Origin: Labia minor
Lineage: Eukaryota > Arthropoda > Insecta > Dermaptera > Spongiphoridae
Reading direction: 5' to 3'
Length of the DNA stretch: 64,000 bases
Assembly: GCA_963082975.1 (NCBI GenBank)
Contig: OY720345.1
Coordinates: 19,060,491-19,124,490, forward strand
In this document: piece after piece, positions 1 through 64,000 of the stretch
Position numbering within the stretch: the stretch's first letter is position 1
Layout: every line of letters starts with the position of its first letter
Notes under the pieces: generated by a model
Database searches by the model: none
Seen by the model: only the letters and a program-made list of their open reading frames with translations
What the model was told of the DNA's origin: nothing
Program-made: the position numbers and the translations under genes

Positions 1-157
1 TTTTAAATAAGAACACAAAAAGAAATGAATGTTTCATGAAATATACTGATTGAAACAAAATGGATGAAAACCTTTTACTACTTTCAACCAAATACTATGT
101 ACCATTCGGAGCATCCGTCTAGGTGTGAAGAGCGCCGAAGGCGCTCTGAGCAGCTAG
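1..157 (+). mobile_element. Helitron 3' end (left-truncated by window)
   Basis: This is the last part of the Helitron family that is seen whole at 20411-23274, 56582-59776 and 60685-62103. It shares the stretch before the tail and the GC-rich hairpin AGAGCGCCGAAGGCGCTCT. It ends in CTAG followed by T, which fits the Helitron rule of a 3' CTRR end inserted before T. It is more diverged than the other copies, and the hairpins around position 105-120 are partly lost. The body lies outside the window. Confidence 0.65.
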
Positions 158-464
158 TAAAATTATAAGAAATATTATATCTTAAATATATATCTATTAT
201 TTAATTAACATGCACTATAAAATTAAATAAATTAAATAAATCTTTTCAAATGCATACTAATAATAATAATATATATTAAGTTTTATTTATTATTTTTTTA
301 ATATTCCTAAACATTGCAAAGCTTACACAATCTTTTTAATAATACATATTAACTATCATTAAATTAATTATATTATTACAAATATATAATTAAGCATTTG
401 TTAAAACTATTTAAATTCTAAACTATAAACTATTTATATTCTTCTTAAAATAATTATTTTTATT
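158..464. other. AT-rich 3' flank of OR-A
   Basis: No gene is visible. The stretch aligns with 8690-8974 and 23716-24713 in the other two cassette units, so it is part of the duplicated cassette. The site at 352-359 (CTATCATT) is the uninterrupted version of the place where a hAT element sits at 23912-24603 in unit 3. Confidence 0.6.
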
Positions 465-3400
465 TTATTCATTTAAATTCATCATTAATGCAAAAATCTG
501 ATAAGAGCCTTTGATGATCTGCAAAACAATATATATTATGTAAAAGTAGGTATTTAAAAATTTTAAAGGAGCAGGGATATTATTTTAAATAATTTATTTT
601 TTGGAAATTAATAATATCAATTGATAATAATTGTTATAAAATCAAACTATATTAATGATTATAACATAAGTGGACTTTATTAATAAAAATGAATTTAAAT
701 GATTGAATACTAACCACTGAAAAGGTATCCAGATGAAGTATAAATATTTCGCCAACTTTTATTTTTAATACACGTTTCAATTGATTTTGTAATATAAGTA
801 TATACAAACGAAAATATTTTGGTGATAACTCCCAACCACAATAGAAGATGGAAGTTTCCATTTTATTTGACTTTATTATACATGAAAGAAAAAAATAGGT
901 AAATTTTAGGTAGGGGCAACCGGGGAGACTCTGGACACTTTTTGTTTCTCAATTTTTTTCTAAGTCGTTTCAAAGATTAGAACATTTCTCAAGATGTCAT
1001 TAGGTAGCCTGAAGATTAACGTTCATCCGAGATTTTTTAAAAGCCGCTAGAAATTCTCTTTTCACTGACGTTTTCAACCAAATTTTTCTTATTCCAGGTT
1101 TTCTCTTTGATGCTCCTCTGAAGAACATTTCATTCGTTCGTGACTAAGTCCGCCTCTGATTTCTTAAAGAAGAGATGTGCCTTCTTGAAGCCACCCTGCC
1201 TCAAAGGGTTGTGTTTCTAATGCCAATTTTTGTATGTTTTTCGCAAGTATTTAAGAAAATCTCGGCCATTTTTCCTGTTTGAAATGTTCATCCTAGTGCT
1301 CACACGACACAATTATTTTAGCTCGAAAATGCAAAGAGAGTTCGAGAAAATCGAACTGTATATTCATTGCCTCCCCTTGTCAAGAATCTCCTCGGTCTTG
1401 CCCATATATATATAGAAGAATAATATAAAATATTTTTTCTCACAATATACTTACTTTCTCTTGTAAAGCTTGACCAAATGCACAAAGACAGTATAATTGC
1501 ATTAATAGCCATGTAACATAGAGCATTGCATGCATTGCACTAAAGCCCATCTATTAAAAATAAACAAATAAATAAAGAATAATAAATTAATTAATTTTAT
1601 TTTATTACATTCAAGACTTAAACTTTAAAGATGCAATGATTAAAGATGATTATATTTCACAAGTAAATAAAATTTTATCTCAAGCTAAACAAAGAATTGT
1701 AATTTATAGATAAAGTTAATCCGCTTTCAGGACCTCCTAAATATTTTGTTGAAAGTCCCTTTCCATTAGTTTTATATTTATTTTGTTTCATTCAGTTCTT
1801 GTCACAGTTTTTTTCATCACCTCCTCCAAGAAAATGATTAATTGTGTGATATTTCTCTGAGGATACCCTTTAAATTTATAATAAAAAAAAATAAGTTGAC
1901 CTGTGGCCAGGTCCGAACCGACCGACGGTTTGAAATAAATTAATTTCCAGCTACAGAAACAATTTCAAATAATTTTAATATATCTATTAATGTAATAAAA
2001 AACAGATATGGATATAACATAAATATTTTTAATTTTATTTTATTTATAATATATAGCTGAAGTAGCCGGCGTTGCCGGCGTTACCCGAGGCTGTGACGTC
2101 ATGAAGGGCTGGGTGACGTCATATAATTTTAAATTAAGAAAAACATAATGAAGATGATTTTTCCCGAGGATAAAACCAATACATTCGTGGTGATATGTAA
2201 AAAAATCTCCTTATGTGAAATTTGGTGCGAAAATAACCCTTCCCTTCTTATCGTCGATCGCTAATACTACCACTTCCGGTTTCCGGATTTGCACCAAAAG
2301 TTGATCAATTCATCCCACTGATGCATTAAGTAAATATACCAAATTTCATCAAAATCCGTTAAGCCGTTCAGGCTGTACACATCTATACGGACGGACAGAC
2401 GGACGGACAGACGGACGGACAGACATCATGCTAAAAATACTTTTTTCTGTTAAGAAAATGCATGATTCGTGGAGATATGTAAAAATCTCCACATGTGAAA
2501 TTTGGTGTGAAAACAATACCTCCCTTACTATCGTCGGTCGGTAATTAAATACATGAAGCGAAAACATTTGGCCAACAAATCGATCGCGTGGCCAATTTTG
2601 GTCGATCTTCGAACGATCTCAGAAGGAATTTCGGGTATCTTAGTTTTTGAAGACTAAACAACGTTTTTCCTGATTCCCATACTGAAGATTCAATATTATT
2701 ATTTTTGACAGAATATACATCAAATTCCTTGGTTAGAGACAAACAAACATTAATATTAAAGCAACAAAATAAATTCCAAATCTGCCTTTAGCTGTAGCTA
2801 ATTTGAATTAATAAATATTGTTAATAATTAACCCTGTTTTTAATTTTTATGGGCATGAGTTTTTAGGCCGTTCAAATAATTATTGTTGTTGATTTTTAAG
2901 CAGGTAGATAATTATAGTTGAGTACTAGGTAAACTGATCGAGTTATTGTTTACTTTATATGAAATACAGTGTATTAAATTAAATAAACATTTAACACCCC
3001 TTCTTCCCCATTAGACTAGTTGTCTATGACAATAAGTCGATCGCGACATTCTCTTAAGATAACAAAAGTCGATCTTATACACAAAAAAGTTGGCCTACAC
3101 TAAAATAAATTATAATTTTTTTTTTTGAGTCGTTTATTTGAAAATATCATAAGTTCAAATTAAATTATCTCCCTCCTTCCTTTAATGACAAACCGTGTCA
3201 ACCCCATTTTCAATTTTGCATCTTTTACAAATGCAACCTTTAGTAAAACTATAATTTTCTTAAATGTACATATTCAAATAGACATATTTTTAATACATTG
3301 ATTTTATTATTTTTCAATTTGCTAAAATAACAAAATTATTATAGCACCTCAGCCACAAATGTCCTTTCTATTCGAAATTAGTTTCACTCCTTACTAACCG

Positions 3401-4809
3401 GATCCTTCAGGGAGAATTTAGTCTTCTTCGTCGGGGCACAGCAAGAAGCAGCAAACATTAAACCACTGAGTTCTAACGGATTTATGTTTTAGATTTACCA
3501 CAAGTCCCCTTGACAATGGACATTCTACAAGAACATCATCTACTGTGACTTTGATGTAGCATAGTGTGTGCACCAAAAGGAGCATTTTCTTTAAGAGTCA
3601 GATCTCCTTGTGAAAAGAAGCTCTGACCTAATCTGTCCTGCTCTCTTCTTGATATTGAATGTTTTTTGAGTGATTTTAGAATTAAAATACAAAAAAAAAA
3701 TTTAATTAACTATATACAATGATTAATAGATTTCTCTGAACATGAAATATAATAATAAATTTTATTTTCAATTTATTTGTTATTATTTAAAACTAAAAAA
3801 AAATTATATTTATATTATACTTACTAATATAATTTTAAATAAACTGAAACATAAACAAAAAAATGTTGTACCAAACTGCATGATTGCTTTAATTGTATAT
3901 AATTCTTCATATTTGGGAATATATCTAAAAATAATATTAATAATATATTATATTATAAAAACAAAATATAGGTATATATTTAAATTTTATTATATTTTTT
4001 TAAATGATTATTCTTAATATTCACTTTATAACTCTTTGATGTAATATAATATATTTTATTAATTTCTTTTTCATCATTTTTCTAATTAATTCTTCGTCTT
4101 TTTCTTCATTGATATTAGGATAATTTTTTTTTAATATTTCGATTGAATCCTCTTTCAAATGAAGAATACCATCCGATAAAAATTCTAATTGACTTATTGG
4201 ATGTAATAGAAATGAATAATTGAGCATATCTGTTAATGGATATGCAATTGTACCAACAAATGATATTTGTAAATTTAAATAAAACATGAATTTATAACTG
4301 AATGATGATGGATCTTCCATAAAATCACCATAATAGATATCAATAAAAAAATTCAATTTTCCTGTAATTGCATAATGTATCATTTGAGATGTAAAATAAG
4401 CAATTGTTGCAACAGGTGTATAAGCTTCATAAAATTTTGAAAATTTTATAAAGGTCCTTTGATATTGATTGATAATTTGTTGAATACGTGGATTGGTGCC
4501 ACCAATTTCTGTTTGATATTGAAGATCGTCACGTATTTCAGCAATTATTCGACGATATTTGTAACGAAAATGGTAAATGGTTTGAATATTCGTTTGAAGG
4601 AGGATCATTGCAATTAGATAAGATAGGTAATCGACATTTTCGAGGGTAATTTTCATCAGAAGAGAAAAGACCCATCCAAAAGCGATAATATTATGTATCA
4701 TACAAATACTTAGGAGATAAAAGCCAAATAAACGAGATAATAATGATGGCTTTTTTTCAGACTCCAAATTCAATCCCAAACGAAAATATTTTTTCAATAA
4801 ACGATCCAT
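465..4809 (-). CDS. Odorant receptor OR-A, five exons, complete
   Basis: Insect odorant receptor (7tm_6 family), expected to act as a ligand-tuning subunit with Orco in the membrane of olfactory neuron dendrites. Exons on the minus strand: 4809-4025, 3924-3825, 1550-1455, 870-715 and 518-465. They sum to 1191 bp, or 396 aa plus stop, close to the usual length of about 400 aa. All introns are GT-AG; intron 1 splits codon 262 after its second base and the others are phase 0. Hydrophobic segments lie near residues 28-50, 60-76, 128-146, 172-200, 271-294 and 296-320, with a last one near the C-terminus. Family hallmarks are the TM6-like exon 3 (start MGFSAMHAMLYVTW), FYCGWE in exon 4 and the short last exon with SYQIFALMMNLNE. 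The splice frame is reproduced in two paralogues at 8975-16693 and 24714-29210. The long intron 2 holds a Helitron-like repeat. Which odorant it binds cannot be read from sequence. Confidence 0.88.
1892..2544 (-). mobile_element. Helitron-like short element, family H1
   Basis: A 653-bp repeat inside intron 2 of OR-A. One end is TTACCGACCGACG and the other has CGTCGGTCGGTT followed by the hairpin GACCTGGCCACAGGTC, so it has subterminal inverted repeats and one end hairpin. A GGACGGACAGAC microsatellite block lies at about 2387-2424 and a TGACGTCA palindrome near 2096. No target duplication is seen. These traits fit non-autonomous Helentron-type elements (HINE/DINE-1-like); this class is inferred. 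Other copies: 15326-15694, 21650-22317, 27843-28211 and 54879-55533, with partial ones at 50481-50700 and 51766-52142. The strand follows the copy at 21650 taken as plus. Confidence 0.6.
2545..3700. other. Rest of OR-A intron 2, unit-specific
   Basis: There is no open frame with a recognisable product. Short GATCGCG and TTGGCC motifs recur near 2565-2605 and 3036-3090, but I could not define element ends. This stretch has no counterpart in units 2 and 3, so it was inserted here or lost there. Confidence 0.4.
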
Positions 4810-5509
4810 TTTAATTGTCTATGATTACATTCAACAAACAAACTATCAAATATCTTCCTGAACAATTTAACTTTCAATAAATAATATATATATATACACA
4901 AATAAATAAATAACAGCCATTTTTCATTTATTATTTATATATTTTCTTGTTTTCTTTTTCTTGTTACAAATTATATCTTCTTATTCCTTTGATAATAGAA
5001 TTCATCAAATTTTAACAAAAAAACAAACAACCACTTGCAGGAGATGATTTAAAAATAATTTATTATAAAACATTATTTTAAAAAAATTCAACTATTTGAT
5101 TTTTAGATATTTATTTATTCTTTTTGATATATGACACTTGAGATGATCACACTTGTTTTGTTAAATAATATAAATATTTAATTCTATTTTATTTACGTGC
5201 AATACCATGAATATTGTAATAGATAATGATAAAGTACATTTATTTAAATTATATTTCGTTCTCTTTTTTTGAATAACATATTATTATTATTATTTATCAC
5301 GAGGATAGATTTAATTAAAATATAAAACAAAAAGAGATTTGTTAATTCATTTGATTATTTATTTTTATATTTTTTTTTTGTATCTTTTATATAATTATTT
5401 TAAAACTCACTCGTATTTTTATTATTTTTTATAAAAATGGATACAGAAAAAAAATTTGGGTCTATGAAATATATTTAAAAAACAAAGAAATTGAACAAAA
5501 TTCTAAAAT

Positions 5510-5640
5510 TAAAATATTTTAAAAAAAGCATTAGACCTGTATTAACGTATTGAGCACAAATCTGGTCTCTTACAAAAAAAATATGAATGATCTTGAAACA
5601 ATACAAAGATGAATTATCAAGAGTATTTTTTTTTAAAAAT
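5510..5640 (+). mobile_element. LINE reverse-transcriptase relic
   Basis: With a few frame changes the plus strand reads RPVLTY, then AQIWSLT, then a run like MNDLETIQRR. This is the thumb region of Jockey/R1/I-type LINE reverse transcriptases. The relic is short and decayed. The same relic sits at 17395-17525 in unit 2, so it predates the cassette duplication. Confidence 0.5.
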
Positions 5641-5710
5641 TGCACATAAAGTGAATATAAAAAAATTGAATAAAAAATTAAAAATAGAAAATATCAACAT
5701 CTATATCTAA

Positions 5711-5990
5711 TCTTATACGAGTAAAAATTGTCTGTATGTTTGTATGGCCATGGGTTCTCAAAACCCGCTCTAACGATTTTTAGAAATTCACACCAGAGAT
5801 AGTATTTATAAAGAAAAATTGAGTTTTATTGATCACATCTTTGGAAAAAATCATCTTCATTAGGTTATTCTTAATTTAAATGTATATATGTGACGTCACA
5901 GCCACCGCCAGTAAGATATATCTATTCTTAAAATAAAATTAAAAATATTTATATTATATCCATATTTGATTTTTTATTTCCATTATTTAC
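5711..5990 (+). mobile_element. Helitron 5' part, older subfamily
   Basis: It begins with a TCTTATACGAGTAAAAATTG-type end like the whole Helitrons at 20411 and 60685, followed by the GCTCTAACGATTTTT block and a TGACGTCA palindrome near 5891. No 3' hairpin tail follows, so it is truncated. Unit 2 has the same insertion at 17592-17890, so it is older than the duplication. Confidence 0.5.
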
Positions 5991-6674
5991 ATACTGCTGG
6001 CTAGACAGACCGAGCTCGGACATTGAGGTGAGAGGAAGGGAGTGAAGAGACTGTGGCCCATGAAAAAAGATTTGTGATCAACTCATAAGACATTTATTTT
6101 TTTTTAATATTTACTTTTAAGTTTTTATTTCTTTTTGAGTTTTATAAATGTAATTAAAAATATATTTAGATTCAAATAAATCTAAATTATTTTATATATA
6201 ACTTGTGATTTAATCAGTGGACAACCTGATTACAATATTATTAATTTTTTTTTACAATAATTTCATTTCACAAAACTTTTTACCAGTATGAATTAGTAAA
6301 TGAGAAATTGAATGTGATTAAATTAAATTCAAAATGCTTTTATCGTGTAAGAATTAAAATAAGGATTTTTATAAAGTTTCTTTTTTATTTACACACACAC
6401 ACAATTATAGATTAGTAAAATGAAAGAATCATACGACAAATTTTAGATTTGTATAAATAATAAATAAATTAACATAAGGATAATAAAATGATAGGATTCT
6501 TAAATGTAATAGATAATTAGTAATAATGTATTTATTAATGGAGTAAATAAAATAGTAAATATATAAATACTAAGTTAAATAAATCAAATTTTTATTGATT
6601 TAATCTACAATTTGTGGTATAAAGTATATAAGTTATATTCAAAGAAAATGTTTTCATTATTAAGCCCATATTTT

Positions 6675-8084
6675 TCAAACATTATGTATTAATAAATGTT
6701 TATCTAAGTGTGATTTATCATTAAATTTCTTTTCACAATAATTACATTCAAAAGGTTTTCCTCCTGTATGAATTATTAAATGTCTATTTAAATTTGATTT
6801 CTGATTAAATTTCTTTTTACAATAATTACATTCAAAAGGATTTTCTCCTGTATGAATTAATAAATGAGTTTTTAAATGTGATTTATCATTAAATTTCTTT
6901 TTACAATAATTACATTCAAAAGGTTTTTCTCCTGTATGAATTAATAAATGTCTATCAAAACTTGATTTCTGATTAAATTTCTTTTTACAATAATTACATT
7001 CAAAAGGTTTTTCTCCAGTATGAATTAATAAATGTGTTTTTAAATTTAATTTCATATTAAATTTCTTTTCACAATAATTACATTCAAAAGGTTTTTCTCC
7101 TGTATGAATTAATAAATGTCTATTTAAAATTGATTTTTGATTAAATTTCTTTTCACAATAATTACATTCAAAAGGTTTTTCTCCTGTATGAATTAATAAA
7201 TGTCTATCAAAACTTGATTTCTCATTAAATTTCTTTTTACAATAATTACATTCAAAAGGTTTTTCTCCACTATGAATTAATAAATGAGTTTTTAAATGTG
7301 ATTTATCATTAAATTTCTTTTCACAATAATTACATTCAAAAGGTTTTTCTCCTGTATGAATTAATAAATGTCTATTTAAATTTGATTTCTGATTAAATTT
7401 CTTTTTACAATAATTACATTCAAAAGGTTTTTCTCCAGTATGAATTAATAAATGTGTTTTTAAATTTAATTTCATATTAAATTTCTTTTCACAATAATTA
7501 CATTCAAAAGGTTTTTCTCCTGTGTGAATTAATAAATGTTTATCTAAACTTGATTTCAATTTCAATTTCTTTTTACAATAATTACATTCAAAAGGTTTTT
7601 CTCCTGTATGAATTAATAAATGTCTATCTAAATCAGATTTCTGATTAAATTTCTTTTTACAATAATTACATTGAAAACGCCTGTCTTCTGTATGGTTTGA
7701 ATCAGTTTCTTTAAATTTTTCGTCTAAATATTTTTCTGAATCCTTTTTGAGTTTTACATCATTTTTGAAAATGGAAAATATTTTTTTATGAAAACATTTT
7801 TTTAGATGTTTAGATAAAAATTCCTCACTTATAAAATACATATGACAATATACACAAGAATATAGAGGACCTAAAAAAATAATTTTTTTCGTTATTTTAA
7901 ATGATTATATTTTTATATATCTAAATATTTTATAATTCAATTTAAGGAATAATATCATTAGAAATAATATTAAAATAAATAATTTTAGAGACAATTAATA
8001 TTACTTTAGATGAAAAAAATATAGAAATAAAAACTAACCTATATATATTGGATATTTTGTGTCTTCTTGTGAATAAAGATCCAT
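6675..8084 (-). CDS. C2H2 zinc-finger protein ZNF-1, 12 fingers, two exons
   Basis: A putative DNA-binding nuclear protein of 413 aa. Exon 1 is 8084-8039 (ATG, 15 codons plus one base) and exon 2 is 7870-6675; the intron is GT-AG and phase 1, and the total of 1242 bp is in frame. Exon 2 opens with an atypical C2HC finger (Cys21, Cys24, His37, Cys41), then a lysine-rich stretch. From about residue 82 there are 12 tandem 28-residue fingers with the linker [12 protein letters not shown] and a KKFN core. Helix variants include QKSDLDR, MKLNLKT, DKSHLKT, EKSSFDR, QKSNLNR and QKSILNR, several used more than once. It lies downstream of OR-A's 5' end on the same strand and is copied with it. No KRAB, ZAD or BTB domain is seen. 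Target sites are unknown. More 5' exons cannot be excluded. Confidence 0.82.
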
Positions 8085-8974
8085 TTTTAATGTATTATAA
8101 ATTATAAAACATATACTAGGTAATAAGTAATATAAATCAGATGGTCTGTGATATAAATGTTTTAAATTTTGATTTTGATTTACAATTAAATATTTGTCTT
8201 TAAGATTACAACCAGATGGGTGAAAAGCAAATTTGACTTCCGGAAACCTTATGTGTTTTTTCTCTTATAATTGTTAGATGGCGCTGCTGTCGACAAATTA
8301 CATTTTTGCCATGGATATATGGAGGTACCATTCCGTTTGTTTTTTGTGGTGGCAGGTGGCACCAAAAAAGTAGGGAGAAATTTTTGAATGAAAAGGAATG
8401 AAATGAAATGTTGAATCTTGACTACTATAAATAGTTGTCATTCTCTTTTAAAGAAGAAACTTATATATAGATAGCACCTCTAATAGGTCTATAAAAATTG
8501 AATACATGTCGTTAGCAACCATGTTTCTCTAATCCTCCCTTTCTAGAGCTTCCCCCTTTGACTACAAATCCGAAAGATATGAATGATATGATATATATTC
8601 TATTTCATCTTTAAATAATTGTTTTTAGTTTATAAAATAAAAAGTTGAAATAATAGTTTGAATTATATTTCTTAGTTTAATTATTTCAATCCATTTCTAT
8701 ATTATATCTTGAATCTATTATTTAATTCGCATGCATTATAAAATTAAATAAATCTTTTCAAATACATACTAATAATAATAATAATATATTAAGTTTTATT
8801 TATTATTTTTTAATATTCCTATAAATTACAAAGCTTACACAATCTTTTTAATAATACATATTTACTATCATTAAATTAATTACTATTACCAATATATAAT
8901 TAAGCATTGGTTAAAACTATTTAAATTCTAAACTATAAAATATTGATATTCTTCTTAAAATAATTATTTTTGTT
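8085..8974. other. Junction between cassette units 1 and 2
   Basis: The 5' flank of ZNF-1 runs into the 3' flank of the next receptor. Around 8261-8280 the sequence reads CTCTTA then TAATTGTTAGATGG. In the next junction a whole Helitron (20411-23274) sits exactly between those A and T bases, so this is its natural empty site. No other gene is visible. Confidence 0.65.
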
Positions 8975-11900
8975 TTAGTTATTTAAGTTCATCATTAATG
9001 TAAATATCTGATAAGAGCCTTTGATGATCTGCAAAACAATATATAAAAGTATATAAAAGTAGGTATTTAAAAATTTAAATGGGGTAGGGATATTATTAAT
9101 TAGTTAATTAATTATATTAATTTATTTTTGTAATAATATTAATTTATATATGTTAATTAACTATTAATTATAAATTAATGTTTATGATTATTAAAGAATA
9201 TATTTTATTATTATGAAAATGTTATAAAATCAAAAACTATATTAATGAGCATAACATACAATACTATAATTCCATAAGCGGAGTTTATTAATAAAAATGA
9301 ATTTAAAAGATTGATTACTAACCTCTGTAAAGGTATCCAAATGAAGTATAAACACTTCGCCAACTTTTATTTTTAAAGCACGTTTCAATTGATTTTGTAT
9401 TATAAGAATATATAAACGAAAATATTTTGGTGATAACTCCCAACCACAATAGAAGATGGAAGATTCCATTTTATTTGACTTTATTATGCATGAATGAAAA
9501 AAATAGGTAAATTTTAGGTAGGTGCAACCTGGGAGACTCTGGACACTTTTTGTTTCTCAATTTTTTTCTAAGTCGTTTCAAAGATTAGAACATTTCTCAA
9601 GATGTCTTTAGGTAGCCTGAAGATTAACGTTCTACCGAGATTTTTTAAAAGCCTCTAGAACATAGGTTCCCAAACTTTTTTTGTGTCGAAGACCCCTTGC
9701 CATGTTTTTAGGTTTTGGGGAGACCCCCTAAATTGATTTATTATAAACAATATAAATGTGTCAAAAGCCATGTCGGAAAAACGATTTACCTTTTTTTTAG
9801 AGACATATTCAAAAAAATCCATGTCGGAAAATAATTTAGCTTTTTTAGATCCAGGAAAACACACACGTGGACCCCGCAGACCCCCATTTTCATTTCATGG
9901 ACCCCCAAATTTGTTATTCGCTGCCGTTGACCCCCTGGAGGTTAAAATAGATGCACAGATAGATTGCCAGTGTTTGTTCCGGTGCAAGCAGAGGCGGATT
10001 ATCCGTAAGGCAAACTAGGCACGTGCCTAGGGGCGTGTAGTTACAAGGGGCGCGCGAGCTCAGAATTTTTAAAATTTATAGTATTATGATGGGCATTTAT
10101 GGCCGATACACGGGCGCCGATAAAGTGATTGCCTAGGACGCTCTAGACCTTTAATCCGCTACTGGGTGCAAGTGAAGCAAATACTGCACTCTTTCAGTCT
10201 GCAGACAACCAGTCTCTTCGAACTCTATGTGGAGGAGTTCCTTGTACAACTGCCGACCTAATCCGGAGTAAAAATTTTTATTTCTCCAGCTTTCGCCTAT
10301 GGTACTCCTCTGAAGAACATTTCATTCGCTCGTGACTAAGTCCGCTTCTTTTTTTAAAAGAAGGGTTGTGTCTTCTTGAAGCCTCCCTCAAATGGTTGGG
10401 TTTCCATGGCCAATTTTTTGAATGTTTATCCCAAGTATTTAAGAAAAAGTCGGCTATTTCCTCTCCAAATGCAAAGAGAGTTCGAGAAAATCGAACTGTA
10501 CATTCATTGCCTCCCTTTGACCAGAATCTCCCCGTTCTCCCCCATATATATAAGAATAATATGAAATATTTTTTCACAATATACTTACTTTCTCTTGTAA
10601 AGCTTGACCAAATGCACAAAGAAAATATAATTGCATTAATAGCCATGTAACATAGAACATCGCATGCATTCCACTAAAGCCCATCTATTAAAAATAAACA
10701 AATAAATAAAGAATAATAAATTAATTAATTTTATTTTATTACATTCAAGATATATATAATTACAGAGACTTAAACTTTAAAGATGCAAAGACTAAATATG
10801 ATTATATTTCGCTAATAAATAAAATTTTATAACAAGAAAAACAAAAAATTTTAATTTTCACATAAAATTAATCCGCTTTCAAAACCTCCTAGATATTTTG
10901 TTGAAAGTCCCTCTCTATTAGTTTTACATTTATTTCGTTTCATTCAGTACTTGTCACAGGTTCTGACAACATCTCCAAGAAAAAAAAATATTTTGAGTTA
11001 TTTCTCTTATGATACCGTTTAAATCTATTTTTATAAGAAAATACTTTAAAATGTGTATATAAAATTATAATATTAAAATAGGCATATGTAAATTTTGATA
11101 AATTTATAAAAAAAATATTTGGTTATTTTTTAATAATTTTCGAATATAATTAGAACTTCTCTCTATTTTAAATTCTAAAAAACTGAAAGCGTTCTAGACA
11201 AGTTAAGAAATTTGGATGCCTCATGCAACATAAATGGGTAAAAGAATTGGCCTGGAAGAAGAGACAATTTATAAGTTTGTTCTAAATCTTAGGAGAATAT
11301 CAATGCGGATTCAGGCCAAATCGGTCAACATTCGATCAAATTTAATCTGGCTAAGAACATTTAATATTTCTGTTCACAAATTATTCAGTGTTTTGGCAAA
11401 GCGTATGACTCAGTTGAATTAAAAACGTATAAAAATTAACAAAATGATAATTTGTATTTGAATATAATGAATCAAACAAATGTAAACGAAATACACAGAT
11501 CATGTGAATAGAAGAGTGCGAAAGACAAGGAAGCGACTTGATTAAGGCGCAGACGAATTGAAAAACCATTGAAACCAAAGATAAGGAGATCTTGAAGAAA
11601 TTTGGAGAGAATAGGTTTTGAATGGTGGTCGGTCAGGACAGAAAGTGTTCTAAAACTACTTGCTGCCACTAATAATTTTCAAATCCTCTAGCGCCACAGA
11701 TTTAGATAAGATTCTTCTAATGGAGAATAATTATGGTCTAGAAAAATTAATACAAAATAAAAAAAAATATTTTAATTTAAATTAATAATGTTAATGAATG
11801 TATATATATTTCAGTTTATCTATAGATAGAACGTTAAAAATATTAATTTTTCTTTTATAAAATGTCTCAATCATTAACTTTGTTCTTGAATTTCATTATA

Positions 11901-14900
11901 AGATTAAAAAAAAAATTTAATAAAATCAAGCAATAAAATTAAAAAATCAAAATGATTAAAAAAAACTATACTCTATTACAGGGGTCGGCAACCTGCGGTC
12001 CGCATGCGGCCCTTTTCGCCTTTTTGTGCGGCCCCCCAAAGCATTAATATAATTTTGAAAAAATCAACAGAACGTGCCGAAATGAGGCCGGTGGCAATAA
12101 TGTATACCAGGGGTCGGCAACCTGCGGCCCGCGGTCCGCATGCGGCCCTTTTCGCCTTTTTGTGCGGCCCCCCAAAGCATTAATATAATTTTGAAAAAAT
12201 CATGCCGTGCCGAAATGTGGCCGGTGGCAATAATGTATACGAACAGAAGTACAAATTTACAAAACTTGTTGAGGATCTCAGTATCCCAAACACAACCGGA
12301 CGTAAATGAATTATCCAACAATATTCAAGAACAAACATCGCATTGAAGCTTAATGAATGAATAAAATGAAAGATATTTTATATTCACATAATAATGTATT
12401 TTTGTAATTGAAATTGTATTTTCCTTTTTCCTGTTACAAACTGTATTATTTTTGTTTTCTAACATTCTTTTTCTTTTATTATAATATTTATTTGATTATT
12501 ATATTATTTTATTATATTTATAAGTATGTAATTGGAATCGTATGTTTTTATTTAAGAATTGATAAATTTTGTCAATAAAATGTACTTTTTTCTATAATCT
12601 TTTAATAATATTTATACTTGTATATGATATAAAAGCACTATGTAAGTTATATTTGAATGTGCGGCCCGCATAAAAAAAATTATTTTGAAAATGGCCCGCC
12701 ATCCGAAAAAGGTTACCGACCCCTGCTCTATTATAACATATTCAACTAAATATATAATTGATTGACGGATTAAATTAAAATATATTTTAATTAATATAAG
12801 AACACAAAAAGAAATGAATGTTTAATGATAAATAGATTAATTATTAATTTTACATAGGTGCAATTTTTCAGAACATGAAATTTAATGATACATTTTATAT
12901 TCAATTCAATTATTATTATTTAAAACTAAAAAAAGTCGAATTGGCAGTCGTGGGACTGGCCGACAGAAGTGAAAACTTGTGCGTAAGAAATTTGAAAGCA
13001 GACGGAATGCGCACCAGCTTCACGAGAAAAATGAAATTTATATACGTATATATATATATATAAAATTCATAATTATTTTTTTCAGCAAACTGATTATTAT
13101 TACAAAAATATTAAAAATACGATGTGTATGAATATATATATATATGTCTGTCTGTCTGTCTGTCTGTGTGTGTGTGTGTCTGTCAAATACTCAAAAACTA
13201 CCCGTCCGATTGCGATGAAACTTTCAGGGATTGTTGTGGGCGTCCCAGGGAAGGTTTTAGTGTAGTTAAATCCAAAATTAATTTATCCAAAATTAATTTA
13301 AATAGTAATATTTTGGTAAAAGTCTATTTATGGTTACCATGGTTACATTGAAAAATTTACAATAAATAAATAAAAATAATTGGAAATCTTTTCAAATTAT
13401 TATTTTGATAAATTTTATTAATATTTTTAATTTTTTTTAAACTGCCAAAAATAACATACCCATAATAATAGTTGTAATAAAAATAAAAATATAAATCACA
13501 ATGTAAGTAAAATATTGAATCGTTTTATTTATATTGTTTCAATTATTGTTTGAATATTTATTAAATTTATATATAGATTAATTTACATGTTTAAATGTAT
13601 ATTTAATAAATTTATTTATTGATTCTTAATATTAATAATTCCAATTACTTTCTTGAAAATTTTTTTTATTTAAAAGCATATTCAGCATATCTCGCAAATT
13701 TGAATTGGATTAAATAACATATATTAATTTAAATTAAATTAAATTAATTCAATTATAAATTAAAATTAATAAATAATATTTATTAAACCAGCGAAAGTTT
13801 GGCTCTCTTTTGATGGCACCACGTCACGTGTTGGCGCGTGAGATTTCCAGTGTTAAAAAATTAATTCTGGTACTTTCAGCAATTCAATTTTCGATGTTGA
13901 GATTTTGATGTTTTTGATGTTATAAATAATATTTATTAAATTATAATTTAATTAATTTAATTTAATTTAAATTAATAAATATTATTTAATCAAATTCAAA
14001 TTTGCAAGATAGTCGAGTGGATAGTGGAGTGTTTGGCTCTTTGTTGATGGCACCACGTCACGTGTTGGCGCGTGAGATTTCCAGTGTAAAAAAATTAATT
14101 CTGGTACTTTCAGCGATTCTATCAGGCTGAAATTCTATATATAGCAGTTTTATACAATTATTAATCATGTGAAAAATTATCAAACATATATCTTTATTTT
14201 TACGTTCACACACACACACACACACATATTTAAAAATTTATTTATTAAAATATATATTATATAATATATTATATATAGTATATAATTTAATATATATATA
14301 TATATATATTTTGAAATTAATTTTAAATTATATAAATATATTAGAAATTAATTTAATATAATTTAACACATAATAATATATTAAAATATTTTATTTTATA
14401 TATACATAATTTAGTAATACTGATTATTAATGTAAATATAAATAATAATATTTAATATGGCAAATATGTAAAATTTCGTAAAGAATGTATCAGAAGTTTA
14501 GTGTCTAACATTCAGGCGTATTGCGCATGCGTATATCGGTCGGCCGGTCGGGTCGGTGTCGTTTTGGAATCTCACGCGAAATCTATATTTTTTCCCCATC
14601 CGCAAAAGTGCTCAACGCCGCTAAAGAAGTTTTCACTTCAAAAAAATATATTTATATTATACTTACCAATGTAATTTTAAATAAAGTGAAACATAAACAA
14701 AAAAATGTTGTACCAAACTGCATGATTGCTTTAAGTGTATATAATTCTTCATATTTGGGAATATATCTAAAAGTAATAATAATAATAATATATTTTAAAA
14801 ACAAAATATATATATTTAAATTTTATTATATTTTATTAAATGATTATACTTAATATTCACTTTATAACTCTTTGATGTAATATAATATATTTTATTAATT

Positions 14901-16693
14901 TCTTTTTCATCATTTTTCTAATTATTTTTTCATCTTTTTCTTCATCAATATTAGGATAATTTTTTTTTAATATTTCAATTGAATCTTCTTTTAAATGAAA
15001 AATACCATCAGATAAAAATTCTAATTGACTTATTGGATGTAATAGAAATGAATAATTGAGCATATCTGTTAATGGATATGCAATTAAACCAACAAATGAT
15101 ATTTGTAAATTTAAATAAAACATGAATTTAAAACTTAATGATGATGGGTCTTCCATAAAATCACCATAATAGACATCAATAAAAAAACTCAATTTTCCTG
15201 TAATTGAATGTTTAATGATAAATAGATTAATTATTAATTTTACATAGATGCAATTTTTCAGAACATGAAATTTAATGATACATTTTATATTCAATTCAAT
15301 TATTATTATTTAAAACTAAAAAAAATAAGTTGACCTGTGGCCAGGTCCGAACCGACCGACGGTTTGAAGTAAATTAATTTCCAGCTACAGAAACAATTTC
15401 AAATAATTTTAATATATCTATTAATGTAATAAAAAACAGATATGGATACATAAATAATAAATATAAACATTTTTAATTTTATTTTATTTATAATATATAT
15501 GCAAGACCAGGCTGAGACGTCATGAATGGCTGGATGACGTCATATAATTTTAAATCAAGAAAAAACTAATAAATATGATTTTCCCGAGGATAAAACCAAT
15601 ACAAAGTGTATGATTCGTGGTGATATACAAAAAAATCTCCTCATGTGAAATTTGGTGTGAAAACAATACCTCCCTTACTATCGTCGGTCGGTAAATATAT
15701 TTATATTATACTTACCAATGTAATTTTAAATAAAGTGAAACATAAACAAAAAAATGTTGTGCCAAACTGCATGATTGCTTTAATTGTATATAATTCTTCA
15801 TATTTGGGAATATATCTAAAAGTAATAATAATTAATAATATATTATAAAAACAAAATATATATTGAAATTTTATTATATTTTATTAAATGATTATACTTA
15901 ATATTCACTTTATAACTCTTTGATGTAATATAATATATTTTATTAATTTCTTTTTCATCATTTTTCTAATTAATTTTTCATCTTTTTCTTCATCAATATT
16001 AGGATAATTTTTTTTTAATATTTCAATTGAATCCTCTTTCAAATGCAGAATACCATCCGATAAAAATTCTAATTGACTTATTGGATGTAATAGAAATGAA
16101 TAATTGAGCATATCTGTTAATGGATATGCAATTACACCAACAAATGATATTTGTAAATTTAAATAAAACATGAATTTATAACTGAATGATGATGGATCTT
16201 CCATAAAATCACCATAATAGACATCAATAAGAAAATTCAATTTTCCTGTAATTGCATAATGTATCATTTGGGACGAAAAATAAACAAATGTTGTAATAAC
16301 TGTATAAGATTCATAAAATTTTGAAAATTTTATAAAAGTTCTTTGATATTGATTGGTAATTTGATGAATACGTGGATTGGTGCCACCAATTTCTGTTTGA
16401 TATTGAAGATCGTCACGTATTTCAGCAATTATTCGACGATATTTATAACGAAAATGGTAAATAGTTTGAATATTCGTTTGGAGGAGTATTGTTGCAATTA
16501 GATAAGATAGGTAATCGACATTTTCGAGGGTAATTTTCATCAGAAGAGAAAAGACCCATCCAAAAGCGATAATATTATGTATCATGCAAATACTTAGAAG
16601 ATAAAAGCCAAATAAACGAGATAATAATGATGGCTTTTTTTCAGACTCCAAATTCAATCCCAAACGAAAATATTTTTTCAATAAACGATCCAT
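8975..16693 (-). CDS. Odorant receptor OR-B/C, composite locus with duplicated exons
   Basis: Paralogue of OR-A. A full receptor can be read as exon 1 at 16693-15909, exon 2 at 15815-15716, exon 3 at 10684-10589, exon 4 at 9478-9323 and exon 5 at 9028-8975: 1191 bp, 396 aa, with every splice site and phase as in OR-A. This requires skipping a second exon 2 (14766-14667) and a truncated exon 1 (about 15206-14861) inside the 5-kb intron. Exon 1 has about 17 differences from OR-A over 262 residues and none from OR-D. Exon 5 ends SYQIFTLMMNLNN. The big intron carries a hAT element (11979-12725) and a 1.7-kb insertion (12937-14645). The exons are sound, but whether one transcript joins them is inferred; exons 3-5 could alternatively belong to the truncated copy. 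Confidence 0.65.
9661..9950. mobile_element. hAT-type MITE, right end deleted
   Basis: Begins CATAGGTTCCCAAAC after CTCTAGAA. The same insertion in unit 3 (25391-25689) is whole and has matching inverted ends and the 8-bp duplication CTCTAGAA. Here a deletion removes the right end and about 150 bp of cassette sequence. It is present in units 2 and 3 but not at the matching site in unit 1 (about 1048), so units 2 and 3 are sister copies. Confidence 0.75.
9989..10164. mobile_element. hAT-type MITE, 176 bp
   Basis: Ends CAGAGGCGGATT and AATCCGCTACTG are imperfect inverted repeats, flanked by the perfect 8-bp duplication GGTGCAAG (9981-9988 and 10165-10172). Unit 3 has the uninterrupted site at about 25848-25862. 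It has no coding capacity, and the insertion happened after units 2 and 3 separated. Confidence 0.85.
10685..11978. other. OR-B intron 2, left part
   Basis: AT-rich intron sequence matching 26371-27630 in OR-D. The plus-strand stretch about 11200-11430 (IGLEEETIYKFVLNLRR, then LIWLRTFNISVHK) may be a decayed reverse-transcriptase relic, as the order of short words recalls LINE thumb regions. This is weak, and both units carry it. Confidence 0.35.
11979..12725 (+). mobile_element. hAT element, 747 bp, GTF2IRD2-like transposase tail
   Basis: Ends CAGGGGTCGGCAACCTGCGG and GGTTACCGACCCCTG are inverted repeats, flanked by the perfect 8-bp duplication CTCTATTA (11971-11978, 12726-12733). OR-D has the empty site at about 27630-27650. 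The left 130 bp are tandemly duplicated inside the element (second copy from about 12110). A short open stretch near 12255-12344 ends LLRISVSQTQPDVNE and then QTSH; I read it as the C-terminal end of a hAT transposase of the GTF2IRD2-like group, by recall of that family. The rest of the transposase is absent, so the element is non-autonomous. Confidence 0.85.
13122..13330 (+). repeat. Helitron-like 5' fragment with TCTG microsatellite
   Basis: A TCTG/TG microsatellite (13146-13184) is followed by CTCAAAAACTACCCGTCCGA and a GATGAAACTTT motif. This layout is common near the 5' ends of insect Helitron-type elements. The class call is inferred, and no 3' end was found. Confidence 0.4.
13685..14150 (+). 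repeat. Repeat family H3, two modules in one copy
   Basis: Two direct copies of a module containing CACGTCACGTGTTGGCGCG lie at about 13800-13900 and 14030-14130. The AT-rich segment before the second module is the reverse complement of the one before the first (TTTGAATTGGATTAA against TTAATCAAATTCAAA). Single-module copies lie at 44534-45180 and 56320-60060. I do not recognise the class. Confidence 0.5.
14667..15206 (-). pseudogene. Duplicated OR exon 2 and 5'-truncated exon 1 (OR-B)
   Basis: Exon 2B (14766-14667) is intact, with acceptor, donor and the same 100-bp length and phases as exon 2C; it differs at about one residue (YTL for YTI). Exon 1B (15206-14861) keeps the donor and codes for about residues 148-262 of the receptor, but lacks the start. 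At 15206 the sequence jumps into intron-2 sequence of the next copy with only about 2 bp of shared sequence at the join, which suggests end joining. Exon 1B alone cannot start a receptor; exon 2B could still be used as an alternative exon. Confidence 0.7.
15326..15694 (-). mobile_element. H1 element, internally deleted copy
   Basis: A 369-bp member of family H1 in intron 2 of OR-C, next to exon 2. It keeps both ends and the TGACGTCA block but lacks the GGACAGAC microsatellite. The copy at 27843-28211 appears identical and lies at the same place, so it was copied together with the exons. Confidence 0.65.
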
Positions 16694-18557
16694 TTTAATT
16701 GTCTATGATTACATTCAACAAACAAACTATCTATTTTACTTTAAATTTAACCTTCAAAAAATAAAAAAAAATATATAAATAAATAATTAAAACCCATTTT
16801 CATTTATAATTTATTTATTCTACTTTTCCTTTTTTTTTTTGTTTCAAATTATATTTTCTTATTCTTTTGATAATAGAATTAATAAAATTTTAACAAAACA
16901 AACAAACAAATTGCAGGAGATGATTTAAAAATACTTTATAATAATACACTTTTTTTTTAACAAAATTCAACTATTTGATTTTTAAATATTTATTTATTCT
17001 TTTTGATATATGACACTTGAGATGATCACACTTGTTTTGTTAAATAATATAAATATTTAATTCTATTTGATTTACGTGCAATACCATGAATATTGTAATA
17101 GATAATGATAAAGTACATTTATTTATATTATATTTCGTTCTCTTTTTTTGAATAATATATTATTATTATTATTTATCACGAGGATAGATTTAATTAAAAT
17201 ATAAAACAAAAAGAGATTTGTTAATTCATTTGATTATTTATTTTTATATTTTTTTTGTATCTTTTATATAATTATTTTAAAACTCACTCGTATTTTTATT
17301 ATTTTTTATAAAAATGGATACAGAAAAAAAATTTGGGTCTATGAAATATATTTAAAAAACAAAGAAATTGAACAAAATTCTAAAATTAAAATATTTTAAA
17401 AAAAGCATTAAACCTGTATTAACGTATTGAGCACAAATCTGGTCTCTTCCAAAAAAAATATGAATGATCTTGAAACAATACAAAGATGAATTATCAAGAG
17501 TATTTTTTTTTAAAAAATTGCACATAAAGTGAATATAAAAAAATTGAATAAAAAATTAAAAATAGAAAATATCAACATCTATATCTAATCTAATCTAATC
17601 TAATCTTATACGAGTAAAAATTGTCTGTATGTTTGTATGGCCATGGGTTCTCAAAAACCGCTCTAACGATTTTTAGAAATTCACACCAGAGATAGTATTT
17701 ATAAAGAAAAATTGAGTTTTATTGATCACATCTTTGGAAAAAATCATCTTCATTAGGTTTTTCTTAATTTAAATGTATATATGTGACGTCACAGCCACCG
17801 CCAGTAAGATATATCTATTCTTAAAATAAAATTAAAAATATTTATATTATATTCATATTTGATTTTTTATTTCCATTATTTACATACTGCTGGCTAGACA
17901 GACCGAGCTCGGACATTGAGGTGAAAGGAAGGGAGTGAAGAGAGTGTGGCCCATGAAAAAAGATTTCTGATCAACTCATATGACATTTATTTTTTTTTAA
18001 TATTTACTTTTAAGTTTTTATTTCTTTTTGAGTTTTATAAATGTAATTAAAAATATATTTAGATTCAAATAAATCTAAATTATTTTATATATAACTTGTG
18101 ATTTAATCAGTGGACAACCTGATTACAATATTATTAATTTTTTTTTACAATAATTTCATTTCAAAAAACTTTTTACCAGGATGAATTAGTAAATGACAAA
18201 TTCAATGTGATTAAATTAAATTCAAAATGCTTTTCTCGTGTAAGAATTAAAATAAGGATTTTTATAAAGTTTCTTTTTTATTTACACAATTATACATTAG
18301 TAAAATGAAAGAATCATACGACAAATTTTAGATTTGTATAAATAATAAATAAATTAAAATAAGGATAATAAAATGATAGGATTCTTAAATGTAATAGATA
18401 ATTAGTAATAATGTATTAATTAATGTAGTAAATAAAATAGTAAATATAAATACTAAGTTAAATAAATCAAATTTTTATTGATTTAATCTACAATTTGTGC
18501 TATAAAGTATATAAGTTATATTCAAAGAAAATGTTTTCATTATTAAGCCTATATTTT
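16694..18557. other. OR-C to ZNF-2 intergenic region
   Basis: Matches 4810-6674 of unit 1. It carries the same LINE relic (about 17395-17525) and Helitron 5' part (about 17592-17890). In front of the latter the pentamer TAATC is repeated four times (17584-17605), an expansion not seen in unit 1. Confidence 0.6.
17592..17890 (+). mobile_element. Helitron 5' part, unit 2 copy
   Basis: Orthologous in position to 5711-5990 in unit 1: same start, same TGACGTCA block (near 17785) and the same missing 3' tail. It shows that the insertion predates the duplication of the cassette. Confidence 0.5.
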
Positions 18558-20219
18558 TCAAACATTATGTATTAATAAATGTTTATCTAAATGTGATTTT
18601 CTATTAAATTTATTTTCACAATAATTACATTCAAAAGGTTTTTCTCTTGTATGAATTAATAAATGTTTATTTAAAATTGATTTCTGTTTAAATTTCTTTT
18701 CACAATAATTACATTCAAAAGGATTTTCTCCTGTATGAATTAATAAATGAGTTTTTAAATGTGATTTATCATTAAATTTCTTTTTACAATAATTACATTC
18801 AAAAGGTTTTTCTCCTGTATGAATTAATAAATGTCTATCAAAACTTGATTTCTGATTAAATTTCTTTTTACAATAATTACATTCAAAAGGTTTTTCTCCT
18901 GTATGAATTAATAAATGTCTATCAAAACTTGATTTCTGATTAAATTTCTTTTTACAATAATTACATTCAAAAGGTTTTTCTCCTGTATGAATTAATAAAT
19001 GTCTATTTAAAATTGATTTTTGATTAAATTTCTTTTCACAATAATTACATTCAAAAGGTTTTTCTCCTGTATGAATTAATAAATGTCTATCAAAACTTGA
19101 TTTCTCATTAAATTTCTTTTTACAATAATTACATTCAAAAGGTTTTTCTCCAGTATGAATTAATAAATGAGTTTTTAAAATTGATTTATCATTAAATTTC
19201 TTTTCACAATAATTACATTCAAAAGGTTTTTCTCCTGTATGAATTAATAAATGTGTTTTTAAATTTAATTTCATATTAAATTTCTTTTCACAATAATTAC
19301 ATTCAAAAGGTTTTTCTCCTGTGTGAATTAATAAATGTGTTTTTAAATTTAATTTCATATTAAATTTCTTTTCACAATAATTACATTCAAAAGGTTTTTC
19401 TCCTGTATGAATTAATAAATGTCTATCAAAACTTGATTTCTCATTAAATTTCTTTTTACAATAATTACATTCAAAAGGTTTTTCTCCAGTATGAATTAAT
19501 AAATGAGTTTTTAAATGTGATTTATCATTAAATTTCTTTTCACAATAATTACATTCAAAAGGTTTTTCTCCTGTATGAATTAATAAATGTGTTTTTAAAT
19601 TTAATTTCATATTAAATTTCTTTTCACAATAATTACATTCAAAAGGTTTTTCTCCTGTGTGAATTAATAAATGTTTATCTAAACTTTATTTCAATTTCAA
19701 TTTCTTTTTACAATAATTACATTCAAAAGGTTTTTCTCCTGTATGAATTAATAAATGTCTATCTAAATCAGATTTCTGATTAAATTTCTTTTTACAATAA
19801 TTACATTGAAAACGCACGTCTTCTGTATGGTTTGAATCAGTTTCTTTAAATTTTTCGTCTAAATTTTTCTCTGTATCCTTTTTGAGTTTTACATCATTTT
19901 TGAAAATGGAAAATATTTTTTTATGAAAACATTTTTTTAGATGTTTAGATAAAAATTCCTCACTTATAAAATACATATGACAATATACACAAGAATATAA
20001 AGGACCTAAAAAAATAATTTTTTTCGTTATTTTAAATGATTATATTTTTATATATCTAAATATTTTATAATTCAATTTAAGGAATAATATCATTAGAAAT
20101 AATATTAAAATAAATAATTTTAGTGACAATTAATATTACTTAAGATGAAAAAAATATAGAAATAAAAACTAACCTATATATATTGGATATTTTGTGTCTT
20201 CTTGTGAATAAAGATCCAT
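18558..20219 (-). pseudogene. C2H2 zinc-finger gene ZNF-2, about 15 fingers, one in-frame stop
   Basis: Paralogue of ZNF-1. Exon 1 is 20219-20174 and exon 2 is 20005-18558; together they make 1494 bp in one frame. The frame is interrupted by a single TAA at 19686-19688, where ZNF-1 has TCA inside its second finger. Upstream of it are the C2HC finger and one and a half C2H2 fingers; downstream about 13 fingers stay open. The order of finger types differs from ZNF-1 (two MKLNLKT fingers side by side, two QKSSFDR fingers side by side), so the 84-bp units have been shuffled or converted. With only one break the loss is recent; a shorter protein from a later start is possible but unproven. Read as a pseudogene or truncated allele. 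Confidence 0.75.
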
Positions 20220-21649
20220 TTTTAATGTATTATAAATTATAAAACATATACTAGGTAATAAGTAATATAAACCAGATGGTCTGTGATATAAATGTTTTAA
20301 ATTTTGATTTTGATTTACAATTAAATATTTGTCTTTAAGATTACAACCAGGTGGGTGAAAAGCAGAAAAGCAAATTTGACTTTCGGAAACCTTATGTGTT
20401 TTTACTCTTATCTTATCTTCTTATACGAGTAAAAATTGTTTCTCTGTTTCTCTGTTTCATTGTTCTCAAAAACCGCTCTAACGATTTTTTTGAAATTCAC
20501 AACAGAGATAGTATTTATAAAGAAAAATTGAGTTTTATTGACCACATCTCTGGAAAACTAGATCTTTATTAGTTTTTATCTTCTAAATTTAAATGTATAT
20601 ATGTGACGTCACAACCACCGCCTGTGAGATATATACATATCTATTCTTAAAATAAAATTAAAAATATTTATATTATATTCATATATTTGATTTTTTTTTA
20701 TTTCATTAATAGTTTTACATTTAAATTATTTGAAATTGTTTCACACAACGTTTAAAAGAAGATTTATCTTTATATTCGATTCGATATATAGTAGGAGAAT
20801 TAAATGACGTTATCAATTTATTATACTCCGGTAAATATTATAAAATATTATATACTAAATATTCAATTAGTATATATTAGATATTTAATCAGTAAATTAA
20901 TTATATATATTATTATTGTAAATGTTATATCTATCTATATTATATAATGTGTCCCTTCATACATTTTGAATTCACCCATAATATATCTTATATTCTTATA
21001 TACTTACTTGAAAAAAATTTAAAAAGTTTTAAAAGTTTTTTTTAATATTTTATGAATTCAAATCGTCAATTGAAAATGAAAATCCAATTATGAGATCAAA
21101 ATTAAAATTATTTATTCATATAATTTTGAATGTTTTCGTGTATTATAAATAAAAACAAATATATAGATATTCTTTGGATGACAAATTCCAATTTATATGA
21201 TCTTAATATATTTTTATAAAAAGGCCAATTATATATATATGCAATTACAACTGTAGTGTCAAACACTGATTTTGAATTTGGCGACATATAAGATCATTGA
21301 CTGGGCCGCTACCCAAGGAGTGAAAATAGTGTCGAATAGAAATAGACGATATTACTTGGATTAATCTTATTATATAAAATTGTTTGTTTTATAACCACTT
21401 GGGGCGCTAAACAGTTTTTCAAAAAAAAACTATAGAAAAAATATATATGAACCTATATATTATATATTTATGTATTATTGAGGAGCACAAGTTCATTCAT
21501 TTTAATCAGATTGATGCAAATGTGTAACATTTAATAATTGTAATAAATAATTAAAGAATTGTATATCAATATTTTTCAAAGGGTAGAGCGAATGCTCGGT
21601 GTCCCAGGTATTAATATTACCAGCCAAATCCAATAATAATGAATCATTT

Positions 21650-22317
21650 TTACCGACCGACGATAGTAAGGGAGGTATTGTTTTCACACCAAATTTCACA
21701 TGTGGAGATTTTTACATATCTCCACGAATCATGCATTTTCTTAACAGAAAAAAGTATTTTTAGCATGATGTCTGTCCGTCCGTCTGTCCGTCTGTCCGTC
21801 TGTCCGTCCGTCTGTCCGTCCGTCTGTCCGTCTGTCCGTCCGTATAGATGTGTACAGCCTGAACGGCTTAACGGATTTTGATGAAATTTGGTATATTTAC
21901 TTAATGCATCAGTGGGATGAATTGATCAACTTTTGGTGCAAATCCGGAAACCGGAAGTGGTAGTATTAGCGATCGACGATAAGAAGGGAAGGGTTATTTT
22001 CGCACCAAATTTCACATAAGGAGATTTTTTACATATCACCACGAATGTATTGGTTTTATCCTCGGGAAAAATCATCTTCATTATGTTTTTCTTAATTTAA
22101 AATTATATGACGTCACAGCCTCGGGTAACGCCGGCAACGCCGGCTACTACAGCTATATATTATAAATAAAATAAAATTAAAAATATTTATGTTATATCCA
22201 TATCTGTTTTTTATTACATTAATAGATATATTAAAATTATTTGAAATTGTTTCTGTAGCTGGAAATTAATTTATTTTAAACCGTCGGTCGGTTCGGACCT
22301 GGCCACAGGTCAACTTA
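21650..22317 (+). mobile_element. H1 element nested in the Helitron
   Basis: A 668-bp copy of family H1 with both ends, the GTCCGTCTGTCC microsatellite expanded to about 72 bp (21770-21842), and the TGACGTCA and GCCGGCAACGCCGGC blocks. It is absent from the related Helitron copies at 56582 and 60685, so it inserted into this copy. Confidence 0.65.
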
Positions 22318-22479
22318 TTTTAACTTAAGTACCGAGCAAGGCTCAGGGTCCCGGTATATATTATAAAAGTGCAATGTGGGTATGTTTTGTGGAGGTAAAG
22401 GTTCTAAGGAAACAAACATACTATCAACAAAGCTCAGGGCCAGACACTCAAGTGCTGCGGAGTTCATTTGCAATCCCCA

Positions 22480-23050
22480 TGTTTTTCCCACAGCCAATTA
22501 TATGTTGCATGTTGTGAGTATGTGATTACACAAATTGGGAAAAAATCACTCGAAATGCAATTAAACAAAAAAATTGAAAAGTTAGGCTAAGCAGACGTCT
22601 TAAATATTATAAGAGATTCGGCAATTGCAATTACAGATAGCGAGGAAAAATTAATGGAGGTTCTAAGGAAACAAACATACTATCAACAAAGCTCAGGGCC
22701 AGACACTCAAGAAATTAATAGTGATAAGAAAAAATATTTAGTGACAAAGAGGAACAGTATTAACATACAAAATCTTAATATACAAAATGTAAAATTTGAA
22801 TATGTAGAAAAATTGAATGTAATCACGAAGAATAATAATATTTGAGAAGAATTTAAATCGAGGTATCAATCGGGAAACGCCTGTTATCATGCAGTAAAAG
22901 GCTTATCTCATCAAAATTATTATCAAAGGGAATCAAGACGCATAGGAAGGGACGTAAGAGAGATGGGACAAGGGCTCAGAATAGGGACATTTGGAGAAAT
23001 GTGGCCAAGAACTTTCGAGTATCTTTGAGTTATATAAATAGATAGATATA
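22480..23050 (+). mobile_element. LINE ORF2 fragment inside the Helitron
   Basis: The frame reads AITDSEEKLMEVLRKQ, then EINSDKKKYLVTKRN and NLNIQNVKFEYVEKLN, which matches the palm and after-palm region of RTE-like LINE reverse transcriptases. It then jumps to the C-terminal end (EMGQG, then a frame reading RAQNRDIWRNVAK). About 600 bp of the normal protein are missing. A 51-bp piece (22401-22452) repeats part of 22660-22711. Two other Helitron copies carry the same fragment with the same internal jump. Confidence 0.65.
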
Positions 23051-23274
23051 ACATTTACAATAATAATATATATAATTAATTTACTGATTAAATTAAAATA
23101 TATTTTAAATAAGAACACAAAAAGAAATGAATGTTTTATGTAATATAATGATTGAAACAAAATGGATGAAAACCTTTTACTACTTTTAACCAAATACGAT
23201 GTACCACTCGGGGGTACAGGGGGCGGAGCCCCCGTCCAGCTGTGAAGAGCGCCGAAGGCGCTCTGACCAGCTGG

Positions 23275-23911
23275 TAATTATTAGATGGCGCTGCTGTCGA
23301 CAAATAACATTTTTGCCATGGAGATCTGGAGGATCCATTCCGTTTGTTTTTTGTGGTGGTGGTGGTGACATAGTTGTCATTTCCTTTAAAAAAGAAACTT
23401 ATAGATGGATAGCACCTCTAATAGGTCTATAAAAATTGAATACATGTCGTTAGCAACCATGTTTCTCTAATCCTCCCTTTCTAGAGCTTACCCCTTTAAC
23501 TACAAATCCGAAAGATAGGAATGATATGATATATATTCTATTTCATCTTTAAATAATTGTTTTTAGTTTATAAAATAAAAAGTTGAAATAATAGTTTGAA
23601 TTATATTTCTTAGTTTAATTATTTCAATCCATTTCTATAATACAATATAATATTTATAATAATTTTCTGATTTTGAATTGTGTGTTTGTGTATATTTAAA
23701 ATAAATTAATTAAAAAAATGAATTATAAGAAATATTATATCTTGAATATATATCTATTATTTAATTCGCAGGCATATAAAATTAAAAATAAATCTTTTCA
23801 AATACATACTAATAATAATAATATATATTAAGTTTTATTTATTATTTTTTAATATTCCTATAAATTACAAAGCTTACACAATCTTTTTAATAATACATAT
23901 TTACTATCATT
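23275..23911. other. Left flank of cassette unit 3
   Basis: Matches 8267-8870 of unit 2 (same ATTAGATGGCGCTGCTGTCG stretch and following AT-rich part). No gene is seen. It ends at the target site of the hAT element. Confidence 0.6.
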
Positions 23912-24603
23912 CAGTGGCGTACCTAGAACTTTTGCCGCCCGGAGCGATCTCCAGAATGCCGCCCTTTCTATTATAAGTCAATCAAATAGTGGTTTTTATA
24001 AATTAATACACATAAATAAATTATTAAGTTATTTAATCAATATTAATTAATACACAGAGTAAATTTTTTTACACATATTTGTATGCACTCGTAAACATAT
24101 TTATATAATATTTACTCTTCTTGCTTTCATACTAGAAAAATCGTGTATAATCCTCTCAAAATTTATATTATTTGTAATTTCTTGTTCTATTGACAATATT
24201 ACAAGATTTTGTAGTCTTAATTGACTCATTGTAGAACGAAGATAATTTTGCCGAACAAAATCGTAAAGATGCGTTTACGAATTCAACGAATTTTAATGAA
24301 TACAATAAAATAAAATTATTATCCTGTTCTTGGAATTAGAATTCAAAATTTACACTAAAATGCATTTATATACACCGAGGAATAATATTCAAAATCATAT
24401 AGTTGATCATAATTTATATAAATCAAATAGTAAACTTATAATAATCATAATAATCATTTATTATTCAAGAAAGAAAAAAAATAAATATGAAATGAATAAG
24501 TTGCTTTTTACAACTATAACTAAATATAAAAAATGGCGCCCCAAGATAAATGCCGCCCGGTGCGGACCGCACCCACCGCCCCCCCCCCTTTGGTACGCCA
24601 CTG
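23912..24603. mobile_element. hAT-type element, 692 bp, non-autonomous
   Basis: Ends CAGTGGCGTACC and GGTACGCCACTG are perfect inverted repeats, flanked by the 8-bp duplication CTATCATT (23904-23911, 24604-24611). Units 1 and 2 have the uninterrupted site (about 352 and 8872). GC-rich ends (GCCGCCC blocks) frame an AT-rich interior without a transposase frame. Confidence 0.88.
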
Positions 24604-24713
24604 CTATCATTAAATTAATTACTATTACAAATATATAATTAAGCATTGGTTAAAACTATTTAAATTCTAAGCTATAAAATATTTATATTCTTCTTAAAAT
24701 AATTATTTTTGTT

Positions 24714-27700
24714 TTAGTTATTTAAGTTCATCATTAATGCAAATATCTGATAAGAGCCTTTGATGATCTGCAAAACAATATATAAAAGTAGGTATTTTAA
24801 AATTTAAATGGGGTAGGGATATTATTAATTAGTTAATTAATTATATTAATTTATTTTTTGTAATAATATTAATTTATATATGTTAATTAACTATTAATTA
24901 TAAATTAATGTTTATGATTATTAAAGAATATATTTTATTATTATGAAATTGTTATAAAATCAAAAACTATATTAATGATCATAACATACAATACTATAAT
25001 TCCATAAGCGGAGTTTATTAATAAAAATGAATTTAAAAGATTGATTACTAACCACTGTAAAGGTATCCAAATGAAGTATAAACATTTCGCCAACTTTTAT
25101 TTTTAAAGCACGTTTCAATTGATTTTGTATTATAAGAATATATAAACGAAAATATTTTGGTGATAACTCCCAACCACAATAGAAGATGGAAGTTTCCATT
25201 TTATTTGACTTTATTATGCATGAATGAAAAAAATAGGTAAATTTTAGGTAGGTGCAACCTGGGAGACTCTGGACACTTTTTGTTTCTCAATTTTTTTCTA
25301 AGTCGTTTCAAAGATTAGAACATTTCTCAAGATGTCTTTAGGTAGCCTGAAGATTAACGTTCTACCGAGATTTTTTAAAAGCCTCTAGAACATAGGTTCC
25401 CAAACTTTTTTTGTGTCGAAGACCCCTTGCCATGTTTTTAGGTTTTGGGGAGACCCCCTAAATTGATTTATTATAAACAATATAAATGTGTCAAAAGCCA
25501 TGTCGGAAAAACGATTTACCTTTTTTTTAGAGACATATTCAAAAAAATCCATGTCGGAAAATAATTTAGCTTTTTTAGATCCAGGAAAACACACACGTGG
25601 ACCCCGCAGACCCCCATTTTCATTTAATGGACCCCTAAATTTGTCATTCGCTGCCGGAGGTTAAAATAAACGCACTTTGGGAAACTATGCTCTAGAAAAT
25701 CTCTTTTGTCTCTGATGTTCGTCTTTATTCCGAGCTGGAATTCTGTAAAACCAAGTTGTTGTAATTTTGTTTAAAACTATTTTAAAGAAAATTTAGGCTT
25801 TGAGACCTCATAAATAATACAAGTTTGAACTTCTGATTGCCAGTGTTTGTTCGGGTGCAAGTGTAGCAAATACTGCAGTCTTTCAGTCTGCAGACAACCA
25901 GTTCTCTTCGAACTCTATGTGGAGGAGTTCCTTGTACAACTGCCGACCTAATCCGGAGTAAAAATTTTTATTTCTCCAGCTTTCGCCTATGGTACTCCTC
26001 TGAAGAACATTTCATTCGCTCGTGACTAAGTCCGCTTCTTATTTCTAAGAGAAGGGTTGTGTCTTTTTGCCTCAAAGGGTTGTGTTTCTAAGGCCAATTT
26101 TTTGAATATTTATCGCAAGTATTTAAGAAAAAGTCGGCTATTTCCTCTCCAAATGCAAAAAGAGTTCGAGAAAATCGAACTGTAAATTCATTGCCTCCCT
26201 TTGACCAGAATCTCCCCGTTCTCCCCCATATATATAAGAATAATATGAAATATTTTATCTCACAATATACTTACTTTCTCTTGTAAAACTTGACCAAATG
26301 CACAAAGACAGTACAATTGCATTAATAGCCATGTAACATAGAGCATCGCATGCATTGCACTAAAGCCCATCTATTAAAAATAAACAAATAAATAAAGAAT
26401 AATAAATTAATTAATTTTATTTTATTACATTCAAGATATATATAATTACAGAGACTTAAACTTTAAAGATGCAAAGACTAAAGATGATTATATTTCGCTA
26501 ATAAATAAAATTTTATAACAAGAAAAACACATAAAATTCTTCTAATCCGCTTTCAAAACCTCCTAGATATTTTGTTGAAAGTCCCTCTCTATTAGTTTTA
26601 CATTTATTTCGTTTCCTTCAGTACTTGTCACAGGTTCTGACAACATCTCCAAGAAAAAAAAATATTTTGAGTTATTTCTCTTATGATACCGTTTAAATCT
26701 ATTTTTATAAGAAAATACTTTAAAATGTGTATATAAAATTATAATATTAAAATAGGCATATGTAAATTTTGATAAATTTATAAAAAAAATATTTGGTTAT
26801 TTTTTAATAATTTTCGAATATAATTAGAACTTCTCTCTATTTTAAATTCTAAAAAACTGAAAGCGTTCTAGACAAGTTAAGAAATTTGGATGCCTCATGC
26901 AACATAAATGGGTAAAAGAATTGGCCTGGAAGAAGAGACAATTTATAAGTTTGTTCTAAATCTTAGGAGAATATCAATGCGGATTCAGGCCAAATCGGTC
27001 AACATTCGATCAAATTTAATCTGGCTAAGAACATTTAATATTTCGTTCACAAATTATTCAGTGTTTTGGCAAAGCGTATGACTCAGTTGAATTAAAAACG
27101 TATAAAAATTAACAAAATGATAATTTGTATTTGAATATAATGAATCAAACAAATGTAAACGAAATATACAGATCACGTGACAAGAAGAGTGCGAAAGACA
27201 AGCAAGGAACTTGATTAAGGCGCAGACGAATTGAAAAACAATTGAAACCAAAGATATTGAAGAAGTTTGGAGAGAATAGGTATTGGATGGTGGTCGGTCA
27301 GGTCAGAAAGTGTTCTAAAACTACTTGCTGCGACTCATAATTTTCAAATCCTCTAGCGCCACAGATTTAGATAAAATTCTTCTAATGGAGGAGAATAATT
27401 ATGGTCTAGAAAAATTAATACAAAAAAAAAAAAATATTTTAATTTAAATTAATACTGTTAATGAATATTTTAGTTAATCTATAGATAGAACACGTTAAAA
27501 ATATTAATTTTTCTTTTATAAAATGTCTCAAGTCATTAACTTTGTTCTTGAATTTCATTATAAGATTAAAAAAAAAATTTAAAAATATCAAGCAATAAAA
27601 TTAAAAAATCAAAATGATTAAAAAAAACTATACTCTATTATAACATATTCAACTAAATATATAATTGATTGACTGATTAAATTAAAATATATTTTAATTA

Positions 27701-29210
27701 ATATAAGAACACAAAAAGAAATGAATGTTTAATGATAAATAGATTAATTATTAATTTTACATAGATGCAATTTTTCAGAACATGAAATTTAATGATACAT
27801 TTTATATTCAATTCAATTATTATTATTTAAAACTAAAAAAAATAAGTTGACCTGTGGCCAGGTCCGAACCGACCGACGGTTTGAAGTAAATTAATTTCCA
27901 GCTACAGAAACAATTTCAAATAATTTTAATATATCTATTAATGTAATAAAAAACAGATATGGATACATAAATAATAAATATAAACATTTTTAATTTTATT
28001 TTATTTATAATATATATGCAAGACCAGGCTGAGACGTCATGAATGGCTGGATGACGTCATATAATTTTAAATCAAGAAAAAACTAATAAATATGATTTTC
28101 CCGAGGATAAAACCAATACAAAGTGTATGATTCGTGGTGATATACAAAAAAATCTCCTCATGTGAAATTTGGTGTGAAAACAATACCTCCCTTACTATCG
28201 TCGGTCGGTAAATATATTTATATTATACTTACCAATGTAATTTTAAATAAAGTGAAACATAAACAAAAAAATGTTGTGCCAAACTGCATGATTGCTTTAA
28301 TTGTATATAATTCTTCATATTTGGGAATATATCTAAAAGTAATAATAATTAATAATATATTATAAAAACAAAATATATATTGAAATTTTATTATATTTTA
28401 TTAAATGATTATACTTAATATTCACTTTATAACTCTTTGATGTAATATAATATATTTTATTAATTTCTTTTTCATCATTTTTCTAATTAATTTTTCATCT
28501 TTTTCTTCATCAATATTAGGATAATTTTTTTTTAATATTTCAATTGAATCCTCTTTCAAATGCAGAATACCATCCGATAAAAATTCTAATTGACTTATTG
28601 GATGTAATAGAAATGAATAATTGAGCATATCTGTTAATGGATATGCAATTACACCAACAAATGATATTTGTAAATTTAAATAAAACATGAATTTATAACT
28701 GAATGATGATGGATCTTCCATAAAATCACCATAATAGACATCAATAAGAAAATTCAATTTTCCTGTAATTGCATAATGTATCATTTGGGACGAAAAATAA
28801 ACAAATGTTGTAATAACTGTATAAGATTCATAAAATTTTGAAAATTTTATAAAAGTTCTTTGATATTGATTGGTAATTTGATGAATACGTGGATTGGTGC
28901 CACCAATTTCTGTTTGATATTGAAGATCGTCACGTATTTCAGCAATTATTCGACGATATTTATAACGAAAATGGTAAATAGTTTGAATATTCGTTTGGAG
29001 GAGTATTGTTGCAATTAGATAAGATAGGTAATCGACATTTTCGAGGGTAATTTTCATCAGAAGAGAAAAGACCCATCCAAAAGCGATAATATTATGTATC
29101 ATGCAAATACTTAGAAGATAAAAGCCAAATAAACGAGATAATAATGATGGCTTTTTTTCAGACTCCAAATTCAATCCCAAACGAAAATATTTTTTCAATA
29201 AACGATCCAT
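24714..29210 (-). CDS. Odorant receptor OR-D, five exons, complete
   Basis: Insect 7tm_6 odorant receptor. Exons on the minus strand: 29210-28426, 28332-28233, 26370-26275, 25208-25053 and 24767-24714; total 1191 bp, 396 aa. Splice sites and phases are those of OR-A. Exon 1 is identical in protein to exon 1 of the unit 2 receptor; exons 3-5 differ from that receptor by only a few residues. The last exon codes for IIKGSYQIFALMMNLNN. Intron 2 holds an H1 element next to exon 2, and intron 3 holds a hAT MITE (25391-25689). This is the most regular of the three receptors: no broken exon, and splice signals in full. No zinc-finger gene follows it on the right, unlike units 1 and 2. Ligand unknown. 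Confidence 0.88.
25391..25689. mobile_element. hAT-type MITE, 299 bp
   Basis: Ends CATAGGTTCCCAAAC and TTTGGGAAACTATG are inverted, with the 8-bp duplication CTCTAGAA (25383-25390, 25690-25697). Unit 1 has no insertion at the matching site; unit 2 has the same insertion with its right end deleted. Confidence 0.85.
27843..28211 (-). mobile_element. H1 element in OR-D intron 2
   Basis: Same short H1 copy as at 15326-15694, at the same distance from exon 2 and without a visible difference. Confidence 0.65.
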
Positions 29211-30760
29211 TTTAATTGTCTATGATTACATTCAACAAACAAACTATCTATTTTACTTTAAATTTAACCTTCAAAAAATAAAAAAAAATATATAAATAAA
29301 TAATTAAAACCCATTTTCATTTATAATTTATTTATTCTACTTTTCCTTTTTTTTTTTGTTTCAAATTATATTTTCTTATTCTTTTGATAATAGAATTAAT
29401 AAAATTTTAACAAAACAAACAAACAAATTGCAGGAGATGATTTAAAAATACTTTATAATAATACACTTTTTTTTTAACAAAATTCAACTATTTGATTTTT
29501 AAATATTTATTTATTCTTTTTGATATATGACACTTGAGATGATCACACTTGTTTTGTTAAATAATATAAATATTTAATTCTATTTGATTTACGTGCAATA
29601 CCATGAATATTGTAATAGATAATGATAAAGTACATTTATTTAAATTATATTTCGTTCTCTTTTTTGAATAAAATATTATTATGTTTATTTGGTTTAGTTA
29701 TTATTTGTCTCAGAGATTAAAATATAAAACAAAAAGAGATTTGTTAATTCATTTGAATATTTATTTATTTTGTATCTTTTAAATAATTATTTTATAACTC
29801 ACTCGTAATTTTATTCTTTTCTATAAAAATGAATGCATACAGCACCGGATAATGGTCGCCAAATTTTGAGGGGCGCCTATATAAAAAAAAAAAATATTTT
29901 TTTCCATTCATTATTTAAAAGAAAATTTGTATGAAAGGGTGCCAAATTTTATTTTGCTCGAGGCGCTCAAAACCCTAGAACTGACCCTGCATGTATGTAT
30001 ATTTGATATAAAAATTATCTAAAGTAATAAATTTAATTAAAGGGTGTTTTAATAAAAATCCCTTTAATAATTATAAAAACCACAAAAGTGGATTTTGTTT
30101 TAAACATTTTGTTAATTTAAATTTATTTAGTACAATCCATATCGAACCTGAGATTTTATAAGGGTTTACTATGATGTCTCTGCTCAATCCAGAATTTTTT
30201 CATTTATAAAATAATTTCATTTCTCATTGTTGATATAATTTAATTCTAAGTGAACCTCGCTGTTAAAACTATTTCTAAAAGTTTTTTTTTAAATACTATA
30301 CTTATGATTGATCTTAACTGACTCCGATGTACTTATCATTTATATAATTTTCTTCTGCCTCCATAAAATTTGTTAGTTTAATTCTTTTGGTGTTTTCAAC
30401 GCAATCGAGAGACGACCTGTTATGAAAAAGATTCGCATGTGTAAATATCTCAATTAGTTGAGTTCCCCCAGTCGAGCGTTAAAATCTCCTACAAGAAATA
30501 TTTTTCTGAAAATTTATTAATATTGATAAATTCCATCATATCAAGTAAAGATTCTAAACAAAAATGTATTTGTGATAGATATATAACACCCAAAATAAAA
30601 TGAAAACCATTATTTTATTTATTTATTTATTGCCTTATTTAATGGTTCAGAACTAACACATTATTTATATATACATTTACATATAAATTTATTTACAATC
30701 ATTCCTTAATTCCTATAATAACCAATTACAAACTAAAATAAATATATATACATTTTTTTA
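29211..30760. other. Right flank of the receptor array
   Basis: To about 29830 this aligns with the 5' flanks of the other receptors, but beyond 29642 it is clearly diverged from unit 2. A GC-richer patch at 29835-29985 (CAGCACCGG at the left, GACCCTG at the right) looks like a decayed hAT-type MITE, but I find no target duplication. From 30000 to 30760 I see only AT-rich DNA and no gene. Confidence 0.5.
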
Positions 30761-30764
30761 TTAT

Positions 30765-32215
30765 TAAAGTGGAACCAGGCCCTTGCAGGCATAGGCCTCT
30801 CCCATTCCTCTCTGTTTGTCAATTCTTTGTCATTCAACTTCTGTAATCCTTGTAATGTCGTCGGTCCACATCGTCCGTTGTCTTCCTACTCTTTCCTCTT
30901 TTTATCTAGTGAGTACCATTCTTTAATTAACTTGGTCCATCTTTGGTTCCTGCTAGGTGTTCCGCCTATCTCCATTTCATACTTTTAACAAATTTTTTGT
31001 AAATTAATTCATTTCTAACTTGGTCTTTTCTCTTTACTCCTAAGATGCTTAAAGTCTCTATAATGGATACCAAGGTTAGTATGTTTTATGAAATCAACAT
31101 AAATAACTTTTTCAAAAATATCACTAGTGCACCACTTCCTCTTACCACTCTTTTCTCTCATAGCCAGATTTAAGAATATATTATATTCTTTCATTAGGTA
31201 TAATTGCAATTTAGGGTATGGAATCCAGGTTTCACTCAATGCAATTATGTCAAAGTTAAGCCAGAAATCGAAATCATCGATAGATATGGAATGGTTTAAG
31301 TTCTGAAAATCTCGACAGTTTCTAAACACCACCTTCAATTTATTTCCACATCCCTCTTCTTGCTAAGAGCTTGGGTTATCAATGAGTTTTTTAATACTGC
31401 CTACGTCGAAATGGTCATGAAAGAGCTTGATTATAATTCCCGAAGGGCTTTCATTAGGAGATTTTCATAATTAAGTTTTTCGAGCTTTCGGCTTTAATTG
31501 CCACATGTATATATACTCAAATTTATGCCTTTTTCCTGATTAAGAAAATTTGCTAAGACTTTCTTGGTAGTTTCAGGCGCCAAATTTGAAACAAAAAACA
31601 TTTCATTGATTTCCAAGTGGATGCTTTGAGAGATAAATTTTTCAAACCTTCCATGGCCAGAGATTTTTTCAGGGTGAAATTCTGAACTCCGGATGTCTTT
31701 CTTTTGGCAGTCGGAGTAAAATCATCCTCCTCATCTTCCTTTGATTCACCTCACGTTTTTTCCGATCGAGGCGGGATAGTGTTGGCGCCTAGAAGATAGG
31801 CAACACTTGTCACAACTGGCGACGAAAGCTTAGCCCGCTGCGTCCTGGTCTCACCAGTTGATTTAGCAATTAGCCCCACGATTATTCATTCATATGGGTG
31901 TAGAGCTTAACATGTGAATTCTTTTACGTCTGAGATCGTTGGTGGTAACAATTTCTGTTTTTAAATTGTTTACTTCTTTCTTTAGCTCTTCGTTGTCTTT
32001 TCTAAGATTATTCATTTAAATAGACATTTTCTTTCAAATGTCTAACACTTGAAACATATTTTCCTCTAAATATTGCAAATATTTATCTGTGTAGCATGTC
32101 TTTTCTGGCGTTCCACTTATATTATTTGTTTCTTGGTCGTTAAATTGAAAGCACATATTACAAGTTAATAATTTGCTATCAACGTTGTTAATAGTAGTTA
32201 TTCAAATTTATTTTT
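30765..32215 (-). mobile_element. Decayed LINE (ORF1 coiled coil, endonuclease start, 3' end)
   Basis: Reading leftwards, about 32100-31930 codes for a coiled coil (NNLRKDNEELKKEVNNLKTE) typical of LINE ORF1. At 31338-31015 there is an open piece reading FRNCRDFQNLNHS and DIIALSETWIP, the N-terminal core of an AP-type LINE endonuclease. At 31000-30780 the pieces MWTDDITRITEVE and MPARAWFH recall the C-terminal end of ORF2. The reverse transcriptase between them is missing, and several frames are needed. A Jockey/I-like origin is inferred. Confidence 0.55.
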
Positions 32216-32858
32216 CATTTTTTATACATTTAAGATGGAATTTTCTTTTTCATTTTTCCAAGCAAACAATGATATGGTTATAATTATAGATTTGGTTGTC
32301 ATAAAGAGGGATTTAGCCATTTCTTCAAAAGAAAGGAGAAATCAAAAAAAGATCAAAGAAAAAATAAGATAAGCAATAGGACTAAGAAGGGAGTTGAGAG
32401 TTAAGATGTTAAATAATAAAATTATAAAGAAATTTGTTAAGGAATCAAATGAAAAATTAATAATTAGTGACTTTATGGAAATAATATACAAATAATTGAG
32501 TACTTTTAATTATGAAGAGAAATTAGATTAAAAATAACTTACAAGGCTTATTAATTAAAATCCGAGATGAATTATTATATTAAAAAATACTTATTTTTAA
32601 AAAATCAACTAAGGCTGTGTTTCTATTCTATAACACAATATGTTCAAATTTAATAATAATGCCTGCTTATTAATTTTCTGTTAATAATTAACTTTAACAA
32701 ATTTGATTTTAATATGGCAATTTAATTATATTGAAATAAGGAAACAAAAACTAAGCACACACACACTCACACATATCAAAATAAAATTACCGAAAAGAAA
32801 TCAAATTTATAAATTTTAAGATATGTAACGGACAAAGTATTTATATTCTTATTTAATT
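32216..32858. other. AT-rich spacer left of the LINE
   Basis: A short lysine-rich plus-strand frame (about 32270-32500, e.g. RRNQKKIKEKIR) is interrupted and not recognisable; it may be LINE debris. No gene is seen. Confidence 0.35.
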
Positions 32859-34493
32859 TTGTTCTTATTTAACAATGCTGGAATTAGTTTAATAACAATG
32901 AAAGGGTGGAAGGAACACTATCAGGCACTACTTACAGAAGACCGGACGCAATTTCTGCAGCAGGATTATCCCGAAAGTGATAAAGAAGATAGTAGCATAC
33001 CACCTATATCCAGCGATGAAGTCCATCAGGCGGTAAAGAAAATGAAGAACGGCAAAGCTCCAGGACTAGGGAACATATCTGTTGAACTTATAAAGGCAGC
33101 TCCATCAATATTATTTCAAGCCATAGGGAAAATCTGTGATAAATGTGTTAGGGGAGATATGGTGCCAAATGAATGGAAAAAAGCAATAATTACGCCCATA
33201 TTTAAGAAGGGGGATAGGCGTAGTTGCGACAATTATCGAGGAATAAGTGTATTACCTACATTGGCCAGAATCTATGGGCGGATCTTGAAGGAAAGAATTG
33301 AAAAACAAATTTCTTTGTCAGAAGAACAAAATGGATTTAGGATGGGTCGGTCGTGTACCGACGGGATATTTACCCTTCGCAACCTTATGGAGAAACGCGT
33401 CGCCAGAGGACTAGGAACTCACCTGGTATTTGTAGATTTGCAAAAGGCATACGACACAGTTTCACAAAACAAGTTGTGGACCAGCATGATGAATAGCAAT
33501 GTGTCGGAGGTATACATCAAAGCAGTTAAAGAATATTATACTGGTTGCACAAGTGTGGTAAAGCTGGGAAATAGGGTCTCTCATGAATTTTCGGTCACAA
33601 AAGGATTTCGGCAAGGGTGCGCAATGGCTCCAACCCTCTTTAAAATCTATATAGAAAGAGCGCTCATATCATGGAGATCCAAATGTGTGGGTCTGGGTGT
33701 CCCAATCGATAACGAAATTCTTTATACATTGCTGTTTGCCGACGACCAAGTAATTATTACTGGAGAAAAAGATAGTGCAGTCTACATGCTAAAAAAACTA
33801 AAAGAGGAATATGATAAATGGGGCTTAACAATAAATTTTGATAAAACGGAATACCTGAAGGTGGCTAATGAAGAGAAAGAGAATCTGAATATCGATGGGA
33901 GGGTAGTCAAGGGATGTAATTCCTTCAAATACCTGGGAGTGATCCTGGCATCCAATGCAAAGAGCTTAGAGGATATCAATAATAAAATAGGACAGGGGAA
34001 AAGAGCAATAAAGCAACTTAATTCAGTTCTCTGGAATGATGAGTTAACTAGGAACACTAAAAAAACGATATACCACACAATCGTGGAGAGTATAACGACC
34101 TATGGTGCCGAGACGTGGGAAATTAATAAGAGGGAATCTCAAAGACTACTTGCGGTAGAGATGGACTTCTGGCGACGGAGCTGTTTAATATCGAGGCTCG
34201 ACCACGTAAGGAACGATAGAATAAGAGAAATGATGGGTATAGAGGAAGACATCATTAGCAAAATTGAAACCAAGCGATTGCGGTGGTATGGCCATCTGAT
34301 GAGGATGGATGACAGTCGATGGCCAAAACGAGTGTGGCAATGGGTTCCTGTTGAGAAAAGAAAGCGCGGACGGCCTCCGAGAACCTGGCTTCAGGACGTG
34401 CTCAGTGCGATGAATGCCCGGGGACTTCAGGAGGGGGATTGGAATGATAGGACGAGGTGGAGTGCGGGATGCGATAGGCGGAGTCATCCGTAG
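32859..34493 (+). mobile_element. 5'-truncated LINE with open reverse-transcriptase frame
   Basis: 544 codons without a stop. Homology begins near GWKEHYQALL (about 32910), i.e. between endonuclease and reverse transcriptase, so the endonuclease and ORF1 are lost by 5' truncation. Landmarks in order: KNGKAPG, WKKAIITPIFKKGD, NYRGISVLPT, QNGFRMGRSCTD, VFVDLQKAYDTV (catalytic Asp), KGFRQGCAMAPTLF, LLFADDQVII (catalytic Asp pair), FKYLGVIL, the thumb TTYGAETWEINK and the tail RWYGHLMRMDD and KRKRGRPPRTWLQD. The protein ends normally, followed by a TA-rich tail. The F-ADD box and tail suggest an RTE/CR1-like clade; the exact clade is uncertain. An open frame in a truncated copy means a recent insertion. 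Confidence 0.88.
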
Positions 34494-34651
34494 AAGAAGT
34501 CGCATATATATATATATTTAATTTTTATTATACATTTTATTTTGTTTATCTATTTTTTTAGTTTATTTTGTTTTCTATTCTCTTTTATTAACAAAGTTAT
34601 TTGGTCGCATTATTCTTAAAATGTAATATATATATAGAGATATATTTCGAC

Positions 34652-35182
34652 ATAAGGGGAGGATCCATCCCTCCAAGTTTTAATATTTTTAGGCAGTTGA
34701 GAATGGACAGTGGAACTAGTGATATCATCCCGATATGACCTGTACTTATCACGTCCCGTGATATAATTATTTTGTATATAATCATTTTTACCATCACACC
34801 CTGTGATACAGTTGAACTAGTGATATCATCCCGATATGACCTGGTATTTATCACGTCCCGTGATATAATTATTTTGTATATAATCATTTTTATCATCACA
34901 CCCTGTGAAACAGTTGAACAATGATATCATCCTGATATAACCTATACTTATCACGTCCCGTGATATAATTATTTGTTTATAATCCTTATCATCACACCCT
35001 GTGATAATTATTTCTGCTAATTCCAGTGATAATAGTGAATTACATTTTCTTATTTTTCTATTTAAAATTTGTATACTTTATTTGTTAATTTTTGCCTCAT
35101 ACTTAGATCCCCTTATAAATTGGCACCCAACGTAAGAGGATCGTCTACAAAGTGACCCCAACTTGAAACGGTCCTCCTTACA
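34652..35182. repeat. Palindrome-rich tandem repeat block
   Basis: About three direct copies of a 101-bp unit (34717-34817, 34818-34918, 34919-about 35020, the last degenerate). Each carries the palindromes ATCACGTCCCGTGAT and ATCACACCCTGTGAT. At the margins AAGGGGAGGATCC (34655) and GGTCCTCCTTAC (35170) are roughly inverted, so the block may be a non-autonomous DNA element. No target duplication was found. Confidence 0.5.
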
Positions 35183-35435
35183 GATATTTATATTTATTTA
35201 ATAAAATAATTCCAATTTGTTTTTTGTTTTGTTTTTTAATTCATTAAAAACGCTTAAATAAATTTTAACGGAATATTTTTATTTTTAATTCAGTTGTAAT
35301 CTTTATCTAAAGTCGTTAATTGAATGGTAGTTTGTTCCAGCAGATGAATTAAATGTTATATGGTATATACTCGTCAAAGCAACTTGATTGATATCTTTTT
35401 TTAGTAATTAATACTTCAGTCTGTTAGTGGATACG

Positions 35436-37404
35436 ATGAGGATAGTGACACTTTTGTTCGTTTTAATGAAATTTGAGTGGAGTTTTGGTGAAGATGAACA
35501 TCTTCCAGAGTCCAGATATCTCAGTGAATTGCCACTCGAACGACTTTTATCTATCAAACAAGCATTTAGTGATGGTAACATCTTTATTAAATAATTTTAT
35601 ATAGTACTCTTTAACAAATTTATACAATTTATTATTCTAAACTTTAAAAATTTTACAATTTTTTAATTATTTATTACAATTGTTAAATGGTATTTCTAAA
35701 AATGACCCATCAAAGATTTGTTTCCTAAAATGGTACAAATTAATTAAAATAATTTGATTTTCATTTCAAGATGAAAAATATATTCAAATTTACTTAATAA
35801 ATTATTTGATTCTATATTATGAATATATATAGGTTGTTATAATTAGATGGCTTCAGCTTTATATTTTTCAAAGTAGCAATAGCTTATAGACTGTTTCAAC
35901 CACAAGGATTACTATTAATAATAATATAAATTCTGAAATTATATTGACATCTGTACTTGTCTATATTTTAATTAAGAAAGGAGGTTTTATTTTTTTCGTT
36001 TTATTTATTATAATCAAATATTATTTATATTATTTATAATTTAATCTAAAAACATTTTAATTAATATAATATAATTTATTTAATATTATTAGATCAAATT
36101 TATATTCAACAATTTATTTGAAAATTCCTTGCTTTATAATTGTTCATATGTATTATATGTTGCTAACTTCATGAATATTTTTTTTAGTGGGAGAATGATA
36201 AATATATTTGATATTTTGATTCTAAAATATTATTAAAAAAATATTTTTAATTTTATTTCGAAATTAAATAAAATTTTTTTAAAATATTATAATAATATAT
36301 ATATTTTCGATTTTTTCTAGTATAATAAGATAAGATATAGATAATATAGATAATCAATATTAGCGATCAATATTACCTCAATTTTAAATTTTCTGTTCTG
36401 TTTTGGTATCCTTTTGGTGCAATATACATATATAGAAATAATATGATATATTGTATTGTAAAAATTAAATTCTCAATTGTTTCAAATTTGATGAAAAAAT
36501 AAAATAATGAAATTTATATTTGCAAAAATTAATTATATTAAAACAACAACAAATGTATATAAAATTAATTAAATTTAATATTAACACACTATGAGCGGGG
36601 CGGGTATTTGTACCCGTTGCGGGGACTGCCACTTATAAGCGGGGCGGGTATTTATTAGGGATATATATTAGTTATCGTTTAAAATAAGTAATTTTAAGTG
36701 ACACAAGGAAAAATATATATTATATAAGTGGCAACGGGTATAAATACCCGCACCGCTCATAGTGTGTTAATAATTATCAATATATTAGTGAATGTTACAT
36801 TACAATAATAATTATTATTTTTTTTAAATATTATTATTATTTTTTTTTTGTTTTTTTTTTTGTTTAGAGAAATGGTGTGTTTCACCAGAAAGTGAAGATT
36901 TAGAAGAAGAGAATGGATCATCCAGTTGTATCGGTGATGATAGTGTTTGTCCAAAAGCTGAACCTTTAATTATGGATGACAAAAATGGATTATGGAAAAG
37001 AGGTGGTGGCGGTGGTTGGTCTTCCGGTGGTAAAAAATCCAAAAGCAAAAGTAGCAAAAAAAGTAAAATCCTTGGTAAATTATTTCAAAGTTCAGTAACT
37101 GCATTATCTTTTTTGGCATTTGGTAAAAATGAAAACAAATCAATGTGATTGATCATAAAATAGATATTAATAAACTAATATAAGAATATTATTCTCAGGT
37201 GGTTATTTATTATGTCTGATTGTGCGTGGAATACGACAAAAGAACGCTGATGTCAACATGATGATGAACATGAATATGCCAGCAGCACAGACTGGAGGAA
37301 GAAAAAGAAGAGCATTGCCTCCATTGGATGAGAAAATGTACCAGGCGTTGATTCACATTTCAGAAGGCTACGTCAAATATCACCAAGTAACATCATCAAA
37401 ATAA
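35436..37404 (+). CDS. Gene G1: unrecognised secreted or membrane protein, three exons
   Basis: Exons 35436-35574, 36868-37122 and 37199-37404 (600 bp, 199 aa). Both introns are GT-AG and phase 1, and the frame is continuous across them. Residues 1-18 look like a signal peptide (MRIVTLLFVLMKFEWSFG). Then come a cysteine-bearing acidic part (Cys50, Cys67, Cys74), a KRGGGGGW and lysine/serine-rich part (90-113), a hydrophobic segment (about 121-140) and a basic RKRR at 166-169 that could be a furin-type site. The C-terminus reads PPLDEKMYQALIHISEGYVK. The layout resembles small insect secretory or cuticle-related proteins, but I do not recognise the family. Intron 1 contains a piggyBac-like MITE and a Helitron-related patch. 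Confidence 0.72.
35612..35765. repeat. Helitron-related patch in G1 intron 1
   Basis: About 150 bp closely match 58861-58990 inside the Helitron at 56582-59776 (shared words AATGACCCAT and TTTGTTTCCTAAAATG). The same stretch occurs reversed at about 54499-54600. It is either a Helitron relic or intron sequence picked up by the Helitron. Confidence 0.45.
36585..36766. mobile_element. piggyBac-like MITE, 182 bp
   Basis: Flanked by TTAA on both sides (36581-36584, 36767-36770). The inverted ends start CACACTATGAGCGG and stay similar for about 35 bp. TTAA targets are the signature of piggyBac elements. It has no coding capacity and lies in intron 1 of G1, about 100 bp before exon 2. Confidence 0.82.
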
Positions 37405-37584
37405 ACTATTAAATACAATATTTTAAAAGTGGATAAATGCGGCTCCCATCGAATTATTATTATTATTATTATTATTATTATTTTGGTATTTTTTCCACTG
37501 TTGTAATTTGGTTAATTGTATTTTATGGAATATTTATTTTTTAATGTCTTGATATATATATATATATATATATATACGTATATA
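37405..37584. repeat. G1 3' flank with two microsatellites
   Basis: An ATT trinucleotide run (37456-37482) and a TA dinucleotide run (37553-37576) follow the G1 stop. The poly(A) site is not obvious. The second run borders a mariner remnant. Confidence 0.6.
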
Positions 37585-38113
37585 TATGAGGGCAGGTCAA
37601 TAAGTTCGTAACTTTTTAAATGATACATAGGCTTTTGGATAAAAAAAATATTTTATTTTTCAACGTAGTCTTCTTTGAGCTCTATATACTTCGTCCAACA
37701 TTTCTCCAATTTTTTTATCCCTTCCAAAAAATAAAATTTATCGAGGACATCTTTGGCGCCGATTCATCTCGAGAAACCCACTGTTTTGACTGCTGTTTGA
37801 TCTCTGGTGTGTTGTGGTGGATCCATCATCCACGGTTACGAAACGGCGCAAAATTCGGTTTAACTGTTGTTTTTTTTCTCTCAAAAAATAATGCTTAATG
37901 AGCACACGAAATTCACTTTTTTCTATTTCCTTCTCAAATCACGAGGTAGTCAGCTATTAATGGATGTAAAACAAAAACTAAAAGACCCAGATGGTTCAAA
38001 TTGAGACAAGACTTAGCTGATAGTTGCCTGTTGATAGTAGAAGTGTTGTGATTTCATTTAAGAGACAGGAATTTCAAAAAGTCACAGACTTATTGACTTC
38101 CCCTCGTATATAT
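37585..38113 (-). mobile_element. mariner remnant, internally deleted
   Basis: Inverted ends at both sides read GAGGKSARGTCAATAAGT-like (left GAGGGCAGGTCAATAAGTTC, right in reverse CGAGGGGAAGTCAATAAGTC). Minus-strand pieces read FRVLIKHYFLREK (N-terminus), RFVTVDD (first catalytic Asp region) and, near 37700, LEGIKK-like C-terminal words. Large deletions and several frame changes make it inactive. The same family as 46233-46612. Confidence 0.75.
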
Positions 38114-38159
38114 AATGGTTTAAATTACATCCTTAACCCAACTACCATTTCCTTTTATC

Positions 38160-38342
38160 CAGGAAGTGTCTTTTTTCTTTGGTCGCTCTTTTGAAAAGCT
38201 GTAATCCATCCAATTTTTTCTGGGACGACCTCTTTTCTTTCCTGGATTCATCTCCATGTTTGCTGTGGTATTTTATCGGGAGGCATCCTTCTAAGATGCC
38301 CATACCACTTCAATTGTAGTTCCTCTATACTGTCAGCCAAGG
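38160..38342 (-). mobile_element. LINE ORF2 C-terminal fragment, split by hAT
   Basis: The minus strand reads LKWYGHLRRMPPDKIPQQTW, then after a frame change GKKRGRPRKNWMD. This is the typical tail of RTE/CR1-like LINE proteins. The fragment continues at 39537-39610 on the other side of the hAT insertion. Confidence 0.65.
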
Positions 38343-38350
38343 GTTTTTGT

Positions 38351-39528
38351 CAGGGCTTCGAACCGTTATTTTTTTCGTTTCGGTTTTCGTTCCGGTTCAA
38401 TAAAAAAAAAATATCAGTTCGGTTCCGGTTTTCGTTCCGGCAAAAATACCGGTTTTTTCGGTTTTCGGTTCAGTTCCGATTAATTAATTTTAAAGACCTT
38501 TTATTTGTATTAGAAATTTAGGTCGGGGTATGCCGAGTCTGCCATAAATATATAAAAATATTTCTTGCTACCACCCTAAATCATATTACATGAATTGATA
38601 CAATATAATATAAATAATAATAATTAATTAAAGGTATAATAATTAGAAGTATATAATATAAGATGTTAATATAATTTATTAAACGGAACAAATAAGTATG
38701 AATATTTTTTTACATCCTTCTACTTTCAAACACTCAACAAACGAAACAAATTCGTATATTTAATGTTAAAGTATACAGGATTCTTGGATATATTTACTTA
38801 CAATTATAACTATAATTATAAAAGATGAAAATTATACCTCTAATTATTAAAATATCTTCCAATATATTTGTATTTAAACTATTTCTATTGTCTCGTAAAA
38901 TAAACTTTAAACCAGAGAAAGCTCTTTCAACACTAACTTGTGTTGGAGTAGCTCCTAAAACCACCATTGCAATTTTGTATAAATGAGGAATTGTATTTTT
39001 ATTTTCCTCCCAAAATTCTAAAATAAGTTTTTTACTGTCTAATCTTCGTACCTGGTCAAAGTTATTCAATATTTGTTTATATTTATATTTAATAATTTTA
39101 TTTATATTTATGAATCATTTTCTTTATATCAATACATAACCCTGTAACAAATGGAATAAATAATTTAAAAAATTAATACTATCATTAAATCAAAATATCA
39201 GTATTAAACAAACGATGAAAACATTAAATTCTGTATTGCGACTACGAGACGCTGCCAACACAACCGAAGGGAGAGTATGACTAGGACACTAATTTTTGAA
39301 ACAAAGTTTTTAGCGACACCATGCAGTACGAGACATAACTAATTGAAAAAAATTCGGGGTTGTGTTGCCAAAACGCCCAAAAACACCACTTCTGGCAACT
39401 CTGGATTGAACACTGAACTGAAATAAACCGATATTATTTTTTTCGGTTCAGCTCCGGTTTTCGTTCCGACAAAAATACCGGTTTTTTTCGGTTTTCGGTT
39501 TTCGGTTCAGTTCCGGTTCGAAGCCCTG
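38351..39528 (-). mobile_element. hAT element, 1178 bp, with dimerisation-domain relic
   Basis: Ends CAGGGCTTCGAACCG and GGTTCGAAGCCCTG are inverted; the perfect 8-bp duplication GTTTTTGT flanks it (38343-38350, 39529-39536). Subterminal repeats of CGGTTTTCGG-type words occur at both ends. It was inserted into a LINE fragment. The only coding part is the C-terminal hAT dimerisation domain, so the element is internally deleted. Confidence 0.88.
38794..39069 (-). pseudogene. hAT transposase C-terminal dimerisation domain
   Basis: 91 open codons. The words FWEENKNTIPHLYKIAMVVL and SVERAFSGLKFILRDNRNSL match the hATC domain, in which ATS-VERAFS-type motifs mediate transposase dimers. The zinc finger and the catalytic domain are not present upstream in the element, so it is not a working transposase. 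Confidence 0.78.
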
Positions 39529-39536
39529 GTTTTTGT

Positions 39537-40241
39537 CTCTGAACTTTTTCCTCTGTTCTTCGTTCGGAATTCCGTCCTTTTTTTTGGCATGATCCTCTCG
39601 ATTTATGAACACATTTTTTGTTAAGAATTTTATAACAAAACCTTTACTTAATATGAATATAGTATATAGAGCAATTATAAAATATCAAATACCGAAGAAT
39701 CATATCAATTGAAATATGAACAACTCTCATTATTTTCATAACTCTGACATATCTTAAATATAATGATATAAATTAATGTAACCGGAATTAATTATTATAA
39801 TTCAATAAACACAAAAATACAAATTTATAAAAAACAAATAAAACTAAATTAAAGTATAGCAATAATTAAATATATGAAATAAATTTAATTTAATTTTTAT
39901 ATTTAAGTATATAATTTTATTTTTAAATTTTAAGAATTTTGTTTTTAATTTTTTTGTATAAAATAAAAATAAATAAAGAAATAAATAATAAAACAAAACA
40001 TTTAGTGGATTATAAAATTATTTTAATTTCTCATGGATAAGTTTGTCCTTTTGGTCTCTATCGCATTTGAATAATTATTGTAATTAAAAGAAGAAATGAA
40101 AGGAACGTAATAAGCATTAAATGTGTTATAATATTGTATATATCAGCGGAGCGTATCGTTTTTTTTGTCGTCTCCGTAGCGGGATTTTTGTCTCATCTGA
40201 GCGCAGATATAAACGAACGACAGACAAAGCATCAAACCAGA
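39537..40241. other. LINE edge and AT-rich 5' flank of G2
   Basis: 39537-39610 continues the split LINE fragment. From there to G2 only AT-rich DNA is seen. A TATAAA at about 40208 lies 34 bp before the G2 start codon and could be a core promoter with a very short leader, but this is weak. Confidence 0.45.
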
Positions 40242-43200
40242 ATGTCCCCTTGTACAAAAATCTGTTTATTTTTAATATTTGTAGTGAATTTATTACATTT
40301 TACAAATGGTAATACATTTTCATTGAAAGGAGAGACTACCATTGAAACAACAGAAGCAACTCCAATCGATGGTAAGTAACTTACTACCCTCAACATAAAA
40401 ATATATTTACATACCAATAAAAAATATAATTTATTTGCATATATATCTCAAAATATAGTTCTAATTAATATTTATCCTTTTTTTAATTAATTTATTTTAA
40501 TTAGATAATATAAACAATTGTTTTCATAATAACTATTATTGATTATACTAATTTACATTTGTATTAACAATCTAAACAAAATGTTATATTATATTATATT
40601 AATGTCTGATTTTTATTACAGATGAAAGAATTGTCGATTTTAAGGAGGGTTTATCAGAGGCCGGACGCTTACTTGGATTAGATACTGCCCAAGGGGTAGC
40701 CCAACTTGTTAGTCAAAGTTTTGCTCATGACAAATCATCAAAATCAACATCATCAAATAGTAATTCATTTAGTGATGGAATCATGTCAGGATTTTTTCGA
40801 TTATTAGGCCTGGATTCATCGAAACTCTCTGCTGTAACACTTAATTCACTCATCTTTTTAGCCCAATTGGTATTTGGTTTTTATTATTTTTTTTTTTAAC
40901 TAAAGAATTTATTTTAATAAATCATTTATTAAATTCATTATTTATGAAGATTTCAACATCTATAATTAAAAATAAAGAAAAGGAAAAAATCAATTTTGAT
41001 GAAATGAATGAGAATGAATTGCCAGATGGAAGTCCATTGGATTGGATTTTAGCATTGAAAGTAAGTAAAGTATAATACGAAAAAATTTTAAGAATATTTA
41101 AGAATCCACGAAATGGTAGATCTTTATGAAAGAATCATGTTCTTCAAAGAATTACTTCAGAATAGGGAGGGGGGGGAATATAAGTATTATATATCTTCTT
41201 TCTCCTATAAAGATACTTTATCTATTACTTCATATCGAAAATTTTGAGATAAAAATAAATGAATATATTTCAATTAAAATTATATTAAAAGAAGAAAAAT
41301 AAGTAATTTTCTTCATTTTATTTCGTTTTATCTTCGGTTCATCTTATTTGGTTTATTTATAATGTAAAATAAACTGAAAAAGTTACAAGAGGAAGATTAT
41401 TCCTATTTTCAATCTATTTATAAATTTTAACAATGTTAGTGTTAAAAATTTGAAAATAATTGAACTATAAAAACTGAATCAAATATATGGATGTTTACTC
41501 CTTAGCTATAGGCCAACATAATGACAGATCCGTACATTTTAAATATATATACACAGGCGTCTACGATAAATTTTATTTTTTCTATGTAATAGTTATAATA
41601 AATTTTTTATTATACTTTACATACTATATTATTAAAGAATATGACATCATCATGATTTATTTTAAAAACTCTAATGATAGTATATCTATTTGAATTGAAT
41701 ATAATTTAATTTTTTTTTATTTTCTTGATAATATTACCCAACAACAAAAAAATAAAATATTGATAAAATTATATTCCTGAAATTTAATTTAAAAATTATT
41801 TTTTTTATTTTTTTAATAAATATAATTTAATTAGATAAATAATAATAATTGCTCTTTTACTTGACATCACTTCTCAAAAATTGTTTATCAATAATAAATT
41901 AAATAAAAATTAGTTTAAATCATTTAATTTATTATTTTTATTAATCATAATAAACTGATTATATTATCATCTAAGATAATTATGCAAAAAAATTCACTTC
42001 AATTTAGTGCTTTAAAATGAAGGAAAATACCTCTAAAGTTTGGACCCATGTGAGTGGAAGAATAACCCGTTAAAATTTAGTTTCTTAACAGATTTTTGTG
42101 CCCTGTAGAATTTCTATGGGTATATTTTTTGATCCAATTATGTTAATTTCTTTTAATAATTTTGTCTATCAGTATCTAAGTAAATTTTAATATACACATA
42201 CAATATTTCTATTTCAAATAATATTTTGTTATATTTAAATATTCTAATTTCTTATATAGTAAATTATTTTATTCTTATTTAATATAACAAATATTTCTAT
42301 ATCAAAATAAATTTAAAACAACTTAAAAGTATTAAATAGTAGTATTTACAATATATATGTGCTTGCATGTATTTTTATCAGCAACATCTATTGGCTAAGA
42401 TGCCAAGTATCAATGTAAACAAACTAACCTAACTATTAAATGGCGTTTTTTAAATTTCTCTACATAAAATAACAGTTACCGATTTAGTATTATTGAGTTA
42501 TACAGTGTATATAGAATCAAAATTGCATTTTGGACATTTCTTTTGTGGCTTGATTTGAAGAAATCTACTGTCGAAGCCCTTCTAAAACTTAATGAAATAG
42601 TATGCCGTCGTAACCTAAACAAATTGCAAGACGTATTGTTGCAAAAAGGACCAGCAATAGCGAGTAAGAGATCTAAAGTCATCCTCTTTCATATCAACAC
42701 TCGGCCACACGTTGCAAGAGTTGTGGAGGATATACTGTCCAACTCGAATGGTTAGTTATGCCGCATCCAACGTACTCACCAGACATAGCTCCTTCTGATT
42801 ACCACTTGATCATTGATAAATTTATATTGTACCAATTTTTCTGAATAAATGCCTTTTTAAAGTGAAAATCTGATCTGAATACATGCAACTGATGCAAGCA
42901 CCTAATATATACAGTAGGACTACGGATAATTGAAAAACCTGGATAATCAAAACACAATATTTTTGAGGCTAGAAATGCTGGGTTATAAGATTGTTAAGAA
43001 AAAGTGTGAGGAAATTGAAAATCTTTTTATTTGCATAAAGAAATGTCTATATAAAGAGATGTAATTAATTAACAATTTGTATGAAAATAAACTCAAAATA
43101 TTTAATTTAAAAAACTCAATAATTTATCATTATATTTTGTTAAATAATTATTTTCTAATATCTATTCTTGTCTCCTAACAAGATAACTCTGCTATACTCG

Positions 43201-46108
43201 GTATTTTGAAAATTTAAATAAAAATACAAAAAAGGGCACTAAAAATTGTTTATAAGAAAATTATATAAACATATATAAAATAAACATCTAATTAATACAT
43301 CTCTTTTTAATTAACAAAAGGAAATTGATTGAAATATAAATTTATATGTTATTTTACTAAATAATGATTATTATCTGAAATGGTAATGTTAAGAAAATTT
43401 GTTAAACTTTTCTTAATAAGTTGATATAATATAATTATGAAGGAGAGAGAAGATTTATATGGATAAGATATAAAACTTAATACTGATGGAATAAATAAAT
43501 ATTAACTTAAACCCTGGACTCAAAATAAGTAGTCTATATAAATGTATAGAATCGTATAAAGAAATTACAGTTGGGGTTTCAAATTTTATATTTTACTGCT
43601 GAAAGGTTAACTTACAATTGATGAGGGTCTGATATAGAATTTTATGTTAAACATTAGCCAATCTCTATTATTTCTCATAACTTAAGATAAAAAGAAAAAG
43701 AAAAAACAGAATCGTGTTCAAGATAGTAGTAGTATAAAAAAATACATATATACTTTTAAAAAGTAAAATTAGAAGGGAGGTAGAGAGGGTTTGGACCTCG
43801 ACTAAATGGGAATGCCATTGGTAGGTTGAATATCTCATTAAATTATTATATTTATAATTTTAAATTTTTTGGTCAACCCAATTTTTCATAATCATTTTGA
43901 GATTCATAAGAAAATCATTTAAAATTTTTTAAATCTAGGATATAAGTTTATTTTCTATAAATGTAATTTTTAATATTTTGATAGTTATCATCTTTATGTT
44001 AAGTATTATAATTATATAATGAATCAATTACTCTAAATATATATATAAATATATTATAAAAATCATTTCCCATGAAATTTCATTTTACTATTTTACATTA
44101 AATTATTATCATTTAATAAAGATAAATATTATCAGCAAAAATATAGGTAACCTGATTTAGTTTCTTACTTTTTGTATAACCAATTATATAGTTTTTGTTA
44201 TATTTTTATATTAATAGCTGTCTAAATATTATGTAAAGAAATGGATGAAATAGAAGCAATAACGTTACTATTTCTAGTTCATCTCTCCATTAGTCTAATT
44301 TTTTCTTTTATTTTGTTTATCTTTTCTTTTATTTATTTTTTTCATTTGCTTTACCTTGTTATGCGTGGAATCTAATTTTATTTTCAATTACAATGGTTTA
44401 AATAGAACATTATAATGACTTAACAACGACACAAACTTAAATAAGTTTATTATGTTTTAATAAAAGCAAAATTGATAAAAATTTTAAATCAAATTTCGAT
44501 TCTATTTAAGACTAAATTACTAGTTAAAAAAAATCTGGACTGTCTCCACTCTACTATCTCTCAAATTTCAATTGGATTAATCAACATGTAATAATATATT
44601 ATATTTAAATTAAATTTAATTAATCATATAAATTATAATTTAAAATTAATAAATACTATTTATTAAACCAGCGCGTGTTTAGCTCTTTGTTGATGACACC
44701 ACGTCACGTGCTGGCGCGTGAGATTTGCAGTGTTAAAATATTAATTCTTGTACTTTAAGCGATTTAATCAAGCTGAAATTCTATATATAGCAGTTTTAAA
44801 CAATTTTTATTTATGTGAAGAACTATCAAACATATATCTTTATTTTTACGCTCAGTTTAGAGGAAAAAAATTAAAACGTGGTAGGTAATGGTCCTCTTCC
44901 GAATGAGTTACATTTCTCAAAAGTTGATAGAAAACTAAGAATTTTGAATAATGTCCGTGTACCAAATTTCATTATTCTAGCTTAAACCGTTTTTGCGTAA
45001 TCTTGCCTATATATATACACACACACACATACATACACACAGAGACAGACAGACATTTTTCTCAACCTTAGTGAAAATGACTCATGGACCTTCAAAACGT
45101 ATAAAAACATCCAAATCTCGACATCGAAAATTTTCTAACGAGATAATAAAAAAAAAAATGTTGCTTTTGACATCCTAGGTCTAAGTGAGATAAATGTGTT
45201 CTATGATCAGTAAAACTAAGTCTCTCAACCTTAATCTTGATTTTCTTGCTCAGAGGCGCTACTTTTTATTTCAAGTAGGTTCCCAATTTTACATTTTACT
45301 CCGTCCCATCTAGAACCCCAGTTAGGAAAATTCTCTGTCAGGCCCGGGACTGGAGGTTGAGAATCGGGAATGTTGTCTCCCACATTACGTGAAGTCTCAT
45401 ATTATTAATTATATTTATAAAAATAATTATATTAGTATTTTTTTTTAGAAATCTTATAATGGATAGTAATTTTCGATAAAAATATCCATAATTGAATTTT
45501 GTTTTAAATCCAGCAATCAAATACTGGCCTATGTATTTAAATTATATTATATTCCTAAAAAAAACAATGAGAAACCTTACAATTAAATATAAATACATAT
45601 ACATAAACATTAATTGAATTAATTTTTTAACTATATCTATATTTTTTTTTAAATTTTCTTGTCTTGGATAAAGACCCCGTAGGTGATGTCAATAGATTAA
45701 TTAGTATTTAGTTAGCTATAAAATTGTTTATTTATTTATTTGTTTGTTTTTAAATAGAAAATGGATATAATTCGTGTTGTGGAGGATTCTGCACTGGCTG
45801 AACGATTTATTGAAGAGGCGGAAATTCGTGCTGGATGGGATACCGCGAATGGCATTGGCGATTGTGCGATTGCATTGATTTGTCGTGTTAGTCCATTTGT
45901 TCATGGATTACAAAAGGCATTAATTACATCCATTAAAGGTCAAAAACATTCAATAGATAATAATGATCCAGTAGCAATTCATTGGCCACGAATGAGTCCA
46001 ATCGAGAGAATGTATGCTTATATGCCATCAGCAGAGCAATTACAAAATAAAGCTGAAGATTGTGATGAACGATTTCCAGGATGTTCAGCACGAATTCAAG
46101 ATTCATAG
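40242..46108 (+). CDS. Gene G2: unrecognised secreted protein, four exons
   Basis: Exons 40242-40371, 40622-40869, 40950-41060 and 45758-46108 (840 bp, 279 aa). Introns are GT-AG with phases 1, 0 and 0; the frame is continuous. Start 40242 is preferred over an in-frame ATG at 40134 because it gives a clean signal peptide (ICLFLIFVVNLLHFTNG, cut near residue 23). Exon 2 has EAGRLLGLDTAQGVAQLV, a serine-rich part and a hydrophobic stretch (112-126). Exon 4 is the best conserved-looking part (WDTANGIGDCAIALICRVSP, then EDCDERFPGCSA) with four cysteines that could form two disulfides. No known domain is recognised. G1 next to it has the same general layout (signal peptide, low-complexity middle, hydrophobic segment), but I see no direct similarity. 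Intron 3 (4.7 kb) holds mariner and H3 debris. Confidence 0.72.
42535..42830 (+). mobile_element. mariner transposase fragment in G2 intron 3
   Basis: Reads LNKLQDVLLQKGPAIASKR, then ILFHINTRPHVARV, then in another frame PHPTYSPDIAPSDYHL. This is the catalytic core of a mariner transposase with the HDNARPH motif changed to HINTRPH, so the second catalytic Asp is lost. A fragment only; no inverted ends found. Confidence 0.72.
42831..44533. other. G2 intron 3, middle part
   Basis: AT-rich intron sequence. No gene, element ends or tandem repeat that I can support. Confidence 0.5.
44534..45180 (+). repeat. Repeat family H3, single-module copy
   Basis: Contains CACGTCACGTGCTGGCGCG (about 44700) and the downstream stretch CTATATATAGCAGTTTTA (about 44783), then a CA/CAGA microsatellite (45012-45054). 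The second stretch is the uninterrupted version of the site where a Helitron sits in the copy at 56320-60060. Confidence 0.55.
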
Positions 46109-46232
46109 AAAATTATTTTTTTATTTCATATTTATTTTATCATATTTTAGCCATTGATTTAATAAATTATGTCATTAAATTAAATATTTAATGATATTTT
46201 AAATTTTGGTGTTCTAGTAATTCAGTATTAAT

Positions 46233-46612
46233 AAGATGACGAGGACAGGTCAATAAGTCTGTGGCTTTTCGAATTTTTCGTTTTTTAAATGAAATGGTAA
46301 CAACTGCTCCTGTCATCAAGACAACTATCAGGTGAACTTCTCCTTCATCCGTCCTTTTCTGCGGATTTAACCCCGAGTGACTATTTCTTGATTCCAAACC
46401 CGAAAAAGAGATTTGACTCCAAAGATGAAATCATCTCACAAACAAATACCTATTTTGATGTCCTCTATAAACCTTATTTTTTGGAAGGGATAAAAAATTG
46501 AAGTGTATAGAGCTCAAAGGAGACTACGTTGAAAAATAAAATAATTATTTATCCAAAAACCTGTTTCATTCAAAAAGTTACGGACTTATTGACCCGACCT
46601 CTTATGATAAAA
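46233..46612 (+). mobile_element. mariner deletion derivative
   Basis: Inverted ends GACGAGGACAGGTCAATAAG (left) and, in reverse, AGAGGTCGGGTCAATAAGTC (right). The interior reads HPSFSADLTPSDYFLIPN, DSKDEIISQTNTYFDVLYK and YFLEGIKNW: the C-terminal third of a mariner transposase. The N-terminal two thirds are gone. It lies about 125 bp after the G2 stop. Same family as 37585-38113. Confidence 0.78.
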
Positions 46613-46796
46613 ATAATATAAATTTAATTGTTTAGGTGTTTTTATACTCAAATACTATTTTTTAAAATTTTTTTTTTGAATATCAAGAGCATCTCACATT
46701 GATATAATTCTTAACTTGTGAGTGATGGATCAAGTCTCAGTAAGTTCACATAAATTTATAATATATTATTTTATTAACAAATAAATATGTTAACTA
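46613..46796. other. Short AT-rich spacer
   Basis: Between the mariner remnant and the MITE; nothing recognisable. Confidence 0.5.
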
Positions 46797-47136
46797 TAGT
46801 CCGGGAGATGAGAGTTGGTGCATGAGGGGTGTCGGCCAGAAGAAGCGGGGCTACCCCCCCCCCCCTCCTAGAGTGATTTACACTCCACCAAAGTCTTCTA
46901 CTCTCTCAAACGTTCCGGGTTATAAAAAAGTAATTTTGACAAAGATTTTTATTTTATTTATTTTTTTTTTTGAAATTAGGCATCTCATTAGTTGAGATTC
47001 ACCCACTTCTTGCAATATTTATCGAGGTTAGGTTAGGTTAGGTTGGGTTGGGTTTTGTAGGAATGGGGGGAAAGGGGGGAACTGCATGGCCGAGGGTGGG
47101 GGTCGGCTCGTCCACCAACTCTCATTTCCCGGACTA
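46797..47136. mobile_element. TA-target MITE, 340 bp, with TTAGG array inside
   Basis: Ends TAGTCCGGGAGATGAGAGTT and, in reverse, TAGTCCGGGAAATGAGAGTT are inverted for about 25 bp and then stay similar over a GTCGGCC part. TA on both sides fits a Tc1/mariner-type MITE, but CTATAG at each end makes the exact edge ambiguous by 2 bp. The interior has C- and G-runs and a stretch of three TTAGG and two TTGGG units at about 47033-47060. Confidence 0.72.
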
Positions 47137-48384
47137 TAGATAAATGAACTTACAACGAAGGTAAACAAAAAAATTAAAATTTAATTAATTAAATAAATAG
47201 CCTTGACAAATAATTAAAAACCATTTAAATTTTTTATTTTGTATATATATTGATCATATATTATTATTAGAGTGCTATATCTTATTACTAAAAACGACTA
47301 ATAAATAGCCTTATATTTTTTTCATAAATATCTTTGATTGAATTTAATAAATCGATGTATAATTGGTATTTAAAGAGTTATTCACATTACTTAGACTTAT
47401 AATTTTATCTTTTAATTTAATTTAATTTATAAGATTCTTACAGAAATAAAATTATAGTATTATTATTATTATTATTATAAATGTCAATATTTGTATATAT
47501 TTAACAGAGTAGATTGAAAGATTAATGTAATCGCTAAATATTGAAATGTAGTTTTAAACGAATCAGGCGTAACGGATCTCACCGCTTATGCCGTTAAACT
47601 TAACAGAGGAACACATTATCAATAGAAACAGCTAAGCAACTCACCAAGCAACTAATGAACGACAACAACAACAACATCAGCAACATCATCATCCACACAT
47701 ACCTATATAGTTGAATTTACAAGAACACAAGGTCATTGACAATATTTCTATTTAAGAGTAATAATCATCATCGACAATAAACGATAAATTAACGCTAAAT
47801 TAAATATCAATCATGAAAAATAATAATAAATTCTATTAAATTATATAATATATTATTGATTGATTAAAATTAAAATATTAAAACATAAAAAATAATTGTT
47901 ATTATATTAATTATATTATTATATTATTATATTATATTAAATATATAAATTAATTCATACAACCTATATCAATTTTTAAAATAATTTAGTAATTTTAATG
48001 AAACATTTATTTTTATTTAATAATTATTTTTATTAATTATGAATTGTGAGGATTAATAAGAAATAATATTTATTTGATAATATAATTTATTTTTATAATT
48101 TAACTGGCTGACCCGAAAGACTTTGCCCTGTCTTAACTATGAATAATATTAATAATATATATTTGTTTATTTTAGTCCACTTTTGTATAACCATGTATAC
48201 CACTTGTTCACCAAAAACCATTCTGTTGAAAGCTTCAACTAAAATTGATTATGAAAAATAAACGATAAACAAATAAACCATGAAAAGATAAAATAAATTG
48301 TTTTTTTAAATTATTTTCCAAACTAATTTATCAAAAATAATTAATTAATTATAGTCAAGAAAGATAAATGATAAACAAATAAAC
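47137..48384. other. AT-rich spacer
   Basis: Includes an ATT run (47458-47478) and a CAA/CAT-rich patch (about 47665-47700). I see no gene; the patch has no long open frame. Confidence 0.5.
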
Positions 48385-48850
48385 ATTGTACGAGCACTGT
48401 TCAAATAAAAAAGGTGAATCTTGAATTTTCTCAGGCTGTGCATTTTTTTTTATGTTGGTGCTATGTTTCTCATATGTTGACATTATCAGCCATTTTGGAT
48501 TAGTGGTTTGTTTTTGACAACTGAAAAAGTTAGTCACGTTTTGTGTGTTCTTCGTTTTTACTTAAAAAACAAAAAAATAAGGAATACTACAAGGAAGTTA
48601 TGCAACGTTTGCTTGGACAATTGTGGTAAACAAATCATGGATTCTACATTACGATAATGCTCACACTTTATTGTTTGTTTGTGATTTTTTGGCCAAAACC
48701 AACACCGTAATCATGCTTCAACCACCGTATTCCGGTATGGCTCCTTGCGACTTTTCTGAATTATATCCCAATTTACTGCATAATTTTTTACATTTTTTTT
48801 CTGTAAGAATCTTGTACAGAATATAAGAAATTTTATAAAAAAAAAAATTA
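48385..48850 (+). mobile_element. mariner remnant, second family
   Basis: The left part (CACTGTTCAAATAAAAAAGG at 48394) looks like a mariner inverted end. After a deletion the frame at 48626 reads NKSWILHYDNAH, FVCDFLAKTNTVIMLQPPYS and APCDFSEL, the catalytic core of an irritans-like mariner. The right end was not found. Confidence 0.65.
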
Positions 48851-49399
48851 ATAAAATCGGTAAAGCCGTTGTCAAGTGATGCGGTGACCGAGAGAAATGG
48901 GGATTTATATATATTTATATAATTTAATAGAATTCAATTTTGTTATATTTATTTCTATTTAATTTTTTAAACATCTTTATTCTGAATATCACATAATCAG
49001 TTTTTTTGAATGGGTGTAAATAATTGGATATTTAATGAATAAATAATATTTACATAATGAACAGGACAATAACAATATTCAGTAAGGATAGTCTAAAGAA
49101 TGAATGAATGACTGTTTCAGGATAATGATTAAATGAATAAAGTAATAATTAAGTTTTAATTAAAGATAATAGATTGGAATCGGTAAAAAGAATAATAAAT
49201 TATTTTAAAAAAATAAACAATTACAAGATATATTTTATATGAATTAATCGCAATTTTAAACATAAACTCTAATATAAATTATTTATTTATTTTAATTTTA
49301 TAAGCCATTTTTGTCACCATAATTGTTCTTATTTAGATTATAATTTTTTTTATAAATACTTGAAATAATAATTCACCTCTATGCTTCTCCAGACATAGT
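48851..49399. other. AT-rich spacer
   Basis: No gene or element that I can support. Confidence 0.5.
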
Positions 49400-49640
49400 T
49401 ATAGTATTAAAATGGAGAAGGTTTGGATGGGCAGTACTCGAGGTAAGAATCGAAGAGAAAAAACTGGCAAAAAACTATTTGTGGAAAGAGCGATTGTAAG
49501 CCCAAGGACCCGTTGGTCAGACAATATAGGATGGGAAGTAAGAGAGATGGGAAAAATAGTAGTGTTGGATATATATAGGTGTAGCTGAGGATAGGGACAG
49601 TTGGAGAAATTTGATTGCTGGTGCCACAAAAAATAGATAG
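49400..49640 (+). mobile_element. LINE ORF2 C-terminal fragment
   Basis: Pieces read KLFVERAIVSPRTRWSDNI, then WEVREMGK and a decayed end. This resembles the ORF2 tail (RPRTRW-D--, REMG) also found in the Helitron-borne fragment at 22900-23030, but it is a different, less deleted copy without hairpin tail. Confidence 0.55.
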
Positions 49641-49784
49641 ATGAAATAATAATAGTAATAGTAAGTTTTAAACAAAATTTTAAAAAATACACCACCTGCA
49701 TTAGATAGTAGATTAATTAATTTGTTTAATTTTAACTGAATTATGATTTATTTTTTTATTTCATTTACATTAATATACAGGAGT

Positions 49785-50470
49785 CCCAAAATGAAAGAGC
49801 AGATTTCAATTTCGTATTACAGACAAACTATGAAAGATAGAAACACATTGAGCATGTCATTGGATTAAGGAAGGTTCAAAGTTTTCACATCATACACTCA
49901 ACATGAGCCCCATGTGTTGCTAAAGGAAACATCGAAACGGTAGTTTTACAGACCATCTAACAGACTGCTAAACTCTATTGTTCTCGATGAAACAGTTTTT
50001 GGCGCCACCATGCGAATGCTAGCTGTAACTAAAAAAATCGGACTTGTGTGTTTGGTCTTTGCAAAGACCAAACATATACACACAACACACACACAAGCCC
50101 GATTTTTTATTATATTTTCGAATGCCAGCATAACCAGATGGCGCCAAAAACTTTGTTTCACGGAGAACAATAGAGTTTAGGGGGCCTGGGTAGTGCATTT
50201 CATTCCATACACGCATCAACAGGTCCCTCTTTATTGAATTGACAGCTTCAATAATTCGATTTCGCAGATCTTGAAGAGTAGCTGGGATAGGTAGAACAAA
50301 CACTGTCTCTTTTATGTATCCCCAGAGAAAAAAATCACAGGGATAAGATCTGGGGACAAGGTCTTCTTGTGCACCTCTCCCAATCCAACGTTGTGGAATG
50401 GTGTTGTTGAGATAAGACCGTACCCTTACCGCTACTGTGTCAAAACTTTGAATTTTTATATAATTATTTT
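49785..50470 (-). mobile_element. mariner-like transposase remnant with foldback
   Basis: The minus strand from about 50400 to 50210 reads DLVPRSYPCDFFLWGYIKET, then FVLPIPATLQDLRNRIIEAV and RVWNEMHY, the C-terminal part of a mariner-like DDE transposase. At about 50180 the coding match ends in a foldback (separate entry). A GAGTCCCAAAATGAAA stretch at 49791 may be the far end of the element. Confidence 0.65.
49970..50179. repeat. Foldback (large imperfect palindrome)
   Basis: Left arm 49970-50050 is the reverse complement of right arm about 50095-50179 (shared words AACTCTATTGTTCTC, TTTTTGGCGCCA, AAAAATCGG). A second, perfect 22-bp palindrome lies in the centre at 50051-50072 (core GGTCTTTGCAAAGACC). 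A CA-repeat separates it from the right arm. Confidence 0.75.
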
Positions 50471-50480
50471 CATTTCATTT

Positions 50481-50700
50481 TTACAGACCGACGATAGGAT
50501 GGGAAGGTATTGTTTTCACACCAAATTTCACATGTGAAGATTTTTACATATCTCCTCGAATCATGCACAGAAAAAAGTATTTTTAGCTTGATGTCTGTCC
50601 ATCTGTCCATTGTGTGTGTCATAGACGTGTATAATTTCAACGGCTTAACGGATTTTGATAAAATTTAATACTTTTGGTGTATATCCACAAACCTGAAGTG
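50481..50700 (+). mobile_element. H1 element, partial
   Basis: Left end and the microsatellite region of family H1 (ACCGACGATAGGATGGGAAG, then TGTCTGTCCATCTGTCC). The remainder is missing. More diverged than the other copies. Confidence 0.55.
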
Positions 50701-51765
50701 GTACTTTACAAAGTAATCATCTTTACTTTAGAAACAATCGACTTAATAACCTCTGCCATTTTATAGAGTGTCCAAAAGGCAGTGGTGATTTTTAAGCGAC
50801 CACATACATTTTTAGAAAGAAAAATAAATGAAGTCTTTTTCAAGATTAACATGATAGTGCAGGGGCATCCCAAAATTTTATTTAATATTCTACTATTTTT
50901 TGAAATTTTCTTCTAAATTTACTTATCAAAATCGTTAATGAATTATATTTATAATTGACAATGTGAAAAAGTTATTTATTTAAATTAAAAAAAAAATTAC
51001 AAATAATTTAGAAAATGCATTTTTGAAATTTCGTCATTTAACCCTTCCAATTCGATAACATCTTTTTATACTTATCATTTATTTAATATTTATAGAATTA
51101 CCAATGTATTCTAATTAGAAATATAAGTATATTTTCGAAGTCGATGATATCAAATCCCTTTGAATCATTCAAATACCACTCCTCTTTAAAAATGTTCCGA
51201 GTCAAAGAAAATAATTTGCAAAATTAAATGGAATGATGAATCACAACCAATATATTTGCATTTATAAATATTTATAATCAATATAAATATTCAAAATTCT
51301 AATCATTTGATTTTTTTATGTTATTATTATGTAGTATTATTAGTCTTTGACTTTATCCGATTTCCAAATTTCTTTTTAATTTTTAAGAATCAATTATATA
51401 ATAAATAATTCACGGATATGCTTATGTTATTCTCTGCTTACACATACAATCATACTATTCTTACATTATTGTGAAATCATTTAAATACAAACGAGTGACA
51501 GTGAGACAATGCAAGAATATTATAATATATGAAATTCCATTCTAATTATTAATTTTATAATATAATAGAATACTTTATCAATATATATATATATATATAT
51601 ATATAAATATATCAATCTTGAAATCTGAATTTAAAAAAAAAACTTTCACTTTCATTTTAACTTTCACTATACTAATATTAAGTCTATAGAAGCGAACCCA
51701 AAATAAATGAAACAGAGAAGGATGTAATTTGAAATATGTTAGAATAAAAAAAAAATTTAAAAAAA
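50701..51765. other. AT-rich spacer
   Basis: No gene. A TA run lies at 51583-51604. Nothing else recognised. Confidence 0.5.
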
Positions 51766-52142
51766 TGAGCTGTAGCCAGGCACAGAACCGACCGACAATT
51801 TAAAAATAATTAAATTATTCAGTAATTGATTAGTTCAATGTAATAAAAAATTTCCGACAATGAATATAAAATTAATACTTTGTAAACTACCACTTCCGGT
51901 TTCCGGATATAAACAAAAAATTGATGAATTCATGCAACTGATGCATTAAGTAAATATATCATATTTTATCAAAATCTGTTGTGCCGTTCTTGATATACAC
52001 GTTTGTCTATTCGCACACACAATTAACAAACGGACAGACGGACAGACATCATGCTAAAAATACTTTATTCTGTTAACAAAATGCATAATCTATGAAATTT
52101 TTTATGAAAACAATACCTTCCCTTCCTATAGTCGGTCGGTAA
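51766..52142 (-). mobile_element. H1 element, diverged and internally deleted
   Basis: Both ends are recognisable (GCTGTAGCCAGG, ACCGACCGAC; TCGGTCGGTAA at the right), as is the CCACTTCCGGTTTCCGGAT block, but the TGACGTCA core is deleted. Confidence 0.55.
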
Positions 52143-53197
52143 AAATATTCTATAAATAATAACTGACCCAGCGACTTTAGTACCACCTTAGGTAACCTAA
52201 ATGTATGGTTAATACCTGGATCAATTAGCTGTATTTAAATTTAGCGTACGGTGGGTTTACCTTCTAACGGGCGAGTAACGCTCACTTATACCCTCTCATA
52301 GTAATTCCAGTAGATAGCTATTATCTTTTGTTATCCATATTTAATTCAAAATTAGATTTTATTATATTCTTTATAAATTGGATTTTTTATTATATTTATA
52401 TATATATAATTTAATTTTTTTATTTTCGATTAATAAATCAAGTTATTAAAATAAAATAATTTTTCGTATTGACTAATGAATTCCCAATGATTTTGTTCAA
52501 AATTTATTAAGATATGCAATTAATTTGTATTTAGTTTGATCTTCATTTAATTATTATTAATATTATTAATTTCTATTTATAATTAATTTGTGCTAATAAT
52601 ATAAATTTCTTTAAATTTTTTTTTATTTTTATTTATCTTATCATATTGTATAACAAAAATTGTATGCTTGTATAAGTATATTATATATATTCATATATTT
52701 GTATGTTTTATCCTGCTAAGAATTTTATTAACAGTCACATACTAGATCATTTTTATAAAGAAACATTGATCTGTATTGGTTTCAGCCTCCTGAAAAATCA
52801 TCTTTATTAGTTTTTTCTATAATAAATATAGCATTTTGAATGATAAAATGGCGTCAGCAACGACATAAACGCTAAGTGACAATTCCCTTCTGACAAATTC
52901 TTTTTTAATTAATATTGTATTATTCATTTTTTATATTTAAAAAAATTTACTTTAATTTACAATTAAAATCAAACATTTTAATAATATTTTAGAATCAAAT
53001 TATGAAATATATAGGAATATCATTATCCCCACCCAAAAAAAAAATAAATATTCATGAAGTTAGCTACATAATATTACAATTACATATAAATGATGAATCT
53101 TTAAATATTTTTTTTTTATTTAAAGTGGCATTGTATGAACATCGGGGATCTACTAATTGAAATAATAATTAAATAATTTAGATTTTATTTTGTATAT
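52143..53197. other. AT-rich spacer
   Basis: No gene or element ends that I can support. Confidence 0.5.
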
Positions 53198-54270
53198 TGT
53201 TTCCGCATGGAACCTGAATTCAAATAAATTTGAATTCCCGCCCTCTGACTAAGTTTAAATAGTAATTAAGTTAATATTTATAAATATTAGTGTTAATTAA
53301 TTATATAGTGTAATTTAATATTTTTAAGTTAATTTCATTTATAGTTTAAATATTTAATTGTTATTGTCATAAATTCATGAGGTTGACCACCCCCCTCCCT
53401 TACTACCTACATATAAAAAGACAGGCCGAGCTCTCTGAAGCCCCGCTGCTGTTGTCCTGTCTCCCGAGTGCTATTGCCTTTGTCTGTCGCTGCTGCCTGT
53501 TGTTTTTATCTGCTCGTCCACTGCTTACTGGGGCCCCTTGGCCCACCGACGCCTTATTCGACCCGTTCGAATTTACAACTCGAACGCGGTGCTTTTGGGG
53601 TCGTCGACGAGGCTACAGATTGCAGCCGCCGGTCCTGTGCTCCAGAGTTTGTTCCGAGGGGGCAAACCCAGTGATTCCTGAAGGGGATCATCTCTACTTT
53701 TGGATGCGTCGTGGTCCATTCGACTCGAGGAGGGTCCAGAGCCAATTGATCGTTGGGTCAATTGCGAAACCAGCAGAGAAGACATCCAGGCAGCGAACGG
53801 CCGCGTAAACCCCCATTTAATTCAATTCCCGGTGGTCAGATAAGTGCACTTATGAACACTTAGAACTATATTAATTTTAGACTTAAAATTTAGATTTAAG
53901 TTGATATATAAAAATATTTAGGTGACCCTAAATATAATTAATCCATTTACATTGAACCTAATTTTAATTTAATTAAAGATAATAAAAGTTGATTATAGTT
54001 TTTATTTAGCGAGCTTTTTTCAATCCCAAATTCTTAATATATTAAACATAGACCTCTAATACAGTCCACTTAATTTTCAAGGTGCGATAGAAGAGAAGAG
54101 GTAACTATCGCAATATTATTAATTCCTCTTTTTAGCCTTCGAGCGAAATTAATATATATTAAGGATTCATCCCCTTCCATTTCCTCCCACTTTCGATTTT
54201 CAGGAACAATAGCTTTCTATTATTTTTTAGGTCTTACAAGCCTCTATAGTCGATGTATCAAGCGGATACA
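53198..54270 (+). mobile_element. Solo LTR, about 1.07 kb
   Basis: Begins TGTTTCCGC and ends GCGGATACA, so it has TG...CA ends that are also inverted repeats, and GTATAT lies directly on both sides (53192-53197, 54271-54276). Inside, a GC-rich block (about 53385-53810) follows a TATAAAAAG (53412), and an AATAAA-type signal is at about 53980. No internal coding region is attached. It is a fossil LTR; the family (Ty3 or BEL) cannot be decided. Small open frames in the GC-rich block are not read as genes. Confidence 0.7.
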
Positions 54271-54276
54271 GTATAT

Positions 54277-54878
54277 TATTTAATTTTATATTAAGTACAT
54301 ACATAAGGTAATATAATTTCAGAAGGTATATTATTATCTATACATCTATAGTAATCCTTAACCAAAACAGTCTATAAGGTACTAATTTGATTAATATAAA
54401 ACTGAAGCAATATAATTATAACAACAATATAGGATCAAATATTTTACCAAGTAAATTCCAATATATTTTATTTATTTATTTTTAATTTGTTCCATTTTAG
54501 GAAACAAATTTTTTATAAGTTATTATTAGAAAACTTATTTAAAATACTTATAATAAATAATTACAAAAATTGTATAACAATATTTGAAAAAGGGTCGAGC
54601 GATAGCTCGGTTTTTCAGGTGCTAAGATTTTTATACCTCATTTAATCCTAACAGATTAACTGATAAAAAATGTTATGGAGTTATTACCTCAAAAATACCT
54701 GGCCTCCAACAACCATATTCCTCCTTTCATTTTGAACTGCTTCTAAAAAAATATTATTATAGTTAATTACAATTCTATAAACAAAAACTTATAATTATAG
54801 TATAGTGCCAATAATAAAAACTGCGAAACTGGATTTTAATACTCGGTTCTATATAAACTATCATATATTATAATTAAA
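54277..54878. other. AT-rich spacer with Helitron-internal relic
   Basis: Around 54440-54660 the sequence matches, more diverged, the inner part of the Helitrons (word GGGTCGAGCGATAGCTCGGT, compare 21580 and the reverse at 58850). No gene. Confidence 0.45.
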
Positions 54879-55533
54879 TAAGTTGAATTGTGGCCAGGTC
54901 CGAACCGACCGATTGTTTGAATTAAATTAATTTCCAGCTACAGAAACAATTTCAAATAATTTTAATATATCTATTAATGTAATAAAAACAGATATGGATA
55001 CATAAATAATAAATATAAACATTTTTAATTTTATTTTATTTATAATATATGTATATATTTATATGTAAGACCAGGCTGTGACGTCATGAATGGCTGGAAG
55101 ACGTCATATAATTTTAAATCAAGAAAAAACTAATAAATATGATTTTTCTTGAGGATAAAACCAATACAAAGTGCATGATTCGTGGTGATATGTAAAAAAT
55201 CTCCTCATGTGAAATTTGGTGTTAAAATAACCCTTCCCTTCCTATCGTCAATCGCTAATACTACCACTTCCGGTTCCGGATTTGCACCAAAAGTTGATCA
55301 ATTCATCCCACTGATGCATTAAGTAAATATACCAAATTTCATCAAAATCCGTTCAGCCGTTCAGACTGTACACATCTATACGGACGGACAGACGGACGGA
55401 CGGACGGACAGACATCATGCTAAAAATACTTTTTTCTGTTAAGAAAATGCATGATTCGTGGAGATATGTAAAAATCTCCACATGTGAAATTTGGTGTGAA
55501 AACAATACCTCCCTTGCTATCGTCGGTCGGTAA
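54879..55533 (-). mobile_element. H1 element, 655 bp
   Basis: Complete copy of family H1 with both ends, the GGACGGACGG microsatellite (about 55380-55410) and one TGACGTCA. Similar to 1892-2544 and 21650-22317. Confidence 0.65.
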
Positions 55534-56319
55534 AAAATTATGGATCAGTTCTTTTGGGAACTATTTTTTTAGGGAAATATATATTGAGCGGGCCAAAAAA
55601 AAACCTTTTACCTATTGCTATTGAGTTATTAAGTATGTAAATTTAATGTAAAAAATACAAAATAATAAATTATTACGTTTTTACTTATTATGAATATTGA
55701 TTATGCTAGCATTGAAATCAAAAATTCAAGGGCAAGTAAAACAATAACTACACTCAAATAAGAAATTTTTTTAGGAAGTAGGATAAAAGTCTTGAACAAA
55801 CTTACAAGATTTGTTCATGATATAATGTAAAAATTCTACCATATTCAAGATAACCCCCGTAAAATCAAAATTTAAAAAAAAAATTTGAACTTTCTGATCC
55901 CATTTGATTCGGTATTCAATGATTCATTAAAAAGTTCAAAAAAGAAAGGAAGAAAATAAAACTATCAGGAAATTGTTTTTGTCGAAGCCGGATCCTTTAA
56001 AATGAAAGTTAAATTCATTCATTCTTTAAGAATTGAAATTGTAGGTGTTTAGACAGAAGAATGAAATAAAATGGATAAATAAGCGAGAGAGTGAGAGAGA
56101 GAACGACAGAATGAGATCCGTTACTATTTTTTTTTTTTTTTACTTTTTTAATATTGCTGTGAATTAGTTGTGAGTAAGTTGAACAAATAACAAAATAGTT
56201 GATTTATACATTCATATTCTAATGTATACCGTGTGACTGACTTTTTGTACTACATTTAATAAATTTTAATTTATCTATTTTTTTCTTTTTACTTTTCGTC
56301 TATAATTCATAAATAGAAA
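55534..56319. other. AT-rich spacer
   Basis: A GAGA-rich patch (56087-56105) is the only notable feature. No gene. Confidence 0.5.
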
Positions 56320-57178
56320 ACATCTGGATTGTCTCCACATGATTATCTCGCAAATTTGAATTGGATTAATTAACATATTATATATTTAAATTATAAATTA
56401 ATTATAATTAAATTGGATTAATTAATTAATTTTAAAAAATTAATTGAATTATTATTAAACCAGCGCGTGTTTGTCTCTTTGTTGATGGCACCTCGTCACG
56501 TGCTGGTGCGTGATTGCCAGTCTACGTGTTAAAAAATTATTTCCGGTACTTGCAGCGATTCAATTAAGCTTATAATCCATACCAGCTGGTCAGAGCGCCT
56601 TCGGCGCTCTTCACAGCTGGACGGGGGCTCCGCCCCCTGTACCCCCGAGTGGTACATCGTATTTGGTTAAAAGTAGTAAAAGGTTTTCATCCATTTTGTT
56701 TCAATCATTATATTACATAAAACATTCATTTCTTTTTGTGTTCTTATTTAAAATATATTTTAATTTAATCAGTAAATTAATTGTATATATTATTATTGTA
56801 TATGTTATATCTATCTATTTATATAACTCAAAGATACTCGAAAGTTCTTGGCTACATTTCTCCAAATGTCCCTATCCTGAGCCCTTGTCCCATCTCTCTT
56901 ACGTCCCTTCCTATGCGTCCATGGTCTTTACTGCATGATAACAGGCGTTTCCCGATTGATACCTCCATTTAAATTCTTCTCAAATATTATTATCCTTCGT
57001 GATTACATTCAATTTTTCTACATATTCAAATTTTATATTTTCTATATTAATTAATACTGTTCCTCTTTGTCACTAAATATTTTTTCTTATCACTATTAAT
57101 TTCAAACCTCCATTAATTTTTCCTCGCCATTCAAATAATAACATACAAACAGAAAAGTAGGCGTGTTGATATAAAATA

Positions 57179-58827
57179 CACTTGCGTGCAGCTAAATCGA
57201 CTCAACCCAAAAGCGCGCAAACAAAGTCTTATTTTTTTGAAATGGCTAAGCCAATATTTATAAAATGTATATATTTTTAAAGCTTATTTATTTAGCTTTA
57301 CGTTGATATCAATATCAAGTAAATCGGTTGATTACTTTTTAAATTATTTTATTTGAATGACAATGAAAGTGAAAAACGATGTTAAGGAAAGGAAAAGTAG
57401 GAATGTTAAAAATTTAAATAAAACAATAATTTTAATCATAATAAAGAAAATTTATTTTCTTAATAATTGGTGTTCCCCCCTCTAGCTTTAATGACAGCCC
57501 TCATGCGATCCCGCATCGACCTTATAAGATTTTTTATAAAATCTTGGGGGATGTTCTCCCATTCTTCTAACAAAGCTCTTTGGAGCTCAACAATGGTCGA
57601 AGGTGCGGGATTTCTTGATCGTACCCTTTGTTTGAGGTGGACCCACATATGCTCTATTGGATTCATGTCCGGGCTGAGCGCTGGCCACTTCATGGTCTCG
57701 ATACCAACTTCAGTCAAGTATTTCCGAGTGGCCACCGCAGTGTGGCTCCTGGCATTATCATGCATCAATAAAAAATTTTCGCCAATGAATCCGGCGTAGG
57801 GAACAACATGATGCACGAGAATGTCCGCAATATATCGGTCAGCTGTTAGACCCCCTCCACGGCCTCCGCCAGGCACAAAAACAATGTCTGTTTTTCCGTC
57901 CAAGGAAATGCCACCCCAAATCATGCAAGAACCACCACCATAAGAGACTGTTTCAGAGAAACAGCATTGGGAAAATCGCTCACCCGGACGCCTGTACACT
58001 CGACTTCTCCTATCACTATCATAAAGGCACACTCTACACTCATCAGTGAATAGAACTGCCCTCCATTGGTCGATACTCCAATTGAGATGCTCTCGAGCAA
58101 ATTGAAGTCGAGCTACACGGTGGGTTGTGGTTAATTTCGGGCCAGTGGCAGGTCTTTTGCAAGTGAGGTTGGCTTCCTTCAAGCGTCTTCTCACTGTCCA
58201 CTGACTGACAGCCACACCTCGAACTTCTCTCAGCTGCTGCTGAAGACTTACGGCAGTGAGATGGCGATTTCGGAGAGACGTCGTAACGATAAAACGGTCA
58301 TCTCTCGCAGACGTTGACCGACGGCAGCGGGTATTTGGTCTCCGAGTAAAGCCACCAGTTTGCTGAAATCTCCTGTAGATCCTTGAGACAGCAGACTGAC
58401 TTAAGTTCAACAGACGAGCGACTTCTCTTTGGCAATGACCCTGTTTTATCAAAACAACAACTTGAGAGGCAACCTCTGGTTTTGTATCCATGATTTTCTG
58501 ATAAAAATGGTTGTCAATTTGTGTAAATTTAATCCAAAAAACATATGAAATGCGATTAATAAGAATAATTGGTTGTATGGAATTTTATAAGGCAATTGTA
58601 AATAAGCATTAGCGGCAGCTAGGAACAACATTTTTTCCAGTTCAGTCATTCAGATCAAATAATTTAAAAAGTAATCAACCAATTTACTTGATATTGATAT
58701 CAATGTAAAGCTAAATTAATAAGCTTTTAAAATATATACATTTTATAAATATCGGCTTAGCCATTTCAAAAAAATAAGACTTTGTATTCGCGCTTTTGGG
58801 TTGAGTCGATTTAGCTGCACGCAAGTG
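57179..58827 (-). mobile_element. Tc1-type transposon, complete, 1649 bp
   Basis: Inverted ends CACTTGCGTGCAGCTAAATC at both sides extend for about 183 bp (57179-57361 and 58645-58827) with only about ten mismatches, and TA flanks each end (57177-57178, 58828-58829). One uninterrupted transposase gene lies between them. Long inverted ends with the same words near the inner edge suggest an IR/DR-type arrangement as in Tc3/Bari-like elements (inferred). Ends and gene look whole, so the insertion is recent. Confidence 0.92.
57460..58491 (-). CDS. Tc1-type transposase, DD34E, intact frame
   Basis: 343 aa, the usual length. It cuts and pastes the element at TA sites. The N-terminus has two helix-turn-helix parts (QREVARLLNLSQSAVSRIYR, residues about 20-40, and a second one around VSQWTVRRRLKEANL). 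The catalytic triad is visible: FTDEC (Asp about 151), LMHDNARSHTA (second Asp) and SPDMNPIEHMW (Glu, exactly 34 residues after the second Asp). The GGRGGG stretch, typical of Tc1 transposases, is present. No stop or frame change. GC content is clearly higher than in the surrounding DNA, as expected for a recently arrived element. Activity is untested. Confidence 0.93.
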   Translation of the reverse strand: MDTKPEVASQVVVLIKQGHCQREVARLLNLSQSAVSRIYRRFQQTGGFTRRPNTRCRRSTSARDDRFIVTTSLRNRHLTAVSLQQQLREVRGVAVSQWTVRRRLKEANLTCKRPATGPKLTTTHRVARLQFAREHLNWSIDQWRAVLFTDECRVCLYDSDRRSRVYRRPGERFSQCCFSETVSYGGGSCMIWGGISLDGKTDIVFVPGGGRGGGLTADRYIADILVHHVVPYAGFIGENFLLMHDNARSHTAVATRKYLTEVGIETMKWPALSPDMNPIEHMWVHLKQRVRSRNPAPSTIVELQRALLEEWENIPQDFIKNLIRSMRDRMRAVIKARGGNTNY

Positions 58828-60060
58828 TATATACCTGTGACACCGAACTATCACTCGACCCTTTAACCAATTTATACAATTTATTTTTATATACTTTAAA
58901 AATTTTACAATTTTTTAATTATTTATTATAATTGTTAAATGGAATTTCTAAAAATGACCCATTAAAAATTTGTTTCCTAAAATGTTTCAAAATAATTCAA
59001 AGAATATTTTGTTTATAAGTTTATTTTTTTAATATTTTATTTATAAAACACGAAAACATTTAAAATTATATGAATAATTGATCTCATAATTGGATTTTTC
59101 ATTTTCAATTGACGATTTGAATTCATAAAATATTAAAAAAAAACTTTTAAAACTTTTTAAATTATATTAAAGTAAGTATATAAGAATATAAGATATATTA
59201 TGGGTGAATTCAAAATGTATGAAGGGATACAATAATAATATATATAATTAATTTACTGATTAAATTAAAATGTATTTTAAATAAGAACACAAAAACAAAT
59301 AAATGTTTTATCTAATTGAATATTTGATATTGTGTTTGAATATTTAGTAAATAATATTTTATAATATTTACCGGAGTATAATAAATTGATAACGTCATTT
59401 AATAATCCTACTATATATCGAATCGAATATAAAGATAAATCTTCTTTTAAACGTTGTGTGAAACAATTTCAAATAATTTAAATGTAAAACTATTAATGAA
59501 ATTAAAAAATCAAATATATGAATATAATATAAATATTTTTAATTTTATTTTAAGAATAGATATATATATCTCACAGGCGGTGGTTGTGACGTCATCCATA
59601 TATTATAAATTTAAATTAAGAAGAACTAATAAAGTTTCGTGAGATGTGATCAATAAAACTCAATTTTTCTTTATAAATACTATCTCTGTTGTGAATTTCA
59701 AAAAAATCGTTAGAGCGGTTTTTGAGAACAATGAAACAAAGAAACAAACAATTTTTACTCGTATAAGAAGATAAGATATAGAAGTTTTATACAATTTTTA
59801 ATTATGGGAAAAACTATCAAACATATATCTTTATTTTTACGGTAAGTTTAGAGGAAAAAAAATGAAAACGCGTAGATAATGGTTTTCTTTTCAATGAGCT
59901 ACATTTCTCAAACACCGACATTTTTCTCAACCTTAGTGAAAATGACTCAGGCACCTTCAAAACGTATAAAAGCATTAAAATCTTGACATCGAAAATTTTC
60001 GTGATCGCTTTATTATCTCTGGCGAGAAAGTAAAAAGAAGATATATTCACCCATAAATTT

Positions 60061-60684
60061 TACTTTTATTTATTTTAATTTACACATAACATATATATAT
60101 AAATATTAATTTTCAAACGTAGTAAAAGAATTAATTTATCTTATTTTCTTAAATTTATTCTTTGTCACGATAAGTGTAAGATAAAATATTTATTAAGGTT
60201 AATATTTGATAATTCAGTTTTTCGAAATATTATTTATGTATGTGGATGTTTGGTATACAAATCTAATCGAAGTAACGGATTAGAATGAAATTTGGCACAG
60301 TTATAGTTTAATATTAATGACTTATATTTCGAAATATTCAAGGAATATGACATAAGAATTAGTCCCAACATTTTGAAAATAATGAAATTTTATATATATA
60401 CAATGTAGGTATACACAAAAACATTTAATTGATTAGAATCAATTATCTTTATTTAATTTTATTTTTTTTTAATTATTTATTTATATCACACAAATTAATT
60501 ATTAACTAAAATAATATATATTTATTGAATATTATGTTTAGAGAAATTAATTTAGATTTCTAATCACACATTAAGATTGAATAATTAATATGTTTGTTAT
60601 AATTAATTTTAATTTCTTTGATAAATGATAAATATAAAAAATAAAATTATATTAATCAAATTAATCAAGATATATATATATATA
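60061..60684. other. AT-rich spacer
   Basis: A piece at about 60240-60340 (GGATTAGAATGAAATTTGG) resembles the 5' part of Helitron-like repeats. No gene. Confidence 0.4.
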
Positions 60685-62103
60685 CCAGCTGGTCAGAGCG
60701 CCTTCGGCGCTCTTCACAGCTGGACAGGGGCTCCGCCCCCTGTACCCCCGAGTGGTACATCGTATTTGGTTAAAAGTAGTAAAAGGTTTTCATCCATTTT
60801 GTTTCAATCAGTATATTACATAAAACATTCATTTCTTTTTGTGTTCTTATTTAAAATATATTTTAATTTAATCAGTAAATTAATTATATATATTATTATT
60901 GTATATGTTATATCTATCTATTTATATAGCTCAAAGATAGTCGAAAGTTCTTGGCCACATTTCTCCAAATGTCCCTATCCTGAGCCCTTGTCCTATCTCT
61001 CTTACGTCCCTTCCTATGCGTCCATGGTCTTGATTCCCTTTGATAATAACTTTGATGAGATAAGCCTCTTTACTGCATGATAACAGGCGTTTCCCGATTG
61101 ATACCTCGATTTAAATTGTATATTAAGATTTTGTATGTTAATACTGTTCCTCTTTGTCACTAAATATTTTTTCTTATCACTATTAATTTCAAACCTCCAT
61201 TAATTTTTCCTCGCTATCTGTAATTGCAATTGCCGAATCTCTTATAATATTTAAGACGTCTGCTTAGCCTTACTTTTCAATTATTTTGTTTAATTGCATT
61301 TCGAGTGATTTTTTCCCAATTTGTGTAATCACATACTCACAACATGCAACATATAATTGGTCAAAGAATATGTATATAATATTTATAATTTTTATGTTTT
61401 ATTTATATTTATAATTTAATTTTGTTTTTGTTTTCTTTTAATAAATAATTCTAATATCAAAAATGCGTAGAGGACGTCTAAAAAATCATATTTTAATTTT
61501 TATATAACCAAGAAATCATTTTTCACTCATTTTCAATTGGCGTTTTGATATACAAAATTAAAGATTATATAAATAAGTAATTTTAATTTTGATCTCATAA
61601 TTGGATTTCCTTTTTCATGTAAGTATATAATTAAGAGTGGAATTACAATATAATCAATAGCTAATATATAATATTAAAAATATATTTACCGATTCGTTCT
61701 ATAATAAATTGATGATGTCATTTAATTCTCCTACTATGTATCGAATCGAATATAAAGATAAATCTTCTTTTAAACGTTGTGTGAAACAATTTCAAATAAT
61801 TTAAATGTAAAACTATTAATGAAATTAAAAAATCAAATATATGAATATAATATAAATATTTTTAATTTTATTTTAAGAATAGATATATATATCTCACAGG
61901 CGGTGGTTGTGACGTCATCCATATATTATAAATTTAAATTAAGAAGAACTAATAAAGTTTCGTGAGATGTGATCAATAAAACTCAATTTTTCTTTATTAA
62001 TACTATCTCTGTTGTGAATTTCAAAAAAATCGTTAGAGCGGTTTTTGAGAACAATGAAACAAAGAAACAAACAAACAATTTTTACTCGTATAAGAAGATA
62101 AGA
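60685..62103 (-). mobile_element. Helitron, 1419 bp, non-autonomous
   Basis: Uninterrupted copy of the family: TC start at 62103 after A, CTGG end at 60685 before T, hairpins at 60700-60750 and TGACGTCA near 61914. It carries the LINE fragment (about 60940-61370) without the 51-bp segment. About 330 bp (61777-62103) are almost identical to 59454-59776, including a 62-codon chance frame, so both copies are young. A plus-strand open frame at 60625-61080 is not read as a gene. Confidence 0.82.
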
Positions 62104-62787
62104 TATAGGTATAATAATTATAATAAATGATAATTTTAATTTATTAAAATTAAAATAATTATAGATTTTAGTTAATTATAGTATAATAATAAATTAGTAT
62201 GAATGATAATTATTTTTTTAGATTCTACAAAAAAATTTATTTATATTCTTTTTTTTAGATAAGGCTCCTGTCTGAATAAACTCTTCAATATTTCAATATT
62301 TATTAGGTTTAATTAAATAGATAAAAAAAAAATTTTCCATTTTTATAATTAATAAGAAATCAATAAAATATTACACTTTTGTTGATTATTTTTTGGAAGA
62401 AAATGAGGATTTTGATTAATATTATATTAATGTATGTCAACTTACTGAATAAATATTATTTTATTTTTTTAATTGAAACAAATGAATACAATTAATGGGA
62501 ATATATATATATATATATATATATATGAAAAGTTGAATATGTATGTTGAGCATTGAGCACAGAATGCTTTAAGCGGGTGACATACTACAAGGAGTACATT
62601 AAATAATATATAGGAAGATATATATATTAAAAAATAAAATCACATGACCTTGTCTTAGTATTCAATTATAATTCTTTAGTATTATAAGTTTCAATAAAAG
62701 ATTTGGAGAAAAATATTGTTTTTTTATAATTTATAAACTTATTTATAATTTTCAATTTTCACATACATATATATATGTATATGTATA
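62104..62787. other. AT-rich spacer
   Basis: A TA run at 62504-62525. No gene or element that I can support. Confidence 0.5.
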
Positions 62788-63361
62788 TGTAGGGTTGGTG
62801 GCTTCGATAGTGAAGCAGATGTATTAAAAAATATCGTTTTTGAAGAAAAAGGTAGCAAAAATAATATCGTTTTGATGAAAAGTATTAGCAAAAAATATAT
62901 CGTTTTTATTGAAAAGTGTAGCAAAAAATATAAGGTTTTAGTTTAGAAATATTAGCAAAAAATATATACACAGATAAAAATAAACGTCTTGGAAATCTTC
63001 GGTTCTTCGTTCTTCGTTCTTCGTATATGTTCTTCTTAACGTCTTGAATCACAACTGCTACTGCTGCTACTGGCAACTGCTACTACTGGCAAGCTAGCCT
63101 GCTTCACGGCTTTTTATACCCGGCTGGCGACATCTAGGCGGAGTGGTGGGGACTCTCGACAACCAATAGCGTGCTAGGCGCTGAACGAAGAGCCAATAGA
63201 TGGCCAGCTTATTATAGCCAATCGTAAGCTTCTAAGAGGGGGTAGCGAGGTTTTAAATATATGTCCCGACGCAACAGGAATTTGCTTACTCGCTCCGAGA
63301 ACATCTTCGTAGGAAAATAATAAAATAAAATAAATTTCATTTTTTCAGATCCTATAACTCA
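62788..63361 (-). mobile_element. LTR-like block at right edge
   Basis: In minus orientation a purine tract (AAAGAGGGGG) at 63362-63371 is followed by TGAGTTATAGG; the block ends CCCTACA at 62788. Inside are several CCAAT-type boxes (63170-63230) and GGGTATAAAAAGCC near 63115, a Pol II promoter layout as in LTRs. Four imperfect 33-bp repeats with TTTTTTGCTAATA-type words lie at 62825-62960. The partner LTR is out of the window, so this is an inferred 3' LTR; a host promoter is the alternative. Confidence 0.45.
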
Positions 63362-63391
63362 CCCCCTCTTTGGTGACATTCGACCCGAATG

Positions 63392-64000
63392 TCAATTCTC
63401 GTAGTTGTCATCGGCGCCTTCACAACAATCTATCTTGTCTCTCCACTTCACCTTCTTCCTTTTTCCATATTTATCAATTTCTTTCTTCACACGATGAGCA
63501 GGATAAAATAGTTTATTAGATTGCACATCAAATATACTTTTCTTATCATCCATATCTTGTGATTCGGATAAATTATTTATGTCTGTTTCTAAATCTAAAT
63601 TTACATTCATTATTTCTTTTAATTCACTAACCTCATAAAAATTAAAGTCTTCCTTTTCTTTATTTAATATACTATCTTCAGTTCCAACTTTACTTGTAGT
63701 TTGTGTTTTATCAAGATCAAAAATTTTATCATTGGGATCAAAATCTTCTTCTCGAATTGTTTTATTTTGATCTTCTGAAGTGCTTTCATCCTTATCAACT
63801 TCCATTGATTCACCTTCATTTGATTTATCCTCTTCATTAACTTTACTTTCAGTCTTTTTTCCATTATCAGTTTTTGGAGATTCTTTATCTGCATCTTCAT
63901 TCTTTTCTTCTTTGACTTCCACTTTTTCATCATATTCTTTCTTATCAGTTTCTTCTTCTTTTTCTACCTCCATCTTTTCATTTTCACTCTCTTCTTTCTT
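63392..64000 (-). CDS. Acidic open frame, C-terminal part, runs off the window
   Basis: At least 193 codons, open to the right edge with no stop, ending at 63392. The N-terminal visible part is a Glu/Lys/Asp-rich, low-complexity stretch (KEEETDKKEYDEKVEVKEE). Near the C-terminus it becomes ordered-looking (SNKLFYPAHRVKKEIDKYGK, then KWRDKIDCCEGADDN). The stop is followed within about 30 bp by the purine tract and LTR-like block. It may be the last part of an LTR-element polyprotein or of a host nuclear protein; no domain decides this. The true start is outside the window. Confidence 0.45.
   Translation of the reverse strand, partial: KKEESENEKMEVEKEEETDKKEYDEKVEVKEEKNEDADKESPKTDNGKKTESKVNEEDKSNEGESMEVDKDESTSEDQNKTIREEDFDPNDKIFDLDKTQTTSKVGTEDSILNKEKEDFNFYEVSELKEIMNVNLDLETDINNLSESQDMDDKKSIFDVQSNKLFYPAHRVKKEIDKYGKRKKVKWRDKIDCCEGADDNYEN

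Follow-up and report, generated by a model that had tools for sequence, protein, structure and literature searches.

An odorant-receptor gene and a C2H2 zinc-finger gene lie side by side in the genome of Labia minor, on one strand and at one spacing, and the pair is present twice in a short array. The question that this locus raises is whether the zinc finger belongs with the receptor and acts on its surroundings, or whether it has been carried along. We propose, at a probability of roughly 0.8, that the arrangement arose by unequal crossover in an older OR1-ZF-OR3 array, followed by conversion, and that the zinc finger is a passenger in it.

Structure of the array

The window, by which we mean the whole 64,000-nucleotide stretch that was analysed, is C2:19060491-19124490 of the Labia minor genome (604 Mb, 71 contigs). 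Read along the minus strand the order is OR3-ZF2-OR2-ZF1-OR1, with all five genes on that strand and one C2H2 gene in each gap between successive receptors. The gene structures are observed directly, and the spliced models give three intact receptors, each of five exons and 396 aa with consistent splice sites.

465..4809, minus strand: OR1, odorant receptor; exons 4809-4025, 3924-3825, 1550-1455, 870-715, 518-465; spliced, intact, 396 aa; 7tm_6 matches of exons 1 and 4
6675..8084, minus strand: ZF1, C2H2 zinc-finger gene; exons 8084-8039 (46 bp), 7870-6675; 12 fingers, intact
8431..8704, no strand: junction block, from ZF1 to the 3' end of OR2; second copy at 23370-23642
8975..16693, minus strand: OR2, odorant receptor; exons 16693-15909, 15815-15716, 10684-10589, 9478-9323, 9028-8975; spliced, intact, 396 aa; 7tm_6 match of exon 1
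18558..20219, minus strand: ZF2, C2H2 zinc-finger gene; exons 20219-20174, 20005-18558; layout as in ZF1; in-frame TAA at 19688-19686
20412..23274, no strand: repeat-rich insertion parting ZF2 from the second junction block (sequence comparison)
23370..23642, no strand: second copy of the junction block, from ZF2 to OR3; repeat of 8431-8704
24714..29210, minus strand: OR3, odorant receptor, the final one of the array; exons 29210-28426, 28332-28233, 26370-26275, 25208-25053, 24767-24714; spliced, intact, 396 aa

The 7tm_6 receptors are an insect family, and OR3 is an odorant receptor of this family by a full-length profile match over the curated cut-off (PF02949, E=2.5e-33, 115.9 bits against a cut-off of 25.8, profile positions 4-313 of 313); OR1 and OR2 were compared with the profile exon by exon. 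In a sequence search residues 243-396 of OR3 also match PDB chains of Orco, OR10 and OR28. Outside the window, tblastn with ZF1 and OR3 as queries gave no match at E<=1e-3 over 40 kb of left flank and 50 kb of right flank. About 39 kb beyond the right end of the window, at C2:19163189, there is a distant 7tm_6 match. Scans of the window with Rfam (at gathering scores) and for tRNAs were empty, and viral contigs scanned with ZF1 and with OR3 held no relative.

An earlier note on this DNA had described a receptor and a C2H2 gene copied together as one unit, and a third receptor lacking its partner. The pairing stands, with three receptors and two zinc fingers on a common strand; the distance from the zinc-finger stop to the receptor ATG is 1865 bp in unit 1 (OR1 and ZF1) and 1864 bp in unit 2 (OR2 and ZF2), and the two units are 94.5% identical over 3.9 kb, far beyond chance. 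The third receptor does indeed have no zinc finger upstream of it, but this is because OR3 is the end of the array, the zinc fingers sitting between receptors. That units 1 and 2 are copies of one receptor and zinc-finger unit holds only in part, as the ancestry of unit 2 makes clear.

Mosaic ancestry of unit 2

Compared site by site with its neighbours, unit 2 proves chimeric: the receptor is like OR3, while the upstream flank and the zinc finger are like those of unit 1. The 5' block has 1646 three-way aligned sites; of its informative sites, all 88 as far as 17069 place unit 2 with unit 3, and from 17167 on all 40 place it with unit 1, although these 40 are not all independent because some border an indel at 17175-17192. 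Between 17069 and 17167, site 17126 joins units 1 and 3 and one further site differs in all three. The 3' block of 1451 sites is less uniform, with 136 joining units 2 and 3, 15 joining 1 and 2, 20 joining 1 and 3, and 2 differing in all. Three features describe the region around the switch.

17069..17167, no strand: ancestry switch, unit-3-like to the left and unit-1-like to the right; 376-474 bp upstream of the OR2 start codon
15202..17069, no strand: tract near-identical to unit 3, 1 difference in 1852 aligned bases
14644..15209, minus strand: incomplete fourth receptor copy (3' portion of exon 1, and exon 2), OR3-like, in OR2 intron 2 (sequence comparison)

A chimeric middle copy with a single ancestry switch is the pattern of an unequal crossover, with the exact breakpoint blurred here by a later tract. 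The stretch 15202-17069 is likely the product of recent conversion or copying between units 2 and 3. This near-identical tract of 1.85 kb stops where the ancestry switches, so what is seen as the breakpoint may mark the edge of a later conversion and not the crossover; the crossover point itself may lie anywhere within about 12.0-17.2 kb. The exon 2 copy in the fragment at 14644-15209 retains both of its splice sites, and inclusion of both 100-bp copies of exon 2 in an OR2 transcript would shift the frame.

The divergences point the same way. ZF1 and ZF2 differ by 1.5% in the flank and 1.9% on the N-terminal side of the zinc finger, the junction-block copies by 2.9%, and OR2 and OR3 in their 3' half by 1.4% and 2.8%. 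Pairs that would be equally old under one duplication are thus similarly diverged, which supports a crossover, while the dS of 0.114 between OR1 and OR3 marks an older split than that of the co-duplicated pairs. The site ancestry, the similar divergences and this older split together indicate that the prior state was most likely OR1-ZF-OR3.

OR1 has evolved under constraint relative to both other receptors (dN/dS 0.29 against OR2 and 0.25 against OR3). The few changes between OR2 and OR3, 2 synonymous and 8 non-synonymous and all in exons 2-5, give a dN/dS of 0.97, so that recent constraint is not apparent for this pair. The N-termini of ZF1 and ZF2 differ by 2 and 4 changes (dN/dS 0.41, again on few changes).

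Origin of the array

From these sites and divergences we infer both the crossover and the order of the events that follow. We propose that a member of a multicopy C2H2 family stood between two older tandem receptors, as OR1-ZF-OR3. Misaligned copies of this array would have recombined in the homologous 5' region of the receptors, and the exchange would have added one block of 5' flank, zinc finger, junction and receptor. If one block was added in this way, every gap between receptors would have a zinc finger and the end receptor none. Later, about 1.9 kb of OR2 would have been overwritten by OR3-type sequence, an event that would have left the broken OR3-like receptor fragment in OR2 intron 2, and ZF2 would have gained its stop codon later as well. 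Under this proposal selection would keep the receptors, with the zinc finger carried along. The array would require a single zinc-finger duplication, and the receptor copied together with the zinc finger would be the one on its opposite side, not the one paired with it in the earlier note. The claim that a zinc finger travels with each receptor copy is therefore not borne out, given that one duplication suffices.

A plainer history would have the OR1 and ZF1 unit duplicated in tandem to give OR2 and ZF2, with the whole of OR2 then converted from OR3. Units 2 and 3 have probably undergone some conversion or copying whichever history applies, as a tract with 1 difference in 1852 bases stands beside divergences of 1.4% and 2.8%, and the edge of that tract coincides with the switch point, as this history would have it. 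Under it, however, the entire receptor and the flank 3' of it would have to be converted, in events of two different ages; no unit-1-like tract remains in OR2, and even the leftover exon fragment is OR3-like (16 unit-3-like sites against 5 unit-1-like, with 12 private and 1 differing in all). We therefore regard tandem duplication with wholesale conversion as improbable, and prefer unequal crossover.

The zinc-finger genes and their family

ZF1 is a C2H2 finger array, with 12 zf-C2H2 stretches as tandem fingers joined by a linker. ZF2, read through its stop, has 15 finger units; the TAA is directly observed in finger 2, with 13 units beyond that finger, and just one of the two zinc-finger genes is therefore intact, although the stop could stem from a single-base assembly error. 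The order of the fingers as well as their number (12 and 15) differs between the two genes despite the flank divergence of only 1.5-1.9%. Across the 27 finger units the framework is near-uniform down to codon choice, and amino-acid variation falls mainly at helix positions, which we take to be the DNA-contact positions. Variation of this kind suggests a function of the family that is, or was until recently, under selection. No KRAB domain was recognised: the 80-aa N-terminus of ZF1 matches finger-like families below cut-off and one unrelated family weakly (6 families, E<=1), and KRAB is not among the best 25 of the 37 families that match ZF1 exon 2, so ZF1 is not classed as a KRAB zinc-finger protein.

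The family of these genes is large, scattered over the genome, and concentrated on one contig, C10. With the 80-aa N-terminus of ZF1 as query, the regular finger array being left out, 150 protein matches were scored out of 2093 first-look candidates, distributed as C10 102, C2 15, C1 11, C4 10, C5 5, C9 4 and C6 3. C10 is 76.9 Mb long, about 13% of the genome, and holds 102 of the 150. A 39-base DNA tag from the N-terminus, allowing <=3 mismatches, occurs at 487 places (267 forward, 220 reverse) against 0 and 0 for the reversed control; among the 100 of these places listed, C10 holds 35 of the 66 that match exactly. Open frames are shorter than 160 aa in 11 of the 150 scored matches, ZF2 included. 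On C10 the members lie partly in tandem clusters, for example at 14.65-14.71, 57.22-57.30 and 68.62-68.70 Mb.

Relatives elsewhere in the genome show how much sequence is shared with ZF1 beyond the gene itself.

6234..8310, minus strand: longest alignment of ZF1 with family members elsewhere, both ends common to three relatives read (L011, which is the same as L028; L017; L029)

In the other relatives read, homology with ZF1 is shorter or ends a few bases off 6234 or 8310, and at the second of these stops (8310) a repeat is nested in relatives. With the idea of transposon cargo in mind we inspected the stops at 6234 and 8310 for a target-site duplication, and by eye there was no clear one. Stretches of 9-10 kb around two family relatives held no OR3-like receptor by tblastn at E<=1.

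Several other repeats and elements are present in the window. One repeat family (1888-2544, 15308-15694, 21647-22321, 27825-28211, 54864-55536) occurs in intron 2 of each of the three receptors and elsewhere, and adjoins several members of the zinc-finger family on C10. The sequence at 62788-64000 recurs at 100% identity just past the window (L023:1794-3006 and L023:4800-5368; 1.2 kb and 0.6 kb).

32829-34490, plus strand: reverse-transcriptase element
38797-39114, minus strand: hAT dimerisation fragment
57463-58584, minus strand: Tc1/mariner-like transposase, 374-aa open frame

Association between receptors and zinc fingers

If the zinc finger were tied to receptors, members of its family should recur beside them. 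The 83 listed 7tm_6 matches fall into 39 clusters at 60-kb linkage, a list that is incomplete, given that OR1 is missing from it; the zinc-finger list is likewise partial (150 members scored, 100 of 487 tag places listed). Proximity was judged by coordinates. Among the matches listed, the cluster in the window is the sole one of the 39 with a family member inside it or within 80 kb; after it come distances of 82.8 kb (measured to the zinc fingers of the window itself), 89.7, 111.7 and 116.3 kb. On these lists the family is thus not recurrently beside receptors, with 1 of 39 clusters associated.

This one case does not exceed what chance gives. Using the 150 scored members, the probability that one or more clusters have a member within 10 kb is 0.17, and if all 2093 candidates were real it would be 0.92, with 2.35 such clusters expected; the model takes the window's two zinc fingers as one event, and its contig sizes other than those of C2 and C10 are lower bounds. 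A single association therefore provides no evidence for a link. The partial lists weaken the proximity test, and a few more associations are possible, though not a general rule. The proximity check that the earlier note had called for, made here within this one genome and on incomplete lists, thus turns out against a link: the family is scattered, hundreds of its members lie elsewhere, and among listed members the other 38 clusters have none within 80 kb. The same figures favour the option, also raised there, that the zinc finger is only a passenger. In the literature (titles and the starts of abstracts) a search on linked odorant receptors and zinc fingers returned nothing on the subject, and one for large zinc-finger families of beetles or of a single chromosome gave no match.

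Does the zinc finger act locally?

The zinc finger could instead have a role in the cluster, repressing its receptors or repeats locally for instance, and be kept adjacent for that reason. The common strand and spacing, the intact state of ZF1 and its diversified contact residues are what such a role would lead one to expect. However, ZF2 is nonsense-truncated, the incomplete lists place no family member inside any further receptor cluster or within 80 kb of one, and the predicted motif of ZF1 scores no better than permutations of finger order, over the whole window or in the receptor upstreams. This motif is a crude matrix built from a recognition code. An initial signal in the window, with a top score of 17.7 against 7.7-13.7 in ten Markov shuffles, was rejected: finger-order permutations average 20.4, and 438 of 500 reach 17.7. 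Within 1 kb upstream of OR1, OR2 and OR3 the observed score is reached by 137, 157 and 83 of 300 permutations, respectively. As most of the permutations in the window reach the observed value, the first signal was most likely an effect of GC-rich repeats, and the scan of window and upstreams shows no signal for the crude motif.

We consider local action very unlikely. With one zinc finger broken, and the intact one without motif signal in the cluster, we infer that the zinc finger is most likely a passenger and that the pairing looks ordinary.

Comparison with known systems

Growth by unequal crossing-over and gene conversion is familiar from tandem odorant-receptor arrays, and the array described here resembles them in its chimeric middle copy, its conversion-like tract, its partial gene fragment and its conserved receptors. 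It differs in having an unrelated gene in every gap, duplicated along with the array. Human odorant-receptor clusters are sites of recurrent unequal crossover, according to one report (PMC10463633).

For the zinc fingers the closest comparison is the ZF271-like/APEZ C2H2 expansions of Hemiptera, which form clusters with shuffled arrays and some broken members, number more than 115 proteins in Oncopeltus, and have no domain besides fingers found in them; repressive DNA binding is proposed there for the family, not demonstrated (PMC6444547). The two share a large lineage-expanded C2H2 family, similar fingers, a five-residue linker, tandem clusters, array shuffling and broken members. The present family differs in its scale (487 N-terminal tag places against those >115 proteins), in its conserved N-terminus outside the regular finger array, and in its concentration on one contig. 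The resemblance is one of architecture.

Ant and bee receptor arrays, which are reported to be controlled by readthrough and antisense transcription (PMC12393541), share with this array their same-strand tandem receptors. Non-receptor genes here would stand in the path of downstream transcription. Readthrough as in ants would be one way in which an interposed same-strand gene could matter. Stray members of the family might even, having been seeded in the array, act there as same-strand stops or switches of readthrough and so partition receptor choice, an idea we hold to be a long shot; if true, these genes would offer a natural experiment on readthrough control beyond the ants and bees.

Significance

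Our preferred reading, unequal crossover with a passenger zinc finger, implies that a single recombination event is enough to produce a repeated two-gene cassette, and that tracing ancestry through an array site by site separates hitchhiking from functional linkage. The zinc-finger family concentrated on C10 is the more interesting by-product, and merits a study of its own, for example with regard to conflict with repeats or to sex-chromosome biology.
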